The notes beneath the pieces are model-generated. The model was given only the letters and a program-made list of their open reading frames with translations. It made no database searches and had not been told where the DNA came from. 58,673 nt of DNA from Chitinophagaceae bacterium (GTDB taxonomy: Bacteria; Bacteroidota; Bacteroidia; Chitinophagales; Chitinophagaceae). The stretch spans positions 1 to 58,673 of the forward strand of contig CANFLL010000013.1 of assembly GCA_947447825.1 (NCBI GenBank), written 5' to 3'. Below are positions 1 through 58,673 of this stretch, piece by piece. Numbering within the stretch: position 1 is the stretch's first letter; each line of letters opens with the position of its first letter. The position numbers and the translations under genes are program-made.

Positions 1-73
1 AGAGAAATAATTATTTTTTAACTAAAGAGGTTATCAACAAAAGTTGAAAGTGGGAGAAAAAACGTCAACCTAT
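1..73. repeat. Left copy of a 73-bp inverted repeat shared with the right end of the window
   Basis: Bases 1-73 are the exact reverse complement of 58517-58589. Imperfect similarity continues to about base 94 and about 58496. The first bases (GAGAAATAA at 2-10) correspond to the last codons and stop of the partial reading frame at 58580-58673, so both copies seem to contain the 3' end and downstream flank of the same dispersed gene or element. The sequence begins exactly at this repeat, as expected for a contig broken at a multi-copy sequence. Confidence 0.85.
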
Positions 74-120
74 ATTATGGGACCTCAAGCTAACAACTAA
101 CCACTAATAACTAACCACTA

Positions 121-798
121 TCAGGGTACGTTTATATATTTATGTATTTGCAAGCTTAGTTCCCACTTAGGATTTGATTTTATATAGTCTATTATCAGTG
201 GCGTTACTGTTGAAGCCTTATCCCATTCTGGCTGAAGATATAATTTGCAATTACTGGAAACTTGAGAAGCATAAGTTTCTGCCCATTCAAAGTCGTGCTT
301 ATTAAAAATGACTACCTTCAATTCATTTGCTATAGCAACAACTTCAGGCAATGGAGCCTTAAATTTTTTTGGCGATAAACATACCCAATCCCAATACCCA
401 CTTAATGGTGAAGAACCAGATGTTTCTATATTGGTTCTAAAACCCCTACCTTTTAGTTCAGTTGTTAATTCGTGTAGATTATGTATTAAGGGTTCTCCTC
501 CTGTAATTACAGCAATGATATTATGGTTTACCGTTGACCGATTTCCGTTGACCGCCATCGGTTTACGGTAAACGGTAGACGGTAAACTATCCATCGCATG
601 ATTTACTATTTGATTTATTGTGAATTGAGGATGTTTAGTTGCATCCCAACTTTCTTTTACATCACACCAAACGCAGCCTACATCGCAGCCACCCAACCTG
701 ATAAAATAAGCAGCACTACCCTGATAGTATCCTTCACCCTGAATAGTATAGAAGCTTTCCATTACTGGTAGTGTATTTAACTCGTTATTAATCATCAT
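121..798 (-). CDS. queE: 7-carboxy-7-deazaguanine synthase (QueE), radical SAM
   Basis: A radical SAM enzyme that converts 6-carboxytetrahydropterin to 7-carboxy-7-deazaguanine in the queuosine (preQ0) pathway. The product has 225 residues. Visible hallmarks are FYTIQGEGYYQG near the N-terminus, the cluster motif CDVGCVWC (C38, C42, C45; CX3CX2C), the SAM-binding VITGGEP segment and a C-terminal QIHKYINVP. Two adjacent Met codons start the frame and either could be used. A low-complexity in-frame stretch at about 525-590 lies between the cluster motif and VITGGEP (separate entry). It is transcribed convergently with nothing on its 3' side and lies downstream of purD on the same strand, about 240 bp away, so operon membership is uncertain. 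Confidence 0.93.
   Translation of the reverse strand: MMINNELNTLPVMESFYTIQGEGYYQGSAAYFIRLGGCDVGCVWCDVKESWDATKHPQFTINQIVNHAMDSLPSTVYRKPMAVNGNRSTVNHNIIAVITGGEPLIHNLHELTTELKGRGFRTNIETSGSSPLSGYWDWVCLSPKKFKAPLPEVVAIANELKVVIFNKHDFEWAETYASQVSSNCKLYLQPEWDKASTVTPLIIDYIKSNPKWELSLQIHKYINVP
525..590. repeat. Low-complexity GTTGACCG/GTTTACCG repeat inside queE
   Basis: About 66 bp made of near-copies of TTACCGTTGACCG, TTTCCGTTGACCG and CGGTTTACGGTAAACGG, with self-complementary arms GTTTACC and GGTAAAC. It is read in frame and encodes roughly residues 72-92 of QueE (about STVYRKPMAVNGNRSTVNHN). It resembles the short-phrase intergenic repeats elsewhere in the window more than QueE coding sequence, so it looks like a tolerated insertion in a surface loop. 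Confidence 0.6.
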
Positions 799-1000
799 TA
801 AATTTTTTTACTAGGGAAAAAGGCTTAGATAAGGAGTATAAGAGTATTAGAGGAAGAAAAGAGTGAGTAGGAAATTACTTTATATTTTGTTATCCTACTT
901 TTACAATTTTTTCTTTCAATTAACCGTATTTAACCTATTTCCGATATTACTATTTCCTCCAATCCCCCACCACTCTTTCCTCATTTCCTTTTCCCTCATA

Positions 1001-1036
1001 TCCTCTTTTCCTCTTTTCCTCTTTTCCTCTTTTCCT
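1001..1036. repeat. Tandem 9-bp CTCTTTTCC repeat downstream of purD
   Basis: About four copies of a CTCTTTTCC unit end just before the purD stop. The wider gap 799-1038 is pyrimidine-rich on its right side, while the left side (about 850-875) carries the purine-rich complement (GAGGAAGAAAAGAGTGAG), so the two ends could pair. I see no gene in the gap. Confidence 0.75.
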
Positions 1037-1038
1037 CT

Positions 1039-2325
1039 CTATTTAAACTCATACCCAATATCATTTCTGAAGTTTATACCTTCAAAATGAAGATCTTTTA
1101 AGATAGCTAGTGATTGTTGAACAGCCTCTTGCATAGAGTTTCCCTTACTTGTAACGGTTAACACCCTGCCACCATTGGTTACAATTGCCTCACCATCTTG
1201 TTTTGTGCCCGCCTGAAAGACAAGTGAACTAGAAGGCAATTGATTATTTAAACCAGTGATTGGTCTATTCTTTTTGTAATCACCAGGATAACCGCCACTA
1301 ACGGCAACGACTGTGGCGAAGTGACCATCCGAAAAATTGATGTTAGCATCTGCAAGCGTTCCATTATCCATTGCGGCAAAAAGACTCAATAAGTCAGTTT
1401 CCAAACGAGGCAATACCACTTCTGTTTCTGGATCCCCCATCCTGCAGTTATATTCTATTACCTGTGGATCACCCTCTACATTCATCAATCCAAAGAAAAT
1501 AAATCCATTATAAATCAACCCTTCTTTTGCCAATCCATTAACTGTTGGCGCAATAATATTAGCCTCCACCTTCTGCATGAAGTCCTCATCCATAAATGGC
1601 ACTGGGGTAACACAGCCCATGCCGCCAGTATTTAACCCAGTATCCCCCTCTCCTATTCTTTTATAATCTTTAGCATGACCAAGAATGGCGTAGTCAACAC
1701 CGTTTGTTAACACAAAAACGCTGACTTCGATTCCCTTTAAAAACTCTTCAATCACCACTTTGCTACTGGCCTTCCCAAACTGTTGATGAATAATCATTTC
1801 CTCAAAAACCTGCAACGCATCTTCATGGGTTTCGCTTATCACCACCCCTTTTCCAGCAGCTAGTCCATCGGCTTTAAGCACAATTGGCAAACTATGTTTA
1901 GCGATGTAAATTTTTCCTTCTTCAAAATTATCTTTGGTAAATTCTGCATAACCAGCAGTAGGGATTCCATTGCGCTGCATAAACTTTTTAGAAAATGCTT
2001 TACTCCCTTCTAGTTGTGCAGCCTCTTTAGAAGGCCCAACCACAAATCCTTTCCAATCATTTTCAGTTTTGGCATGTTCCATAAAGTCATAAATACCATT
2101 CACCAGAGGATCTTCTGGGCCCACAACAAGTACATCTATCTTGCTATTTATGCAAAAGGATTTGATGCCTTCAAAATCTTTCACGCCCATGTCAACGATG
2201 TTAGCAATAGATGCAATGCCAGGATTTCCAGGGGCAACGAACAATTGACTACAATGATGACTTTGCAATATTTTCCAAGCGAGAGCGTGTTCTCTACCAC
2301 CGCTTCCTAGTATTAATACATTCAT
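1039..2325 (-). CDS. purD: Phosphoribosylamine-glycine ligase (GARS)
   Basis: An ATP-grasp ligase for the second step of de novo purine synthesis: 5-phosphoribosylamine + glycine + ATP gives glycinamide ribonucleotide. The product is 428 residues, normal for the family. The N-terminus MNVLILGSGGREHALAWK is the typical PurD nucleotide-like motif. It is followed by VVGPEDPL, the ATP-grasp core (LKADGLAAGKGVVI, VVIEEFLKGIEVSVF), GGMGCVTPVP and the metal-binding YNCRMGDPETEVVLPRL segment. The start at 2325 is the only sensible one. Upstream lies the repeat-rich non-coding region. Confidence 0.97.
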   Translation of the reverse strand: MNVLILGSGGREHALAWKILQSHHCSQLFVAPGNPGIASIANIVDMGVKDFEGIKSFCINSKIDVLVVGPEDPLVNGIYDFMEHAKTENDWKGFVVGPSKEAAQLEGSKAFSKKFMQRNGIPTAGYAEFTKDNFEEGKIYIAKHSLPIVLKADGLAAGKGVVISETHEDALQVFEEMIIHQQFGKASSKVVIEEFLKGIEVSVFVLTNGVDYAILGHAKDYKRIGEGDTGLNTGGMGCVTPVPFMDEDFMQKVEANIIAPTVNGLAKEGLIYNGFIFFGLMNVEGDPQVIEYNCRMGDPETEVVLPRLETDLLSLFAAMDNGTLADANINFSDGHFATVVAVSGGYPGDYKKNRPITGLNNQLPSSSLVFQAGTKQDGEAIVTNGGRVLTVTSKGNSMQEAVQQSLAILKDLHFEGINFRNDIGYEFK

Positions 2326-2471
2326 TTGGGAGGTTACTTTAATGAGGCTGCGAATGTACGAGAAACGGGAATGGGAAAGAAACGGTTTGCGGAAGCAAGG
2401 TTTTGCAATGAAGGAAACTCCATTGAAGATAAGAAAATAGGTAGAACCCCACAGTTTAGGTTACTACAACT

Positions 2472-2765
2472 CAATTTTCAGGCTAAGAACTCCAATTTTC
2501 AGTTTAACAAGTGCGTACTTTACGTTCCACAACCCAGTGCTTTAGGTTTTTTTGGTAAAATTTCACGTAGGCACAACTGAAGTTTTACGTCTGTCACCTA
2601 AAGCACGATTTCGTGGCACGTAAACCACGCACATATTTCCCTAAAACTTGGGTTACATTTATCAAAATTTGAGGTCTTGAAGTTATAGCTAGCGGTTATT
2701 AACCTAAACGTTGCGGTATCATACCCTAAACCAACCAGTTATTTACACTAAAAAACAACCCATTT
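2472..2765. repeat. Array F: degenerate 21-bp-period repeats with a large imperfect palindrome
   Basis: Two clear neighbouring units begin CAATTTTCAG at 2472 and 2493. Later units stay in the same 21-bp register, for example CCTAAAAC at 2640, CCTAAACG at 2703 and CCCTAAACC at 2724. The middle is a long imperfect inverted repeat centred at about 2571.5: GTGCTTTAGGT (2537-2547) pairs with ACCTAAAGCAC (2596-2606), and TGCGTACTTTACGT (2512-2525) pairs with 2618-2631 with two mismatches. I found no convincing gene in it. Confidence 0.6.
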
Positions 2766-2828
2766 TTTGTTTTCATTGTGGCGTATTCCTGAGTTGTATC
2801 GTATTTTTTTACTTATTACCACCTACTT

Positions 2829-3015
2829 GTGCGAATCAAGAGTTGAATTTTAGTTTTTACACAATAAAAGCCTCTTTTTTACATTATAATGGCATGTGAG
2901 CAGACATATTATTTATGGTTTATGAATACCTTCTTACAAAAGGTACTTCCTACCCTTGATTCGCATAATAAATAAAAAAAGTTGAGGCTCATTCTTAACT
3001 GAATGAGCCTTTTTT
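2829..3015 (+). ncRNA. Possible structured small RNA ending in a strong terminator
   Basis: There is no credible reading frame here, yet the segment ends in a textbook intrinsic terminator (2985-3015). An 11-bp inverted pair, TGCGAATCAAG (about 2830) and CTTGATTCGCA (about 2955), could close a roughly 135-nt structure just before it. I do not recognise an Rfam family. The terminator could instead belong to a decayed gene. Confidence 0.25.
2985..3015 (+). terminator. Intrinsic terminator without an obvious gene
   Basis: The stem is AGGCTCATTC (2985-2994) / GAATGAGCCT (3001-3010), with loop TTAACT and a T-run following. An A-run precedes it, so it could act in both directions. No protein gene ends nearby on either strand, so it marks an unannotated or lost transcript. 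Confidence 0.7.
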
Positions 3016-3038
3016 ATGCTCATTATGCCTCTTTTTTT

Positions 3039-3211
3039 GTCCGTTTTAGACTGTTTTTAGTCAGGATATTCGTCTTTTTTGTCACGATTAATGTTAATTT
3101 AGTCAGGATATTTCACTTTTGGTCAACAAAAAGTGAAATATCCTGACAAAAAACACGAATATCCTGACGAAAAACACGAATATCCTGACAAAAACAAGCC
3201 ATATTGCGCAG
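3039..3211. repeat. Array A: 21-bp repeats in two opposite orientations around a 19-bp palindrome
   Basis: Forward units start with GTC at 3039, 3060, 3081 and 3102 (core GTCAGGATATT). Reverse-complement units start ATATCCTGAC at 3138, 3159 and 3180, with a decayed one at 3201. Successive starts are exactly 21 bp apart within each orientation. The two halves meet in a perfect 19-bp hairpin: 3102-3120 pairs with 3129-3147. Confidence 0.8.
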
Positions 3212-3607
3212 GAATTACGTTGATTTTAGGTTGAAAAGAGGGGTATTTCAACCGTTTTATTTATTTCTAGGAAGGAAAGATTTGAATTTGGGAACGAGGG
3301 GAATATTTTAGGGCTGATTAGTTGGGTAAGGATGTAATTGAATGGTTTTTGTATCGGTAATCGCACGTATCATGGTGACATGAAATTTAGGTTGACAACA
3401 ACACAAGCTATTTTGTATCCTTTTACTTGCAACAGCTTCGGCAAACGCTTTTCTTATTTACATTGATGTTGAAGAAATTGTAGAACGGAGTGAAGAACAA
3501 TACCCAATGTTTTCTCAAACCACTTGACTAACGAATAAACAAGCGATATTCTATTCTAGTTTTTCTATTTTAATCGCTTTAGTGCTTTTTATTCAAACAA
3601 TTTAGTG

Positions 3608-3782
3608 TGTATAACATTTTTTCAACAGAGATGAAATATGAATAATTTGCCATCAATTTCGCTAATGAACACTAATAAATATATTCTATCCTATTCGTAT
3701 TTATTAGTGTAGTTAGTGGCAAAATGCTTTCTCTGCCAAGTTTTCTTGTCTCCATAAACTCTTTGAAAAAAAATGTTATACA
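3608..3782. repeat. MITE-like long imperfect inverted repeat
   Basis: This 175-bp segment begins TGTATAACATTTTTTCAA and ends with the near-complement (TTGAAAAAAAATGTTATACA). It has an inner hairpin with perfect 13-bp arms, ACACTAATAAATA (3669-3681) and TATTTATTAGTGT (3698-3710), and TTGCCA/TGGCAA further out. It has no coding capacity. It may be a small non-autonomous transposon relic; no clear target-site duplication is visible. Confidence 0.45.
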
Positions 3783-3913
3783 TACCCCACAGCTACTTTC
3801 AACGCTTGATTCGGATAAATGATTACTTTCAACTTCCTTAGGCTAGCCAAAACATCCTTAGTTTTGATTCAATCATCCATAATAGATGAATCACCTTTAT
3901 TAAATTTGATAAT

Positions 3914-4612
3914 ATGCAAGAAAATAAAAAGAAACTAGTAGTGCTTACTGGTGCTGGAATGAGTGCCGAAAGTGGACTGAAGACTTTTAGAGATAGCGAC
4001 GGATTGTGGGAAGGTTATGATGTGTATGAAGTAGCTACTCCACGAGGTTTTAAAGCAAATCCGGAATTGGTGCTGAACTTTTACAATGAAAGAAGACGTG
4101 ATGTGGCAAAAGCTAAACCTAATGAAGCACACATTGCATTAGCTAATTTGGAGTCTCATTTTGATGTTCACATTATTACACAAAACATTGACGACCTACA
4201 CGAACGGGGTGGCAGCAAAAAGGTTACTCACCTGCATGGCGAGATATTTAAGATGCGAAGTGTGAATGAAATATCTAAAACATACCCCATTACTGGCGAC
4301 ATTAAACTGGGTGATTTGGCAGAAGATGGTGGTCAATTGCGCCCTTTTATTGTGTGGTTTGAGGAAGAAGTGCCGATGATTGAAGTGGCGGCAAAAATTG
4401 TGAGACAAGCAGACATCTTTGTAGTTATAGGCACATCATTGCAAGTATATCCTGCGGCAGGATTGGTTAACTATGCCCCCTATCAAATCCCTAAATTTAT
4501 TATTGACAAGAAAATACCCTACACAGCTTCTTTGTATAACTTGACTGTAATTGAAAAAAGCGCAGTGGAAGGCGTGAAGGAACTGAGAAAGCAACTTAGC
4601 TATGAGTTCTGA
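3914..4612 (+). CDS. cobB: NAD-dependent protein deacylase, SIRT5/CobB class
   Basis: A Sir2 family enzyme that removes acyl groups from lysines using NAD+, giving nicotinamide and O-acyl-ADP-ribose. The product is 232 residues. It shows GAGMSAESGL (13-22), TQNIDDLHERGG (89-100) with the NAD-binding N91 and D93, and the catalytic His in HLHG (H108). The YxxR pair (Y57, R60) is the class III signature for succinyl- or malonyl-lysine. The four zinc-binding cysteines of most sirtuins are absent, as in many Bacteroidota homologues. It lies alone between the repeat region and the next gene on the same strand. An in-frame TAAATTTG is present shortly upstream. Confidence 0.93.
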   Translation: MQENKKKLVVLTGAGMSAESGLKTFRDSDGLWEGYDVYEVATPRGFKANPELVLNFYNERRRDVAKAKPNEAHIALANLESHFDVHIITQNIDDLHERGGSKKVTHLHGEIFKMRSVNEISKTYPITGDIKLGDLAEDGGQLRPFIVWFEEEVPMIEVAAKIVRQADIFVVIGTSLQVYPAAGLVNYAPYQIPKFIIDKKIPYTASLYNLTVIEKSAVEGVKELRKQLSYEF

Positions 4613-4765
4613 GTGATGAGTCATGAGTTGAAAGTTGAAAGTTTGAATGAGGGTTGGCAAGAGGAGTTGTTATTGGTTTTATTCAATAGCATTGAAGGAT
4701 GTTTTTTTGTAGAATTACCAATTGGGGACTCTATTCCTTTGTGTTCTTTGTTTTTCCTTTGTACC
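4605..4765. repeat. Short-phrase repeat plus half of a CACAAAG-type element
   Basis: Right after the sirtuin stop comes a GAGTGATGAGTCATGAG, GTTGAAAGTTGAAAG low-complexity run (about 4607-4645). Farther on, CCTTTGTGTTCTTTGTTTTT (about 4737-4757) matches the right arm of the hairpin elements described at 25446 and 34641. No left arm is evident, so this looks like a decayed copy. No gene is seen in 4613-4836. Confidence 0.4.
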
Positions 4766-4836
4766 CTTTTTGGTAAAGCTCCTTAGTAATGTTGTTTTTT
4801 GTGGTTGATGAAAATTTGAATTATTATTGCCTCGTT

Positions 4837-5685
4837 ATGAAATTAATCTTGCTTTTTATAAGTGCCTGCTTGGCATCTTCGTCTTTGTTTGCTCAATATT
4901 ATTTTACAGATATAGTGGCTAATGCACAAAGCAGCACACAATACAAACTATTGACTGATGCTAAAGTGAAACAAGTGAAAGCCATTAACTATGATGAAAA
5001 AGGTAATGTGATTGCAGATTTGGGCATTGAACAAAGTATTATTGATGGTGGCAAAAAAATTATTACTAAAACCTCAATACCTAATAGTAGTGCATCTACA
5101 CTTGAAAATAATTATACAGATGGCAAGTTGATTAGCTCTACTAACAATAATATGCAAACCTTTACCACCCTTTCTACCACTACAACCTATTCTTACAACG
5201 ACAAAGGATCAATCGCTTCTATCAATTCCACTTCAACTGATACGGCTGCCGCTACTGGTTTTTTGGCTGAAAGACATACTTGGCTATACAATGAAAAAGG
5301 ATCGCCAACTTTAATGTATAAAATAAAAGGACAAAAGGATACCTTGAAAGTGGTGTTTACGTATGATGAAAAAGGCAATGTGGCTGATGAACGCTGGATG
5401 AAAAAAGGGCAAATGACAGAAAAATATTACTACTACTATAATGACATCGGTTTACTTACGGATGTGGTTAGATTTAATGACAGAGTTAGAAAACTGTTAC
5501 CAGATTTTGTTTATGAATATGATGCAGATGCAAACATGACCAAAATGACGCAAGCAATAATGGGCGGAACAGATTATCTTATTTGGGAATACACCTATAA
5601 TGATAAAGGACTTAAAGAAACCGAAACCTGCTATAACAGAAAAAAGAAGCTTCAAGGTAAAGTGGTGTTTGAGTATAGTTATTAG
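4837..5685 (+). CDS. Secreted YD-repeat-like protein of unknown function
   Basis: From the ATG at 4837 the product is 282 residues and begins with a clear signal peptide (MKLILLFISACLASSSLFAQ), so this start is preferred over an upstream in-frame ATG at 4789. The body contains several loosely repeated Y-(D/N)-E/D-K-G motifs (INYDEKGN, YNDKGSI, YNEKGSP, YDEKGNV, YNDIGLL, YNDKGLK), spaced like the YD/RHS-type beta repeats of secreted proteins. There is no lipobox Cys and no T9SS C-terminal domain. It is probably exported to the periplasm or surface; the function is unknown. It uses a TAG stop. Confidence 0.75.
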   Translation: MKLILLFISACLASSSLFAQYYFTDIVANAQSSTQYKLLTDAKVKQVKAINYDEKGNVIADLGIEQSIIDGGKKIITKTSIPNSSASTLENNYTDGKLISSTNNNMQTFTTLSTTTTYSYNDKGSIASINSTSTDTAAATGFLAERHTWLYNEKGSPTLMYKIKGQKDTLKVVFTYDEKGNVADERWMKKGQMTEKYYYYYNDIGLLTDVVRFNDRVRKLLPDFVYEYDADANMTKMTQAIMGGTDYLIWEYTYNDKGLKETETCYNRKKKLQGKVVFEYSY

Positions 5686-5745
5686 AAGGTTTATTCTAAC
5701 GACTAATAACTAAAAACAAAAGATAATTTCCTTATTTTTAAACCG

Positions 5746-6384
5746 ATGTTCAATTATACCGATAAAACATATTTTGAGTACGACCTATCAGATTATCTTG
5801 ATTTGAATAATGCAGTCTCATTGCAGGAGGCAAATACCATTTTTGCGTTCTTTAAAAACCACTGGCTTTTTAAATGGAATGATGCCCACAATGACTGCGA
5901 AGACAGGGCTAATGCTATCTGTATTTTGTTGGATCAATGGCGAATACCCAATTATAAGGGATGGGTTTTTAGCGGTTATTACCTTAAAGGAGAATATGGT
6001 TCGCTCATTAATTTATGGAACTATCATGTGGCTACTATTATTCCTGTTCAGATTGATTATATTACTTATCTATACGTTATCGATCCAGCAACGCTTCACC
6101 AATTAGAAACCATTGATTTTTGGGCTAGTAATGTTACCGAATTCCCTTACAGCTATTATCTGGTGAAATATGGCAGTTATTACATTTTTCCTGCGGAAAA
6201 TATTCAACGCGATAACTGGCATTGGCGCGACCATGAAAACTATCAATGGACGATTGAAGGGCTAGCTGGCATTAATGGTGTTGCCCCCGATGGCGACTTT
6301 CATATTTACAATAACAGAAAGATTATCGAACGTACTAAAGTTGAATTCAATAAACTAAAAAATGGAGGATCTCCCTTCAGGTAA
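5746..6384 (+). CDS. Protein-glutaminase-like (deamidase) domain protein
   Basis: A 212-residue protein with the Cys-His-Asp pattern of the protein-glutaminase fold: C51 in HNDCEDRANAIC, H94 in LWNYHVATI and D113 in YVIDPAT. In the Chryseobacterium enzyme this triad deamidates protein-bound glutamine. Unlike that secreted enzyme, I see no signal peptide or pro-region, so it is probably cytoplasmic or uses another export route. Its last 30 bp overlap the 3' end of convergent recQ. Assignment rests on motif spacing; a transglutaminase-like cysteine peptidase is the alternative. Confidence 0.6.
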   Translation: MFNYTDKTYFEYDLSDYLDLNNAVSLQEANTIFAFFKNHWLFKWNDAHNDCEDRANAICILLDQWRIPNYKGWVFSGYYLKGEYGSLINLWNYHVATIIPVQIDYITYLYVIDPATLHQLETIDFWASNVTEFPYSYYLVKYGSYYIFPAENIQRDNWHWRDHENYQWTIEGLAGINGVAPDGDFHIYNNRKIIERTKVEFNKLKNGGSPFR

Positions 6385-8283
6385 AAGTTTCATAACGCCC
6401 TCTTCATCAATAGAAATTTGAAATTCTTCTTGCATCATGGATACAACTTTCCATAAACTTTCACGAGAATGAATGGGTATCCCTTCAAAAAAAGTAAGAA
6501 ATGAAGTGTGCCCCGCATTTAAATAGTCCAAAATGTGTTTTTGTATGGCTGCTAATTCTGTTAAATCATCCGGCCTTTTCTTTTTTTTTAAACAATTATC
6601 ACATACCCCACAATGCCCTGCTTCCACATCACCAAAATAGAGTGCAATGTATTTGCTTCTGCATTGTTCATCTATCAAAGCAAACCATCTCATATCACTC
6701 ACTCTTCCTTCAAAAGCTTTTTTCCTTCTGGAATAAGCAGGATAATTAATGTTCAAATATTTGGCAGGTGCTCTATCCAAAATAAAATGTATTTGCGGCG
6801 TTTCCTTTTGTGGTTGATAATGCAAAATGCGATAGGATTGTAGTTGCATCAGTTTCATTTTAACATCCTCTTCCTTCATGCGCAACATCTTTGCAATACG
6901 CTTTTCCGAGATGCTAACTTCATTATCATAGATGCCCGTGTAGCTTCGTAGCAAGCATTTAGCCACAGAATCTAACTGAGGAAGCGTTTGTTCTAAATCG
7001 TTCAGCACTCCTTTTTCGGCAGTGAACACCACTTTTGAAGGCAGAAAAACGGTTTCATTAAAAGATAAATGCCCTTCTTGCTCCAACACTTTCAATACCG
7101 AAACCGCCACCGCAGCATTCAATTTAAAGTTTTTGATAAATGTTGCGATATCAAAATCATAATAATTGCCCTCCCCAATGCCAACTGGAATGTTCAAAAA
7201 ATTAGCCAAAGCCTGATAAACATTGCTCAAAACTTCTACTGATGGATACCTTATTTCGGGCAGTTCTTCTAGTCTTTTAATGTCCTGATCATTATACAAC
7301 AAGATGCAATAAGCTTTTTCTCCATCTCTACCAGCCCTTCCTGCTTCCTGATAATAACTCTCCAAGCACTCAGGAATGTCGTAATGAATAACAGTGCGCA
7401 CGTCTGGTTTATCAATCCCCATTCCAAAAGCGTTCGTACAAACAACCACACGTGTTCTATTATCAATCCAATCTTGTTGCTTTTTACTCCGTTCTTCTTG
7501 CGTTAACCCAGCATGATAAAAGTGAGATGAAATGTTTTGCAACGCCAATAACTGCGAAACTTGTTGCGTTTGGTTTCTGCTTCGAGTATAAATAATGCTG
7601 CTTCCATTCACACTATTCAATATATCAGTAACCTTATTAATCTTACTATCTACCTTAAAAGCAGAATAGGAAAGGTTAGGACGCTCAAAGCTTTGTTTAA
7701 AAATTGTTGCTTTAAATAGTTTTAGTTTTTTGATAATATCCTCTTCCACAATAGCCGTTGCAGATGCAGTAAGCGCAATCATTGGAACATTTTTGTGTAC
7801 ATGTCTTAGAAAAGAAATCTTTAAATAAGGTGGGCGAAAATCGTAGCCCCACTGACTAACACAATGTGCTTCATCAACCGCAATAAGGCTACAATCAAGT
7901 TTAGGCAAGTATTTAAGAAACAGATTTGTTTCCATCCTTTCAGGAGAAATGTATAGGAATTTATAGTTGCCTGCCACTACATCTTCCAATATAGTCTCAA
8001 CATCAAATGGTGAAAGACCACCATAAATAGCAATGGCAGGAATGCCTCGGCTTAAAAGACCATCTACTTGATCTTTCATCAGTGCAACCAATGGTGAAAT
8101 TACCAAACAAACGCCTTCCATTATCAATGCTGGCACCTGAAAACAGATAGACTTTCCACCACCAGTGGGCAACATGGCAAACACATCATGCCCTGCCAAT
8201 ACAGCTTCTATGATAGCTTCTTGATTACCCCTAAAGTTGCTGTGCTGCCAATATTGTTGTAGTATCTGTGAGGGAGTTGTCAA
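6355..8283 (-). CDS. recQ: ATP-dependent DNA helicase RecQ
   Basis: A 3'-5' superfamily 2 DNA helicase for recombination and fork repair. The product is 642 residues. Motif I is TGGGKS (40-45), motif II DEAH (137-140) followed by the RecQ aromatic-rich loop CVSQWGYDFRPPY, motif V TNAFGMGIDKPDV, and motif VI QEAGRAGRDG. The zinc-binding cysteines lie around CRSKYIALYF...CGVCDNC, followed by a winged-helix region. The C-terminal tail is short and there is no obvious HRDC domain. Genes on both sides are convergent or distant, so it is monocistronic. A TAACTTTG box lies upstream. Confidence 0.95.
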   Translation of the reverse strand: MTTPSQILQQYWQHSNFRGNQEAIIEAVLAGHDVFAMLPTGGGKSICFQVPALIMEGVCLVISPLVALMKDQVDGLLSRGIPAIAIYGGLSPFDVETILEDVVAGNYKFLYISPERMETNLFLKYLPKLDCSLIAVDEAHCVSQWGYDFRPPYLKISFLRHVHKNVPMIALTASATAIVEEDIIKKLKLFKATIFKQSFERPNLSYSAFKVDSKINKVTDILNSVNGSSIIYTRSRNQTQQVSQLLALQNISSHFYHAGLTQEERSKKQQDWIDNRTRVVVCTNAFGMGIDKPDVRTVIHYDIPECLESYYQEAGRAGRDGEKAYCILLYNDQDIKRLEELPEIRYPSVEVLSNVYQALANFLNIPVGIGEGNYYDFDIATFIKNFKLNAAVAVSVLKVLEQEGHLSFNETVFLPSKVVFTAEKGVLNDLEQTLPQLDSVAKCLLRSYTGIYDNEVSISEKRIAKMLRMKEEDVKMKLMQLQSYRILHYQPQKETPQIHFILDRAPAKYLNINYPAYSRRKKAFEGRVSDMRWFALIDEQCRSKYIALYFGDVEAGHCGVCDNCLKKKKRPDDLTELAAIQKHILDYLNAGHTSFLTFFEGIPIHSRESLWKVVSMMQEEFQISIDEEGVMKLLPEGRSSIF

Positions 8284-8327
8284 AAGTGTGTTGTATGAGT
8301 TTGATGATAAAGCCTTTTTTCGAATTT

Positions 8328-8335
8328 CAAAGTTA
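8328..8335 (-). promoter_or_regulatory. Candidate -7 box for recQ
   Basis: Read on the minus strand this is TAACTTTG, an exact match to the Bacteroidota -7 consensus TAnnTTTG, about 45 bp upstream of the recQ ATG. I do not see a convincing -33 TTTG. The rest of 8284-8673 holds no gene that I can support. Confidence 0.35.
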
Positions 8336-8673
8336 GCGGTTATGGTTGGAACAGATTAAATGAGTTAGGGATATTAAATTTTGAATTTTAAGTTTTGAAT
8401 TAAGATTAGCAAATAGAAAGGTATAAGTCAAAAATTCACACTTACCAATAAAGGCTTCGCACAGTCCAAATAACCCTTAAAAAAAGGTCTAATGCTATGC
8501 ATTTTAGCTAAAATTGAACTGTTGAAACCTGATACTAGTCGAAATGATTATTTGCAAAAAAAGAGGCTTGTTTTAAAGGACACTTAGCCTTGTATAAATG
8601 CGGGAAGTGTACATGGAGTTAAATAATGAACAAAAAAATAGCCACCTCATTTGAGATAGCTACTTGTTTTGTG

Positions 8674-8747
8674 TCGGGAAGACAGGATTCGAACCTGCGA
8701 CCCCCTGGTCCCAAACCAGGTGCGCTACCGGCCTGCGCTACTTCCCG
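8674..8747 (-). tRNA. tRNA-Pro (anticodon TGG)
   Basis: On the minus strand the acceptor stem CGGGAAG pairs with CTTCCCG, followed by discriminator A. The anticodon loop reads TTTGGGA with anticodon TGG. The T-arm contains GGTTCGAATCC and the D-arm is normal. No encoded CCA. The length is 74 nt. Confidence 0.95.
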
Positions 8748-8769
8748 TTTGGTGGTTTTAAGCTTTTTG

Positions 8770-8858
8770 CGGTGAGAAAGGGATTCGAACCCTTGGTACA
8801 GTTTAACCCGTACGGCAGTTTAGCAAACTACTGATTTCAGCCACTCATCCATCTCACC
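8770..8858 (-). tRNA. tRNA-Ser (anticodon GCT)
   Basis: On the minus strand the acceptor GGTGAGA pairs with TCTCACC, discriminator G. The anticodon loop is TTGCTAA with stem GTAGT/ACTGC, and there is a long variable arm as expected for serine. The T-loop is GGTTCGAATCC. It lies 22 bp from tRNA-Pro in the same direction, so the two are probably co-transcribed. Confidence 0.95.
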
Positions 8859-9053
8859 GTCCTTACTCCTTTTTCAGAGAGGGACGCAAAAATAGGGATG
8901 TCAAACTGAATGGCAAAATCATTTTTCATTTTTTTTAAAGAAATTTCATCTAGTCTATCATTAGTGCCAAATTTCTAAGAAAATCAGCTATTTTTTTAGC
9001 CAAATCTTGTAAAACGAATATTTAGTCTGAAAAATTCATAGTGTTTAAACAAA

Positions 9054-9080
9054 AAAGGTTTCGCAATAGACGAAACCTTT
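9054..9080 (-). terminator. dnaA terminator
   Basis: The stem AAAGGTTTCG (9054-9063) / CGAAACCTTT (9071-9080) is followed on the minus strand by a T-run. It lies 27 bp beyond the dnaA stop. Confidence 0.75.
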
Positions 9081-9106
9081 AATAATATTGGTAGATAAAT
9101 TTACTA

Positions 9107-10549
9107 TTACATAGAAGCAAGTTGAACTTTTTGAGTTATCTCCATTACATTTTCACGAAATACAGAATCAGTATCCATCAAATCTTTTACTGTTTGGCAA
9201 GAGTGAATAACGGTAGTATGATCTCTTCCTCCAAAATGTTCTCCAATGGTTTTTAATGAGTTCTTAGTGAATGACTTTGCCAAGAACATAGTTATCTGGC
9301 GCGCCTGAACAATTTCACGCTTACGAGTTTTGTGTAAAAGCTTATCATAACTAACGCCATAATATTCGCAAACCATCTTCTGAATTGCATCGATGGTAAT
9401 TTCTTTACTGCTGGTTTTAACGAAGTTTCTAAGTACCTTCTTTGCTAAATCCAAATCTATTTCTTTCCTATTTAAAGATGATTGGGCAAGAAGAGAGATA
9501 AGGGCTCCTTCTAATTCACGAACATTGGTAGTAATGTTGTAAGCAACATATTTCACTACTTCTTTGCTCATATCTAGCCCGTCGTTCTTCATTTTACGTT
9601 CAAGAATCTGGATTCTGGTTTCGTAATCTGGCAACTGAATATCTGCACTCAATCCCCATCTAAAACGACTTAACAAACGTTCCTGCAAACCTTCTAAATC
9701 CTTAGGAGATTTGTCACTTGTTAACACCAATTGTTTTCCTGTTTGGTGCAAATGATTGAAAATGGCAAAGAAAGCATCCTGACTTTTTTCTGCCCTAGCA
9801 AAAAATTGAACATCATCAATAATCAATACATCAATTAATTGATAAAAGTGTATGAAATCATTAATGGCATTATTGCGGCTATGATCTTGAAATTGGTTAA
9901 TAAACTTTTCGCTGCTTACATATAAAACCACTTTGTTAGGATGCAAACGTTTAACATCGTTACCTATTGCTTGTGCCAAATGGGTTTTGCCCAAACCAAC
10001 GCCTCCATAAATAACCAAAGGATTAAATGAATTTCCACCCGGTTTGTCTGCAACTGTTTTGCCCGCTCTTCTAGCAACACGATTGCTATCTCCCTCCACA
10101 TAGTTATCGAAAGTGTAATTATGGTTTAGTTGTGGATCAATTTGCACTTTCTTTAACCCAGGAATTACAAACGGGTTCTTCACCGGATTGTCTATGACCA
10201 ATGGAAAGTTCATTTCATTATGATTGAAAGTTTTTGATCCACTGGCAGGAACATCCATACTGCCACTACGACCATTGCTGCTATCAACCATTATTCTGTA
10301 TTCAAGACGGGCGTCTTTACCTAATTCTCTTTTAAGTGTTTTGGCCAAAAGATTTACATAATGTTCTTCTAAATATTCATAAAAGAACTGAGAAGGAACT
10401 TGTATCATCAATACATTTCCTTGCAATTCAACAGGAACAATTGGCTCGAACCATGTTTTGAAATGCTGCCACTCCACGATGTCTTTTATAATCTTTAAGC
10501 AGCTACTCCACACGTTGTTAGCATCCTTCAAAACAGTAGTATTAGCCAT
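9107..10549 (-). CDS. dnaA: Chromosomal replication initiator protein DnaA
   Basis: The AAA+ initiator that binds DnaA boxes and opens oriC. The product is 480 residues, with an N-terminal domain (about 10-90), a variable linker, the AAA+ domain with Walker A GGVGLGKTH (182-190) and Walker B VLIIDDVQFF, sensor regions including SRFRWGLS, and the C-terminal DNA-binding signature GGRDHTTVIHSCQTV. The start at 10549 gives the expected N-terminus. I did not find a DnaA-box cluster in the 130 bp upstream, so oriC is not claimed here. Neighbours (tRNAs, nucleotidase) are not the classical dnaN/recF set. Confidence 0.97.
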   Translation of the reverse strand: MANTTVLKDANNVWSSCLKIIKDIVEWQHFKTWFEPIVPVELQGNVLMIQVPSQFFYEYLEEHYVNLLAKTLKRELGKDARLEYRIMVDSSNGRSGSMDVPASGSKTFNHNEMNFPLVIDNPVKNPFVIPGLKKVQIDPQLNHNYTFDNYVEGDSNRVARRAGKTVADKPGGNSFNPLVIYGGVGLGKTHLAQAIGNDVKRLHPNKVVLYVSSEKFINQFQDHSRNNAINDFIHFYQLIDVLIIDDVQFFARAEKSQDAFFAIFNHLHQTGKQLVLTSDKSPKDLEGLQERLLSRFRWGLSADIQLPDYETRIQILERKMKNDGLDMSKEVVKYVAYNITTNVRELEGALISLLAQSSLNRKEIDLDLAKKVLRNFVKTSSKEITIDAIQKMVCEYYGVSYDKLLHKTRKREIVQARQITMFLAKSFTKNSLKTIGEHFGGRDHTTVIHSCQTVKDLMDTDSVFRENVMEITQKVQLASM

Positions 10550-10679
10550 AATTCTTTAAAAATTTATATGTAAATAAAATTATATTATCAAATATGGATT
10601 TATCAAGGAATGTTAGTTTTGAACCCGAAAAATTTATTGGGAGTGCGAATATGGACACTTTTTGTTGAAAAAAAAATTT

Positions 10680-11618
10680 TTATTTCTCGATTTTTCTTCC
10701 AATCAATACAGTATTAGCTTTCAGCAATTTTTTCTTTCTAGACCTATCGAAGTTATAGTCTAATCTGCCTAGCTGAAGCCCTGCCCACCCCACCTGATTC
10801 ACCAAAGTATCCCCATTATTTTTATTGGTATACTTTCTTGGCTCAGAAAAAAATTGATGTGTATGTCCTCCCAATATTAAATCAATATGATATGTTTCTT
10901 TGGCAAGAACTTCATCGCTTACTTTATTAATGTCATATTTATCTCCAAGATGAGATAGACAAATAATCATGTCGCAACCCTGCCTTTTTAAAAAATCTAC
11001 TGTCGTATTTGCACATTCAATAGGGTCTTTATAAATAGTATTGCCATATAAATTATCTGGAACAAGCCCTTTCAATTCAATGCCAACGCCAAATACACCC
11101 ACTTTTATATTCCCCTTTTGGAATATTTTAAAAGGAACTGACTTATTTTCCATGGGTGTATTCGTGAAATCATAATTGCACAATAAAACAGGAAAATTTG
11201 CATGTTTCAGTTGATCAGCAAAGTTCTCAATTCCTGCATCAAAATCGTGGTTTCCCATCGTGCAGGCATCATAACCCATCATACTCATGGCCTTAATTTC
11301 TGGTTCACCTTTATATATATTAAAGTAGGGCGTTCCTTGAAAAATGTCCCCAGCATCCAAAAGCAATACATGTTCTGCTTCTTTTCTTATTTGATTAATG
11401 ATGGTTGACCTTGCCGCAACGCCTCCCAAACCTGCATTCTTGCTTCCATCCATCGGAAATGGATCAAGTCTGCTATGCACATCATTGGTATGTAAGATGG
11501 TTAATGAATCCTTTGCAGAGAATTGTTCCGCATAAACCTTATCTATTATTGATGATGCCAATAATGATCCGCCAGCCATTAGAGACTGACCAATAAACTT
11601 TCTTCTATTAATTGGCAT
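10680..11618 (-). CDS. 5'-nucleotidase-type metallophosphatase, Tat-exported
   Basis: The N-terminal catalytic half of a UshA-type 5'-nucleotidase as a free-standing protein of 312 residues. It shows the calcineurin-like motifs HTNDVHSRLDP, LDAGDIFQG, GNHDFDAG and GGHTHQF that bind two metals. The N-terminus MPINRRKFIGQSL is a twin-arginine signal followed by a hydrophobic stretch, so it should be exported folded. The gene for the C-terminal substrate-binding half is immediately upstream and overlaps by 11 bp, which implies translational coupling and a two-subunit enzyme acting on nucleotides in the periplasm. Confidence 0.88.
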   Translation of the reverse strand: MPINRRKFIGQSLMAGGSLLASSIIDKVYAEQFSAKDSLTILHTNDVHSRLDPFPMDGSKNAGLGGVAARSTIINQIRKEAEHVLLLDAGDIFQGTPYFNIYKGEPEIKAMSMMGYDACTMGNHDFDAGIENFADQLKHANFPVLLCNYDFTNTPMENKSVPFKIFQKGNIKVGVFGVGIELKGLVPDNLYGNTIYKDPIECANTTVDFLKRQGCDMIICLSHLGDKYDINKVSDEVLAKETYHIDLILGGHTHQFFSEPRKYTNKNNGDTLVNQVGWAGLQLGRLDYNFDRSRKKKLLKANTVLIGRKIEK

Positions 11619-12339
11619 AAACTATTCTTTTTTCATTTTTTGCATCAATCGATTTTCCTTGATCAGTGAAAAGCCTTACATAAGCAAGTAATGCATCACG
11701 AACTAGATAACCTTTGCTTATTTTAGGAAACACTTTTAGCATATTAGTATTGTCTCCCCCATTTGCCACGTAATCGGAATTAGCAATTGTATAGGTACTG
11801 TCAGCAGAAAGTGGGTTGCCATTTATTAAAATATTTACTGCCTTTTTATTACTTATCCCCATGGAAACACCATAAAGTGGCCAACCATTGTTTTTTGCAA
11901 TATGATTGAGGAAAGATAGTAATGAATCGCCTTTCACTCTTTGTAAAACCATGATATTGTCAAAAGGCATCAGTTCAAAAATGTTTCCAACAGTAATATT
12001 TCCTTTGGGTAAATAAGAACGAACGCCACCATAATTAACAAAAGCTGCATCAATATGCTGTTTAAAAACATTCTCTCCTATTGTTTTTATGGCATCACAC
12101 ATGAAATTTCCTAAACCACTTTCAGGTTGATGTTTGTAAAGACCACTTACAGAGAACCCAATAACTACATTCATCGATTTTGAAACACTATCTCGATAGT
12201 ATGAAAGAAATGATGATAGGGAAGAATCCTTCTTTGTGTTTCCATCAATTGGGTAACCACTATAAGAAACTGAAATTCCTTGCGCATGAATACAAGGGGT
12301 AAGGAAGAAGTAAAAAATGACTAGCGTTAATATGCGCAT
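11608..12339 (-). CDS. 5'-nucleotidase C-terminal domain protein
   Basis: A 243-residue exported protein (signal peptide MRILTLVIFYFFLTPCIHAQ) corresponding to the substrate-binding C-terminal domain of UshA/5'-nucleotidases: GVRSYLPKGNITVGNIFELMPFDN and YTIANSDYVANGGDN, with the NGGDN-like loop. It lacks the metallophosphatase half, which is supplied by the next gene in the operon. The order is inverted relative to the fused enzyme: the C-domain gene is promoter-proximal. The Cys in the signal region is not in a convincing lipobox. Confidence 0.85.
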   Translation of the reverse strand: MRILTLVIFYFFLTPCIHAQGISVSYSGYPIDGNTKKDSSLSSFLSYYRDSVSKSMNVVIGFSVSGLYKHQPESGLGNFMCDAIKTIGENVFKQHIDAAFVNYGGVRSYLPKGNITVGNIFELMPFDNIMVLQRVKGDSLLSFLNHIAKNNGWPLYGVSMGISNKKAVNILINGNPLSADSTYTIANSDYVANGGDNTNMLKVFPKISKGYLVRDALLAYVRLFTDQGKSIDAKNEKRIVYAN

Positions 12340-12695
12340 GTAAATAATGGTTGAAAAGTGAAGATATATAAATTTTCAAATACAAAAAACTGATTGTTGC
12401 CCCAGATTCGAAATATTTTTATTTTTTTTAACCAGAATTAAAAAAATAGTCACTGGCATATAAAGTTTGTGCAAATTTAATAATTGAATATGTAGTGTTA
12501 ATAGCTTGGTGCTGAATATATTGAATTCAATAAAAGCATTCAGCCCTAAAATAAGTTAAACCCGTTGTAGGGTTTTATCATAGTTGCTTATAAAAAATTG
12601 AGTGGACTTTTACCGAAATTGGGATTATGTGTTTTGATGATGTTCTAAAAGGAATGAGTTTAATTGACTTTTATATAACTGAGGCACTAAGGGAG

Positions 12696-12726
12696 AAAAA
12701 AGTATAAATAAGTTTATACCTTTTTT
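12696..12726 (-). terminator. Terminator of the exopolysaccharide operon
   Basis: The stem GTATAAA (12702-12708) / TTTATAC (12713-12719) is flanked by an A-run and a T-run, so it could work in both directions. It lies 80 bp past the GT2 stop. The rest of 12340-12803 has small hairpins (for example AAACCC/GGGTTT near 12558-12577) but no gene that I can support. Confidence 0.6.
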
Positions 12727-12803
12727 ATTCACACAATGGTTTATTCAAAGTAAGGAGATAAATGCTCTCAAATTTTAGTTCTTTCAGCTTATGAAGAGAA
12801 TAT

Positions 12804-13991
12804 TTAAATCTCTTCTATCTTTTTATCATGAAAATGTTGTGTAGCAACAGAATGTTTATTGGCATTCCTAGCTTTAAGTAATGACAGCACTTGAAAAAAT
12901 ATAAACTTAGGTATGCCATTTAAAGCTTGATATATTCGTTTATCCGTGGGTGAAAGTAGTAATGCCAAGAAAAATCCAACAACAAACAACACAAACCCAA
13001 TTAGCCACAGGAGGGCAACGAATGGACTAATGAATAAGTTGATTCCCATCAGAAATACAGAAAGAATAAGGAAGATAAATAATGGTGGGCGCAATAGTAT
13101 AAAACCAAATAAAAATTGATTCCAGTTGAATCTCCTTATTCCTAAAGCAATGATCTGAAAACCAAAAATAAAATACTTAAACCAAGTGTTTATCCATCTG
13201 GCTCTTTGTTTTACAAGCTGATCAGATTGTGAAGTTTTTTCATCATAAACAATTGCTTTGTTTGTGAAAGCTATTCGATGGTTTCTGGTAATTATTTCTT
13301 TTTGCAGCACTTTGTCAAAACCAGCTCCAGTAACATCTAAATGTTCTAGACATTCACGATATAATTTAACAGTGAATGCCATGCCCGAACCTGCCAAAGT
13401 AGCAGAAGAGCCTACTTCGAACTGAATTTTTCCATCATAAAAATGATAGTAAATATCCCTAGCAGCATCAATACAAGAATAAGTAGTGTCCAAGTTTTTA
13501 GCCTTTCTTTCTCCCTGAACTGCTATAAATCCTTGATTAAAACAAACATTCAATTCATTTAGATAGTCTGGCTCAACTAAGTTATCACTATCAATAATGG
13601 TAAGCCTATCGTGTGGTCGCTTGAAGTTTTTTATAGCATAGAAATGAGAACGGGTATTGCTTGCCAAAGTTTCGGGCGGTCGAAGGATAATTACCCTTTC
13701 ATCGGCAAATTTTAAGTTGGAAACATCACATTTATCCGCAATAATATAAATTAAAAAATTGCTGTATTGTAATTTAAGCAATGAATCAATTACAGGCGGC
13801 AACGTGTGGGTTTGCTCATAAGCTGTAACTAGAATAGCATAATCCGCTTCGTTATTATCGCTACTTGTGGGATTATATTTTTTCTTTGGCAGAATAGAAT
13901 GCAGCACAAAAACGACGATTGGTAACGCCAAATTGTAACCAATTAGAATCTGAAAGGCAATCCAAAACGTATTGATGACTGTAGTAAGCAT
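12804..13991 (-). CDS. Membrane-bound GT2 glycosyltransferase
   Basis: A 395-residue inverting glycosyltransferase of family 2, probably building or initiating an exported polysaccharide. It has one N-terminal membrane segment and a cytoplasmic GT-A domain (AILVTAYEQ, nucleotide-binding DSDN, a GSGMAF acceptor-loop segment, QRARW near the membrane as the QxxRW motif). At least three hydrophobic segments follow toward the C-terminus. It is the last gene of a three-gene operon with the Wzc-like and TolC-like genes; 3 bp separate it from the Wzc-like gene. The sugar specificity cannot be read. Confidence 0.85.
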   Translation of the reverse strand: MLTTVINTFWIAFQILIGYNLALPIVVFVLHSILPKKKYNPTSSDNNEADYAILVTAYEQTHTLPPVIDSLLKLQYSNFLIYIIADKCDVSNLKFADERVIILRPPETLASNTRSHFYAIKNFKRPHDRLTIIDSDNLVEPDYLNELNVCFNQGFIAVQGERKAKNLDTTYSCIDAARDIYYHFYDGKIQFEVGSSATLAGSGMAFTVKLYRECLEHLDVTGAGFDKVLQKEIITRNHRIAFTNKAIVYDEKTSQSDQLVKQRARWINTWFKYFIFGFQIIALGIRRFNWNQFLFGFILLRPPLFIFLILSVFLMGINLFISPFVALLWLIGFVLFVVGFFLALLLSPTDKRIYQALNGIPKFIFFQVLSLLKARNANKHSVATQHFHDKKIEEI

Positions 13992-13994
13992 AAA

Positions 13995-16202
13995 TTATTT
14001 TCTTTTTCTTTTGCGCTTAGGTTTTTGAAATCTTTTAAATAAAGCTTTTAGTCTAGATTTATAGCCTTGCACTTTGTTTAATATCCATCCAATGTATTTG
14101 CCATCCAATTCTCTCAAGTAATTTACCTGTAATTCCTTTTTTGCATCAATGGCCTTATTGGCTTGATAAACAGAAATTACCTTTTCACCTATAACAATCC
14201 ACTCTTTCGATTTATTAAGGTTATCCAATGATGAAGCATCAATTATAATTACATCGAAACCAGTTTTTAGTATTTCAAACTTTTCTCGCACATCCTGTTC
14301 GCTACTCAATTCAAACAAAGAAACATCTTCTCCTCTATTCCCTAAAACCACAATTCCATCTTCCTGCATAATGTTTGAAAGAGTGAGTGTGCCAGCAATG
14401 TAATCTTCTATAAAAATTGTTGGTTCGGTAATGTCGGTTGTAGAAGGGTCATCAAAATTTCCATCAACCAATAGCACTTTCTTTTTAGCCATAGCATACG
14501 CATAAGCCAAACTTAGCGCAACAAAGGTTTTTCCTTCACTGGCAGCAAGACTAGTGATGGTTAGCAATTTTTTGTCTTGCATTTCTTGTTCTAACTCAAA
14601 CCTAGTACTCCGAAGAAGATCCTTGTAATTCTGATGTTCCTTATTGTCATTAGTTGTTTCCCAAACTGCTTGTAGGTTCAAAGAAGTTTTTGCCAAAAGT
14701 GGCAAATAGCCCATAACAGGAATATTAGTTTTTTCAGCTAGCTGTGTTGGTATTTTTAAAGTATCATCAAGATAGAAAAGAACAAACAGCACTATTATGT
14801 AAAGTACAATAGGAACAATACCACTAACCACAATCAATAAATTTTTCTTTGATGGAGCTGGTGGTCCTGGCACAGCCATTTCAATTTGTTTCAATCGGGG
14901 GGTAATATTCGACTCTAAAGTAGTTTGATTATATTTCTGTAATATTTCAATGTATTCCTTGCTGGCAATGTCTACTTCTGTTTCAAAAGTCTGGATAACT
15001 GCTTCATGAGGAACCAGCATATCATAGCGTTTGTTTAGTTTAGCAATTTCGGCCTCATAAGTAGGAACACTATATTTAGCTAAATCCAATTGCATTTGCA
15101 ATGAAAGCTTTTGGGTAACCAAACTTTCTTTAGCCCCTAATGGATTTAAAACATATTTATCTGTTAATTGGGTAATTTGTGCCGTAACAACACTCTGCAA
15201 GGAATCTATTTTCACTTTTATTTTCCTATCATAATTACTCTTAATGTACAAATCAGTGTAATGTTTCAACACATCTTTGGTGGCCATTATTTCAGTATTA
15301 ATCTTAATAAAAGTACTTTCAATGTAAGCTCTATCACTAGGTTCAAACTTAGCATCAATACTTTTAATAGCACCAGTATAGGATACAATATCTTTTTCGG
15401 TAAGTTCTTTTCTCGATTCAAAATCGGCTATCTGAGCATAAATACTAGCTGCTTGTTCATTAAGATTGAGAACACGGTTTTTAATTTTGTACTCTTTCAA
15501 AATACGCATCTTTTCATTCATGGTGTCCCTTTTCTGTTCCAAAAGGTTTTCTAAAAAGTTTACGCCTTTTGTGTGGCTTTCTCTAATTATTTGAGTGTAA
15601 TAGGCAACAAACTCAGAACATAAAGTATTCAGTACAAAAGCACAAAAATTAGGGTTATCGCCATCAATACCTAAATCTAAGAAATCACTATTCCCTACTC
15701 TATTTATACCAACCTTTCCCTTTAATGATTCATCATCATAACCCATTGAATTAATTAGGTCGTTAATTTTCTTTTCCTCAGGATTACTTAAAACAAGTTC
15801 CTCTCTTTCTTTATATTTTTTATTTATAATTATAATGTACCGATTCCTATCCCCAACATTAAGTGAACTTAAAAGCTTGCTTTTTTTTCTGAAGGAATCT
15901 TTTTGAGTAAGGTCATGTAAAATTAATTGATAGGATACTTGGTCGAGTATTTTCTTAAGCTGCATTGATTGAATAAGGGTGGCAAATGCCAAGATAATTT
16001 TAGATTCTTGTTGATCATCTTTATTGTCCAAGACGGAAGCTTCTGTTTGATCAACCAATCCTGTTGCCATTCGCGCTTTTGCCGAAAAACTCTCGGGCAA
16101 ATGTTTAGTGAGCGATATCGTAATTAATACAGCTATAATTGATGATATTATCATCATGAATTTGTGCCTATATAATAGGGTTAAAAAGCTAGTATTTTCC
16201 AT
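13995..16202 (-). CDS. Wzc-like polysaccharide co-polymerase with BY-kinase-type ATPase domain
   Basis: 735 residues. An N-terminal Wzz-type chain-length domain spans the inner membrane (first TM about 14-32, second TM about 450-470) with a long periplasmic coiled-coil region between. A cytoplasmic P-loop domain of the bacterial tyrosine-kinase type follows: Walker A LAASEGKTF, Walker A' VLLVDGNFDD, and a Walker B-like VIIIDASS. Such proteins control chain length and export. The usual C-terminal tyrosine cluster is missing; instead the protein ends in a basic KRKRKRK tail, so autophosphorylation may be lost or altered. It abuts the TolC-like gene, with the next gene starting 3 bp later. Confidence 0.85.
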   Translation of the reverse strand: MENTSFLTLLYRHKFMMIISSIIAVLITISLTKHLPESFSAKARMATGLVDQTEASVLDNKDDQQESKIILAFATLIQSMQLKKILDQVSYQLILHDLTQKDSFRKKSKLLSSLNVGDRNRYIIIINKKYKEREELVLSNPEEKKINDLINSMGYDDESLKGKVGINRVGNSDFLDLGIDGDNPNFCAFVLNTLCSEFVAYYTQIIRESHTKGVNFLENLLEQKRDTMNEKMRILKEYKIKNRVLNLNEQAASIYAQIADFESRKELTEKDIVSYTGAIKSIDAKFEPSDRAYIESTFIKINTEIMATKDVLKHYTDLYIKSNYDRKIKVKIDSLQSVVTAQITQLTDKYVLNPLGAKESLVTQKLSLQMQLDLAKYSVPTYEAEIAKLNKRYDMLVPHEAVIQTFETEVDIASKEYIEILQKYNQTTLESNITPRLKQIEMAVPGPPAPSKKNLLIVVSGIVPIVLYIIVLFVLFYLDDTLKIPTQLAEKTNIPVMGYLPLLAKTSLNLQAVWETTNDNKEHQNYKDLLRSTRFELEQEMQDKKLLTITSLAASEGKTFVALSLAYAYAMAKKKVLLVDGNFDDPSTTDITEPTIFIEDYIAGTLTLSNIMQEDGIVVLGNRGEDVSLFELSSEQDVREKFEILKTGFDVIIIDASSLDNLNKSKEWIVIGEKVISVYQANKAIDAKKELQVNYLRELDGKYIGWILNKVQGYKSRLKALFKRFQKPKRKRKRK

Positions 16203-16880
16203 TTAGCGTATCTCTTCTAATTTTTTTCCTATTAATTCTTCAATGCTATATTTAGCCAACAATACTTCTCCTTCCGATGAAATTATTTGTTGCTTAGTTT
16301 CAGATGAAGAAACCAACGCTTTATTGTAAGTCTCGAAAGTTTCTTCTCCTTTTTCAAACTTATATTTCAATTGCTTAAAGTTTGCATCTAAGTCAACCTG
16401 ATTCTTCGACTGCACCCTTAAAGTGATTAGCTTCTGAATGTATTTTATGTACCTAGTTTTCACTTCTATTTCGAATCCTAGGTCATAATCTTCTTTTTCT
16501 AATTGTGCAAGTATAAGCTGGTTTTTGGCATCTTTCGTTATGTAGGGTTTTTGTAATAGGCTAGCAAAGTTTAAGCCCATCCCAAATTGGTATCCAGTTA
16601 ACACATAATTTGAGATAGAAATGCTATTTGTGGGGCTATAGTTCATTGAGAATGAGAAGAAGTCGAGCCATGTTTTTTTACTTTTTTGCACATTGTCTTT
16701 TGCCATTACCACCTTCATTTGGTTTGCTTTATACTTAGGATAATTTTCCTTAGCAGCATCAATTAATTTTTGCATGAAGGGATAATTTATTTCCGTATAA
16801 ATAGACTCTTGCGCCTTACCACAGTTTGAAATTATTAAACAAATGAATATGTAAGATAATTTTTGTAAGAACCCTCGCAT
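16203..16880 (-). CDS. TolC-family outer-membrane protein, half-length
   Basis: A 225-residue exported protein. The N-terminal hydrophobic stretch contains an ISNC possible lipobox (C at about 20), followed by helix-rich sequence typical of one TolC/OEP repeat (long coiled-coil helices around a short amphipathic segment). It has about half the length of a normal TolC monomer and may assemble as a higher oligomer. First gene of the polysaccharide operon, adjacent (0 bp gap) to the Wzc-like gene, so it probably provides the outer-membrane or periplasmic exit channel. Confidence 0.65.
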   Translation of the reverse strand: MRGFLQKLSYIFICLIISNCGKAQESIYTEINYPFMQKLIDAAKENYPKYKANQMKVVMAKDNVQKSKKTWLDFFSFSMNYSPTNSISISNYVLTGYQFGMGLNFASLLQKPYITKDAKNQLILAQLEKEDYDLGFEIEVKTRYIKYIQKLITLRVQSKNQVDLDANFKQLKYKFEKGEETFETYNKALVSSSETKQQIISSEGEVLLAKYSIEELIGKKLEEIR

Positions 16881-17086
16881 TTAAAAATTTTATTTAGTAA
16901 CAGTGCTTTCAAAAAAGAAAAGTACAAACTTTTAGTCAAACCAACGGTAAAAAGTTTTATTGCCCTTATTTTGGCAAAATTTAATTAACTAATTAGTAGT
17001 ACTTTTCGGGCAAAGAAAACGAATTGTATTTTTACATTTATTATTATTTAATAGAATTAATTTTCTTGTTATTACTAAGGTTTATT

Positions 17087-17216
17087 TTAACCACAAGGAA
17101 AACTAAGTATCTCACAAAGAACTCAAAGATTATATGGTAATACTTGTTAAGCAATGATAATGGTAAAATTTAATCCTTTGTGCACCTTGATTTCACTTGT
17201 GATCTTAGAGGTAAAG
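17087..17216. repeat. CACAAAG-type imperfect inverted-repeat element
   Basis: The left arm is TAACCACAAGGAAAACTAAG, then CTCACAAAGAACTCAAAG. The right arm is CCTTTGTGCACCTTGATTTC, then CTTGTGATCTTAGAGGTAAA, roughly its reverse complement. It is one of several intergenic copies (also 25446, 26121, 34641). It fills most of the 407-bp gap 16881-17287, which has no gene. Confidence 0.5.
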
Positions 17217-17287
17217 CTTCTGAGTAGTCCCATATTTTCTTTACATATTGTTTAAATAACAATAATTTTCAATCTCAATAAAACAAC

Positions 17288-17902
17288 ATGTCTTTAAAAG
17301 AGTCAATTAAAAGTAATCCTCGTTTAAAAAAAATAATTCATTGGATGCTAATTCCTACAAATGAAGCAAGGCCAAGGCTATGGGTTAAACTATTTGTGAA
17401 TCCATTTATTCATAAAAAAGGCAAGGGTGCTAAAGTTCGGCGTAGAGTAAGGATGGATGTGTTGCCTTTCAACCATTTTTCATTGGGCAATAATTCAACA
17501 ATTGAGGATTTCTGTACTATCAACAACGGTGTAGGGGATGTTCAGATTGGTAACAACACTTTAATTGGCATGGGCAACACCATCATTGGGCCAATTACCA
17601 TTGGTAATGATGTGATTTTTGCGCAGAATATTGTGGCAAGTGCATTGAATCATGCTTATAGCGATGTAACTAAGCCCATCCACAGTCAGCCAATTTTAAC
17701 CTCGCCAATAATTGTTGAAGATGAATGTTGGATTGCTGCTAATGTAGTCATTACTGCGGGGGTCACCATTGGAAAGCACAGTGTGGTTGGCGCTGGCAGT
17801 GTGGTAACTAAAAGTGTTCCGCCCTATTCGGTTGTGGTAGGCAACCCCGCTAAAGTAATTAAGCAGTATAATTTTGAGAAAGCAGAATGGATAAGGGTTT
17901 AG
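17288..17902 (+). CDS. Hexapeptide-repeat (LbH) acyltransferase
   Basis: A 204-residue left-handed beta-helix acetyl- or acyltransferase, of the kind that modifies sugars of surface polysaccharides. Hexapeptide turns are clear (LGNNSTI, IGNNTLIGMG, IGPITIGNDV, IIVEDECWIAANVVI, TIGKHSVVGAGSVVT) and end in the diagnostic SVVVGNPAKVI. The likely catalytic His is in ALNHAYSD. The basic N-terminal region may touch the membrane. It is divergent from the polysaccharide operon, so a joint role is plausible but not shown. Confidence 0.85.
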   Translation: MSLKESIKSNPRLKKIIHWMLIPTNEARPRLWVKLFVNPFIHKKGKGAKVRRRVRMDVLPFNHFSLGNNSTIEDFCTINNGVGDVQIGNNTLIGMGNTIIGPITIGNDVIFAQNIVASALNHAYSDVTKPIHSQPILTSPIIVEDECWIAANVVITAGVTIGKHSVVGAGSVVTKSVPPYSVVVGNPAKVIKQYNFEKAEWIRV

Positions 17903-18087
17903 TGCATAAAACTTAAAGTGTTAAGTGTACCTAAACTTACACATCCGTTTTTTTAAATAACACTATTATCAACTAACCAAACTATCAAAGCGAATTCACC
18001 ATAATTCTCTTCATTCTCAAGTTTGTTTATGAAGTTGATACTACGAATGGTAACTTTTTAATCAATCTATATATTGTAAAACTACAT

Positions 18088-18804
18088 TCATGTGTTCTTT
18101 GCAATATACCTAACTAAAGTTCTTTTTGCAATCGGCAATAATGTTTCTTCAATAGGTAAAGCTAAAGAGGTTTCTACTGCATATACTGCTGGGTTCGGCA
18201 TAAAACTTCTTCTTTTTATCAGTTCAGCTTTCATTGAATAGTGTGTATTTACAAGGCTACGTTGCCAATCGGCAATAAAATCAGTGACCATAGATCTATA
18301 TTTTTCGTCATGTTTCACAAAGATACTAAGCCTATATTGATATATTTTAGTGACCCTGGAATTGCTATTACACAAAAAGAAATAGCCTTCATTATGATCA
18401 AGTGGCATCAAACCTACGGGTTCTATATTTATTTTGTCCTCAATAAACTCATAAATTTCCGTACCATTATTAATCATTTTCTTCATCTTTTTGGCACTGT
18501 AATTAATAATCTCTTCCAATTCTTGCATCATATTATCATCTTCAATCATGCTCTCATATAAAACTTGAAGTTTTTGAATTTGAATTCCAGTTAACCTTTT
18601 AGGAAACTGCTCTTGTAAATATTTTTTGTTTTCTTTGAAAGCTACAAGATTATTGTAGTGAAAAATAAGATCTGCCAATTGCGGATAGAGTTTCGACTCA
18701 TTAAAATATTTATTTATCTCTTGCAAGTAGGCCAAAAGTGTGTATCGTTTCAATTCAAAATCAATGTAACCATCAGCAAACCAAGTTTCAGATAATTTTT
18801 TCAT
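18088..18804 (-). CDS. Conserved hypothetical protein, Bacteroidota type
   Basis: 238 residues, no signal peptide or membrane segment. The first half is rich in predicted helices (aromatic and Lys/Glu-rich, FELKRYTLLAYLQEINKYF); the second half contains SIFVKHDEKYRSMVTDF and a C-terminal AVETSLALPIEETLLPIAKRTLVRYIA. I do not recognise a domain. Coding use is even and the frame has a good length, so it is probably real. It sits at the left edge of the accessory stretch with the toxin-antitoxin genes; no operon partner. Confidence 0.6.
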   Translation of the reverse strand: MKKLSETWFADGYIDFELKRYTLLAYLQEINKYFNESKLYPQLADLIFHYNNLVAFKENKKYLQEQFPKRLTGIQIQKLQVLYESMIEDDNMMQELEEIINYSAKKMKKMINNGTEIYEFIEDKINIEPVGLMPLDHNEGYFFLCNSNSRVTKIYQYRLSIFVKHDEKYRSMVTDFIADWQRSLVNTHYSMKAELIKRRSFMPNPAVYAVETSLALPIEETLLPIAKRTLVRYIAKNT

Positions 18805-18987
18805 TTATTCTACTATTTGAAGGTTAATAAATACTTTTTTACCAGCCACAATTTAGGAATAAAATTGAAAAAGTTTCTGACAATTTTTCTAATCTCTTTC
18901 AAAATTTACAATCAGTTGAAGGAGGTATTCTGAAAATCTACAATTAGTTAATTGTATTTCTTCAAATACCCTCGACTAGTTAAAACC

Positions 18988-19335
18988 TTATTGGCAAATC
19001 ATTTCAATTAATGTTTGGATTTTTTGTTTGAAGCTAGGAATATCCAGTTTAATTATTTCCCATATCAATACCTAATCAACTCCGGAGTAATCATGAATAA
19101 TTTTATTTCGTAAGTCTGCTGTCTCCCGCCATTCAATATCCGCATGCAATATTTTAAATTCATTAGTAACTTGATTAGATGCTTCTCCCATTATTTCTAA
19201 GTTTCTTACTACCGCATCTTTGGTTTTTCTATCCCTATAAAAATCGTCTTCAGTATAACCAGAAAGGTATTCATCAATATTATTTATGGCTTCAATTATA
19301 TCCTTTAGCAATAGTAAATTGTTTCTTTTAGACAT
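18988..19335 (-). pseudogene. hepT: HepT-type HEPN toxin, broken by an in-frame amber codon
   Basis: The open part (19072-19335) encodes 87 residues of a HepT/DUF86 HEPN protein, the RNase/AMPylated partner of MNT antitoxins. It includes the RX4HXY active-site motif RNKIIHDY (R76, H81, Y83). Translation stops at a TAG (19072-19074) right after SGVD. The same frame then stays open for 27 more codons to a TAA at 18988, encoding the expected last helices (VLIWEIIKLDIPSFK...). The full frame would give 115 positions, the family's normal length. In relatives the stop position is usually Tyr (GVDY). Either a pseudogene or a suppressible codon. It overlaps mnt by 8 bp. Confidence 0.8.
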
Positions 19336-19612
19336 AAATAAGTTCTGGTTCTATTGCCTTCAAAAAATCCTGTTTCAAGGCGCGTTTAGAAATCAAATCC
19401 ACCTTTCTTTTCAGTAAAGCTTCTATTTCGTAATTGAGGTGTAGAAACTTAAATCCCATTGTTCCATTTAGTTCCACCAGAATATCAACATCACTATTTT
19501 CATTATTGTCTCCCCTACTGTACGACCCAAATAATGCCATACTCTGCAAAGGGTATTTGCCAAATATTTCTGCCTTTTTCTCCTTTAAAATAGTTAGTAT
19601 TTCATTATTCAT
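19328..19612 (-). CDS. mntA: MNT-domain antitoxin (minimal nucleotidyltransferase)
   Basis: A 94-residue nucleotidyltransferase of the MNT/HepT system, where it AMPylates the HEPN toxin to silence it. It has the GSX10DXD motif: G29-S30 in LFGSYSRGD and D41-x-D43 in SDVDILVE. It is the upstream gene of the pair, and its last 8 bp overlap the hepT start, the standard arrangement. The antitoxin frame is intact whereas its toxin partner carries a premature stop. Confidence 0.85.
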   Translation of the reverse strand: MNNEILTILKEKKAEIFGKYPLQSMALFGSYSRGDNNENSDVDILVELNGTMGFKFLHLNYEIEALLKRKVDLISKRALKQDFLKAIEPELIYV

Positions 19613-19807
19613 AATTGCAAGATAGCTAAAACAAGTAGATAATGTAATTAAGTATTGAAAATGGAAGTAATTGCTACGAATTGGTCTGAGACTTTTCTAA
19701 AGTTCCCGAAACTATCTAAGCGAATCCACAAGTGACACGGTTACGGTAGCCTTGGTAGATTTTAGTTATTGACTTGCACTAGCGGAGAGTGGACGTTGAG
19801 TTGCCAG

Positions 19808-20485
19808 TTAGTGTACAGTTAATTCATAACTTTCCCTATAAGTAATTTCTAAAATATCTACATCTTCTTTTTTAAATTCTTCTTTTGGAGAAGTCTCTGC
19901 ATGAGGCCATATAATTATTTTCTTTACCTTTTGAAACCCATTGTAGTTTTTTATATCATACAATGATAAAAGCTCTGTAAAGAAAGTTTGATTCTTAAGG
20001 ATTATATCTTCAAAATCCTTCACCTGATTAATAAGTTCTTGCATTAAACGCTTAGACTTTAATTCGATAACACAGATTTGCTTATCTTTTTCACAATATC
20101 CTAAAATGTCATTAACAACTCTTACATCTTTGTCATTTTTCAATGCTAATTCTGATGTAATGAATCTTATATTTTGATCGAAAGGCAGTCTGTCTTCATT
20201 ATTTATTGCTTTATTAATTATCCAAGCTTGCAAACTCTTTTCAGGGGTTGGGCGTTTGGGCGGTTCTTTTAATAAAAGCTTATCTAATGCTTTTTCTCCT
20301 TCGTCCTTATTTTTCAAATTAGATATGCCAAGTTCAGGTTTTTGGGAACTAACTGAGACTAGTGAAAATGAATTTATACTCCCCCTAAAGTGGAACTCAT
20401 TTTTCACTAACTCATTATGTAACTCTTTATCTTCATTCAATTCCTTGGCAATCTTAAAAAATTGTAACTCTTTCATATTTTCCAT
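19808..20485 (-). CDS. Putative PD-(D/E)XK nuclease-fold protein
   Basis: 225 residues, no signal peptide. A central segment resembles a nuclease core: D126 in VVNDILGYCE followed by the E-x-K pair E141-L-K143 in ICVIELKSKR, with flanking beta-strand-like hydrophobics and a following helix. The N-terminal 80 residues are charged and possibly helical. The gene is 14 bp downstream of the metallo-beta-lactamase gene on the same strand, so the two are almost certainly co-transcribed. I cannot assign a named family; NucS- or restriction-like folds are the closest idea. Confidence 0.5.
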   Translation of the reverse strand: MENMKELQFFKIAKELNEDKELHNELVKNEFHFRGSINSFSLVSVSSQKPELGISNLKNKDEGEKALDKLLLKEPPKRPTPEKSLQAWIINKAINNEDRLPFDQNIRFITSELALKNDKDVRVVNDILGYCEKDKQICVIELKSKRLMQELINQVKDFEDIILKNQTFFTELLSLYDIKNYNGFQKVKKIIIWPHAETSPKEEFKKEDVDILEITYRESYELTVH

Positions 20486-20499
20486 TTTATTGTAATTTT

Positions 20500-21750
20500 T
20501 TAAACTTCATATTCCTTCCCATCTTCCCAAAGCACTATATTTTCAAAACCTTCTTTCTCAAAGGCTATTTTAAACTTTTCAGGATATGCAGTATGTATTG
20601 GCACTAGTTTCTTTGAATCAATTGCTTTCGCAAACTTAATCAAATCAGGTACTGTAGCGTGACCACTTGTATGTATTATTTGAAATGAAATACCACTTTC
20701 GTCTTTTAGTTTATTGATAGTATCTGTGAAATATTGTTGATGTTCTTTTTTTAAGTAGCCATCCCATTGAGAATATATGATGTTAATTGTTCCATTATCG
20801 CGAAGCTTCTCTATTAATTTCTCATTAGGGCAGCGAACAAAATAAACATACTTGGAAGGGGAATTGAAAACAGCATCACCTATTCTTTGTTTGCTTATCC
20901 TTTCTCTAAACTCATCAAATGACTTATCATTAATAATCTTCTTTAATTGACTAGGATGCTCATACACTTTTATTTCTTCCCATTCTATCACAGGAATACT
21001 TTTAGATTGTTTCCTCACCATATCTAAAATAAAAGCGGTATAAATATCTATCACCAAATATTTATTGGTTCTTTTACAAGCCCTTAAAACAGAAACCAAC
21101 CTATCTACATTCTGTGCCGAACTTATAACAAAGGATATATTGTCCTGATTCCGGATTACATCGTAAATAGCTTGCTCTACGCTTTCTTCAGTTGCATATT
21201 TATGATTTTCCCTTTCTACCATTGTTCCCTCTAAAAAGAGTAAATCAATATTTTCTGGTGGTTTCTTTATCAAGATGTCATAAAGCATCTTTTTCCTTCC
21301 AGTAGCCCTAAAGTCTCCACTATACATTACCCGCTTACCATCTACTTCTATTAAAAATGAAAATGATTCTGGTGTAGAATGGTCGGTTAAAAAGGTTTTT
21401 ACTTTAAATGTATCAGCAATGATAAACTCATTCCAAGGCTTTATTAGCTTAAAATCCCCATCCAATGGTGCTTCGCCTATAAATATTTTTGTTGCATTGA
21501 TTAGGTCTAATGAAAGTTCGCCAATATAAATAGGCACGTTCTTTCCTACCATTTCCATTAAGCCAACATGGTCTTTATGTGGATGGGAAATAAGCAGTGC
21601 ATCCAACTTGTTTCTCGCATAATCAACATTGGGGTTCTTTGTATCCAATGGCGTACCGAGGTCAATCCATAAAATTTTTCCATTGCTTGCAGTTAGTTCA
21701 ATGCAAGTTCCACCAATCTCTTCTGTTCCCCTGTAAACTTTCACTTTCAT
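20500..21750 (-). CDS. Beta-CASP metallo-beta-lactamase (RNase J-like) hydrolase
   Basis: 416 residues. Metal-binding motifs: HPHKDH (H56, H58, D60, H61), H124 in LTDHS, D146 in YSGDFR, a beta-CASP-type insertion (about 175-340), then HTSGHAT and the terminal IHTAYPEKF histidine. The fold predicts a nuclease acting on RNA or DNA ends. It is shorter than housekeeping RNase J (about 550) and lacks its C-terminal domain, fitting an accessory-genome role. Operon with the PD-(D/E)XK-like gene. Located between two MNT/HepT pairs. A defence function is an inference from context. Confidence 0.8.
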   Translation of the reverse strand: MKVKVYRGTEEIGGTCIELTASNGKILWIDLGTPLDTKNPNVDYARNKLDALLISHPHKDHVGLMEMVGKNVPIYIGELSLDLINATKIFIGEAPLDGDFKLIKPWNEFIIADTFKVKTFLTDHSTPESFSFLIEVDGKRVMYSGDFRATGRKKMLYDILIKKPPENIDLLFLEGTMVERENHKYATEESVEQAIYDVIRNQDNISFVISSAQNVDRLVSVLRACKRTNKYLVIDIYTAFILDMVRKQSKSIPVIEWEEIKVYEHPSQLKKIINDKSFDEFRERISKQRIGDAVFNSPSKYVYFVRCPNEKLIEKLRDNGTINIIYSQWDGYLKKEHQQYFTDTINKLKDESGISFQIIHTSGHATVPDLIKFAKAIDSKKLVPIHTAYPEKFKIAFEKEGFENIVLWEDGKEYEV

Positions 21751-21792
21751 ATTCTATCTATTATCATTATTAAATGTATTCTACTTGGTGCT

Positions 21793-22131
21793 TTAGTTAT
21801 GGTCATCAATCTTTATCTCCTTTTGTATTCCTTTGTTTGCGGGTTTATAAACGCAGAAGCCTAACCATATACAAAACATCAACGCAAGACAAAGTGTAAT
21901 GATAACGATAAAAGTGTGACGTTTTGCCGCATACATATCATGGCATTGATTGCCAATAAAAGCATTACACAAACTTGCAAGCAAATAGCCAATCGAACCA
22001 ACTGCACAAACAAGTGCAGCAAAGACGCAGAAGAGCCAACAAAACGGATTTGTAACTGGCAAATAAACAAGCACTAAAAAGAGCATTGCCGCAACCCCAT
22101 AACCAATTATATATGCAGTGTAATTACCCAT
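21793..22131 (-). CDS. Small three-helix membrane protein, unknown
   Basis: 112 residues with three hydrophobic segments (about 5-30, 32-58, 72-94) and a short basic/acidic tail. Cys-rich in the membrane segments. No recognised domain. It is 42 bp upstream of the metallo-beta-lactamase gene on the same strand, so it may belong to the same transcript; that would give a membrane protein, hydrolase, nuclease order. Confidence 0.5.
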   Translation of the reverse strand: MGNYTAYIIGYGVAAMLFLVLVYLPVTNPFCWLFCVFAALVCAVGSIGYLLASLCNAFIGNQCHDMYAAKRHTFIVIITLCLALMFCIWLGFCVYKPANKGIQKEIKIDDHN

Positions 22132-22323
22132 AAACTTATTCCTACCTATAAAACGTAACAGGGTACTTTTTTACGACACTAAAAGGATAATCTTTACCCA
22201 CAAGTTTTCAACAACACTATGCACATCGTGTTCTTAGAGTAGACGTTAGTAGAAGAAAGCAATTCAAACTTTTCCATACAATCCCCTTCCACCACCCCCT
22301 TCAAACCCAAAAACTACCTCCGA

Positions 22324-22575
22324 AGACTTAAAAGTGGTGTATTTAGGTCATCGGACGAAGGATTTAGGTCATCGGACGAAGGATTTGAACCATCGGACGG
22401 AGGATTTGAAACATCGGACGGAGGATTTGAATCATCAGACGGAGGATTTAAACCATCGGACGAAGGAATTGAATCATCAGACAAAGGATTTGAATCATCA
22501 GACGGAGGATTTGAACCATCGGACGGAAGATTTAAGTCGTCAGACGTTGTATATAGACATTTTGATGATTATTTC
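22324..22575. repeat. Array B: tight 21-bp tandem repeats (GGACGGAGGATTTGAA-like)
   Basis: Ten clear units in exact 21-bp register from 22345 to 22554, each with a core close to ATCGGACGGAGGATTTGA, plus a decayed unit on each side. There are no indels. One plus-strand frame (22334-22585) is open and would encode a heptad of type DLNHRTE with Leu at every seventh position, a coiled-coil-like pattern. There is no evidence that it is translated. It lies between divergent genes, about 190 bp upstream of one and 75 bp upstream of the other. Confidence 0.9.
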
Positions 22576-22650
22576 AATTGAATGAAGATTGTACCATATT
22601 AAAAACGCTAACCCTTAACTAATGGGTATATTTGGAGAAATATATTTAAT

Positions 22651-23343
22651 ATGGAAAAGAAAGTTGTTGTTAGAAATTACTCCATTACTGATGGAGAATT
22701 GGTAGTTACTGGCAACAGCCTGCTAACTTCTGCACGTAGAGATTCTGTAGAATTTGCCACCCGTAGCTATACTGAAGTAAAAGACTTTGCGCCATTGGCA
22801 CTAGAAATAGTTGCTTTTGCAGACCTCCCTACCGATGAGGAATTGCGTGGCATTCAAGACACTGCTACCAATACAAAAAACGTAGGTGCCGATAATGTGA
22901 GAGTGAAAATTAGGGCAATAATGACCTCCACCGAAAATATTTATGATGTACATAGTGGCGAGTTTAAGCGTTTTGGCACCAAAGGCATGAGTCATTTTAG
23001 CGATGCCGAACTGATAAAATGTGGCCGGAGAGTAGCCAGAACCACCACTGCCATGCTAACCCAACTTGCCCCTCAAGGCATAACCGCCACAACGGCAACT
23101 GCTTTGTTAACAGCAGTAAATAGTTTTGAAACTGAAGTTGATGACCAGCTGGATACTATTAATGATAGGGATATTGCTACCGAAGCAAGGGTAGTGAAAG
23201 GAAATTCAGTTTATGCCAAGTTGATAAAAGTGGCAAACACTGGCAAGAACATTTGGGTAACAACCAATGAGGCAAAACATAATGACTATGTAATTTATGA
23301 TACCCCAAAAACAGCTGTGGTTCCTGTTCCGCCAACAACGTAG
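22651..23343 (+). CDS. Uncharacterised 230-residue protein
   Basis: No recognised domain, no signal peptide or membrane segment. The sequence reads as soluble and mixed in structure: an N-terminal ITDGELVVTGNSLL, a middle VKIRAIMTSTENIYDVHSGE followed by GMSHFSDAELIKCGRRVART, an Ala/Thr-rich helix-like TATTATALLTAVNSFE, and a C-terminal NDYVIYDTPKTAVV with a Pro/Thr tail. It is preceded by array B and followed directly by a strong 21-bp hairpin terminator, so it should be monocistronic. Probably a Bacteroidota-specific family; function unknown. Confidence 0.65.
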   Translation: MEKKVVVRNYSITDGELVVTGNSLLTSARRDSVEFATRSYTEVKDFAPLALEIVAFADLPTDEELRGIQDTATNTKNVGADNVRVKIRAIMTSTENIYDVHSGEFKRFGTKGMSHFSDAELIKCGRRVARTTTAMLTQLAPQGITATTATALLTAVNSFETEVDDQLDTINDRDIATEARVVKGNSVYAKLIKVANTGKNIWVTTNEAKHNDYVIYDTPKTAVVPVPPTT

Positions 23344-23389
23344 ATGTGAGTGGAGAGTCGAGAGTCAATAGTCGAGAGTTTTGGAGTAT

Positions 23390-23441
23390 AAAAGAAAGAG
23401 GCAGTAAGGAAGATAAAACATCCTTACTGCCTCTTTCTTTT
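23390..23441 (+). terminator. Long perfect hairpin terminator
   Basis: A 21-bp perfect stem (23390-23410 with 23421-23441, arms AAAAGAAAGAGGCAG and CTGCCTCTTTCTTTT at their ends) and a 10-nt loop, ending in T-rich sequence. It is flanked on both sides by GAGTCGAGAGT / ACTTTCAACTTTCC short-phrase repeats. It serves the 230-residue gene. Confidence 0.8.
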
Positions 23442-23538
23442 GACTATAGACTTATGACTTTCAACTTTCCACTATCGACCAATTCTCAAAGCCATTTCAA
23501 CAGCAGTAATTTTAATTCCCTCAATTCTTTAAGAAACT

Positions 23539-23546
23539 TATCTTTG
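23539..23546 (+). promoter_or_regulatory. Candidate -7 box for the second MNT/HepT pair
   Basis: TATCTTTG matches the Bacteroidota TAnnTTTG box exactly and ends 15 bp before the MNT ATG. No clear -33 TTTG is visible. Confidence 0.35.
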
Positions 23547-23561
23547 GATATATTATCGCAA

Positions 23562-23858
23562 ATGACAACGAAAGAAAACATATTATCTACTTTAAAAACG
23601 CACAAGCATGAGTTTGCAAAATATGGCGTTATGAATGTTGGACTATTTGGCTCTTATTTGCGCAATGAACAATCAGCTAAAAGCGATATTGATTTGCTGA
23701 TAGACTTTGAGCCGGAAAAAGAGAACTTCGATAATTATATGGCCGTCTATGATTTGTTTGAGAATCTTTTTAAGAATGAAAAAATTGAAATCGTAACCAA
23801 AAATGGCTTGAGCAAATACATTGGCCCTAAAATATTAAAAGACTTAGTGTATGTCTAA
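23562..23858 (+). CDS. mntA: MNT-domain antitoxin (minimal nucleotidyltransferase), second copy
   Basis: From the ATG at 23562 (98 residues; longer upstream readings run through a terminator and low-complexity repeats, so they are rejected). The nucleotidyltransferase motif is G30-S31 in LFGSYLRNE and D42-x-D44 in SDIDLLIDF. It is predicted to AMPylate and silence the HepT encoded next; the genes overlap by 8 bp. Similar in layout to the pair at 19.3 kb but clearly diverged in sequence, so these are not recent duplicates. Confidence 0.85.
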   Translation: MTTKENILSTLKTHKHEFAKYGVMNVGLFGSYLRNEQSAKSDIDLLIDFEPEKENFDNYMAVYDLFENLFKNEKIEIVTKNGLSKYIGPKILKDLVYV

Positions 23859-24189
23859 GGAGCCCATTGAATTCTTAAAACATATTGCTGATGAATGTAC
23901 CTATTTACTTTCAGTGAATAATGGCTTATCAAAAGATGATTTTTTAGATGATGAAACTTTGAAACGGGCTGTTGTAAGAAGTTTAGAAATTATAGGAGAA
24001 GCCACAAAGAAAATCCCCGCAGACTTTAAAGTTAAATGGAGTTCAATAAAATGGAAAAATATGGCGGGAATGAGAGACCGCCTTATTCATGACTAGATTG
24101 GAGTAAACTATTCTATTGTTTGGGATGTGTTTAAAAATAAAATCCCTGAACTCTATGAACAAATTCAAGACGTAATAAGTAATGAATAA
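23851..24189 (+). pseudogene. hepT: HepT-type HEPN toxin, broken by an amber codon at the motif tyrosine
   Basis: The open part (23851-24096) gives 81 residues ending RDRLIHD (R75, H80), i.e. the RX4HXY motif cut exactly at its Tyr: codon 82 is TAG where TAT/TAC is expected. The same frame then remains open for 30 codons (IGVNYSIVWDVFKNKIPELYE...), matching the normal HepT C-terminus, to a TAA at 24187. The full frame of 112 positions is the family length. The Tyr is the residue AMPylated by MNT in studied systems. The intact downstream frame argues for a recent mutation or for read-through. It shares an 8-bp overlap with mntA. Confidence 0.82.
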
Positions 24190-24302
24190 TCTTATTTACT
24201 ACTAATACACTGCAGAAAAGCAATTTTAAACCTTTTCTTTTAACTCACAACTATCGACTTTTTTATTACGACTCTCAACTTTCCACTTTCCACTAATTCC
24301 TC

Positions 24303-24310
24303 TATATTTG
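24303..24310 (+). promoter_or_regulatory. Candidate -7 box for the DinB/YfiT gene
   Basis: TATATTTG, an exact TAnnTTTG match, ends 20 bp before the ATG at 24331. The preceding 24230-24300 is ACTTTCCACTTTCCAC-type short-phrase repeat. Confidence 0.4.
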
Positions 24311-24330
24311 AAACAATAAAATAAACTGAT

Positions 24331-24852
24331 ATGGACCATCGTTACCCAATTGGCAAATATGAGCCAAAAGAATATAGTGAGGCACAAAGAGAAGAATGGT
24401 TGAAAGCAATAAAAGAGCTTCCAGCAAATCTTAAAAAAGCCCTTGAAGGATTGAGCGAAGCGCAACTAAAAACTCCTTATCGAGATGGCGGTTGGACGGT
24501 TGTTCAACTTACTCACCACATTGCAGATAGCCATGCCAACGCGTATATTCGTTTTAAATTGGGACTTACAGAAGATAACCCAACCATTAAACCTTACGAA
24601 GAAAAGGAATGGGCCTTACTGGCAGATAATGATGCGGTGCCTATCTCTGTTTCGGTTACGCTGCTAGAGGCTTTACATACTAGATGGTCGGCGGTTTTGG
24701 CTACCATCACTACCGAACAATGGAACAGAACGGTGGTGCATCCCGAACACGGAAGGCAGATGACACTATGGTTTTTATTGGGCATGTACGCATGGCATAG
24801 CCTGCATCATGTGGCACACATTACATCATTGAGAGAAAGAAATAATTGGTAA
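24331..24852 (+). CDS. DinB/YfiT-family putative metal-dependent hydrolase (bacillithiol-transferase-like)
   Basis: 173 residues of the DinB four-helix fold. Three metal-ligand histidines can be placed: VVQLTHHIADSHANAY in the second helix and YAWHSLHHVAHI near the C-terminus, the YfiT/BstA arrangement. N-terminal DHRYPIGKYEP is typical of the YfiT subgroup. The family includes thiol-S-transferases; Bacteroidota substrate unknown. The Nudix gene starts 3 bp after its stop, so the two form an operon. Confidence 0.85.
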   Translation: MDHRYPIGKYEPKEYSEAQREEWLKAIKELPANLKKALEGLSEAQLKTPYRDGGWTVVQLTHHIADSHANAYIRFKLGLTEDNPTIKPYEEKEWALLADNDAVPISVSVTLLEALHTRWSAVLATITTEQWNRTVVHPEHGRQMTLWFLLGMYAWHSLHHVAHITSLRERNNW

Positions 24853-24855
24853 AAT

Positions 24856-25425
24856 ATGAGTGAAGGAAGAGATTTAACTTGGAAAAAACTATCGTCTGAA
24901 TATTTATTGAGAGATACTTGGGCTACTATCAGAATAGATTCTTGTGAGAAACCAGATGGCGTAATTGTGGAACCATATTATGTGTACGAGTTTCCTAATT
25001 GGGTTACGGCATTGGCTTTCACTAAGGACGGAAAGATAATTTTGGAACGGCAATACAGGCACGCCCTCGGCGAAACGATGTATGAAATACCGGGAGGCTG
25101 TGTGGATGCAAGTGATAAAAGTTTTGAAGATGCCATTGCTAGGGAACTGTTGGAGGAAACAGGCTACAAATTTGAACGCTTTGAATACTTGGGCAAAACC
25201 TCTGCTAATCCATCAACCAATACTAACTTGATGCACATGTTTATTGCTTATGGTGGCGAGTTGGTGCAGGAGCAAGAACTGGATCATGGGGAAGACTTGG
25301 AAGTACTTTTTGTAACGATGGAGGAGTTATTGGATCTGCTAGAAAGAGGAGAGTTTATGCAAGCAATGCACACCACCTGTTTGTATATTGCATTGAAGAA
25401 GCTAGGCAAGTTTAGTTTAAAATAA
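24856..25425 (+). CDS. Nudix hydrolase (ADP-ribose pyrophosphatase-like)
   Basis: 189 residues. It hydrolyses a nucleoside diphosphate linked to another moiety; the N-terminal beta-rich lid and the VVEPYYVYEFPNWVTALA segment resemble ADP-sugar pyrophosphatases. The Nudix box GGCVDASDKSFEDAIARELL plus EETGY keeps the catalytic REL-x-EE core, but the first Glu of the consensus is replaced (Lys in DKS). Co-transcribed with the YfiT-like gene (3-bp gap). Confidence 0.85.
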   Translation: MSEGRDLTWKKLSSEYLLRDTWATIRIDSCEKPDGVIVEPYYVYEFPNWVTALAFTKDGKIILERQYRHALGETMYEIPGGCVDASDKSFEDAIARELLEETGYKFERFEYLGKTSANPSTNTNLMHMFIAYGGELVQEQELDHGEDLEVLFVTMEELLDLLERGEFMQAMHTTCLYIALKKLGKFSLK

Positions 25426-25445
25426 TTGCAAATGTGGAGGAAGGT

Positions 25446-25569
25446 TTACCACAAAGTACACAAAGAAAAAAAGACAAGGAACACAAGGGTTTTGGTTTAT
25501 TATTCAACTAAAGGGATTAATATTTGATTTGTGTTCCTTGTGTTTTTCTCCTAGTGACCTTTGTGGTTA
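25446..25569. repeat. CACAAAG-type inverted-repeat element (best copy)
   Basis: The left arm TTACCACAAAGTACACAAAG, then AAGACAAGGAACACAA, and the right arm TTGTGTTCCTTGTGTTTTTC, then GACCTTTGTGGTTA, can fold into a long imperfect hairpin. It lies between the Nudix and kinase-like genes. Confidence 0.65.
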
Positions 25570-25581
25570 GAAAATTATAAC

Positions 25582-26100
25582 ATGAAATACCCCAGAAGAT
25601 TATCGTCGGGCGCAAACAACACAGTCATCGTGGTTTCAGACAACGAGGTGGCAAAACTTTTCACGGATGATACCCGCTCGGATATTGGTTCGGAAGCCGA
25701 AAAGATGAAGTATGCAAATGAGATTAATGGTCTGGTGGCAAAACTGGTAAGACTGGAATATAATGAATTGCTGCAAGCTGAAATGCTGGTAATGGAACGA
25801 ATAAAACCAATTGATTTCAGAGCGTATGAAGTGGAAATAAGGCAACTTTGGCTAGATGTATTTGAACATGAACTTAAACAATTGCACGCTGCTGGTTTTG
25901 TTCATAGAGATTTGAAAAGGCCATCGAATATTGGCGGGCTTGCTTTTGATAATATATTACTAACAGATGAAGGACTCAGATTAATTGATGTAGGCATCTC
26001 AGCGCTGGAAAGGCAAGTGGGTAGTGCTATCTTTAATAAATATGTAGAAATAGAATTGGCAGAACTGGTAGTTTTTAAAGATTATTTTTTGAATAGATAA
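25582..26100 (+). CDS. Small protein-kinase-fold protein
   Basis: From the ATG at 25582 the product is 172 residues (an in-frame ATG at 25561 lies inside the repeat and is less likely). Kinase signatures: VAKLF (possible ATP-binding Lys), a Glu-rich helix GSEAEKMKYANEI, the catalytic loop VHRDLKRPSN, and a metal-binding LIDVGIS in place of DFG. It is much shorter than eukaryotic-like kinases and lacks most of the C-lobe, like RIO- or phosphotransferase-type kinases. Role unknown. Confidence 0.65.
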   Translation: MKYPRRLSSGANNTVIVVSDNEVAKLFTDDTRSDIGSEAEKMKYANEINGLVAKLVRLEYNELLQAEMLVMERIKPIDFRAYEVEIRQLWLDVFEHELKQLHAAGFVHRDLKRPSNIGGLAFDNILLTDEGLRLIDVGISALERQVGSAIFNKYVEIELAELVVFKDYFLNR

Positions 26101-26120
26101 AAAAAGTGCGATTAAAGTGC

Positions 26121-26330
26121 TTTACCACTGAGTTCACAAGAAGAAAGCAAGAGACACAAAGGTTTTAGGAATTGACTAAAAATAAATTGAGCAATTTGAA
26201 GTTTAATTCAGTTTATTTTTCACCTATTACCTATATCTTATTGCTTACAACTTACGTATCATTTCAAAACAAGTTTTAACATGCAATCGTTGTGTTCTTT
26301 GTGAAAACCTTAGTGTTTCTTGAGGTTAAA
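26121..26330. repeat. CACAAAG-type inverted-repeat element
   Basis: The left arm TTTACCACTGAGTTCACAAG, then GAGACACAAAGGTTTTA, faces the right arm TTGTGTTCTTTGTGAAAACC, then TTCTTGAGGTTAAA. The arms are less well conserved than at 25446 and the middle is longer. Between the kinase-like gene and mtgA; no gene is seen here. Confidence 0.5.
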
Positions 26331-26387
26331 ATACACCAGAGTAGTAACTTTTTTCATATCTAAACATCATTACCTTTTATTTGCAGA

Positions 26388-27164
26388 ATGGAGAGTGCAA
26401 GCAAATCTAAACCCACGAGCAAAAAGTCCACAGCAAAGAAGCCTGCTGCAAAAAAGCAGACATTGCCTTGGCGCATCTGGCGTTTTACAAAGCGGCTTTT
26501 TTTGTTTATGTTTCTTTCGTCATTGTTCTATGTAATCCTTTGCAAATGGGTAATGCCCCCCATTACGCTAACACAACTTAGCAATAGTATTAGTTATGGT
26601 TTGAAAAGAGATTATGTAAGCAAAGCAAACATTTCGCCTAATGCACGCCTTGCCGCCATTGCAAGCGAAGATCAATTGTTTCCAGAGCATTATGGATTCG
26701 ATTTTCAGGCAATACAAAAAAGTTTAACACAGAAAAAGAAAAAGAAACAAAAGCTTCCATTAGGTGCTGCTGCAAGCACTATTACGCAACAAACAGCTAA
26801 GAATGTGTTTTTGTGGCAGGGTGGCGGTATATGGAAATATATACGTAAAATTCCTGAAGCTTATTTCACGTTGTTAATAGAACTGGTATGGGGAAAACAA
26901 CGCATTATGGAAGTGTACCTAAACACCATAGAAATGGGACCAGGCATATTTGGAATAGAAGCGGCTAGTCAAGCTTATTTTAATGTGCCAGCAAAAGATT
27001 TATCTCGACAACAGGCGGCTATGATTATTGCTTGTTTGCCTAATCCTAAAAAGTTTACAGTTATTCCACAAAGTACTCGTGTGGCGTGGCGTTTTCCGCA
27101 GATTCTGCGAGAAATGCATAACCTAGAAGAAGATGAAGATGTTCATGCCATTGTGGCTCCATAA
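26388..27164 (+). CDS. mtgA: Monofunctional peptidoglycan glycosyltransferase
   Basis: A GT51 enzyme that polymerises lipid II glycan strands without transpeptidation. 258 residues: a Lys/Ala-rich cytoplasmic N-terminus, one membrane segment (about 40-62), then the glycosyltransferase motifs ASEDQLFPEHYGFD (catalytic Glu), GAAASTITQQTAKNVFLW, KQRIMEVYLNTIEMG and GIEAASQAYF, ending in LSRQQAAMIIACLPNP. The stop codon is inside a very long hairpin. Divergent from DUF2911. Confidence 0.92.
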   Translation: MESASKSKPTSKKSTAKKPAAKKQTLPWRIWRFTKRLFLFMFLSSLFYVILCKWVMPPITLTQLSNSISYGLKRDYVSKANISPNARLAAIASEDQLFPEHYGFDFQAIQKSLTQKKKKKQKLPLGAAASTITQQTAKNVFLWQGGGIWKYIRKIPEAYFTLLIELVWGKQRIMEVYLNTIEMGPGIFGIEAASQAYFNVPAKDLSRQQAAMIIACLPNPKKFTVIPQSTRVAWRFPQILREMHNLEEDEDVHAIVAP

Positions 27165-27218
27165 TCCAAAACAAATATGGCTTCACCGAATAGTGAAGCC
27201 ATATTTGTTTTGGATTAT
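27161..27218. terminator. 26-bp perfect hairpin at the mtgA stop
   Basis: 27161-27186 pairs perfectly with 27193-27218 around loop CGAATA. The arms contain AACAAATATGGCTTCAC and GTGAAGCCATATTTGTT, so the stem covers the mtgA stop codon. This is unusually long for an intrinsic terminator, although T-rich sequence lies within the 3' arm. Confidence 0.65.
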
Positions 27219-27358
27219 TAAATGATTAGAACCTCAACGTTCGCAAGCTTCTATGCAAAGACTGCGAAACGGAAAGTGTAAGCAAGCTTAAAAATGAATT
27301 TTATATTTACCATTGAAAATACAGAGAAAAGATTTTTAACAGCCAACTAACCATTCCC

Positions 27359-27919
27359 CTATAATCCAATTGGTAAAGCTACTTTCACATCATCCCAAAG
27401 CATTACAAGGTTTGCACCTGCGTTGCTATCTTCAAAATACATCGTGAAGGCTTCTGTTGTTTTATTAAATTTCGTTACTGGAACGTCGGTACGTAAAACA
27501 TCTTTTTTTGCGTCATAACTATAATTGCCCCAAGTGTAATTATCCTTACTCACTATGATTGTCCACTTTGTAGCCGTAGGAATGCAGTAAAGTGTATATC
27601 GTCCTTGTAGAATTGTTTTTCCAGCAATAACAACTGGTTTAAAAAACTCAATTTCAGTTGCCTCATTAGCACCTAGTCTCCAGTTTTCATTGTACTTAAC
27701 CAAGCTGCCAAAAATTTCTCTACCCTTCTTTTGTGGTCTGCAATAAATAACCCTAGCAGTTGGGTCTTCTTTTGTTTTACCATCAATTTTTGATAGCGGA
27801 TAATTGGCAGGCCAATAACTCATTGACATAGGGCTTTTAGCTAATTCACTTGGATCATGCTGTGCAAAACTTAGCGCAACAAAACATAAACAGGTAAGCA
27901 GGGAAAATAATTTCTTCAT
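27359..27919 (-). CDS. DUF2911 family exported protein
   Basis: From the ATG at 27919, 186 residues with a signal peptide (MKKLFSLLTCLCFVALSFAQ); an ATG five codons upstream is possible. The body has the DUF2911 hallmarks ARVIYCRPQKKGREIFG, WRLGANEATEIEF, GRYTLYCIPT, WTIIVSKD and a C-terminal WDDVKVALPI. The family is common in Bacteroidota, periplasmic, and has no known activity. It lies 15 bp downstream of the acpH stop on the same strand, so it is probably co-transcribed, although the two functions are not obviously related. Confidence 0.88.
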   Translation of the reverse strand: MKKLFSLLTCLCFVALSFAQHDPSELAKSPMSMSYWPANYPLSKIDGKTKEDPTARVIYCRPQKKGREIFGSLVKYNENWRLGANEATEIEFFKPVVIAGKTILQGRYTLYCIPTATKWTIIVSKDNYTWGNYSYDAKKDVLRTDVPVTKFNKTTEAFTMYFEDSNAGANLVMLWDDVKVALPIGL

Positions 27920-27934
27920 TGTTATTTTTTGCAA

Positions 27935-28537
27935 TTACAAATCATTTTGTAATTGATTATGCAAATAAATGAAAGAATACTCTTTAAGCTCTGGAAAAAA
28001 TGATTGATACAAATACTGGATTGGTTCGTAATGCTTTAGCCAAAGATCAAAACAGTTATGTGAGGTAGTTAAATAAACTGCACGACGAGTAACGTTTGCA
28101 AAGCTTTTTTCTATTGCCCAATTAAACTGATAGTTACATAGCCAGTTATTTTCTTTCATTGAAGGAAATACTCTTTGAAACTTTTCTGGAAAAACATTTT
28201 GATACATGTTGAGCTGGCGATAAGTGTTTTCTGCAAACAGAGCCAATGATTCATTGGTAGAAAAATAGTTTTTATCTTTTGCCAGATAATGATCGAAAAC
28301 TATATCCACAAAAGCACCTGCGTATTTTCCTACTGCTGGTTTAAGATATCTTTTTGCCTCTTTGGTGACTGGATGATTGTCTGTAAACGTGTCAATGGCT
28401 CTGTGTAATTGTATTCCTTTTTGGATGGGTAAAGGAAAATCGTATTGTCTTTTGCCTTTGATGTAATCACTTATAATGTTGCCCACCACTACTTCGGGGT
28501 TTTCAAAAGATAGATATGCGTGGGCTAAATAATTCAT
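27935..28537 (-). CDS. acpH: Acyl carrier protein phosphodiesterase (AcpH)
   Basis: 200 residues of the AcpH (DUF479) family, which removes the 4'-phosphopantetheine arm from ACP. The N-terminus MNYLAHAYLSF, VVGNIISDYIKG and the LHRAIDTFTDNHPVTKEAK stretch are characteristic, with FVDIVFDHYLAKD supplying further metal-ligand-like residues of the HD-like fold. Followed 15 bp later by the DUF2911 gene. Confidence 0.88.
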   Translation of the reverse strand: MNYLAHAYLSFENPEVVVGNIISDYIKGKRQYDFPLPIQKGIQLHRAIDTFTDNHPVTKEAKRYLKPAVGKYAGAFVDIVFDHYLAKDKNYFSTNESLALFAENTYRQLNMYQNVFPEKFQRVFPSMKENNWLCNYQFNWAIEKSFANVTRRAVYLTTSHNCFDLWLKHYEPIQYLYQSFFPELKEYSFIYLHNQLQNDL

Positions 28538-28621
28538 GAAATAAAGATAGGCGTTTCTGTTTAGGGAATGTAGCCAGAATAAGCAGATTAAATAGCAATG
28601 GGGGTGTTTTAAAAGTTTTTA

Positions 28622-28661
28622 TACGGATATAAGACGCATTGATATGCGTCTTATATCCGTA
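28622..28661. terminator. 18-bp perfect hairpin between aldo/keto reductase and acpH
   Basis: TACGGATATAAGACGCAT (28622-28639) pairs perfectly with 28644-28661 around TGAT. On the minus strand the sequence beyond is AT-rich but has no clean T-run, so it may be a terminator for the reductase gene or a small palindromic element. Confidence 0.5.
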
Positions 28662-28756
28662 ACGCAATTTTTTAATGTAAACATTTTTTATGCACCCTAG
28701 CTTTTAAATGCAGTGTAAACTTCAGTTAATGCTTGTAAATTATTAGTTACAAATTC

Positions 28757-29743
28757 TTAAGCCAATATCTTATTTATTGTACTTAGCTCATCATCGGTAA
28801 AGTTTGGATTATTTAGGCATGCTATGGAATTAAGTACTTGCTCTGGTTTGCTAGCCCCAATAAGTACAGTAGTAATTCTATTATCTTTCAAAATCCACGC
28901 TAAGGCCATCTGTGCTAGTGTTTGATTTCTGGTAATTGCAATGTTGTTAAGCAGATTTATTTTTTCAATTTTATCTTCTGTTATGTCAGCTTCTTTTAAA
29001 AACAAATTCCTAGTAGCACGTGCATCCTGTGGGATTCCTTTAAGATATTTATCAGTCAATAATCCTTGTGCTAATGGGGAAAAAGGAATACAACCAACGC
29101 CATATTCTTCTAAAACATCTAATAATCCTCCTTCTACCCATCTTTCAAACATGGAATATTTGGGTTGATGAATTAAACAAGGAGTACCCAATTGTTTCAA
29201 TATTTTAAATGCCTCTGCAGCTTCTTTTGCTCTGTAATTACTGATGCCCACATATAATGCCTTTCCTTGACGCACAATTAAATCTAATGCTAGCATGGTT
29301 TCTTCAATGGGCGTATTCGGGTCGGGACGATGATGATAAAAAATGTCAACATAGTTCAGTTGCATTCTTTTTAAGCTTTGGTCGAGACTAGAAACAAGGT
29401 ATTTCTTGCTACCCCAATCACCGTAAGGGCCATCCCACATGGTGTATCCCGCCTTTGATGAAATGATTAATTCATCGCGATAGCCTTCAAAATCTTCTTT
29501 CAATATCTTGCCAAAGTTTGTTTCTGAGCTTCCAGGAGGTGGACCATAATTATTAGCAAGGTCAAAGTGAGTGATACCATTATCAAATGCGGTGTGCAAA
29601 ATGCTTTTGCATTTTGAAATAGTGTCTACATCACCAAAGTTTTGCCATAATCCTAGAGAAATGGCTGGTAGCAATAAGCCACTTTTACCACATCTGTTGT
29701 ATTTCATTTTAGTGTATCTGTCTGCAGCAGGAACGTAATTCAT
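28757..29743 (-). CDS. Aldo/keto reductase (YghZ/MgrA type, L-glyceraldehyde-3-phosphate reductase-like)
   Basis: 328 residues, NADPH-dependent reductase of the AKR14/YghZ subgroup, known for L-glyceraldehyde 3-phosphate and methylglyoxal. Visible: the catalytic Asp/Tyr region ITHFDLANNYGPPPGSSE, the SSKAGYTMWDGPYGDWGSKK stretch typical of this subgroup, the YVDIFYHHRPDPNTPIEET His, and the coenzyme-binding C-terminal LIGASKPEQV. Alone in its transcript. Confidence 0.88.
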   Translation of the reverse strand: MNYVPAADRYTKMKYNRCGKSGLLLPAISLGLWQNFGDVDTISKCKSILHTAFDNGITHFDLANNYGPPPGSSETNFGKILKEDFEGYRDELIISSKAGYTMWDGPYGDWGSKKYLVSSLDQSLKRMQLNYVDIFYHHRPDPNTPIEETMLALDLIVRQGKALYVGISNYRAKEAAEAFKILKQLGTPCLIHQPKYSMFERWVEGGLLDVLEEYGVGCIPFSPLAQGLLTDKYLKGIPQDARATRNLFLKEADITEDKIEKINLLNNIAITRNQTLAQMALAWILKDNRITTVLIGASKPEQVLNSIACLNNPNFTDDELSTINKILA

Positions 29744-29798
29744 AATTGAGTTTTTTTTTGTTGACTAATCAATTTGCCAAAAGTTAAACGTAGATGTG

Positions 29799-30875
29799 TT
29801 AAACGAATGGTGTTTTGGTTACAATTGCTTTAACCAAAGTGTTCCGTATCTCAATATAAATTGAGTTACCAACTGATGCTTGATTTATTGCAACATAACC
29901 CAATCCTACTGCTTTATTTAAACCCGGAATCTGTGTTCCACTTGTCACTTTCCCTATCAAACTGCCGTCTGAATCCTTAATTAAGTAATCATGTCTTGGT
30001 ATTCCTCTTTCTATCATTTCAAAGCCAACTAGTTTTTTTGATATTCCTTCTTTCTTTTGTAATGCTAAAAAGGAACTGTTTGTAAATTCTTTAGTAAACT
30101 TTGTAATCCATCCTAATCCAGCTTCTAAAGGCGAAGTAGAGTCGTTAATGTCATTACCATAAAGGCAATACCCCATTTCAAGACGAAGTGTATCTCTAGC
30201 ACCAAGTCCAATTGGTTTAATGTTTAGTTCCATTAATTTATCCCAAATGATATTTGCTGCATCATTGCTGTCTTCAAAATAAATTTCCACACCTCCAGCA
30301 CCAGTGTATCCAGTTGCACTTATCAACACGTTTTCAATGCCGGCAAATACACCTCTTACAAAAGTGTAGTTTTTTAGGTTAGTTATGTCAATAGGAGTTA
30401 ACGATTGAAGGAGTTTGCATGCATTTGGTCCTTGAATGGCCAATAAACAAGTTTTAGCACTGATGTTGTGCATTTGAACATTGTTTGTGTTGAAGCTACT
30501 AATCCAATTCCAATCTTTTTCTATATTGCCAGCATTCACTACCAACATATAAACTTTCTCTTTTTCAATACAATAAACAATCAGGTCATCAACTATACCA
30601 CCTTCTTTATTGGGTAAACAACTATATTGAGCTTGTCCATTCGATAGGGAAGAGGCATCATTCGTAGTTACACGCTGAATTAAATCTAGAGCGTATTCTC
30701 CTTTCAAAATAAATTCACCCATGTGGCTCACATCAAACACACCAACATTGTTTCTAACTTCTGCATGTTCATCATTTATTCCAGAATAACTAATTGGCAT
30801 ATTGTAACCAGCAAAAGGTGCCATTTTAGCTCCTAGTGAAATGTGTTTTTCTGTAAATGGGGTATTTAAAGCCAT
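29799..30875 (-). CDS. gcvT: Glycine cleavage system aminomethyltransferase (T-protein)
   Basis: Transfers the methylene group from the aminomethyl-lipoyl H-protein to tetrahydrofolate, releasing ammonia. 358 residues, normal length. [27 protein letters not shown] and [12 protein letters not shown] at the N-terminus, the folate-binding Asp region [48 protein letters not shown], and the terminal barrel [20 protein letters not shown]. The other gcv genes are not in the window. Confidence 0.95.
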
Positions 30876-31159
30876 ATATTGTTTAATTGAAAATTGTTTA
30901 GAGTTGCAAATGTAAAAGAGTCAGATGCTTAAAGTTGCTTTGTTTTATGATAGTTTTAGATAAAATAACAATATATTTTATCAGAAAAACTTAAAAAAAG
31001 AAGACAGCTAGGTGGATTTACTTAATATTTGTTAAAATGTCAACTATTTTTTAAGATATAAATTCATTGTTCATAGAAATTATCAGATTTATTCATTTTC
31101 TCCTATATTCGCATCTTAAAATAGCGTTTATATCAAGGAAAAATTTTCAAACTAGTTCC

Positions 31160-32713
31160 ATGCAAATAACATCACGATTAACAAATTTTGTTTTAACCTT
31201 AACCACAGTGGTTGGTTTGTATTCTTGTGGCCCTAAGGCTGAAAAGTCTACTGTATCCGGTATGACGTATGGTGACAAGAAAATGGGTGGCTTTTCTGTA
31301 GCTAAACCAAAAGACACCAAAGTTGCTCCAGGACTTGTATTCGTTCAAGGTGGCACTTTCACAATGGGTGCAACAGAAGAGGATGTACTTCAGGAATGGA
31401 ATAATATTCCAAGAAGAGTAACAGTTAACTCCTTTTTCATTGACAAAACAGAGGTAGCTAACGTAAACTATCGTGAATATTTGTATTGGTTAGAACACAT
31501 GTTTACAGATACACCAAAATATAATGCTTTATTAAATGGTGCTCGTCCTGATTCATTGGTTTGGAGAAAATCTCTTTCGTACAATGAACCTTATGTAGAA
31601 TATTATTTCCGTCACCCATCATATAATTACTATCCAGTAGTTGGTGTAAGTTGGAAGCAAGCGTATGATTTCTGTCAATGGCGTACAGATATCGTAAACG
31701 AATACGAACTTAAAAAACTTAATTACATTGACAACAAGCAAACTGGTAAAAGTATGTTTGGTCAAAATGATAATCACTTTGTAACAAAGAGTTATTTAAT
31801 GGGTGAATATCAAGCTAAAGCAGGTTCTTTGTTGAAATCTAGCTCTAATCCATTAAAAGATGAAAACGGAAAAGGTAGAAATCCTCGTTTTGAAGATGGG
31901 GTAATGTTCGCAGATTATCGTTTACCTTCTGAAGCTGAATGGGAATATGCAGCTTATGGTTACATCACAGAAAACCCTCAAAGAAAACCTTCTAAAACAC
32001 AACGTGGAGAAGAAAATATCCAAAATAAACAAATCTACTCTTGGAAAGATGATGGTTTCTCAAGTTTGAGAAGTACTAAGCCCGGTGGTTATCAAGGTGC
32101 AATGCTTGCTAATTTCAAGCGTGGAAATGGTGACTACATGGGTGTTGCTGGTGGATTGAATGATAATGCTGCAATTACTGCTGAAGTTACTTCTTACATG
32201 CCAAACGGATATGGATTATACAACATGAGTGGAAATGTTAGTGAGTGGGTTGCTGATGTTTACAGACCTTTAACTAGTATTGAAGCTGATGACTTCAACC
32301 CATTGCGTGGTAACATATTTAAGAAAGTGGATATGAGTGCAGGTCAAGGTAACCTCAGAGATAGTTTAGGTAGAATTAAAATGGTTTTAGAATCTGATTC
32401 TGCTTTGAAAGATAGAAGAAATTACAGAAAGGCTTACGCTGTTGATTACATGGATGGTGATAGCACAAGTCAAGTTGCTTATGGTTACGGAGTAACTACA
32501 TTGGTATCTGATAAGTCTCGTGTAATTAAAGGTGGTAGCTGGAATGATGGTCCTTATTGGTTGGCTCCAGGTAGCAGAAGATATATGGAAGAAGATCAAA
32601 GTAGTAGCACAGTAGGTTTCCGTTGTGCAATGACACATTATGGCGCTTCCGAAGATTTGAAAGCTAGTACTAAAACTGGTAACATCTTCCCTCAGAGAAA
32701 ACAAAGAAGATGA
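31160..32713 (+). CDS. gldJ: Gliding motility lipoprotein GldJ
   Basis: From the ATG at 31160 the product is 517 residues and begins with a lipoprotein signal with lipobox LYSCG. The sulfatase-modifying-factor-like (FGE/SUMF1) fold is evident: VFVQGGTFTMG, FFIDKTEVANVNYREYLYWL, YPVVGVSWKQAYDFCQWR, RLPSEAEWEYAAYG, NMSGNVSEWVADVY and VIKGGSWNDGPYW plus GFRCAM. GldJ is an essential part of the gliding/type IX secretion apparatus in the outer membrane or periplasm. Its position directly before murF is a conserved Bacteroidota arrangement. An upstream in-frame ATG (31067) would place a non-signal extension first and is rejected. Confidence 0.88.
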   Translation: MQITSRLTNFVLTLTTVVGLYSCGPKAEKSTVSGMTYGDKKMGGFSVAKPKDTKVAPGLVFVQGGTFTMGATEEDVLQEWNNIPRRVTVNSFFIDKTEVANVNYREYLYWLEHMFTDTPKYNALLNGARPDSLVWRKSLSYNEPYVEYYFRHPSYNYYPVVGVSWKQAYDFCQWRTDIVNEYELKKLNYIDNKQTGKSMFGQNDNHFVTKSYLMGEYQAKAGSLLKSSSNPLKDENGKGRNPRFEDGVMFADYRLPSEAEWEYAAYGYITENPQRKPSKTQRGEENIQNKQIYSWKDDGFSSLRSTKPGGYQGAMLANFKRGNGDYMGVAGGLNDNAAITAEVTSYMPNGYGLYNMSGNVSEWVADVYRPLTSIEADDFNPLRGNIFKKVDMSAGQGNLRDSLGRIKMVLESDSALKDRRNYRKAYAVDYMDGDSTSQVAYGYGVTTLVSDKSRVIKGGSWNDGPYWLAPGSRRYMEEDQSSSTVGFRCAMTHYGASEDLKASTKTGNIFPQRKQRR

Positions 32714-32734
32714 TATCATTTAAATAATTTTCAC

Positions 32735-32768
32735 AAAAAAGTCACTTAATTTATTGAGTGACTTTTTT
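32735..32768 (+). terminator. gldJ terminator
   Basis: AAAAAAGTCACT (32735-32746) / AGTGACTTTTTT (32757-32768). It lies 21 bp past the gldJ stop and 28 bp before murF, suggesting that the two genes are transcribed separately, or with partial read-through. Confidence 0.8.
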
Positions 32769-32796
32769 ATTTAAGTACACTCAAGGCATAGCATGT

Positions 32797-34089
32797 ATGA
32801 TGGAAGTAACTAATCAGATTAAGGAACTTTATAAACTGTTTCTGCAAAATCCTTCGGTTCAGACAGACACAAGAAAACTGAGATCGGGTGATCTATTCTT
32901 TGCCCTTTCTGGCCCTAACTACAATGGGAGCGATTTTGCGCTTAAGGCCCTAGAACTTGGTGCCGCTTATGCTATTATTGATAAAGACATAGAATCTGAT
33001 GATGAGCGAATTATTAAAGTTCCGGATTCGTTGCTTGCATTGCAACTTTTGGCAAAATACCATCGACAACAACTTAAAATCCCTGTTTTAGCTATTACAG
33101 GTAGTAATGGTAAAACAACTACAAAAGAATTGGTAAGCACTGTTCTAGCAACCACCTTGATAACCTATACCACGCAAGGGAATTTGAATAATCATATTGG
33201 TGTGCCTTTAACTATTTTAAGCATTAAAACAGATGCAGAAATTGCTGTGATAGAAATGGGGGCTAATCACCAAAAGGAAATTGCAAGCTATTGTGAGTAC
33301 ACTTTGCCTACACATGCGCTAATAACCAATTGTGGTAAGGCACATCTGGAAGGTTTTGGTGGCATAGAAGGAGTTATCAAAGGAAAGGGCGAATTGTATG
33401 ATTATATAAGAGCAAATGGTGGAACTGTTTTTATTAATTGGGATTATAAGTACTTGCAAACAATGAGTGGCGGAATAACCAATTTGATAAAGTATGGTAC
33501 TGTAAGTGCTGATACAATTGGATATTTAATAGAATCAAACCCTTTTCTTAAAGTAGGTTTCAAGAACCATAATGAGTTAGAAACCATTTCCACACAATTA
33601 GTTGGTGAATATAATGTACCAAATGTGTTATGTGCGGTTGCTGTTGGCAAATATTTTGGGGTGCCAAATGAAAAGATAAAATCTGGTATCGAAAATTATG
33701 TTCCTACCAATAGCAGATCGCAACTAATTCATAAAGATTCAAATTCTATCATTTTGGATGCTTATAATGCTAATCCTACAAGCATGAAAGCAGCTATTGA
33801 AAACTTTGCTTCATTGGATGGGGCAACTAAGGTTTTGTTTATTGGCGGCATGATGGAACTTGGGGACGAAAGCCTAGCAGAACACTTGTCTATCATTAAT
33901 CTTATTAAAAAATACAACTGGGATAAAGTTGTTTTAGTGGGTGGAGACTTTAATAAAATAGTTCATCCTTTTATCAATCTAACTAATTCCCTAGAAGCGA
34001 AAGAATGGTTTACTAACCAACATTTCACTAATACTCATTTCTTAATTAAGGGTTCAAGAAGTATGCAAATGGAGAAAATTATCCAATAG
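32797..34089 (+). CDS. murF: UDP-N-acetylmuramoyl-tripeptide-D-alanyl-D-alanine ligase
   Basis: Adds D-Ala-D-Ala to UDP-MurNAc-tripeptide in the cytoplasm. About 430 residues from 32797 (or the adjacent ATG at 32800); upstream readings run into the terminator. Mur ligase motifs: an N-terminal VQTDTRKLRSGDLFFALSG, P-loop ITGSNGKTTTKE, NLNNHIGVPLT, EMGANHQKEI, ILDAYNANPTSM and VLFIGGMMELGDES. The tail near 34089 is somewhat short but complete. Confidence 0.94.
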   Translation: MMEVTNQIKELYKLFLQNPSVQTDTRKLRSGDLFFALSGPNYNGSDFALKALELGAAYAIIDKDIESDDERIIKVPDSLLALQLLAKYHRQQLKIPVLAITGSNGKTTTKELVSTVLATTLITYTTQGNLNNHIGVPLTILSIKTDAEIAVIEMGANHQKEIASYCEYTLPTHALITNCGKAHLEGFGGIEGVIKGKGELYDYIRANGGTVFINWDYKYLQTMSGGITNLIKYGTVSADTIGYLIESNPFLKVGFKNHNELETISTQLVGEYNVPNVLCAVAVGKYFGVPNEKIKSGIENYVPTNSRSQLIHKDSNSIILDAYNANPTSMKAAIENFASLDGATKVLFIGGMMELGDESLAEHLSIINLIKKYNWDKVVLVGGDFNKIVHPFINLTNSLEAKEWFTNQHFTNTHFLIKGSRSMQMEKIIQ

Positions 34090-34161
34090 TTCGTTGTTAT
34101 CACATTTTAGTCTTTTCAATAATTCTTATTGATTACCTTGCCGCACTTCAAGCAAATACTT

Positions 34162-34623
34162 ATGTCTAATTCTGCAAAAGCACCTTCTTATCTTTTTAGC
34201 TTAATAAATAACAAATGTCCTCGTTGTAGGCACGGAGACTTGTTTGTCTCTAAAGCTGCTTATAACTTAAAGAATGGAGAAAATGTAAAAATGCACGATC
34301 GATGCCCTGCATGTAATCAACAGACTGAAATAGAAGTAGGCTTTTATTATGGAACAAGCTACGTTAGCTATGGTTTAACGGTAGCCTTTTCTGGTGTTTC
34401 CTTTGCTTTATGGTTTTTTACTATTGGTTTTAATCTGGAGGATAATCGTATTTTTTGGTGGTTAGGATTAAATGCAGCTGTGTTATTATTACTCCAACCT
34501 TTATTTATGCGTATCAGTAGGAGTATGTGGATTAGCTGGTTTGTGAACTATGATCCTGAATGGCAACTACATCAGCCCAAAGATTCGGAGCGTGTAGTGG
34601 AAGAACACATGAAGAATTGGTAA
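34162..34623 (+). CDS. DUF983 family membrane protein
   Basis: 153 residues from the ATG at 34162 (start chosen because the family begins near the zinc ribbon; an upstream in-frame ATG at 34129 is possible). It has two CxxC pairs, CPRC and CPAC, forming a zinc ribbon, then GFYYGTSYVSYGL and two hydrophobic helices. Follows murF on the same strand, 72 bp away. Function unknown. Confidence 0.85.
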   Translation: MSNSAKAPSYLFSLINNKCPRCRHGDLFVSKAAYNLKNGENVKMHDRCPACNQQTEIEVGFYYGTSYVSYGLTVAFSGVSFALWFFTIGFNLEDNRIFWWLGLNAAVLLLLQPLFMRISRSMWISWFVNYDPEWQLHQPKDSERVVEEHMKNW

Positions 34624-34640
34624 TAAATACTAGGGCTAAC

Positions 34641-34752
34641 TCAACCACAAAGATTGCAAGGAATGAGGTTTATTTTTTTATTAATGGTAACTTATCAGGC
34701 ATTATATAAACCATATTGTCCCTTGTTTGTCCCTTGTGTTGTTTGTGGTAAA
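34641..34752. repeat. CACAAAG-type inverted-repeat element
   Basis: The left arm TCAACCACAAAGATTGCAAG faces the right arm CCTTGTGTTGTTTGTGGTAA. It lies between convergent genes (DUF983 and DsbA-like) and could act as a bidirectional hairpin. Confidence 0.5.
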
Positions 34753-34778
34753 TTTCCTAAGAAGTAGTAACCCTAAGT

Positions 34779-35435
34779 TTATTTGTGCAACACTTCCTTC
34801 AACACATTCATAAGTCTGGTATTGATATTTTCAAAGTCGGTGTATCCTCTCGAAATCAAATAGAACTTACTTTCTCCAGTTTGTAAAAGCAAACAAGGAT
34901 AGCCATTAACCTGCAATTGTTTACACAATTGAAACTCATAGTAAGCCTTCTCCTTATATTCTTCACTAGCAAGCTTTGCGTAAAAAGCCTCTTCATTTAT
35001 TCCATACTTTTCTATTAGGTGTCTGTAAGATTCATTATCCGTTAAATCTCTTCCTTCATAATGTAGGGCATATTGCAAATCGGCGGCAAATGACACTTGT
35101 TTTTCAGGGTAATATTCTTTCAAAATGCTAAGGGCAATTGCTGGCTTTTCGCTATTAGGATACCAATCACTTTGTTCAGGATTGTTAATGTGCCATAAAT
35201 AATCTTCGCCAAACTGAACACCACTATACTCTTCCACAGTTTTATAGGCTTGTTGAATAAAGCTAGCAGTAGCCCCAATATGAACAGGTTTCTCGGGTAG
35301 AATCATGCCTCCACTTAAAACTTCAATAGACATAAACTTACTGTACTCAGCATCAACTTGCTTAATTACGTTGCTGAAACCATAGCACCATCCGCAATAA
35401 GCATCATAACAATAAAATAAAACTGGATTGAACAT
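34779..35435 (-). CDS. DsbA-family thiol-disulfide protein (FrnE-like)
   Basis: 218 residues from the ATG at 35435 (an upstream in-frame ATG adds a hydrophobic but non-conserved stretch). It starts directly with a thioredoxin strand and the CGWC active site in DAYCGWCYGFS, followed by the DsbA-type helical insertion and the cis-Pro region VNGYPCLLL. No signal peptide with this start, so probably cytoplasmic like FrnE/HCCA-isomerase-type members. If the longer start is used, its N-terminal hydrophobics could be an uncleaved anchor. The gap 35436-35804 contains a weak CACAAAG-like copy and no gene. Confidence 0.8.
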   Translation of the reverse strand: MFNPVLFYCYDAYCGWCYGFSNVIKQVDAEYSKFMSIEVLSGGMILPEKPVHIGATASFIQQAYKTVEEYSGVQFGEDYLWHINNPEQSDWYPNSEKPAIALSILKEYYPEKQVSFAADLQYALHYEGRDLTDNESYRHLIEKYGINEEAFYAKLASEEYKEKAYYEFQLCKQLQVNGYPCLLLQTGESKFYLISRGYTDFENINTRLMNVLKEVLHK

Positions 35436-35804
35436 TTTGCAAATGTGGCATTTTTTGAGAAAGATAATTATCTTATTAAGTAATTTTCTGTTTTTGCATA
35501 GGTTCTTAAAGTAACTAAATGATAACAATCATCGCTTCTGTAAATAAATGTGGAGGATAAATTAACCGCAAACTCCTCAAAGGCTTTCGCAAAGAAGGCC
35601 AAAGTTTTCTAGGTTTATCAAGGAATGTCATTTTAATTACACCAAGTTAGTAAAATATAAAAATATCCCCCCAACTGTACACCACTAACCAATAAAAACT
35701 TCCTTCACTGTTAATAAACAGTTATTCGCCGATAAATTGAATCAATCATACAGCATAAAAAACGATGTAGTTATCATTACACCGATTACTATTATTTGAA
35801 TTGC

Positions 35805-38468
35805 ATGAGAAGGATATTGTTTTTAGTTGTTGTTGCATTGTTGTTTAGTAGCCATTCGTTTGCAAAACATGTGAAAGGTGGATGGATATTGTATGAATAC
35901 CAAAGTGCTGGAGCAACCACCAATACGTCCATTTATAAAATTACAGTAACTGTTTATTACAGTTGTACACAACAGGGACCCAGAAATATAAGTGTCGGAA
36001 TTTATGATGGAGTAACGAATGCATCTGTATCTACAAATACTATTGATAATGCAAACTCTGAAAATAGCATTAGTAAAACTACCTATAGTTCCTGTTTGAG
36101 TAGTCATCCGGATGTTTGCGATCTTATTGATGTTTACACCGAAACTGTAACACTTTCCAATAATTCAAATGGTTATTTGATTGCGGTTCGCTCTTTAATT
36201 GGAGAAAGAACTGATAATGTGGATAATATTTCAAATTCTGGGAAAACCCAACTAGTCATTATGGCAAGAATTCCAGGCACCATCAATGGGGTTGATTATC
36301 ATAAAAATACCAGTCCAACATTTGTGTTCAAGGACACGGCAATTATTTGTTATGGAGGTCATTTCGATTATCAGTTTTCTGCAGTTGATAACGTTGATAA
36401 CGACTCACTTTCTTATTCATTTGGTAATGCTATGAATTGTGCAAGTACAACATCGCCTCCATTCCCTTCTGTTTCCTATCCTTCACCTTACAAATTTTCT
36501 TCCCCTTTAGGCAGCAAAGTAACCATTGATCCAGCAACAGGATTAATCTCTGGCACAGCACCTTCAACCACAGGAGAGTACATTATTGATGTGTATGTGA
36601 AGGAATGGAGGCAGGGCGTGTTGATAGATTCAGTTTTGAAAGAATTAGAAATAACGGTAAATAATTGCAGCTTATTGAGTGCCGATTTAGAGAGTGTGTA
36701 TGTTAACTGCGATAGCCTTACTTTATCTTTCCAAAATGAATCTTCTGCCTCAAATATCACCAATTATCTATGGAATTTTGGTGATGCAAATAGTACAAGT
36801 AACACAAGTACAGATGCAACAGTAACCCATAAGTACTCTCAAGCAGGCGAATACACCCTAACACTTTCTGTATCGAATAATGATGGTTGTAACAACAGTG
36901 CCACTGCCAAAGTGAAAGTTTATCCTGGTTTTAAGCCTAACTTTAAAACAGTGGGTAGCTGCTACCAGTCTCCCATCACGTTTATTAATACTACTTATGC
37001 TAAATATGGCGTTGTAAACAGTTGGGAATGGAACTTTGGCGACCCTACTTCTGCTAGTAATACTGCCTACAGTGTGTTCACAGCCTATACAGATACGGCA
37101 ACGCATCAATATAGTACCCCTCAAACAGCCACCGTAATCATGAAAGTAGCTAGTTCGGTGGGTTGTTCGGGTAGTGATACCATGCAAGTGTTAGTGAACG
37201 ATAAGCCTACCATTAACTTGCTTCCTTACCCCGACACCGTCATCTGCGACAAGGATTCTGTAAAACTTACTGCTCAAACTACGGCAACCGTTTTCAGTTG
37301 GTCTCCACAAACAAACATGATAAATTCTACCACGCTTACACCAATTGTTTATCCTAAAACAAACACTACTTACACCCTCACCGCCAAGCAAGATGGCTGC
37401 GAAGGTTCGGCAAGTGTTTTGGTGAATGCAGTACACTATATCACGGTGTCTTTTAATCCCGACACAATGCACGCATGCAAAAAGGATAGCATTGTGTTGA
37501 GTCCTATCACCCAGGCTTCAAGTTTTTTATGGACAGAAACGGGTAGCGTAAAAACCCTTAGCAACGATACTGTCAGGAACCCAAAAGCTTCGCCCTACAA
37601 AGAAGTTACCACCTATCATCTGACAGCTAATCTTGGGAGTTGTCCGGCACAAGCATCCATAACGGTTTATGCTTCGCCATCGCCTGTGGTAAAAATTAAA
37701 GGACCATATCCTGATACCACCATTTGTTATGGCGTAACTGCATTGCTTCGGGCTGCCATCACGGGCAATAAAGCAATGTGGTCACCGAGTGCAGGGTTGA
37801 GTGATAGCACTAGTTTAACGCCTACTGCTAGCCCCATTTCAAACACTACTTACACTCTAGCCGTAAACGACAATGGTTACTGCCACAAATATGTATCGGA
37901 TAGTGTGGTCATTAAGGTGGTTTCTGCGTTTAACATTTCTGCTGGCGATGATACGGCGGTGATAACAGGAGAACAATTGGCAATAAGTGCCACCTTATCG
38001 GATACTGCTTTTAGTTATCCACTTACTTATAAATGGACACCTTCTAAATATGTTAATCTGGTAGATTCTCCCAATATTATTATTACTGGTTTGGCGAATG
38101 CGCCCGACTCGATAAAATATAGGGTTACGGCAACTACTAAACAAGGATGTACAGACACTAGCTATGTAACCGTGAAGTTTTACAGTACTAAGCCCGACAT
38201 ATTTGTTCCATCTGCTTTTACCCCCAATGGAGATGGACACAATGATGTGCTGAAACCTATACCAGTGGGCATTGCACACTTTGAATATTTTAGGGTTTAT
38301 GATCGATATGGGCATTTGGTTTACTCCACTAATCAAATAGGAACGGGATGGGATGGAACAATAAATGGTTCGCAAGCCGATAATGGAACCTTTATCTACT
38401 TGGCAAGAGGAATAGATTACCTCAAAAATGTGATAAATAAAAAAGGAGCAGTGGTTCTTTTTCGGTAG
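35805..38468 (+). CDS. Large PKD-domain surface protein with T9SS type B sorting domain
   Basis: 887 residues from the ATG at 35805, with signal peptide MRRILFLVVVALLFSSHSFA. Several immunoglobulin-like modules follow: PKD-type (YLWNFGDANSTSN..., WEWNFGDPTSASN...), then about four further beta-domains each opening with a VxxxPDT(x)IC pattern. The end is a gliding-associated C-terminal domain, FVPSAFTPNGDGHNDVL...FRVYDRYGHLVY...GWDGTINGSQADNGTFIYL, the type B signal for type IX secretion, typical of SprB-like or adhesin proteins. It is probably anchored on the cell surface and may act in adhesion or gliding. Neighbouring gldJ fits. It uses a TAG stop. Confidence 0.9.
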   Translation: MRRILFLVVVALLFSSHSFAKHVKGGWILYEYQSAGATTNTSIYKITVTVYYSCTQQGPRNISVGIYDGVTNASVSTNTIDNANSENSISKTTYSSCLSSHPDVCDLIDVYTETVTLSNNSNGYLIAVRSLIGERTDNVDNISNSGKTQLVIMARIPGTINGVDYHKNTSPTFVFKDTAIICYGGHFDYQFSAVDNVDNDSLSYSFGNAMNCASTTSPPFPSVSYPSPYKFSSPLGSKVTIDPATGLISGTAPSTTGEYIIDVYVKEWRQGVLIDSVLKELEITVNNCSLLSADLESVYVNCDSLTLSFQNESSASNITNYLWNFGDANSTSNTSTDATVTHKYSQAGEYTLTLSVSNNDGCNNSATAKVKVYPGFKPNFKTVGSCYQSPITFINTTYAKYGVVNSWEWNFGDPTSASNTAYSVFTAYTDTATHQYSTPQTATVIMKVASSVGCSGSDTMQVLVNDKPTINLLPYPDTVICDKDSVKLTAQTTATVFSWSPQTNMINSTTLTPIVYPKTNTTYTLTAKQDGCEGSASVLVNAVHYITVSFNPDTMHACKKDSIVLSPITQASSFLWTETGSVKTLSNDTVRNPKASPYKEVTTYHLTANLGSCPAQASITVYASPSPVVKIKGPYPDTTICYGVTALLRAAITGNKAMWSPSAGLSDSTSLTPTASPISNTTYTLAVNDNGYCHKYVSDSVVIKVVSAFNISAGDDTAVITGEQLAISATLSDTAFSYPLTYKWTPSKYVNLVDSPNIIITGLANAPDSIKYRVTATTKQGCTDTSYVTVKFYSTKPDIFVPSAFTPNGDGHNDVLKPIPVGIAHFEYFRVYDRYGHLVYSTNQIGTGWDGTINGSQADNGTFIYLARGIDYLKNVINKKGAVVLFR

Positions 38469-38687
38469 TGGTTAATGGTTATTTTGATAGATAAAGAAAT
38501 CAGCATTTTGTAAAAGTCACTTTTATATGCTCCTTCTTTGCTGAATTAACGTGTAACATTTTGCCTTTCTTACATCCTCCATATTTAAACTAAGAAAAGA
38601 GATGTTTATAGCTATTCATCTACTTAGATTCTCTGAAACCATTACACATAAGGCATTGTAGCTTTCTAGCCCTTATTTTTTTCAATC

Positions 38688-38897
38688 CAAACACGCAATG
38701 ATTCACTTGAGTCGAAGATAAACTCACCTGAGTGACGGAGTGACTCAGGTGAGTCGTGTCATGACTCACCTGAGTCGTGACGTGACTAAGGCAAGCGGCT
38801 TCATGACTCAGTTGAATTTATCTTCCGTTCAAGTGAGTCATGCCATGACTCACTTGAGTCATGACATGACTCGGGTGAGCGGTTTGCCCAAAAATGA
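38688..38897. repeat. Array C: palindromic 21-bp repeats (GAGTCATGACATGACTCACT-like)
   Basis: About ten units in strict 21-bp register (starts at 38688, 38709, 38730, 38751 and so on to 38877), each near GAGTCATGNCATGACTCAC. Most units contain a local palindrome (GACTCACTTGAGTC or ATGACTCA/TGAGTCAT). Variation is concentrated in the central bases. Two forward frames are broken by TGA. No gene is seen in the rest of 38469-38979. Confidence 0.9.
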
Positions 38898-38979
38898 AAG
38901 TGGCATTGTAAAAACGTGAGTATTTTTATTTTTCACTTTAGTATTCAGATAGGTAAAACGCCTGTATTGTGGTAATAAT

Positions 38980-39199
38980 TTACAGCATCAGTTGTATAAA
39001 AACTAAATCGATCAAACGGTCAAACTTGTAGCCAGCATCTTTAATTCTGCCAGCTTCTACAAAGCCAAACTGCGCATGAAAGTCGCAGCTTTTTTGGTTA
39101 GCCGCTTTTATAATCGTAAATGGTGGTAGTGCTCAATATCGCCTCATTCATTATTTCTAAAATAATGGGCAGGTCACGATGTTCAGCATTGCGTATCAT
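38980..39199 (-). pseudogene. Remnant of a GNAT acetyltransferase (PAT-like)
   Basis: On the minus strand, from an ATG at 39199, MIRNAEHRDLPIILEIMNEA is the N-terminus of a phosphinothricin-type N-acetyltransferase. It then reaches a stop and, in another frame, continues as HAQFGFVEAGRIKDAGYKF plus DRLIDLVFIQLML, which is the C-terminus. The middle of the usual ~165-residue protein is missing, so this is a deleted pseudogene of about 220 bp. Confidence 0.8.
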
Positions 39200-39304
39200 A
39201 AATTAGTGGTTAGTGACAATAAAAAACTTGAAATACCAACAAGAATGAGTGACTAATTAACTAAGCACTAATATCTAACAACTAATAGCTATTCATTAAA
39301 ACTT

Positions 39305-39312
39305 TACATTTG
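39305..39312 (+). promoter_or_regulatory. Candidate -7 box for lptB
   Basis: TACATTTG matches TAnnTTTG and lies 18 bp before the TTG start of lptB. No clear -33 box is visible. Confidence 0.35.
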
Positions 39313-39329
39313 TTCCAAATAATTACACA

Positions 39330-40151
39330 TTGAGCATTACCATACATACGCACAATTTAGTAAAGAGCTACAAGGGAAGAACTGTTGTAAATAAGGTTTC
39401 TATCAACGTGAAACAAGGTGAGATTGTAGGGTTATTGGGACCAAACGGAGCCGGAAAAACAACTAGTTTTTATATGGTGGTGGGGTTGATTAAGCCAGAT
39501 GAAGGAACAGTTTTTTTAAATGATGAGGACATAACCAAACTGCCGATGTACAAAAGGGCACAAATGGGCATTGGTTATCTGCCGCAAGAACCAAGCGTTT
39601 TCAGGAAGCTAAGTGTGGAAGATAATATTATGGCAGTATTGGAAATGACTAAGCTAAAAAAAGCTGAACGAAAGGCAAAACTAGAGACTTTATTATCCGA
39701 ATTTAACCTTCACCACGTTCGTACAAACAATGGTGACAGCCTTAGTGGTGGTGAAAGAAGGCGTACCGAAATTGCCCGTGCGCTGGCAGTTGATCCTAAG
39801 TTTATTTTGCTAGATGAACCTTTTGCAGGTGTGGATCCTATTGCTGTAGAAGATATTCAGGCTGTAGTGGCTAAATTGAAATATAAAAACATTGGCATCC
39901 TAATAACGGATCATAATGTAAATGAAACACTATCAATTTGCGATAGAGCTTATTTGTTGATTGAAGGAAAGATATTTAAAGAAGGTACAGCCGAACAATT
40001 AGCCGATGATGAACAAGTGCGCCGCCAATATTTGGGAACAAACTTTGTTTTGAAACGTAAAGACTGGATTATTGATATGGTTAAAGAACATGCCGCAGAT
40101 AAAGAAAAGGTGGATGAAACAGAAGCCCCTGCTGAAGAAGTAAAGGAATAG
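39330..40151 (+). CDS. lptB: LPS export ABC transporter ATPase LptB
   Basis: The cytoplasmic ATPase that drives LPS extraction from the inner membrane through LptFG. 273 residues. Walker [10 protein letters not shown] (38-46), Q-loop [15 protein letters not shown] (LptB-specific), signature [15 protein letters not shown], Walker [14 protein letters not shown], switch His TDHNV. It starts with TTG (39330); no upstream ATG fits. The C-terminus has an acidic Ala/Glu-rich extension beyond the usual ~240 residues. The window does not contain lptA, lptC or lptFG. Confidence 0.92.
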
Positions 40152-40208
40152 GCAGGTAATGACTATTTTGACTTATTAATTTCAGCCGTTCATTTTTAAT
40201 TTCCCTAC

Positions 40209-40835
40209 TTATAAATTTTTGGTATAGAACCCGTCTTTACCTTCTTTGAATCCTAGCATTTTCAGGTATTTAATGTATTTCAAATCATTTGCTTTTGCTT
40301 TCACACTGGTATACCCTTTTTCTATAAAGCTGTCTTTTAAATTGTAATACACATACTTGCCGTTTTTGAAGTCTTTATATTCCGGCAAAACATAGTCTAA
40401 ACCCACACTCAAAACGTTTTTATCATCTCTGTGAGCCAAAAATAATCCTGCAACAGAGGCATTCCTGAGAATGAAAAAACTAACTGTGTTCATATCGGGA
40501 TTATACGCAAATCCTGGACAAATTTTTTGTATTCGATGGTTATGAAAGCTTAAAAACTTTGCCAAATAATCGCTCGCCGAGTTGATTTCAAGGGTGTCGA
40601 ACACTTCTTTTTTGGAGTATATCTTTTTTAAGTAATAGATGTCAACCATCACAATTATACTGTTCAAAATGCCCACAGGTATTGCCCCAATTAAAAACCC
40701 ATACCCAGAAAACAGTATTGCCCCAATAATATTAACCCATCTAAATCGAACGATAGAATTCATCGTCATCGATAATGCTATAATCATGGAGGCCACGTAT
40801 CCAACCCAAGGCAAAATCTCAGTGTAATTTGTCAT
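40209..40835 (-). CDS. YgjV-like membrane protein with C-terminal GNAT-like domain
   Basis: 208 residues. The first ~70 contain three membrane segments of the YgjV/DUF inner-membrane type (VGYVASMIIALSMTMNSIVRFRWVNIIGAILFS..., GILNSIIVMVDIYYL). The rest (about 90-208) resembles a GNAT-type domain: VSFFILRNASVAGLFLA, a strand YVYYNL, and a closing YIKYLKMLGFKEG typical of the last GNAT helix. The fusion is inferred from sequence pattern; catalytic ability is uncertain. It is convergent with lptB. Confidence 0.55.
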   Translation of the reverse strand: MTNYTEILPWVGYVASMIIALSMTMNSIVRFRWVNIIGAILFSGYGFLIGAIPVGILNSIIVMVDIYYLKKIYSKKEVFDTLEINSASDYLAKFLSFHNHRIQKICPGFAYNPDMNTVSFFILRNASVAGLFLAHRDDKNVLSVGLDYVLPEYKDFKNGKYVYYNLKDSFIEKGYTSVKAKANDLKYIKYLKMLGFKEGKDGFYTKNL

Positions 40836-41331
40836 TTCATTTAATTCAAGGTTACTGATTCTTTTTTATTCCTTATTTATTTCTTAGTGTACCATAATGG
40901 CTAAATCAATCGCCATTAATTAATATTAAAGTGGTCAAAAGTATATTCTTAGTAAACAAGCACTGCTAAAAAAGTTCATATTGGTTACTGATTTTAAGCA
41001 TCTCCAAACTTCAAATTGAATGGAATTGAAACATGTATATGATAGCAAATATTTTTATTTTCCTGATTGCCCCCAAAAAACATTTGGGGAAACAAAAAAG
41101 CATTAAAAGGAATTTACACAAAATCATTATGCCATTTCTAATTTCAATCAATGCCTTGGTTCTTTTTTTACTTTTTGCATGACTTCCACTATGAGCAAAA
41201 AAATGTATCATTGCAATTCATCTTTTTTGTGATTGGTTTTTAGTGTATGTTTTATTAAATATTACTAATACAATTGAATCAATTTAGATGAAGTAGCTAA
41301 CTTTTTAAAACCCTTATCACAAAACATAAAT

Positions 41332-42399
41332 ATGAATAAAGAACTTAGGTTAGTACAAGTATTAAGAGCCTTGGCCGCATCGATGGTAGTACTAGACCAT
41401 TTTTATTTAGCTTATTGCAATGCTAATTTGCCAACATTTTTGGGCAGAACAGGTCTTGGTAGGTTAGGAGAATCGGGTGTTGATTTGTTTTTTGTGATCA
41501 GTGGATTCATCATGTTCTACACCCAATGTCCGCCCACTGGCACACAAAAAGGTTCTATTGCTACGGCATTAAACTTCTTCAAAAAAAGGTTCATCCGCAT
41601 TATGCCATTATATTGGTTTTGGACAACCATACTTATTATTCTTTGGGCATTATCATTGGCTTTCAAAGACAAGCATTTTGGCATTCCTTATCTCATTTGT
41701 TCTTATTTCTTAATTCCTGCTCATCCTTATGCAGGCTTCGAAAGCTTCCGTCCTTTCTTAGAACAGGGTTGGTCATTGGCTTACGAAATGTATTTCTACA
41801 TACTTTTTGCTATTGTGCTTTGTTTTCAACGTGGCCTTTCAAACATTATTTATATAGGTTTACTTTTTCTTGCCAATTTTTTCATCAGTACTTTTTTCGA
41901 TAGTCATGGAGCTTATAGTTATTTGGCGGCATATCCAATGAACATTGAGTTTTCTTTTGGGGCTTTAGTTGCCTTTTTGGTAATGAGGGGCAATTTTAAA
42001 CTCAACAAAACCCTGCTTTGGGTATTGTTTTCTGCAGGATGGTTGTTATTGGGTTGTAGTCTTTTATATACGGCTAATAGGGTGATTTGTTATGGCATTC
42101 CTGCTACAATTATTGTTTTCTCGGCAGTAATGCTCGATTTTGAAACTACCGAAACTAAAAAGAAAAACACCTTCCTTCTTTATCTGGGTAGTGCGTCCTA
42201 TTCTATTTATCTTACCCATGCTAACTTTAGTGCAGCATTTGGCATGAATGCAAAAGCGGGTAGATTAAACAATTTTAATGGTGATTTAATTATTATTGCT
42301 GGTGCAATTGCTACCATTCTTCTTTGTTCATTAACTTATTTAATAGTTGAAAAGCCATTAATGAACCTAATTAAAATCATAACAAGCCCGAAGAAATAA
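41332..42399 (+). CDS. Acyltransferase 3 family membrane protein (OafA/YrhL-type)
   Basis: 355 residues with about ten hydrophobic segments. It transfers acyl groups (often acetyl) to surface sugars. Hallmarks: N-terminal LRLVQVLRALAASMVVLDHF with its His, GRLGESGVDLFFVISGFIMFY, the FFKKRFIRIMPLYWFWT Arg motif, and C-terminal GSASYSIYLTHANFS. The gap 40836-41331 before it has no gene that I can support. Confidence 0.88.
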   Translation: MNKELRLVQVLRALAASMVVLDHFYLAYCNANLPTFLGRTGLGRLGESGVDLFFVISGFIMFYTQCPPTGTQKGSIATALNFFKKRFIRIMPLYWFWTTILIILWALSLAFKDKHFGIPYLICSYFLIPAHPYAGFESFRPFLEQGWSLAYEMYFYILFAIVLCFQRGLSNIIYIGLLFLANFFISTFFDSHGAYSYLAAYPMNIEFSFGALVAFLVMRGNFKLNKTLLWVLFSAGWLLLGCSLLYTANRVICYGIPATIIVFSAVMLDFETTETKKKNTFLLYLGSASYSIYLTHANFSAAFGMNAKAGRLNNFNGDLIIIAGAIATILLCSLTYLIVEKPLMNLIKIITSPKK

Positions 42400-42455
42400 G
42401 TTTTCATAGGGAAGTGTTTATTATCAGAAAGTTTGGGTCAATAAAATAGTAGCAT

Positions 42456-42491
42456 AAAAAAGGCAGCCTTGTTTTTAAGGCTGCCTTTTTT
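42456..42491. terminator. Bidirectional terminator
   Basis: A 15-bp perfect stem AAAAAAGGCAGCCTT (42456-42470) / AAGGCTGCCTTTTTT (42477-42491), loop GTTTTT. It lies between convergent genes, so it can serve the acyltransferase (plus) and the PLP enzyme (minus). Confidence 0.85.
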
Positions 42492-42515
42492 ATGTTCATC
42501 TGAAAGATTTGTGTA

Positions 42516-43769
42516 TTACCCAGCCATATCAGGAATTAATTCTACTTTATAAAAACCTGCTTCTAATTTTTCTTTTGTTTCGCTGAATGCTTTTAGTGTT
42601 TCTTCAATGTCAGCATCAGTATGAGACGCCGTAGGAATTAAGCGATAAATAATATGCCCCTTAGGGATAACAGGATAAACAACGATAGAACAGAAAATAT
42701 GATAGTTTTCACGCAAATCCATCACCATTGCTGTTGCTTCTGGCACTCCACCCGTCATATAGATTGGGGTAACCACACTATCCGTTTTGCCAATATCAAA
42801 ACCACGTTCTTTCAATCCAGCTTGTAGCTTCAACGCATTAGCCCAAAGCTTATTTTTCAATTCGGGTTTTGTACGTAATAATTCCAATCTTTTAAGGTTA
42901 CCAATCACGAAAGGCATTGGTAAGCTCTTTGCAAAAATTTGTGAGCGAATGTTGTATCGTATGTAATCAATAATAACCTTTGGTCCAGCTAAAAATGCAC
43001 CAATACTTGCCATAGACTTTGCAAATGTGCTAAAATAAAGGTCAATACCATCCTGACATCCTTGTGCTTCACCAGCTCCAGCACCTGTTTCACCAAGAGT
43101 TCCAAAGCCATGAGCATCATCAACCAATAACCTAAAATCATATTTGTCTTTCAATGCAACAATTTCTTTTAGCTTTCCTTGATCGCCAGCCATACCAAAA
43201 ACGCCTTCGGTAATTACAAGTATGCCACCAGTTTTTTGTTTTTCAATTAAGGCAGTTGCACGCTCCAATTGTTTATCACAATCTTCTACATCATTGTGTT
43301 TAAAAACATAACGATGACCAGGGTGCAAGCGCAAACCATCAATAATGCACGCATGGCTTTCCGCATCATACACAATGACATCATGTCTGCCACAAAGTGC
43401 ATCAATAGCACTCATGATGCCTTGATAGCCATAATTCATTAAAATAGAATCTTCTTTTTGTTCAAAGGCTGCTAGTTCAGCTTCCAGTTGTTCGTGGAAA
43501 TTACTATTTCCGCTCATCATTCTAGCACCCATTGGCATGGCTAATCCATAATTGGCAGTTGCATCGGTATCTGCAAGGCGAACCTCTGGATGATTTGCAA
43601 GCCCAAGATAATTGTTAAGGCTCCACACTATCATTTCTTTCCCACGGAAAACCATTCTGTTCCCAATTTCTCCTTCTAGTTTTGGGAATGCAAAATAACC
43701 ATGTGCTCTTTCCCTGTGCTGACCAAGTGGACCTTGGTTTTTGATTAACTTCTCAAAAATGTCTGCCAT
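42516..43769 (-). CDS. Alpha-oxoamine synthase, probable serine palmitoyltransferase
   Basis: 417-residue PLP enzyme of the alpha-oxoamine synthase family (serine palmitoyltransferase, KBL, AONS, ALAS). VWSLNNYLGLANHP, MGARMMSGNSNFHEQLE, CGRHDVIVYDAESHACIIDG, LVDDAHGFGTLGETGAG and the PLP-lysine segment FSTFAKSMASIGAF are visible. In Bacteroidota the single-chain relatives near envelope genes are usually serine palmitoyltransferases making sphingolipid 3-ketodihydrosphingosine from serine and acyl-CoA. KBL (threonine degradation) is the alternative. No tdh neighbour is present, which favours SPT mildly. Confidence 0.7.
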   Translation of the reverse strand: MADIFEKLIKNQGPLGQHRERAHGYFAFPKLEGEIGNRMVFRGKEMIVWSLNNYLGLANHPEVRLADTDATANYGLAMPMGARMMSGNSNFHEQLEAELAAFEQKEDSILMNYGYQGIMSAIDALCGRHDVIVYDAESHACIIDGLRLHPGHRYVFKHNDVEDCDKQLERATALIEKQKTGGILVITEGVFGMAGDQGKLKEIVALKDKYDFRLLVDDAHGFGTLGETGAGAGEAQGCQDGIDLYFSTFAKSMASIGAFLAGPKVIIDYIRYNIRSQIFAKSLPMPFVIGNLKRLELLRTKPELKNKLWANALKLQAGLKERGFDIGKTDSVVTPIYMTGGVPEATAMVMDLRENYHIFCSIVVYPVIPKGHIIYRLIPTASHTDADIEETLKAFSETKEKLEAGFYKVELIPDMAG

Positions 43770-44008
43770 AATTTTTGTATCATCGTTTACCCCAATGCTA
43801 AATGCGAATGGTTATTAATTAAATAAGTTGCCCTAATTGCCAATTTATGCCCCACAAAATGGCGTATAAATCAGTTATGAAGTTCACAAAAATAAGATTT
43901 AACGATTTAAGAATACTTTAAAAGTAATAAAGCAATGTTAACATCGTTATTAGGGATGTTTTCAAAGCTTAAATGCCCCAATTTTTAGAACCCTTTTGCA
44001 CTTTTTTT

Positions 44009-44197
44009 AATGATAAGGAATGGTTAAATAATGAACATTATTCGATTTTTCCTCACCAATAAAACGATTTTAATGTAGAGTATTGAAACTTTATTGTACA
44101 AGAATTGGGTTTTCCTTACCAGTAAAATGAATTTACTGTAGAGTATTAATGATATACTGATCATTAAAATTAGTTTACTGAACAGGAAAAACGCACT
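44009..44197. repeat. Array E: decayed 21-bp-period repeats upstream of the PLP enzyme
   Basis: Nine units in register (44009, 44030, 44051, ... 44177). Many begin A(C/A)TG and end in TTT. Two pairs are clearly related: CCTCACCAATAAAACGATTT (44051) with CCTTACCAGTAAAATGAATT (44114), and AATGTAGAGTATTGAAAC (44072) with ACTGTAGAGTATTAATGA (44135). All six frames contain stops, so it is not coding. No gene is seen in 43770-44209. Confidence 0.75.
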
Positions 44198-44209
44198 TGT
44201 AATGCAAAC

Positions 44210-45148
44210 TCAGTTCTTGAAACCTAGATATTTACTATCTCTCCCATTGCTGATATTCCACCAAATTGCTCTTATCAATTGATTAATGAAACGAAACTCT
44301 CCATTTTTCAAATAGGCTAAAATGTTTCGAGGGGTTACAACTAAAACGAAATAAGCATAGAATACTAGCTTCTGAAAAGTACTGGCATTACGGCGTATGT
44401 ATAGAATTCTATTTCGGTTCATAAAATACTCTTTCAATGCACTTTTTTTACCTACAGAGATTGATTCTTTATGAAAAATGAGTGCTTGCATATTCACCCA
44501 AACCTCATATCCAGCCTGTTTAATATGATCTGCCCAATCCATCTCTTCATAGTATAAAAAAAAATTTTCTGCCATCAATCCAGCCTTATCTATTGCTTCT
44601 CTTTTCACCATCATGGCAGCCCCATGTGCAAAGCCAGTCATTCCCGTAACATTGTCATATTGGCCTTTGTCTATTTCAAATTGACCTATGCAACTATTTC
44701 TAGCGGTAAAATAATCCATTGGTGTGTAGCCAGCGTATTGTAACATATTTGGTTTATCAAAATAGCAAATCTTTGGCGACACGACACCTACAATTGGATG
44801 CTTGTCTAGCGTTTCTACTAACGTTTCTAGTAGATGAAAGGTAAATTCTGTATCATTATTTACCAAAAAAAGGTAGTCGCCTGTTGCAGCATTTATCCCA
44901 AGGTTATTGCCGCCTGCAAAGCCAAGATTTACCTCGCTCCTAATAAATTTCACTTCCCTATATTTTGTAATCCATTCGGGTACCGGATTTATTTTGCTGG
45001 CATTATCCACCACAATAATTTCAATGTTGGAGTAGGTATTTTTAGCTTCAATAGAAGCTAACAGCTCATCAGTTACATGGCTGTGATTGTAATTTACTGT
45101 TATGATAGAAACTTTTTTCAAACTAGCTATTTTAAAGGATGTCGTCAA
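44210..45148 (-). CDS. GT2 glycosyltransferase (rhamnosyltransferase-like)
   Basis: 312 residues, soluble GT-A fold. VSIITVNYNH, IIVVDNAS, the SEVNLGFAGGNNLGI region, FLVNNDTEF (the DxD-like nucleotide site), GFAHGAAMMVKREAI and the FLYYEEMDWADHIKQAG motif are all typical of WbbL-type enzymes that add a sugar to lipid-linked O-antigen. Last gene of a minus-strand glycan cluster; start at 45148 is plausible but an internal Met is possible. Confidence 0.87.
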   Translation of the reverse strand: MTTSFKIASLKKVSIITVNYNHSHVTDELLASIEAKNTYSNIEIIVVDNASKINPVPEWITKYREVKFIRSEVNLGFAGGNNLGINAATGDYLFLVNNDTEFTFHLLETLVETLDKHPIVGVVSPKICYFDKPNMLQYAGYTPMDYFTARNSCIGQFEIDKGQYDNVTGMTGFAHGAAMMVKREAIDKAGLMAENFFLYYEEMDWADHIKQAGYEVWVNMQALIFHKESISVGKKSALKEYFMNRNRILYIRRNASTFQKLVFYAYFVLVVTPRNILAYLKNGEFRFINQLIRAIWWNISNGRDSKYLGFKN

Positions 45149-45227
45149 AATACATTGAACAAATAGAATCTATTTTTATGACGTTTAACCTATTACCTAA
45201 AACTAATGACTTACAACTTATAATTTT

Positions 45228-46109
45228 CTAATCTTCTTCCTCTTCTGTTGGTAGGTTTTGTGCTGAAATAGCTGCCTGTTCATCCAGATAATCTAATATT
45301 TTACTGTCAACCATACTATTAAATTTTCTAGCAAAGAGTTTACCACTTTGAACCAGTTTATCTGCATCTTCAATGGTTAATATTTTAGGACTCACTTTTT
45401 TTTCAGACCAATCAATGTATCGAAGATTGTCATTAACCATATCCGACTTATAATCTGAGTTAAAAATCATAGTTTGGAAGAAAAATTCATCACTGCCCCA
45501 AGTATGTTTAAAGTAACGTTGAATTTCTGGGTAGTCTAAAAGGTAGTCTACCAAATTGTTAGCATGAAGGGTTGACATTGTGAACCACTGCGATTTTCCA
45601 TAGCCAATCATGCCCTTGGGTAATTTTCTACTTGGCAATAATACCGTAAGTAGTTTTGACAAAAAAGTACTACCAAAAAAAGGGGTATCAGTGAGGAAAA
45701 AATTGGTAATCCTAGTTTTTGCTTCTGTCCATTCATTATCAATTGACTGAAACTCAGTAAAAACTTTGCCTGGGTTCTGTTTAAAGAATTGATGTATTTC
45801 GTAAGTGTTTTTCAGTGGATAATCTTGACCACTTAGTAGATTAATATAGTCAAATCGTTTATTAGTCTGCAAAATGTAATCAAAGCCGTTTAAGGTAGCT
45901 TCCACAATACTGTATCCACCCCAATGGATATTTACTCGTGGTTGAACAAAATGAACTTGCCCTAATGTTTCCAAGTGAAGGAATGGCGTTATGTCCGTTT
46001 TCAAATCAACATGAATAAAAAAGTCAGCTTTCTTGTGCTGGAGCCGCTTTATCATTCTTTCCAAATGTTCGGGGTCGGCATGTGTTAAAATAAGGTGTGC
46101 AATTCTCAT
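45228..46109 (-). CDS. GT14-type beta-1,6-N-acetylglucosaminyltransferase-like protein
   Basis: 293 residues resembling the core-2/I-branching enzyme family (GT14): MRIAHLILTHADPEHLERMI, FFIHVDLKTDI, FVQPRVNIHWGGYSIVEATL, YINLLSGQDYPLK and KGMIGYGKSQWFTMS with TWGSDEFFFQTMIFNS. Such bacterial proteins add GlcNAc or xylose to surface glycans. In the middle of the glycosyltransferase cluster. Confidence 0.85.
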   Translation of the reverse strand: MRIAHLILTHADPEHLERMIKRLQHKKADFFIHVDLKTDITPFLHLETLGQVHFVQPRVNIHWGGYSIVEATLNGFDYILQTNKRFDYINLLSGQDYPLKNTYEIHQFFKQNPGKVFTEFQSIDNEWTEAKTRITNFFLTDTPFFGSTFLSKLLTVLLPSRKLPKGMIGYGKSQWFTMSTLHANNLVDYLLDYPEIQRYFKHTWGSDEFFFQTMIFNSDYKSDMVNDNLRYIDWSEKKVSPKILTIEDADKLVQSGKLFARKFNSMVDSKILDYLDEQAAISAQNLPTEEEED

Positions 46110-46151
46110 TGACTACAATCTAATAGGTGTTGTTAAAGATTAAAGGGGGGA

Positions 46152-47042
46152 TTAAAACATTTTTTTCACCTTGCCCCAAATGTTTTTAAACTTTTTGATA
46201 TATCTAAATGATTCACCAATGGGTTTAAAGTTTTTCCATTCTGTTTGATGAAGATAATGGTAAAATGTCTTTTTAAAACCTTGATTATAATTGTAAGATT
46301 GATAGATAGGTTTCCGCTCAACAAAATGAATTAAAAAAGGCTTCTCATTTGTGTCGATGGTGGAGAAATGGTTCCAAAGAGGGCTTAATTCAAACCATTT
46401 ATTGGCAAGTGCAACGTTCAACCCATATTGATCTGGGTAGTTTAAATATTTCTTATTAGCATCGATACACTGAAGAATTTTTGTTGTTAGATCATGCTCA
46501 CGCCAGCTTTTTAGTTGCATTAAGATAAGACCAGTGTTGAAATATCTTGTTTGTCCAGAAAAGCCTAGCTCTTCGTAGTTTAATATTCCACCCCAAGAAT
46601 TATCGAACGTAATAATGCGAGGATCTAGAACGGCAGCGATATAATTATTGCCTAAATCAATTTCGAAAAGTGAGGTAATGTCAGCTTGAACAATCATGTC
46701 TACATCTAAATACAATACCTTATCTACTTCCTTGGGGATGAAATAAGGAATAAACAAGCGCATATATATGTTGAGCGGATAGGAACTTTTGTCTAATGGT
46801 AGTTGCATTCCCGCAGGAATAACCTCTTCCATTTTTTGCCAATGTAAAGAAGTAATGTTACTGTTTACAGAGTTTTGCAGCTTCTGTTTATTAGTATTAG
46901 TAAGCTTATCTTCTATCACATAAACATCAATTGGCTGCCCACTTCGCAAGTTTGCCTCAATAGATTTAATCAGTGCAGCCAACAATATCAAGTAATGATT
47001 ATCGCAAGCTACAACTAAAGTTAGGGACTTAGGGGATGCCAT
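46152..47042 (-). CDS. GT8 glycosyltransferase
   Basis: 296 residues of family 8 (retaining galactosyl/glucosyltransferases, LgtC/RfaI-like). SLTLVVACDNHYLILLAALI at the N-terminus, the metal-binding DVDMIV preceded by KVLYL, AAVLDPRI, YFNTGLILMQLKSWRE, YPDQYGLNVALANKW and FLIHFVERKP. It is probably an LPS/capsule hexosyltransferase. Tightly spaced in the same operon (34 bp to the GT4-like gene). Confidence 0.88.
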   Translation of the reverse strand: MASPKSLTLVVACDNHYLILLAALIKSIEANLRSGQPIDVYVIEDKLTNTNKQKLQNSVNSNITSLHWQKMEEVIPAGMQLPLDKSSYPLNIYMRLFIPYFIPKEVDKVLYLDVDMIVQADITSLFEIDLGNNYIAAVLDPRIITFDNSWGGILNYEELGFSGQTRYFNTGLILMQLKSWREHDLTTKILQCIDANKKYLNYPDQYGLNVALANKWFELSPLWNHFSTIDTNEKPFLIHFVERKPIYQSYNYNQGFKKTFYHYLHQTEWKNFKPIGESFRYIKKFKNIWGKVKKMF

Positions 47043-47076
47043 ATTGTATTTTTAATGTGTTAATGAATTGATACTA

Positions 47077-48282
47077 TTAAGCGTTCAATACGCCATTGAT
47101 TGCCTTATAAATTTCTGCCACACTATTCTCCCAAGTATGTGAAGCCGCAAAAGCTTTGCGTTGTTTTTTTAAATTGTCGTTATTTTCTGCCAATGCATTT
47201 TTAATCAATTCAACATAATCTTCTTTTGTTTCTGCTAAATATGTATGTTCTGAAAATATACTCATGGCATCAGTTTTTGTGGCAACCACTGGTTTGCCTA
47301 CCGCAAGATATTCGTCTATTTTGCGAGGATAATTGCCAATAGTAACCTGACTAACAATTTGCGGATTTATGCAAACATCAAAAGCATTAATGTAGGCGGG
47401 AAGGTCTTTAGGGTCTTTACTTCCTAAAAAATGTACATTGTTTATTTGATGAAGCCCACTCCGTTTAAACTCATTGTCTTCAGGCCCAACTAACACAACA
47501 CTCCATTCCGGATTTGCAGCTGCAATGTGTTCTATTATTTCCAGATCAAGCCGAATGCTTTGTAAGGCGCCGACGTAACCAATTATCGGGTTATTTATAT
47601 TTTGCAAATCGGGTGGTAATGTTGTTTCTTCTGCACGCATAAAAACATCTAGTTCGCATCCCTGTCCTACGTAAAATGAGTTAGGATTATAGCGTCCACA
47701 ATAATCTGCTAAATAGGTTGAATTAGCAACGCAAATATCGCTTTTCATTATTAGCTTATATTCTAGTTTTTCTCCATGTTTTTTCCAGTAATCAACCGCT
47801 AGCATGTAATCTCTCGAATAATAAATGCTAATCTTTGGTCTTAGGTATTCTTTCATGTAAAAACACCTGAACATATCATTGTCGTTAAACAGAATAACAT
47901 CAGTAAAGCCAAGCTTTCGGATTGCCTTTTTAATAGAAAGTGCAAAACTTCTATTGTTTAGCCTATTAAGTGTTTCGAACATCAATTGAGAACTCATCCA
48001 GTTAATGGATTCTATTAATACATCAGGATAAAGATTCCAAAGGTTGTTTTTCAGAACTACTAACCCATTCTCTTGCCCATCAATTATTCTAATACGCTTT
48101 TGTACTTTGGGGTCTTTCCTATTTCTTATTTTACTAATTCTATCCAATGGTGAATTAACATACAGAACACGGTTGTGTTTGCTCATTTCGAGAGCAATAT
48201 TTTTACAATTACTGCCAATCTCTGTATCCCAAGGCTGTTGCCCTACAATGACAATGTCTTTATTAACTAATAATTTGTTCAT
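47077..48282 (-). CDS. GT4-like glycosyltransferase
   Basis: 401 residues with a GT-B layout. N-terminal VIVGQQPWDTEIGSNCKNIALEM, a middle domain with CVANSTYLADYC, and a C-terminal Rossmann domain with IIGYVGALQSIRLDLEII, HFLGSKDPKDLPAYINAFDVCINP and YPRKIDEYLAVGKPVVAT, the donor-binding region with its EYLAxGKP motif. The sugar is unknown. Its start overlaps the ligase stop by 20 bp, supporting translational coupling. Confidence 0.85.
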   Translation of the reverse strand: MNKLLVNKDIVIVGQQPWDTEIGSNCKNIALEMSKHNRVLYVNSPLDRISKIRNRKDPKVQKRIRIIDGQENGLVVLKNNLWNLYPDVLIESINWMSSQLMFETLNRLNNRSFALSIKKAIRKLGFTDVILFNDNDMFRCFYMKEYLRPKISIYYSRDYMLAVDYWKKHGEKLEYKLIMKSDICVANSTYLADYCGRYNPNSFYVGQGCELDVFMRAEETTLPPDLQNINNPIIGYVGALQSIRLDLEIIEHIAAANPEWSVVLVGPEDNEFKRSGLHQINNVHFLGSKDPKDLPAYINAFDVCINPQIVSQVTIGNYPRKIDEYLAVGKPVVATKTDAMSIFSEHTYLAETKEDYVELIKNALAENNDNLKKQRKAFAASHTWENSVAEIYKAINGVLNA

Positions 48283-49777
48283 GGATTAACTGATTTTGTT
48301 GATCATCGATTCTTTTTGTTAGTACTATCAATGCCGCTGCAATATAAAAATGTACGTTAGATGGAAACTGAACAATTGCTTCCTGTGGAAAATTGCCAAT
48401 GTTGAAAGTGAAAATTACAAATGTTGCCCCCAGACAAATTGATTTCAATTCTGGATCAACTATTTTGTAGTAGTTAACGATACCAGTTTTTAGTATGGTA
48501 AAAACCATAATCACAAAAATAGTTAGCCCAATAAAACCAGTTTCAACTGTTGTTCTCACATATCCACTATCGGGGGGAAAGTCTGCAAGATAAGTTCCTG
48601 GCGAATATTTTTTACCCCATTCTCCCGTAGAACCAAGTCCGCCACCCATTGGATGTGTCCAGATGTAAGGTTTAATACGAGATTGATTATACTTCCGAAC
48701 CTTGTATGATGCATCTTCATTGGGTCTGAATGCAGATTGAAACCGTAAGATATTTTGATTTGACGTAGGGAGAAATATCAATCCTACAATAAAAATGGCT
48801 GCAAATACAGAAAATATTAGAATTTTTTTACTGAATTTAATAATAGCATATAGCACTAATGCAACTGGAACAAGTGGGAATGCACCCCTTGTTCCAGAGA
48901 AAAACATGTTGAAAAGACAAGAAAACATTAAAAACAACAACCAGAATTTTTTTCTTGGTGTTACGGGGCCAGTTAAACGACCAATACAGAAAACTGCTGC
49001 TGCCACCATGTTGTAGGCAAAAGTTACAGGGTCAGAGTAGATGGAAAACTTACGCCAGTGTCCAGCAATAAATAATAATTGTGTAATTAATGGACTTGAA
49101 TGTAAGTAGGCTTCTTCATTTTGATTAAACCCAAAAAACTCTTGTTTAAAAGCATACCATGCTGCCACAAAACAAAAGAACAGCCATAAAGAAATTATTT
49201 TTTTCATGAATGCCTTTGTTCTTACGTTATAGATGAACATAAAAAAGCTAATTGCAACAATCCCACAGGTACGAATGGTGTAAACCCATGCTAGTCTGGA
49301 AGCTGCAACAGGATTTCCTACTTCTAATATGTTGTAAACTATCCATGTTAAAATAGTTATGCTCATTGGTCCACTAACTAAATCCCATCTTTTCTTTTGT
49401 TTTTGTTGGACATAAAAGTTGATGGTTAGCAATAAAATGATTCCATCCATGACTGTACCCAAAGGAAAATTGACTCCCGATAGTAGTAAAAACATTATGG
49501 TATTGGAGAGAGTTAGATAGCAAATCAGGGCAAAAGTTGGTTTTGTTGCTAAGGCAACTAGAAATACCGGGCCAATTAATCCCCCAATTAACAATACCCC
49601 AAATGGAAATCCTTTTGAAACAATTAGGCATGAGAAAATACCGGATATGATAGTGAAAACAATAAACCCAAATGGATTATACATTTTCTCCAAAACAACC
49701 CATTGTTTTAATTTGGCAGTTAAAGACTGCCATTTAGAAGCTGATTCTGTATTAACTGGTATTTCTAAATTTATCAT
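48263..49777 (-). CDS. O-antigen ligase/polymerase-like (WaaL/Wzy) membrane protein
   Basis: 504 residues with about eleven to twelve hydrophobic segments. It starts at the ATG at 49777, which follows the small upstream gene's stop by one base; the longer reading from 49819 overlaps that gene and is rejected. The large periplasmic loop near the C-terminus contains SRIKPYIWTHPMGGGLGSTG and PDSGYVRTTVETGFIGL, the WaaL-type region with conserved Arg/His. It is probably the polymerase or ligase of the surface polysaccharide whose transferases follow. It overlaps the GT4-like gene by 20 bp. Confidence 0.83.
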   Translation of the reverse strand: MINLEIPVNTESASKWQSLTAKLKQWVVLEKMYNPFGFIVFTIISGIFSCLIVSKGFPFGVLLIGGLIGPVFLVALATKPTFALICYLTLSNTIMFLLLSGVNFPLGTVMDGIILLLTINFYVQQKQKKRWDLVSGPMSITILTWIVYNILEVGNPVAASRLAWVYTIRTCGIVAISFFMFIYNVRTKAFMKKIISLWLFFCFVAAWYAFKQEFFGFNQNEEAYLHSSPLITQLLFIAGHWRKFSIYSDPVTFAYNMVAAAVFCIGRLTGPVTPRKKFWLLFLMFSCLFNMFFSGTRGAFPLVPVALVLYAIIKFSKKILIFSVFAAIFIVGLIFLPTSNQNILRFQSAFRPNEDASYKVRKYNQSRIKPYIWTHPMGGGLGSTGEWGKKYSPGTYLADFPPDSGYVRTTVETGFIGLTIFVIMVFTILKTGIVNYYKIVDPELKSICLGATFVIFTFNIGNFPQEAIVQFPSNVHFYIAAALIVLTKRIDDQQNQLIHEQIIS

Positions 49778-49778
49778 T

Positions 49779-49931
49779 TTATGGAGAAGAGGGCAATACC
49801 ATTTTAAGAAATAATGCAATCAATATAAACGCCACGAAACCAACAGCTACCTTTTGGGTTACTTTTTCTGTTTTTTGCAGTAGTTTCTCTTTCTTTTTCT
49901 GTTTGTAAAATAAAGTAGAATTAGTGCGCAT
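49779..49931 (-). CDS. Small 50-residue single-pass membrane protein
   Basis: 50 residues: a Lys-rich N-terminus (YKQKKKEKLLQKTEKVTQK) followed by one hydrophobic helix (VAVGFVAFILIALFLKMVLP). Its stop (49779-49781) is one base from the ATG of the O-antigen-ligase gene, a strong sign of a real, translationally coupled gene. Unrecognised; perhaps a small regulator or scaffold for the ligase or Wzz complex. Confidence 0.6.
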   Translation of the reverse strand: MRTNSTLFYKQKKKEKLLQKTEKVTQKVAVGFVAFILIALFLKMVLPSSP

Positions 49932-50028
49932 AACTAAAGTATGTTCATTGTGTTAGCTACAAAAATATATTTTTTGGCAACTGTAAACAATAGAAAGCCG
50001 ATTTTACTAAAATAAAAACGGTTATTTT

Positions 50029-51126
50029 CTACACACCTTTTGCTTTGAACTTTGTTCTTAAATTGAGTAATGGCTTTTCAACCAAGTAAAAAGACAGATT
50101 GGCAATTATGAAAATCAAAATAATGTTAAGAGGAAAGTTTTTTAAATCCCCTACTTTTTCGGAAAAAAATATTTGTTGCCACAAATAAATGCTATAAGAC
50201 AATTTGCCAATGTAGTTGAGGAATGAGCTATTCAGTATTTTAAACCAAATATTGTTTTCAAAATTTATTGAAATAAGGATTATGAAAGCTGTACAAATAG
50301 CTGTCATCATGCCAAAAGAACCGAAAAAAGCATTAACAATGGGTTCTGAATTATTGAATCCTAACAATGAAAATATTTTTTTACTCGCAATTGCTACCAG
50401 CAAAAATATAAAAGGGAGGAGCAGCAGATACTTGCTTGCAGCATAAACATTGTTTAGAAATGTAATAATACTTTCATTGTATAATCCAAAAATACAACCC
50501 CACATTAATGCGTCCGCTCTTGTGAATAGGTGCATGTGTGTAGTGTTGGTAAACAACCTAACTGAAGTGGATGCTAATATGACTAGTATTGCAAATCCAA
50601 TTTTATTCTTTTTTAAGAATTTAAATATTAGCGGCCACACCAAATAGAAGTGTTCTTCCACAGATAATGACCATAAATGTCCGCTTTCCCAATCGGAACC
50701 TTTTGTTAAAGTAAAGTCTTTGGAGTATGTAAGAGATCTAATCCAAGAGGCAGATGAAAAGCTAAACAATCCTAATAATTGAAAAATGAAGTAGACAAAA
50801 AGTAAAAAATAGTAAACAGGGAATATTCGTATTGTTCTACGGATATAGAATAGTTTCAATGAAACAAATCCATTTGCTTTTTCCTCTTTTACCAATAATA
50901 GGGTAATTAAATAACCAGATATTACGAAGAATATGTTTACACCAATTTGTCCACCAGGAATTTCCGGATTTTGAATTAGCTGTAATAGCTTTAATGCTAT
51001 TGAAGGAGAAACATAACTAAAAATATGTTGAAGAAAAGTGATTATCGATATATATCCATGTGCATAAAGAACTAAAAAAATACTCAAGGCTCTTAATCCA
51101 TTAAGACTCGGAATTTGTTTTTTCAT
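50029..51126 (-). CDS. Acyltransferase 3 family membrane protein
   Basis: 365 residues with about ten membrane segments. SLNGLRALSIFLVLYAHGY, QIGVNIFFVISGYLITLLL, FYIRRTIRIFPVYYF and LWSLSVEEHFYLVWPL are the OafA/YrhL hallmarks (R, H and E). A C-terminal YIGKLSYSIYLWQQIFF segment closes the fold. It probably acetylates a surface glycan. Same strand as the ligase operon, about 97 bp upstream of the small gene, so it may be the first gene of that cluster. Confidence 0.87.
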   Translation of the reverse strand: MKKQIPSLNGLRALSIFLVLYAHGYISIITFLQHIFSYVSPSIALKLLQLIQNPEIPGGQIGVNIFFVISGYLITLLLVKEEKANGFVSLKLFYIRRTIRIFPVYYFLLFVYFIFQLLGLFSFSSASWIRSLTYSKDFTLTKGSDWESGHLWSLSVEEHFYLVWPLIFKFLKKNKIGFAILVILASTSVRLFTNTTHMHLFTRADALMWGCIFGLYNESIITFLNNVYAASKYLLLLPFIFLLVAIASKKIFSLLGFNNSEPIVNAFFGSFGMMTAICTAFIILISINFENNIWFKILNSSFLNYIGKLSYSIYLWQQIFFSEKVGDLKNFPLNIILIFIIANLSFYLVEKPLLNLRTKFKAKGV

Positions 51127-51228
51127 CTACTAAAAATTTGCAGCCAAGATACCTTTTTTTATAATATGAATTATTTAGACGAATTATTTAGGCTAAAATC
51201 CCACTCGAATTTATATTAATCCTATTGT

Positions 51229-52581
51229 TTATCTTAACACCATTTGCCTATCGGCATCTAGACGAACAAGAATAAATAACAACATCGTGAAACTAAGTAA
51301 AGACGAGCCGCCATAACTTATGAATGGCAAAGTAATTCCGATTATCGGGAATAGTCCAATTGTCATGCAAACATTCACAACGATATGAAAGAACATTATG
51401 CAAGCAACACAATAGGCATATACTCTACTGAAGGTACTTCGTTGTTTTTCAGCAGTGTTAATAATTCGCAGTAGTAAGAACAAGTATAGACCTAAAAAAC
51501 ATACTGAACCTGCTAATCCGAAGGCTTCACCTATGCTTGTAAATATGAAATCTGTGTGCTGCTCTGGCACATATTTGCCTCTTGTTTGTGTTCCTTTCAA
51601 AAAGCCTCTTCCTATTAATCCTCCCGAACCAATAGCTATTTTACTTTGGCGTACATTGTAATCATCAGGTTTTTTTGCTGCCTTTTCTTTGTCGGCAGTT
51701 CGGCGCATGGCACTTTTGTTTTGGCTACAATCATAATCCTTACCCACCATGCTAAATATTCTGGTACTTTGATAACACTGAAAAACATTATTGAAAATGT
51801 AAGGAACCGCAAAACGTTGTATTCCCACACAAATAGCCCAAATGATAATGATTGTGGCGAGCAAATTCTTGTTTCTTTTTCGTATCCTTCTGGTAAAATA
51901 GATGACAGCACCAGCAATAATTGTAAGCGCAATAGCCAGTGTATTTGGTTCCAAAACAAGGGTAGCAATTACCAATGCGCCAAACGAAAAGCCAATAATT
52001 AATAACCCCGGTGGTAAACCCTCGCGATACATTACTATGAAAAATGAAAAGTAAACTAATGCTAAACCAGTCTCATTCTGCAAAATTGAAAGAAAAGCAG
52101 GTGCTAAGGCAATGCAACCTCCAATGATTTGTGAACGCAATTTTGAAAAGTCTGTTTCCTGTCTAGCTAAAAATTTGGCTAAGGCAAGGGAGGTAAAAAT
52201 TTTGCAAAGCTCGGCTGGTTGAAGATTAAATCCGCCACCTAATGGAATCCAGCTTTTAGATCCATTGATACTTTTGCCTATTACAAAAGTGGCTAGCATC
52301 AACAATATTCCAAATGAATACATAAGGTTGGCAAATGCTGTAAAAAGTTTACTATCAGCCAATAATATAAACAAGGTCATTACAACGCAGATACTGCCAA
52401 ACATAAGTTGTTTGCTATAATTGGTTTTGCCGCCTAAAAATGATTGCAAAATGTTTATGCCTGGCTTATATTCTACCATAAAAATGCACAAAATACCGAT
52501 TGCTACTAGGGTGGCATAAACCCACACAATAACCCAATCGATACCAGGTGAAATCTGTTTATTATTTTTTGCAGTAGCCAT
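51229..52581 (-). CDS. rodA: Rod shape-determining peptidoglycan glycosyltransferase RodA
   Basis: 450 residues, SEDS family (FtsW/RodA/SpoVE) with ten predicted membrane segments. SKSWIPLGGGFNLQPAELCKI contains the conserved P-x-E/K-loop, ILQNETGLALVYFSF the DxGT/ExG-type catalytic motif (here N-E-T-G), and GLFPIIGITLPFISYGGSS is the signature SYGGS region. A long charged insert (about 285-325) lies in the extracytoplasmic loop and is common in Bacteroidota. It forms the elongasome synthase with MrdA encoded next upstream (3-bp gap). Confidence 0.92.
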   Translation of the reverse strand: MATAKNNKQISPGIDWVIVWVYATLVAIGILCIFMVEYKPGINILQSFLGGKTNYSKQLMFGSICVVMTLFILLADSKLFTAFANLMYSFGILLMLATFVIGKSINGSKSWIPLGGGFNLQPAELCKIFTSLALAKFLARQETDFSKLRSQIIGGCIALAPAFLSILQNETGLALVYFSFFIVMYREGLPPGLLIIGFSFGALVIATLVLEPNTLAIALTIIAGAVIYFTRRIRKRNKNLLATIIIIWAICVGIQRFAVPYIFNNVFQCYQSTRIFSMVGKDYDCSQNKSAMRRTADKEKAAKKPDDYNVRQSKIAIGSGGLIGRGFLKGTQTRGKYVPEQHTDFIFTSIGEAFGLAGSVCFLGLYLFLLLRIINTAEKQRSTFSRVYAYCVACIMFFHIVVNVCMTIGLFPIIGITLPFISYGGSSLLSFTMLLFILVRLDADRQMVLR

Positions 52582-52584
52582 TTG

Positions 52585-54702
52585 TTATGCCTTTATTGGT
52601 TTTCTATAAAAACTATATTTCTTTTCATCAGTAAGAATAGCCGCATTATTATAGGTGAATGCTTTTTTGCTACTATCCTTGGTTGATCTACTTCTTATTT
52701 GTTTGGGTACTACTTCATTTGTTGTATCTATTTTAATTTCTTCCTCTATTGTGTCCTCATCTTCTTTCATTTTTTGTTGTTGCAATAACAGCAATTTTGC
52801 TTGCTTAATAGAATCCATTCTTGCCATTGCCAAACGCATCATTGGAGGAATGAGGTTCTTCTTTGCTAAATCTTCTACCCTTTTTTTTCTTTCAGGACTA
52901 GCAACTGAGTCTTTCAGATATTTTTCTATCATCAAACTTGCTATTGGGGCAGAGGATTCTGCACCAAAACCTGCATTCTCGCAAATGATGGCTATGGCAA
53001 TTTTGGGATTGTCTCTTGGGGCAAATGCGCCAAAGAAAGCATGGTCTTTTTGTTTGACCATTACGCCATTCACTTTCGCAGAATTTTGTACTGTCCCTGT
53101 TTTTCCGCACACCACAATGCCCGGCACTTGAGCTGCTGCACCTGTGCCAAACTCCATCACGGCTTGCATTCCATCTTGCACCTGTGTATACACACTGTCT
53201 GGCACATCTCTCGTTACATGTTTTATTTTAAAAGAATCCAGCAATCCATTAGTGTCGCCTCCTTCAATGGAATCAACTAAATGAGGCGTGTAATAATAGC
53301 CTCTATTGGCAATGGTAGCCATCACATTAGCCAACTGCACAATGGTTGTTTGCACCTCGCCCTGACCAATTGAATTCGAAATGATATTGCAAGAATTCCA
53401 ATTGCGACCAAAAATTTTTCGATAATAAGATGATATAGGCAGATTCCCATTCTTTTCTGATGGCACATCAACGCCTAGTTTTCTTCCTAGCCCAAATGAA
53501 GATGCGTAGGTATTAAAATTTTTCAATCCACTATCCGCATTAGGAAATCTTGGTTGATCTAATATTCTTTTAAAAACAGTAGCAAAGAAGGTGTTACAAC
53601 TATGGGCAATACCTTCCTTAAAATTAAAATATCCTGGATCCAAACATTTTGGTTTGCCATTTCCACATCCATAATATGCTCCCGAACAGCCAATTCGTGT
53701 ATTGGCATTTATTACGCCTTCTGTTAGCCCAATGATTCCTACGATGGTTTTAAAAGTTGAGCCAGGCGAATATTTAGTGCTTACTGTTCTGTTAATTAAT
53801 GGAAGTCGAGGATCCAGTGCTAGTTCTCCGTAGTGCCTTCTGCGTTGACCTCCAGTTAAATAATTGGGGTCATAAGTGGGGGCACTCACCATGCACAATA
53901 CACCACCTGTTTTTGGGTTTATGGCAACAATACTTCCCACTTTATTGGTCATTAGTTTTTCACCAAGTTTTTGTAATTCGATATCGAGGCTTAAATGCAG
54001 ATTTTTTCCTGCAACTGCGGCTGTGTCATAAACGCCGTTTTCTAGTGGGCCTTGAATGCGGCTTTTATTGTCGCGGATAAACCGTTTAACGCCACGCTTA
54101 CCCATCAGTATTTTTTCATAACTGCGTTCTAATCCTGTTATGCCTGCATAATCGCCGTTTTCGTAACCTTCGTCTTTATGTTTTCTTAGAAAAGAAGTAT
54201 CTACTTCTGCAATATATCCCAACACATTGGCTGCTGCACTAAAAGGATATACCCTAGCCGAACGCTCGCTAAGTACAAAGCCAGGAAATTTGAACATGTT
54301 TTCATTCAGCTTTGCATACATTTCTGGCGAAAGCAAAGGCTCGAACACGCAAGGGCGAACGATTCCATTACGGAAAGAAATTTCTTTCATTCGTTTTTTA
54401 AATTCGGCAGTATCTATACCCATCAAATCACACAAGCCAAGTGTGTCCACACCTTTACATTCAATTGGGGTAACTACTAAATCGTACATGATGGTGTTTT
54501 CCAAAATGCTTTTACCATTTCTATCGTATATAATTCCACGATCTGGATAGATAATTTTTCTGTAGATGGCATTATTCTCTGCCGCAAGTTTGTACTTGGA
54601 AGAAAACACTTGAAGGTTAACTAATTGTCCAATAATGATTAGAAATACAAGCCCAAAAGCTATTTGTATGATACCGCTACGACTTTGATTGAATACAGAC
54701 AT
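52585..54702 (-). CDS. mrdA: Penicillin-binding protein 2 (elongasome transpeptidase)
   Basis: 705 residues. One N-terminal membrane helix, pedestal region with YPDRGIIYDRNGK, and transpeptidase motifs SxxK (S315-TFK), SxN (ISNSIGQG) and KTG (CGKTGTVQN). It cross-links side-wall peptidoglycan and activates RodA. A C-terminal extension of about 90 residues after the catalytic domain is Lys/Glu-rich and coiled-coil-like. It forms an operon with rodA. mreBCD are not adjacent upstream: the next gene is the TonB-dependent receptor, behind an array and terminator. Confidence 0.94.
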   Translation of the reverse strand: MSVFNQSRSGIIQIAFGLVFLIIIGQLVNLQVFSSKYKLAAENNAIYRKIIYPDRGIIYDRNGKSILENTIMYDLVVTPIECKGVDTLGLCDLMGIDTAEFKKRMKEISFRNGIVRPCVFEPLLSPEMYAKLNENMFKFPGFVLSERSARVYPFSAAANVLGYIAEVDTSFLRKHKDEGYENGDYAGITGLERSYEKILMGKRGVKRFIRDNKSRIQGPLENGVYDTAAVAGKNLHLSLDIELQKLGEKLMTNKVGSIVAINPKTGGVLCMVSAPTYDPNYLTGGQRRRHYGELALDPRLPLINRTVSTKYSPGSTFKTIVGIIGLTEGVINANTRIGCSGAYYGCGNGKPKCLDPGYFNFKEGIAHSCNTFFATVFKRILDQPRFPNADSGLKNFNTYASSFGLGRKLGVDVPSEKNGNLPISSYYRKIFGRNWNSCNIISNSIGQGEVQTTIVQLANVMATIANRGYYYTPHLVDSIEGGDTNGLLDSFKIKHVTRDVPDSVYTQVQDGMQAVMEFGTGAAAQVPGIVVCGKTGTVQNSAKVNGVMVKQKDHAFFGAFAPRDNPKIAIAIICENAGFGAESSAPIASLMIEKYLKDSVASPERKKRVEDLAKKNLIPPMMRLAMARMDSIKQAKLLLLQQQKMKEDEDTIEEEIKIDTTNEVVPKQIRSRSTKDSSKKAFTYNNAAILTDEKKYSFYRKPIKA

Positions 54703-55247
54703 AATTTGTCAGGTGAAAGAGTTCTGTTATGAAACGCTGTAAAGTTGCGACTCCAATCGGATTTAATGAAAAAAAAGACATATAAATTTACCCACACTAA
54801 TCTTAAAGAGGCTTTTGTTCCTATTTGTAACTCCTGCTTGCCCATCATACTACTTATTGAATGGTATGTTACCACTCAAGAATTTACCATTAAGTACAAT
54901 TAAAAAAACAAAGGACATTGAAGTTTAGCTTATGTTGTTATCATTCTTTGTTAAGTAAAAAGCGCACAATCCTTGTGTTTTACGAGTCAACCTCTTTTCA
55001 AAAAGGTGTTCCATTGCTAAGAAGTAGCAGTTTGAATGACTTTTTTAGAATCATGAAAGTAAATCAATCCCTTTCATTCGCTTTAAGTGAAATCCTCCTT
55101 TGTATTTAGAATTTTCAAATGACTATCTGCTCTTTAATTTAGTCCTCTTTCTCCCATTTATTGAACTGAGTGACGCTTTTATTCACTTGAACGTTTTAAG
55201 GATTATGGTGAATGAATGGCGCTTTCAGATGCTAATATTACTCAATT

Positions 55248-55473
55248 GTGTGAGGACATATTTGGTAGGTGTGAAGACATATTTGGTATGTGTGAAGACG
55301 TATTTGGTATGTGTGAAGACGTATTTGATATGTGTGAAGACGTATTTGATATGTGTGAAGACGTATTTGATATGTGTGAAGACATATTTGGTATGTGTGA
55401 AGACATATTTGATATGTGTGAAGACGTATTTGGTATGCGTGAAGACGTATTTGATATGTGTGAAGGATTGGAA
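55248..55473. repeat. Array D: tight 21-bp repeats (GTGTGAAGACGTATTTGATA-like)
   Basis: Ten full 21-bp units plus a partial one, starting 55248, 55269, ... 55437, 55458, with no indels and only about five variable positions. One plus-strand frame (55216-55476) starts with ATG and encodes a heptad of the type MCEDVFG; two other plus frames, and the minus frame, are also free of stops across the array. The putative frame ends just before a terminator at 55480. Substitutions do not clearly favour synonymous changes in any frame. No gene is otherwise seen in 54703-55534. Confidence 0.9.
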
Positions 55474-55479
55474 TAAATA

Positions 55480-55515
55480 AAAAAAGGTATGACTAATGAA
55501 AGCCATACCTTTTTT
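55480..55515. terminator. Bidirectional terminator between array D and the TonB receptor
   Basis: The stem AAAAAAGGTATG (55480-55491) / CATACCTTTTTT (55504-55515). It lies 20 bp past the TonB receptor stop (minus) and 4 bp past the end of the array-D reading frame (plus). Confidence 0.8.
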
Positions 55516-55534
55516 ATTTAAAAGATTCGATATT

Positions 55535-58321
55535 TTATAAATCAATTTTTAACGTTACTACCCATGTTCTTCCATAACCAGGATAAACAGTATTGGTAGA
55601 CCCTGATCCGTTATCCCCAATCCTAAAATCTGTTTCATTTGTAGGGTCGTATACTTTATCAGTTGTAGAACTAGAAATGTACCGTTTGTCTAAAACATTG
55701 TCAACATTTGCTCTAACGGTGTATTTTATTCCATCCATTGAAAAACGATAGCTAACTGCTGCACTTAGCAAACCATAAGCAGGAAGTTTCCAAGCTTGAC
55801 GACCAGCAGTAGTTGCACTTGTTCTATCAGTAGGCTGAAATGTTGCATAAATATTATCCAAATAGCGATAGTTAGCTCTTACTCTTAATCCTCTAATAAT
55901 TTCGTAGCTACCCCCCAAACCGAAAGATGTTTGTGCAGTACCACCCACCTTTATACCCTTTGTATAGAGCGTAGTAACTTTCCCTGAATTTAGTGGATTG
56001 CCTGCATCATCAAAAGTACTTCCAGATGCATTGTTTCTCCATTGCCAATCGCCTAGTGACCCCATTAGGTTGAACTCTAATTTTCTGGTAGCCCTAATCT
56101 GCGATTCTAGTTCTATACCTTTATGCTCTGCTATCAAACCAGTAATATTTGAAGTATAAATATTACCAGTAATCGGATCTTGAACGGCAGATAACAAAAG
56201 GTTTCTATCTTTCCAGAGGGTTCTATAAACGTTTACTGTAAGATTTACAACAGGGGAACGGTATCCATAACCACCCTCTAATCCAAATATTTTTTCTGTT
56301 GTAAGGTTTTTTCCTAGATTTTTATTGTCATTGTTTGCAAACACGAACTTAAAGAATGGTGCTTTTTCAAAATAACCCACATTTACAAATGCATAATGAT
56401 GCTGATTGAATCGGTAGCTTACTCCCCCTTTGGTTACATATCCAAAAAAGTTTTTGATTGCAGACTTACGATAAGCATCATCAGGTTTGTAGTGAAAATA
56501 ATCGACACGTTGGTAAGATGTATTTGAGGCGGTTGCCGCAACAAAAGCTGTAAGGCTATTTTTTTCATAGGTTCCAGAAACATAACCACCATATTGTTTT
56601 ACCAATCCATCGTAGTTGTATCCAATTTTTGCATCTTTATCTCCAGCTTTTACAAACTTGTATGGGTTGTTAATGTCACCATTTGATCCATCAATGTATT
56701 TTTCATAATAAGCATCTGCCCCTAACCAATCTTCTACTCTTCTGTAGTGCAAACCACGATATGAACGAAGATCTATACCGGCATCAAGTGTTAGATATTT
56801 TGTTGTTTTATTGGTTAGGTTAATGATAGCACCATACCAATTATGGTCATTCATATTAGCTCTCCTTACTGCGCCTTTTTGGTAGGCTGTCTTAACGGCT
56901 GTGCTTGTTGTGCCATTCACTACATATTTCCCTTTATATAAAACATTATCACTAGTATTTCCTTTATTCACAATAGTATCCCATTTACCGTTTACGACTG
57001 TACCAAAAGCAGGTATACTTTTACCCCTATTCCAACTGTCAATATCATCAAATCTCATTTGTCCATCAGCAGTTGTTGGCAAAGTGAACACTGACTTATT
57101 TGATACTGTTCCTAATGCACCAGTGCCACCACCACGACCAATAGATGCATAAAGTACAGCACTTACGCTTGTTTTATCATTTATCTTGAGATAATAGTTA
57201 ATGTTTGCAATTGGCTTATGATAAAAATTCTTGTTAAAACTAAACTCTTCATTCTTGTACCAACCCCAAGAATTATTGTACTTCTCTCCGAGAGCAACTA
57301 TAGTAGGATCATTTGGATTGCCATAAAGCTTTTGATAAGTTTGTGCAAACCCTTGGTTATGCCATTGCGGTGCACCAGTAATAGTTGCTGTAATGGTACT
57401 TTTACTATTTATTTCGTAGGCAAGCGTTGCAAAATAATTATAAGCTTCTGATGCAGTTCCACTTATATAACCTTTGCTATTGGTGTGTGAAAATAGCATT
57501 GAAAAGGCTAACCCTTTCTTTGTTTTACCAGTAGAAAACCCAACGCTAGTTTTATAAAAGTCATTACTTCCAGCAGTACCGGTAATTGTTGTACCAGCCC
57601 TCATCTCGGTAGCTTTGGTAACAATGTTAACATTACCCCCCACAGCAGCAATAGATAGTTTAGAAGCACCTAAACCTCTTTGAACTTGCACTGAACTAGC
57701 AATCTCTCTCAAACCAGACCAGTTACTCCAGAATACAGCCCCATTTTCCATGTCATTAACGGGAACACCATTAACCATTACGGAAATGTTTTCTTGTGAA
57801 AAACCTCTGATACTTAGCTTAGAATCTCCAGCTCCACCACCTTCATTAGTTACAAAAACAGAAGGCGTACTTTCTAACAATTCAGGAAACTCTTTATTGG
57901 CACTCGCTTCTTCTATTTGTAAAGACTTAATTGTTGAAACTGCCACAGGCGTTTTACGATCGATAGCCACGTTATTGGTAACAACCACTTCTTTCAAAGT
58001 TGTTTGGCTAGAAGTTAATTCTACTGAACCCAAATTGGCTTGCGCACCTATTTTTTTAGGTAAGTAACCGATAGCACTAAATTCAATACTGTCGCCATCT
58101 GCTGCTTTAATAGAAAAGCTACCATCAATGCCTGAAACAAAAGAAGCTTTTTTGCCTTTAATGGATATTGTTACGCCAGGAAGCGTTTCCTTAGTGGTTG
58201 CATCTACTAGTTTCCCTGAAATCTTCATCTGAGCTAAAAGGGCTAAAAGCGGAAACAAAACAAAGGAGGTTGTTGCAACAGTTCGACTGAAAATCGAGAT
58301 ACTTGTTTTTGTAAAATTCAT
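55535..58321 (-). CDS. TonB-dependent outer-membrane receptor
   Basis: 928 residues from the ATG at 58321 (the in-frame extension to 58546 runs through low-complexity repeats and is rejected). The signal peptide is followed by a carboxypeptidase-regulatory-like domain (MKISGKLVDATTKETLPGVTISIKGK...), then the plug (TPVAVSTIKSLQIEEASANKEFPELLESTPSVF, GDSKLSIRGFSQENISVMVNGVPVNDMENGAVFWSNWSGL, RGLGASKLSIAAVGGNVNIVTK) and a long beta-barrel ending KIDL. No SusD partner is next to it, so a glycan role is less likely than a siderophore, vitamin or other small ligand; the substrate is unknown. Terminator at 55480. Confidence 0.93.
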   Translation of the reverse strand: MNFTKTSISIFSRTVATTSFVLFPLLALLAQMKISGKLVDATTKETLPGVTISIKGKKASFVSGIDGSFSIKAADGDSIEFSAIGYLPKKIGAQANLGSVELTSSQTTLKEVVVTNNVAIDRKTPVAVSTIKSLQIEEASANKEFPELLESTPSVFVTNEGGGAGDSKLSIRGFSQENISVMVNGVPVNDMENGAVFWSNWSGLREIASSVQVQRGLGASKLSIAAVGGNVNIVTKATEMRAGTTITGTAGSNDFYKTSVGFSTGKTKKGLAFSMLFSHTNSKGYISGTASEAYNYFATLAYEINSKSTITATITGAPQWHNQGFAQTYQKLYGNPNDPTIVALGEKYNNSWGWYKNEEFSFNKNFYHKPIANINYYLKINDKTSVSAVLYASIGRGGGTGALGTVSNKSVFTLPTTADGQMRFDDIDSWNRGKSIPAFGTVVNGKWDTIVNKGNTSDNVLYKGKYVVNGTTSTAVKTAYQKGAVRRANMNDHNWYGAIINLTNKTTKYLTLDAGIDLRSYRGLHYRRVEDWLGADAYYEKYIDGSNGDINNPYKFVKAGDKDAKIGYNYDGLVKQYGGYVSGTYEKNSLTAFVAATASNTSYQRVDYFHYKPDDAYRKSAIKNFFGYVTKGGVSYRFNQHHYAFVNVGYFEKAPFFKFVFANNDNKNLGKNLTTEKIFGLEGGYGYRSPVVNLTVNVYRTLWKDRNLLLSAVQDPITGNIYTSNITGLIAEHKGIELESQIRATRKLEFNLMGSLGDWQWRNNASGSTFDDAGNPLNSGKVTTLYTKGIKVGGTAQTSFGLGGSYEIIRGLRVRANYRYLDNIYATFQPTDRTSATTAGRQAWKLPAYGLLSAAVSYRFSMDGIKYTVRANVDNVLDKRYISSSTTDKVYDPTNETDFRIGDNGSGSTNTVYPGYGRTWVVTLKIDL

Positions 58322-58439
58322 AATTAAATTTTTGAAAGTTTGTGTGAGGTATTGCAAATAAAAGAAAAAAAATGCACTCCTGTTAATTTTTTGCAAATTA
58401 ACGTCGCCATAATCTAAAATATTCAGATTCCGAAAGGAT

Positions 58440-58503
58440 AACAGTAAGTTAATATGAGTTGAGAGTGAAGAGTTGAAAGTGGAAAGTCGAGAGTTGAAAG
58501 TCT
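58440..58503. repeat. GTTGAGAGT/GTCGAGAGT short-phrase repeat
   Basis: A run of variants of GTTGAAAGT, GTGGAAAGT, GTCGAGAGT and GTTGAGAGT upstream of the TonB receptor. The same phrases recur at about 4607-4645, 23343-23380, 23445-23480 and 24235-24295. Confidence 0.6.
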
Positions 58504-58516
58504 GAGGTTCCATGAA

Positions 58517-58589
58517 ATAGGTTGACGTTTTTTCTCCCACTTTCAACTTTTGTTGATAACCTCTTTAGTTAAAAAATAATTATTTCTCT
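58517..58589. repeat. Right copy of the 73-bp inverted repeat
   Basis: Exact reverse complement of bases 1-73. It contains the last codons of the partial frame at 58580-58673 and its downstream flank. Confidence 0.85.
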
Positions 58590-58673
58590 TCTTTCGTTTT
58601 GTCAATGAGAAGCGTATGATGACCTTGTTCTGGGGAGCTCAAGCCATCTAGGAATATCTTTGACCAACGAAGA
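58580..58673 (-). CDS. 3' end of an unidentified gene (cut by the window)
   Basis: Minus strand, frame open to the edge of the window: the last ~30 residues read ...SKIFLDGLSSPEQGHHTLLI DKTKEEK and stop at TAA (58580-58582). I do not recognise it. The same final codons reappear at bases 2-10 in the left repeat, so it may be part of a dispersed element such as an insertion sequence. The short length makes the call weak. Confidence 0.35.
   Translation of the reverse strand, partial: LRWSKIFLDGLSSPEQGHHTLLIDKTKEEK

Follow-up and report, generated by a model that had tools for sequence, protein, structure and literature searches.

The window, the whole analysed stretch of 58,673 nucleotides of a Chitinophagaceae contig (CANFLL010000013.1), contains six tandem-repeat arrays, A to F, described here without strand assignment. 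The scanned neighbours of these arrays are ordinary or unknown genes. The period of the repeats is 21 bp, which corresponds to two turns of the DNA helix.

Array A (2472..2765) adjoins purD, whose domains were found, and gives its best lag match at 22 (0.42), followed by 21 (0.40). Array B (3039..3211) consists of GTCAGGATATTCGTGTTTTTT units in two inverted arms (about 3052–3112 and 3133–3196) and array C (22341..22545) of ATTTGAATCATCGGACGGAGG units. Array D (38688..38897) is formed by dyad units of the GAGTCATGACATGACTC type with a spacing of 21 bp, together with a larger inverted repeat. A conserved segment beside it (38980–39204) is the remnant of a GNAT acetyltransferase gene and does not belong to the array. 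Array E (44009..44197) contains decayed dyad units of the TTTACTGTACAGTAAA type in 21-bp register, with lag 63 giving the best match, then 42 and then 21 (0.49). Array F (55248..55464) comprises about 10 units of TGTGTGAAGACGTATTTGGTA, with a TonB-receptor-type gene on one side and a penicillin-binding-protein gene on the other. As read from the sequence, arrays B and D also contain inverted repeats of large size, so that their units run in either orientation, and a candidate terminator-like inverted repeat with a T run (55480..55519) separates array F from the end of the TonB-receptor-type gene.

Among lags 5–69, lag 21 is the best for arrays B (0.58), C (0.74), D (0.51) and F (0.91). The observed lag-21 values of arrays B–F were reached at any lag by none of 2,000 base shuffles, that of array A by one of 2,000. 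This null is generous because the regions had been picked in the original prediction. TRF reports period 21 for arrays B, C, D and F, and additionally 63 for array C; arrays A and E were not detected by TRF in the window. In a sliding-window scan of the whole window over lags 5–99, the threshold (72 matches in 126) was passed only by lags 21, 42, 63 and 84. The six arrays had been predicted to share an exact 21-bp period. Five of them (B–F) do so clearly, and array A is a decayed 21/22-bp relative. Arrays E and F had both been labelled decayed, which holds for E; array F is in fact the freshest.

The consensus units of arrays B–F (A not included) have at most 13 of 21 positions in common in any pair. 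The predicted lack of a common core therefore holds for these arrays within the window, but each array has relatives elsewhere in the genome. Array A matches three other contigs (C58, C21 and C20), and its relatives L007 and L008 carry TTTACGT-type units at mixed lags of 22, 21, 43 and 65. Array B is related to C43, C51 and L196, the last in the related genome G004. A relative of array C (L068:14713–14916) has 16 of 21 consensus positions in common with it, and a plasmid search with array C as query gave no match. Array E matches several other contigs and L064:3091. For array F, 10 matches at 9 places are present in its own genome, including the copy in the window.

Abundance and gene context

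In 700 kb of unselected sequence from the same genome, 50 of 53 tandem arrays with a period of at least 15 have periods that equal or approach a multiple of 21 bp (17 of 19 in 300 kb, and 33 of 34 in another 400 kb). The outcome named in the original prediction as refuting it, a lag 21 without enrichment, did not occur. Extrapolation gives about 330 arrays per genome. In samples of five clade genomes, among them the first 300 kb of the own genome, 45 of 52 arrays are at or near multiples of 21, and the mean unit is exactly 21 in 34 of those 45. In the clade samples and the second sample of the own genome together, 78 of 86 arrays (lag of at least 15) are at or near such multiples. The share off exact multiples is 11 of 45 (24%) in the clade samples and 5 of 33 (15%) in the second own-genome sample. 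These density and lag counts omit 5 of 20 stretches, picked for earlier matches, which the unit, fold and context tests include. The 20 stretches picked as orthologues or relatives enter the context and unit tests only, and 5 further stretches only the unit tests and the site comparison.

The arrays are present in close relatives and rare in the sampled outgroups. These relatives are metagenome assemblies and several arrays are situated at contig ends (L137, L141, L143, L144 and L145), as would be expected for an artefact of assembly or binning. The chance of such an artefact is practically negligible: at least three separate deposits (G004, G006 and G011) contain relatives with the same period, the units are diverged yet keep their register, and one dinucleotide shuffle per stretch, the control proposed with the original prediction, yielded no arrays.

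None of 76 arrays lies inside a called gene (59 are between genes and 17 at stretch edges), with a home-made gene caller that discards ORFs made mainly of array sequence. The predicted intergenic position is thus retained in the wider set. Among the 59 arrays that could be placed, the 17 at stretch edges being omitted, the flanking genes are co-directional in 30, divergent in 20 and convergent in 9 cases. This split matches the share of intergenic DNA. By eye, 6 of 10 array gaps coincide with synteny breaks; array-free gaps are often broken too, and therefore no claim is made that arrays mark such breaks.

A period of 21 is a multiple of three, and the arrays were also proposed to be heptad-peptide coding repeats or remnants of such genes. 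Open frames are slightly more frequent than in column-permuted controls (2.10 versus 1.59), and a few arrays overlap ORFs of at least 100 aa. However, variability by codon phase is significant (p<0.05) in only 1 of 67 arrays, the most variable phase of open-frame arrays is the third codon position at a rate near chance (0.63 versus 0.60), 10 of 67 arrays have no open frame at all, and called genes are free of arrays, with the above restriction of the caller. Tested by open frames and by codon-phase variability, a coding origin found no support and is very improbable.

Unit families, dispersal and turnover

The set of 86 units, which omits units with a 21-bp consensus below 0.68, falls into 53 non-redundant families, so no single unit sequence is present across sites. 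Units are imperfect and match their own consensus at 0.85 (9610 matches, 1705 mismatches). One sequence-specific protein could not read all of these arrays. The fixed period combined with differing sequences suggests that spacing, not sequence, is the trait that is kept.

The bodies of seven copies of family F match each other in 21 of 21 pairs. A common leader, tail or end was not found in these copies, and their 14 flanks gave three short matches at inconsistent places. Family F is thus spread without its flanks. Four syntenic array sites were compared between the own genome (G000) and G004. At two of them G004 has no array, and the flanks there are diverged. The third site carries a similar array with 19 of 21 consensus positions in common. 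At the fourth (L065:19682 and L206:17903) the 21-bp period is kept with only 12 of 21 positions in common.

Dispersed bodies, and arrays whose presence differs between relatives, are also features of mobile-element cargo, either of the BrickBuilt/MITE kind with terminal repeats or of REP-type palindromes moved by a Y1 transposase. Moreover, array D has a copy together with its flanks (L067), whereas its other matches cover little beyond the array itself. These common flanks contain an ordinary gene, the GNAT acetyltransferase gene. Leader or tail segments and terminal inverted repeats were not found in family F, the family tested for them, and the two array-less sites show no clean junctions. 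Y1 transposase matches (RAYT subfamilies pooled) are present in 19 of 23 genomes, some that have arrays and some that lack them, and do not correlate with the arrays; a Y1 transposase as the array mover gains no support from these pooled counts. Cargo of a mobile element is accordingly improbable.

Within loci, higher-order periods of 41, 42, 63, 83 and 85 are observed, and L064:3091–3480 contains two unit types within one register, judging from the bare sequence. Weak similarity between units (13–14 of 21 positions) is found in 110 pairs, compared with 60 in shuffles. Most of this pattern agrees with non-functional minisatellites, in which an ancestral 21-bp array dispersed and drifted while unit-step slippage or unequal exchange kept the period without selection for phase. 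Families, dispersal and turnover are all observed, the excess of weak similarity fits remote common descent, the mixed unit types agree with this explanation, and the higher-order periods are an outcome expected of homogenisation. This neutral explanation is a serious candidate, nearly as likely as one that involves selection.

Register, dyad symmetry and folding

In 61 arrays, 29 gaps were counted against 1705 substitutions, compared with 49 against 411 in syntenic noncoding DNA (Fisher p 3e-16). A fresh sample of 28 arrays gave 20 gaps against 921 substitutions (Fisher p 5e-11 with the same reference). The neutral yardstick is small, with its 411 substitutions from local alignments of one species pair. 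Indels per substitution in arrays are five- to sevenfold below those of intergenic DNA, and the period outlasts the decay of the arrays, as had been predicted. Off-register arrays (15 in the first set and 5 in the fresh sample) were counted separately, and the 15 have a higher gap ratio (16/451).

The ungapped array detection favours register, which simulations correct only under the models tried. Ten simulation settings with the same detection gave ratios of 0.046–0.102, nine of them at least 0.068, whereas the real sets pooled have 0.019. Neutral simulations at the measured indel ratio thus exceed the arrays 2.5- to 5.4-fold in retained indels, and under the least favourable setting the deficit is still about 2.5-fold. 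The tight period alone is no evidence of selection, because a star simulation yields as few or fewer off-register arrays (2–17%). A duplication-tree model, which suits the turnover better, leaves 21 in 31–58% of detected arrays. The real off-register share lies between the two and fits star-type neutral evolution with some duplication. Fixed-step slippage, put forward in the original prediction, is therefore still plausible, since the tight period by itself speaks only against the duplication-tree model. Phased binding on one helix face, proposed alongside it, is the option favoured by the indel deficit.

The units have a moderate excess of dyad symmetry. Among 53 non-redundant families, 14 pass the dyad test at p<0.05 and 11 with a dinucleotide-preserving null; in the fresh sample, 6 of 28 units pass. 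Applied to arrays, the circular self-complement test is passed by 19 of 67 and the local hairpin test by 8 of 67. The tests thus differ in strength (8/67, 19/67, 14/53 and 11/53), in single tests a minority of families pass, and F and C give weak or mixed results. In 46 of 67 arrays, conservation is higher in the dyad-paired columns than in the others (p=1.5e-4). Under the neutral explanation dyads would be by-products, because hairpins promote slippage; the better conservation of paired columns speaks against it. Purine/pyrimidine polarity at period 21 is present with z 6.4 for the 86 units and 4.2 for the 53 families. A/T phasing at 10.5 bp was not detected (z -0.5 and 0.2), the clade samples contained no array of lag 10, 11, 31 or 32, and A-tract phasing for curvature was rejected on these grounds.

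Transcribed arrays could fold into successive short hairpins with a role in the termination, stabilisation or processing of transcripts. In 34 of 63 arrays at least one strand folds better than column-permuted controls (z<-2), compared with 6 of 36 control 7-bp arrays, and in array F folding is much stronger for the + strand than for the - strand (-71.8 versus -10.8). Over the whole set, however, both strands fold equally (mean z-scores of -1.91 and -1.95 for 63 arrays), convergent or co-directional sites are not preferred, and an Rfam scan of the window at gathering score gave two tRNAs and no other family. With neither a strand nor an orientation preference over the array set, a function of the transcript was rejected as hardly likely. 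DNA rather than a transcript is indicated, because both strands fold alike and the orientation tracks the intergenic share.

Selection on spacing is tentatively preferred. The arrays would represent one intergenic DNA minisatellite class specific to a freshwater Chitinophagaceae clade. Array bodies may move to new loci without flanks, as they did in family F. Within a locus, tandem duplication and homogenisation would renew the units, a single one or a few at each step, as the higher-order periods and the shared locus with different units suggest. Through this renewal sequences would drift quickly, so that families and species seem unrelated. The two-turn spacing would be kept by selection against arrays that lose helical register, to which the indel deficit points. 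The probable target of selection is DNA itself, perhaps presenting dyad-symmetric or purine/pyrimidine-polar sites in a row on one helix face, where a putative protein assembly would read dyad or shape above sequence. Rather unlikely is the stronger form, a system of hundreds of chromosomal arrays inherited in their geometry alone, in which such an assembly reads dyads or shape every two turns while units drift and purifying selection acts on register. It would be comparable, in bacteria, to the satellites of centromeres or to those that phase nucleosomes.

Tandem repeats are usually classed by sequence, and the class described here is known by its period alone. If the indel deficit results from phase selection, spacing would be a conserved trait of noncoding bacterial DNA, and the arrays could be used to test how DNA geometry organises chromosomes and to reach the protein that reads them. 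Even if neutral, they form a dense and rapidly evolving class of minisatellites, one that apparently interrupts assemblies and might serve as a strain marker.

Comparison with known repeat systems

Phased plasmid iterons and centromere arrays (sopC, parC) likewise consist of tandem sites spaced by whole turns of the helix, in some cases with dyads, to which protein assemblies bind. Each of them occupies one locus, has a single recognised sequence and lies close to the gene for its binding protein. A binding-protein gene beside an array was not seen among the few annotated neighbours. As read from the sequence, the units follow each other head to tail without unique spacers, unlike those of CRISPR arrays. 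Among the open-access papers listed, no title or abstract opening named a class with a fixed period and no shared sequence. The original prediction that no named class fits is too strong, for two kinds come close.

The first is BrickBuilt, a minisatellite-MITE of Porphyromonas gingivalis with related 23-nt units at 19 sites and with leader and tail segments bearing IS5-like terminal repeats; 41- and 22-nt repeats are also mentioned for this species (PMC4596501). It resembles the present arrays in belonging to Bacteroidota and in forming intergenic tandem arrays whose unit measures close to two turns of the helix. Copies are numerous in each genome, the units are imperfect, stem loops are predicted, and presence differs from strain to strain (PMC4596501). 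The intergenic position, invariable in BrickBuilt, is found here as well. The units of BrickBuilt are related (PMC4596501), whereas those of the roughly 330 extrapolated arrays belong to unlike families.

The second kind, the tandem repeats of Borgs, resembles the present arrays in the high number per genome, nearly each with its own sequence, in quick turnover, in restriction to one lineage and in including intergenic arrays (PMC9879509). In Borgs the units are perfect repeats, enriched in A and variable in length, and about half lie in ORFs (PMC9879509). The present arrays, in contrast, lie between genes and have imperfect units at an almost constant period, with sequence families that recur.

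The heptamer TAACTGA occurs in Beggiatoaceae, Cyanobacteria and a few Bacteroidetes and likewise forms intergenic short tandem repeats with many sets per genome and a patchy distribution (PMC4679880). It is one 7-nt sequence that in its type genome is mostly found just upstream of start codons (PMC4679880), whereas the arrays described here have period 21 and prefer no gene orientation. Arrays of 7 bp are also present in the own genome and in its family.

The 21-bp arrays of the window and of the genome

The window (58,673 bp, 35% G+C) is contig 13 of a draft genome of 4.65 Mb. Among named relatives, the nearest are metagenome assemblies of Chitinophagaceae, which appear from their record names to come from fresh water. 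The original prediction placed a 21-bp period at six places, and lag matching of the sequence against itself recovers it at five. The best lag is 21 for arrays B (3039–3211), C (22341–22545), D (38688–38897) and F (55248–55464), and array E (44009–44197) has lags of 63, 42 and 21. Array A (2472–2765) has lag 22 first and 21 second and is marginal when taken alone. Its relatives at the sampled loci L007 and L008 likewise mix periods of 21 and 22 bp and have lags of 43 and 65; thus, the best reading of array A is as a decayed member of the class. The earlier division into fresh and decayed arrays needs correction, since array F, then called decayed, is the most regular (lag-21 match 0.91).

Unselected stretches were scanned by a lag method blind to these arrays. 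Lags of 20–22, 40–44, 62–65 and 83–85 were accepted as at or near a multiple of 21; these make up 15 of the 86 possible lags between 15 and 100, and about one-sixth would be expected if lags were evenly spread. The suggested check for lag-21 enrichment was borne out: in the own genome, 15 unselected stretches of 20 kb contain 19 arrays with a lag of at least 15, of which 17 are at or near a multiple and the remaining two look by eye like collagen-type coding repeats. Another 20 stretches (400 kb), the second set, yielded 33 of 34, with 28 at exact multiples; one array of this set (L223:4907) may be coding. Both sets combined contain 50 arrays per 700 kb, which extrapolates to about 330 in the whole genome. 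Across samples of five clade genomes, the first own-genome set included, 45 of 52 arrays are at or near multiples of 21, and the mean unit is exactly 21.0 in 34 arrays.

The predicted intergenic position agrees with the finding that none of 76 arrays lies inside a called gene, as called by a home-made gene caller that drops ORFs consisting mostly of array. Codon-phase tests revealed no coding sign in the arrays, which speaks against the proposed heptad coding origin. Arrays flanked by called genes on both sides (n = 59) are co-directional in 30 cases, divergent in 20 and convergent in 9. Intergenic DNA in gaps of at least 250 bp is divided among these orientations in similar proportions (57%, 32% and 11%, respectively), and there is no preference for gene orientation. 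Inspection of Y1 transposases and Rfam families gave no lead to the arrays.

Unit families, dispersal and turnover

Array length ranges from 53 to 400 bp with a median near 175 (n = 67), and the longest array of a fresh set has 464 bp. An array of this length lies in L214:16287–16885, close to a second array with a unit that looks partly like its inverse. The 86 consensus units fall into 53 families, separate families having fewer than 15 of 21 positions in common, and families recur at several loci. In the own genome, family F has 10 matches at 9 places, and families D and E have matches at many loci. Among seven copies of F tested, the bodies match in all 21 pairs and the flanks have just three short, inconsistent matches. 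Thus, family F spreads as an array body that carries no terminal sequences of its own. The copy of array D in L067 has its flanks in common with the window, including a GNAT acetyltransferase gene, and the pair is accordingly a segmental duplication. A remnant of this gene with an internal deletion is located at 38980–39204 of the window, and a full-length ORF (161 aa) adjoins the second D array in L067. In L064:3091–3480, two unit types can be read within one register. Contig ends of the relative G011 (L137, L141, L143, L144 and L145) carry 21-bp-type arrays. Arrays therefore seem to break short-read assemblies, and their true lengths may be underestimated.

The stretches compared contain four array sites syntenic between the own genome and its relative G004, three of them in one stretch (L065) picked because of another array. 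At two sites G004 lacks the array, and the junctions there have diverged instead of being clean; one site has an array in both genomes with 19 of 21 consensus positions in common. At L065:19682–19880 and L206:17903–18116 the 21-bp period is present in both, with just 12 of 21 positions in common; at this locus the period is unchanged while the sequence changed. Gene order is strongly shuffled between the two genomes, and matched DNA is still about 70–90% identical.

Gap events, symmetry and the register

Each array was aligned with gaps to its own unit, and gap events were counted against substitutions. The ratio is 0.017 (29/1705) for 61 on-register arrays, 0.035 (16/451) for 15 off-register arrays and 0.022 (20/921) for 28 arrays of a fresh sample, in which five further, off-register arrays have 3 gap events and 123 substitutions. 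Syntenic noncoding DNA of the own genome and G004 has a ratio of 0.119 (49/411; Fisher p = 3e-16 against the first set and 5e-11 against the fresh sample); the register argument is weakest at this neutral yardstick, which is based on a single species pair and 411 substitutions. Since detection favors arrays in register, arrays simulated at the neutral ratio and at a lower one of 0.09 were put through identical detection. Ten settings gave ratios of 0.046–0.102 (at least 0.068 in nine), and an earlier run with 50 arrays per setting gave 0.042–0.118. Compared to the ten settings, the pooled real ratio of 0.019 is a 2.5- to 5.4-fold deficit. Detected arrays are off multiples of 21 in 31–58% of cases under a duplication-tree model and in 2–17% under a star model; the real values are 11/45 (24%, five-genome sample) and 5/33 (15%, second set). 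Thus, the tightness of the period by itself is no evidence for a protected register, whereas the indel deficit is.

Regarding symmetry, 34 of 63 arrays fold better than column-permuted ones (z < −2 on one strand or both), and the two strands have equal means; among control 7-bp arrays, several of which are not scorable, 6 of 36 pass. There is an excess of units with circular self-complementarity: 19 of 67 arrays (p < 0.05), 6 of 28 units of the fresh sample and 14 of 53 families (11 of 53 under a dinucleotide-preserving null). A local hairpin test is positive for only 8 of 67 arrays; in 46 of 67 arrays (p = 1.5e-4), however, the paired columns that it chooses are the better conserved ones. Furthermore, the unit has a purine/pyrimidine polarity (z = 6.4; 4.2 by family). 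Dyads and polarity characterize the class as a tendency; they do not hold for every array. The A/T content of array units has no phasing at 10.5 bp, and ordinary A-tract curvature is not supported as a common trait.

The class is clade-limited, with a nearly fixed period, an indel deficit and a moderate dyad excess, and the unit changed at a shared locus. An inherited period combined with homogenization, with no selection on helical phase, accounts for everything except how strong the indel deficit is and why paired columns are better conserved. Tentatively favored over this nearly as likely explanation is selection on phase: the helical phase would be kept by selection, and the DNA would be read by something not tied to any one sequence. 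The nearest known kind is BrickBuilt (PMC4596501), which is similar in taxon, intergenic position and a unit near two turns but has units related at all sites and defined ends. In Borg repeats (PMC9879509), each array likewise has its own sequence, whereas the units are perfect and of varying length. Titles and abstract openings yielded no fixed-period repeat class without a common sequence. Accordingly, the 21-bp arrays are a variant among bacterial intergenic minisatellites.

Taxonomic range

By sample density, arrays are common in the own genome and in the relatives G004, G007 and G011. One array was found in a 48-kb sample of G006, and other close relatives have some at single loci. The outgroup set (1,098 kb in 25 stretches of five genomes, plus 48 other loci), which includes three loci of deep lineages within the same GTDB genus (G005, G008 and G012), contains seven arrays with a lag of at least 15. 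Only two of these are at multiples of 21, both in ORFs. In G012, the 100 kb sampled include a single noncoding 42-bp array and a single coding 21-bp array. Thus, either the arrays belong to a clade smaller than the genus or they become sparser toward its deep lineages.

Arrays with 7-bp units are more widely spread than those of 21 bp. They occur in G012, G015, L086 and L102, some exceeding 500 bp, and the samples there have few or no 21-bp arrays. Intergenic-looking segments of the window at 520–590, 3645–3729, 4688–4790, 17065–17225 and 19709–19783 have dispersed matches in relatives and are not 21-bp arrays by lag scan. A heptamer-type element at 90–120, CTAACAACTAACCA, has numerous short, nearly identical copies in the four relatives that were searched.
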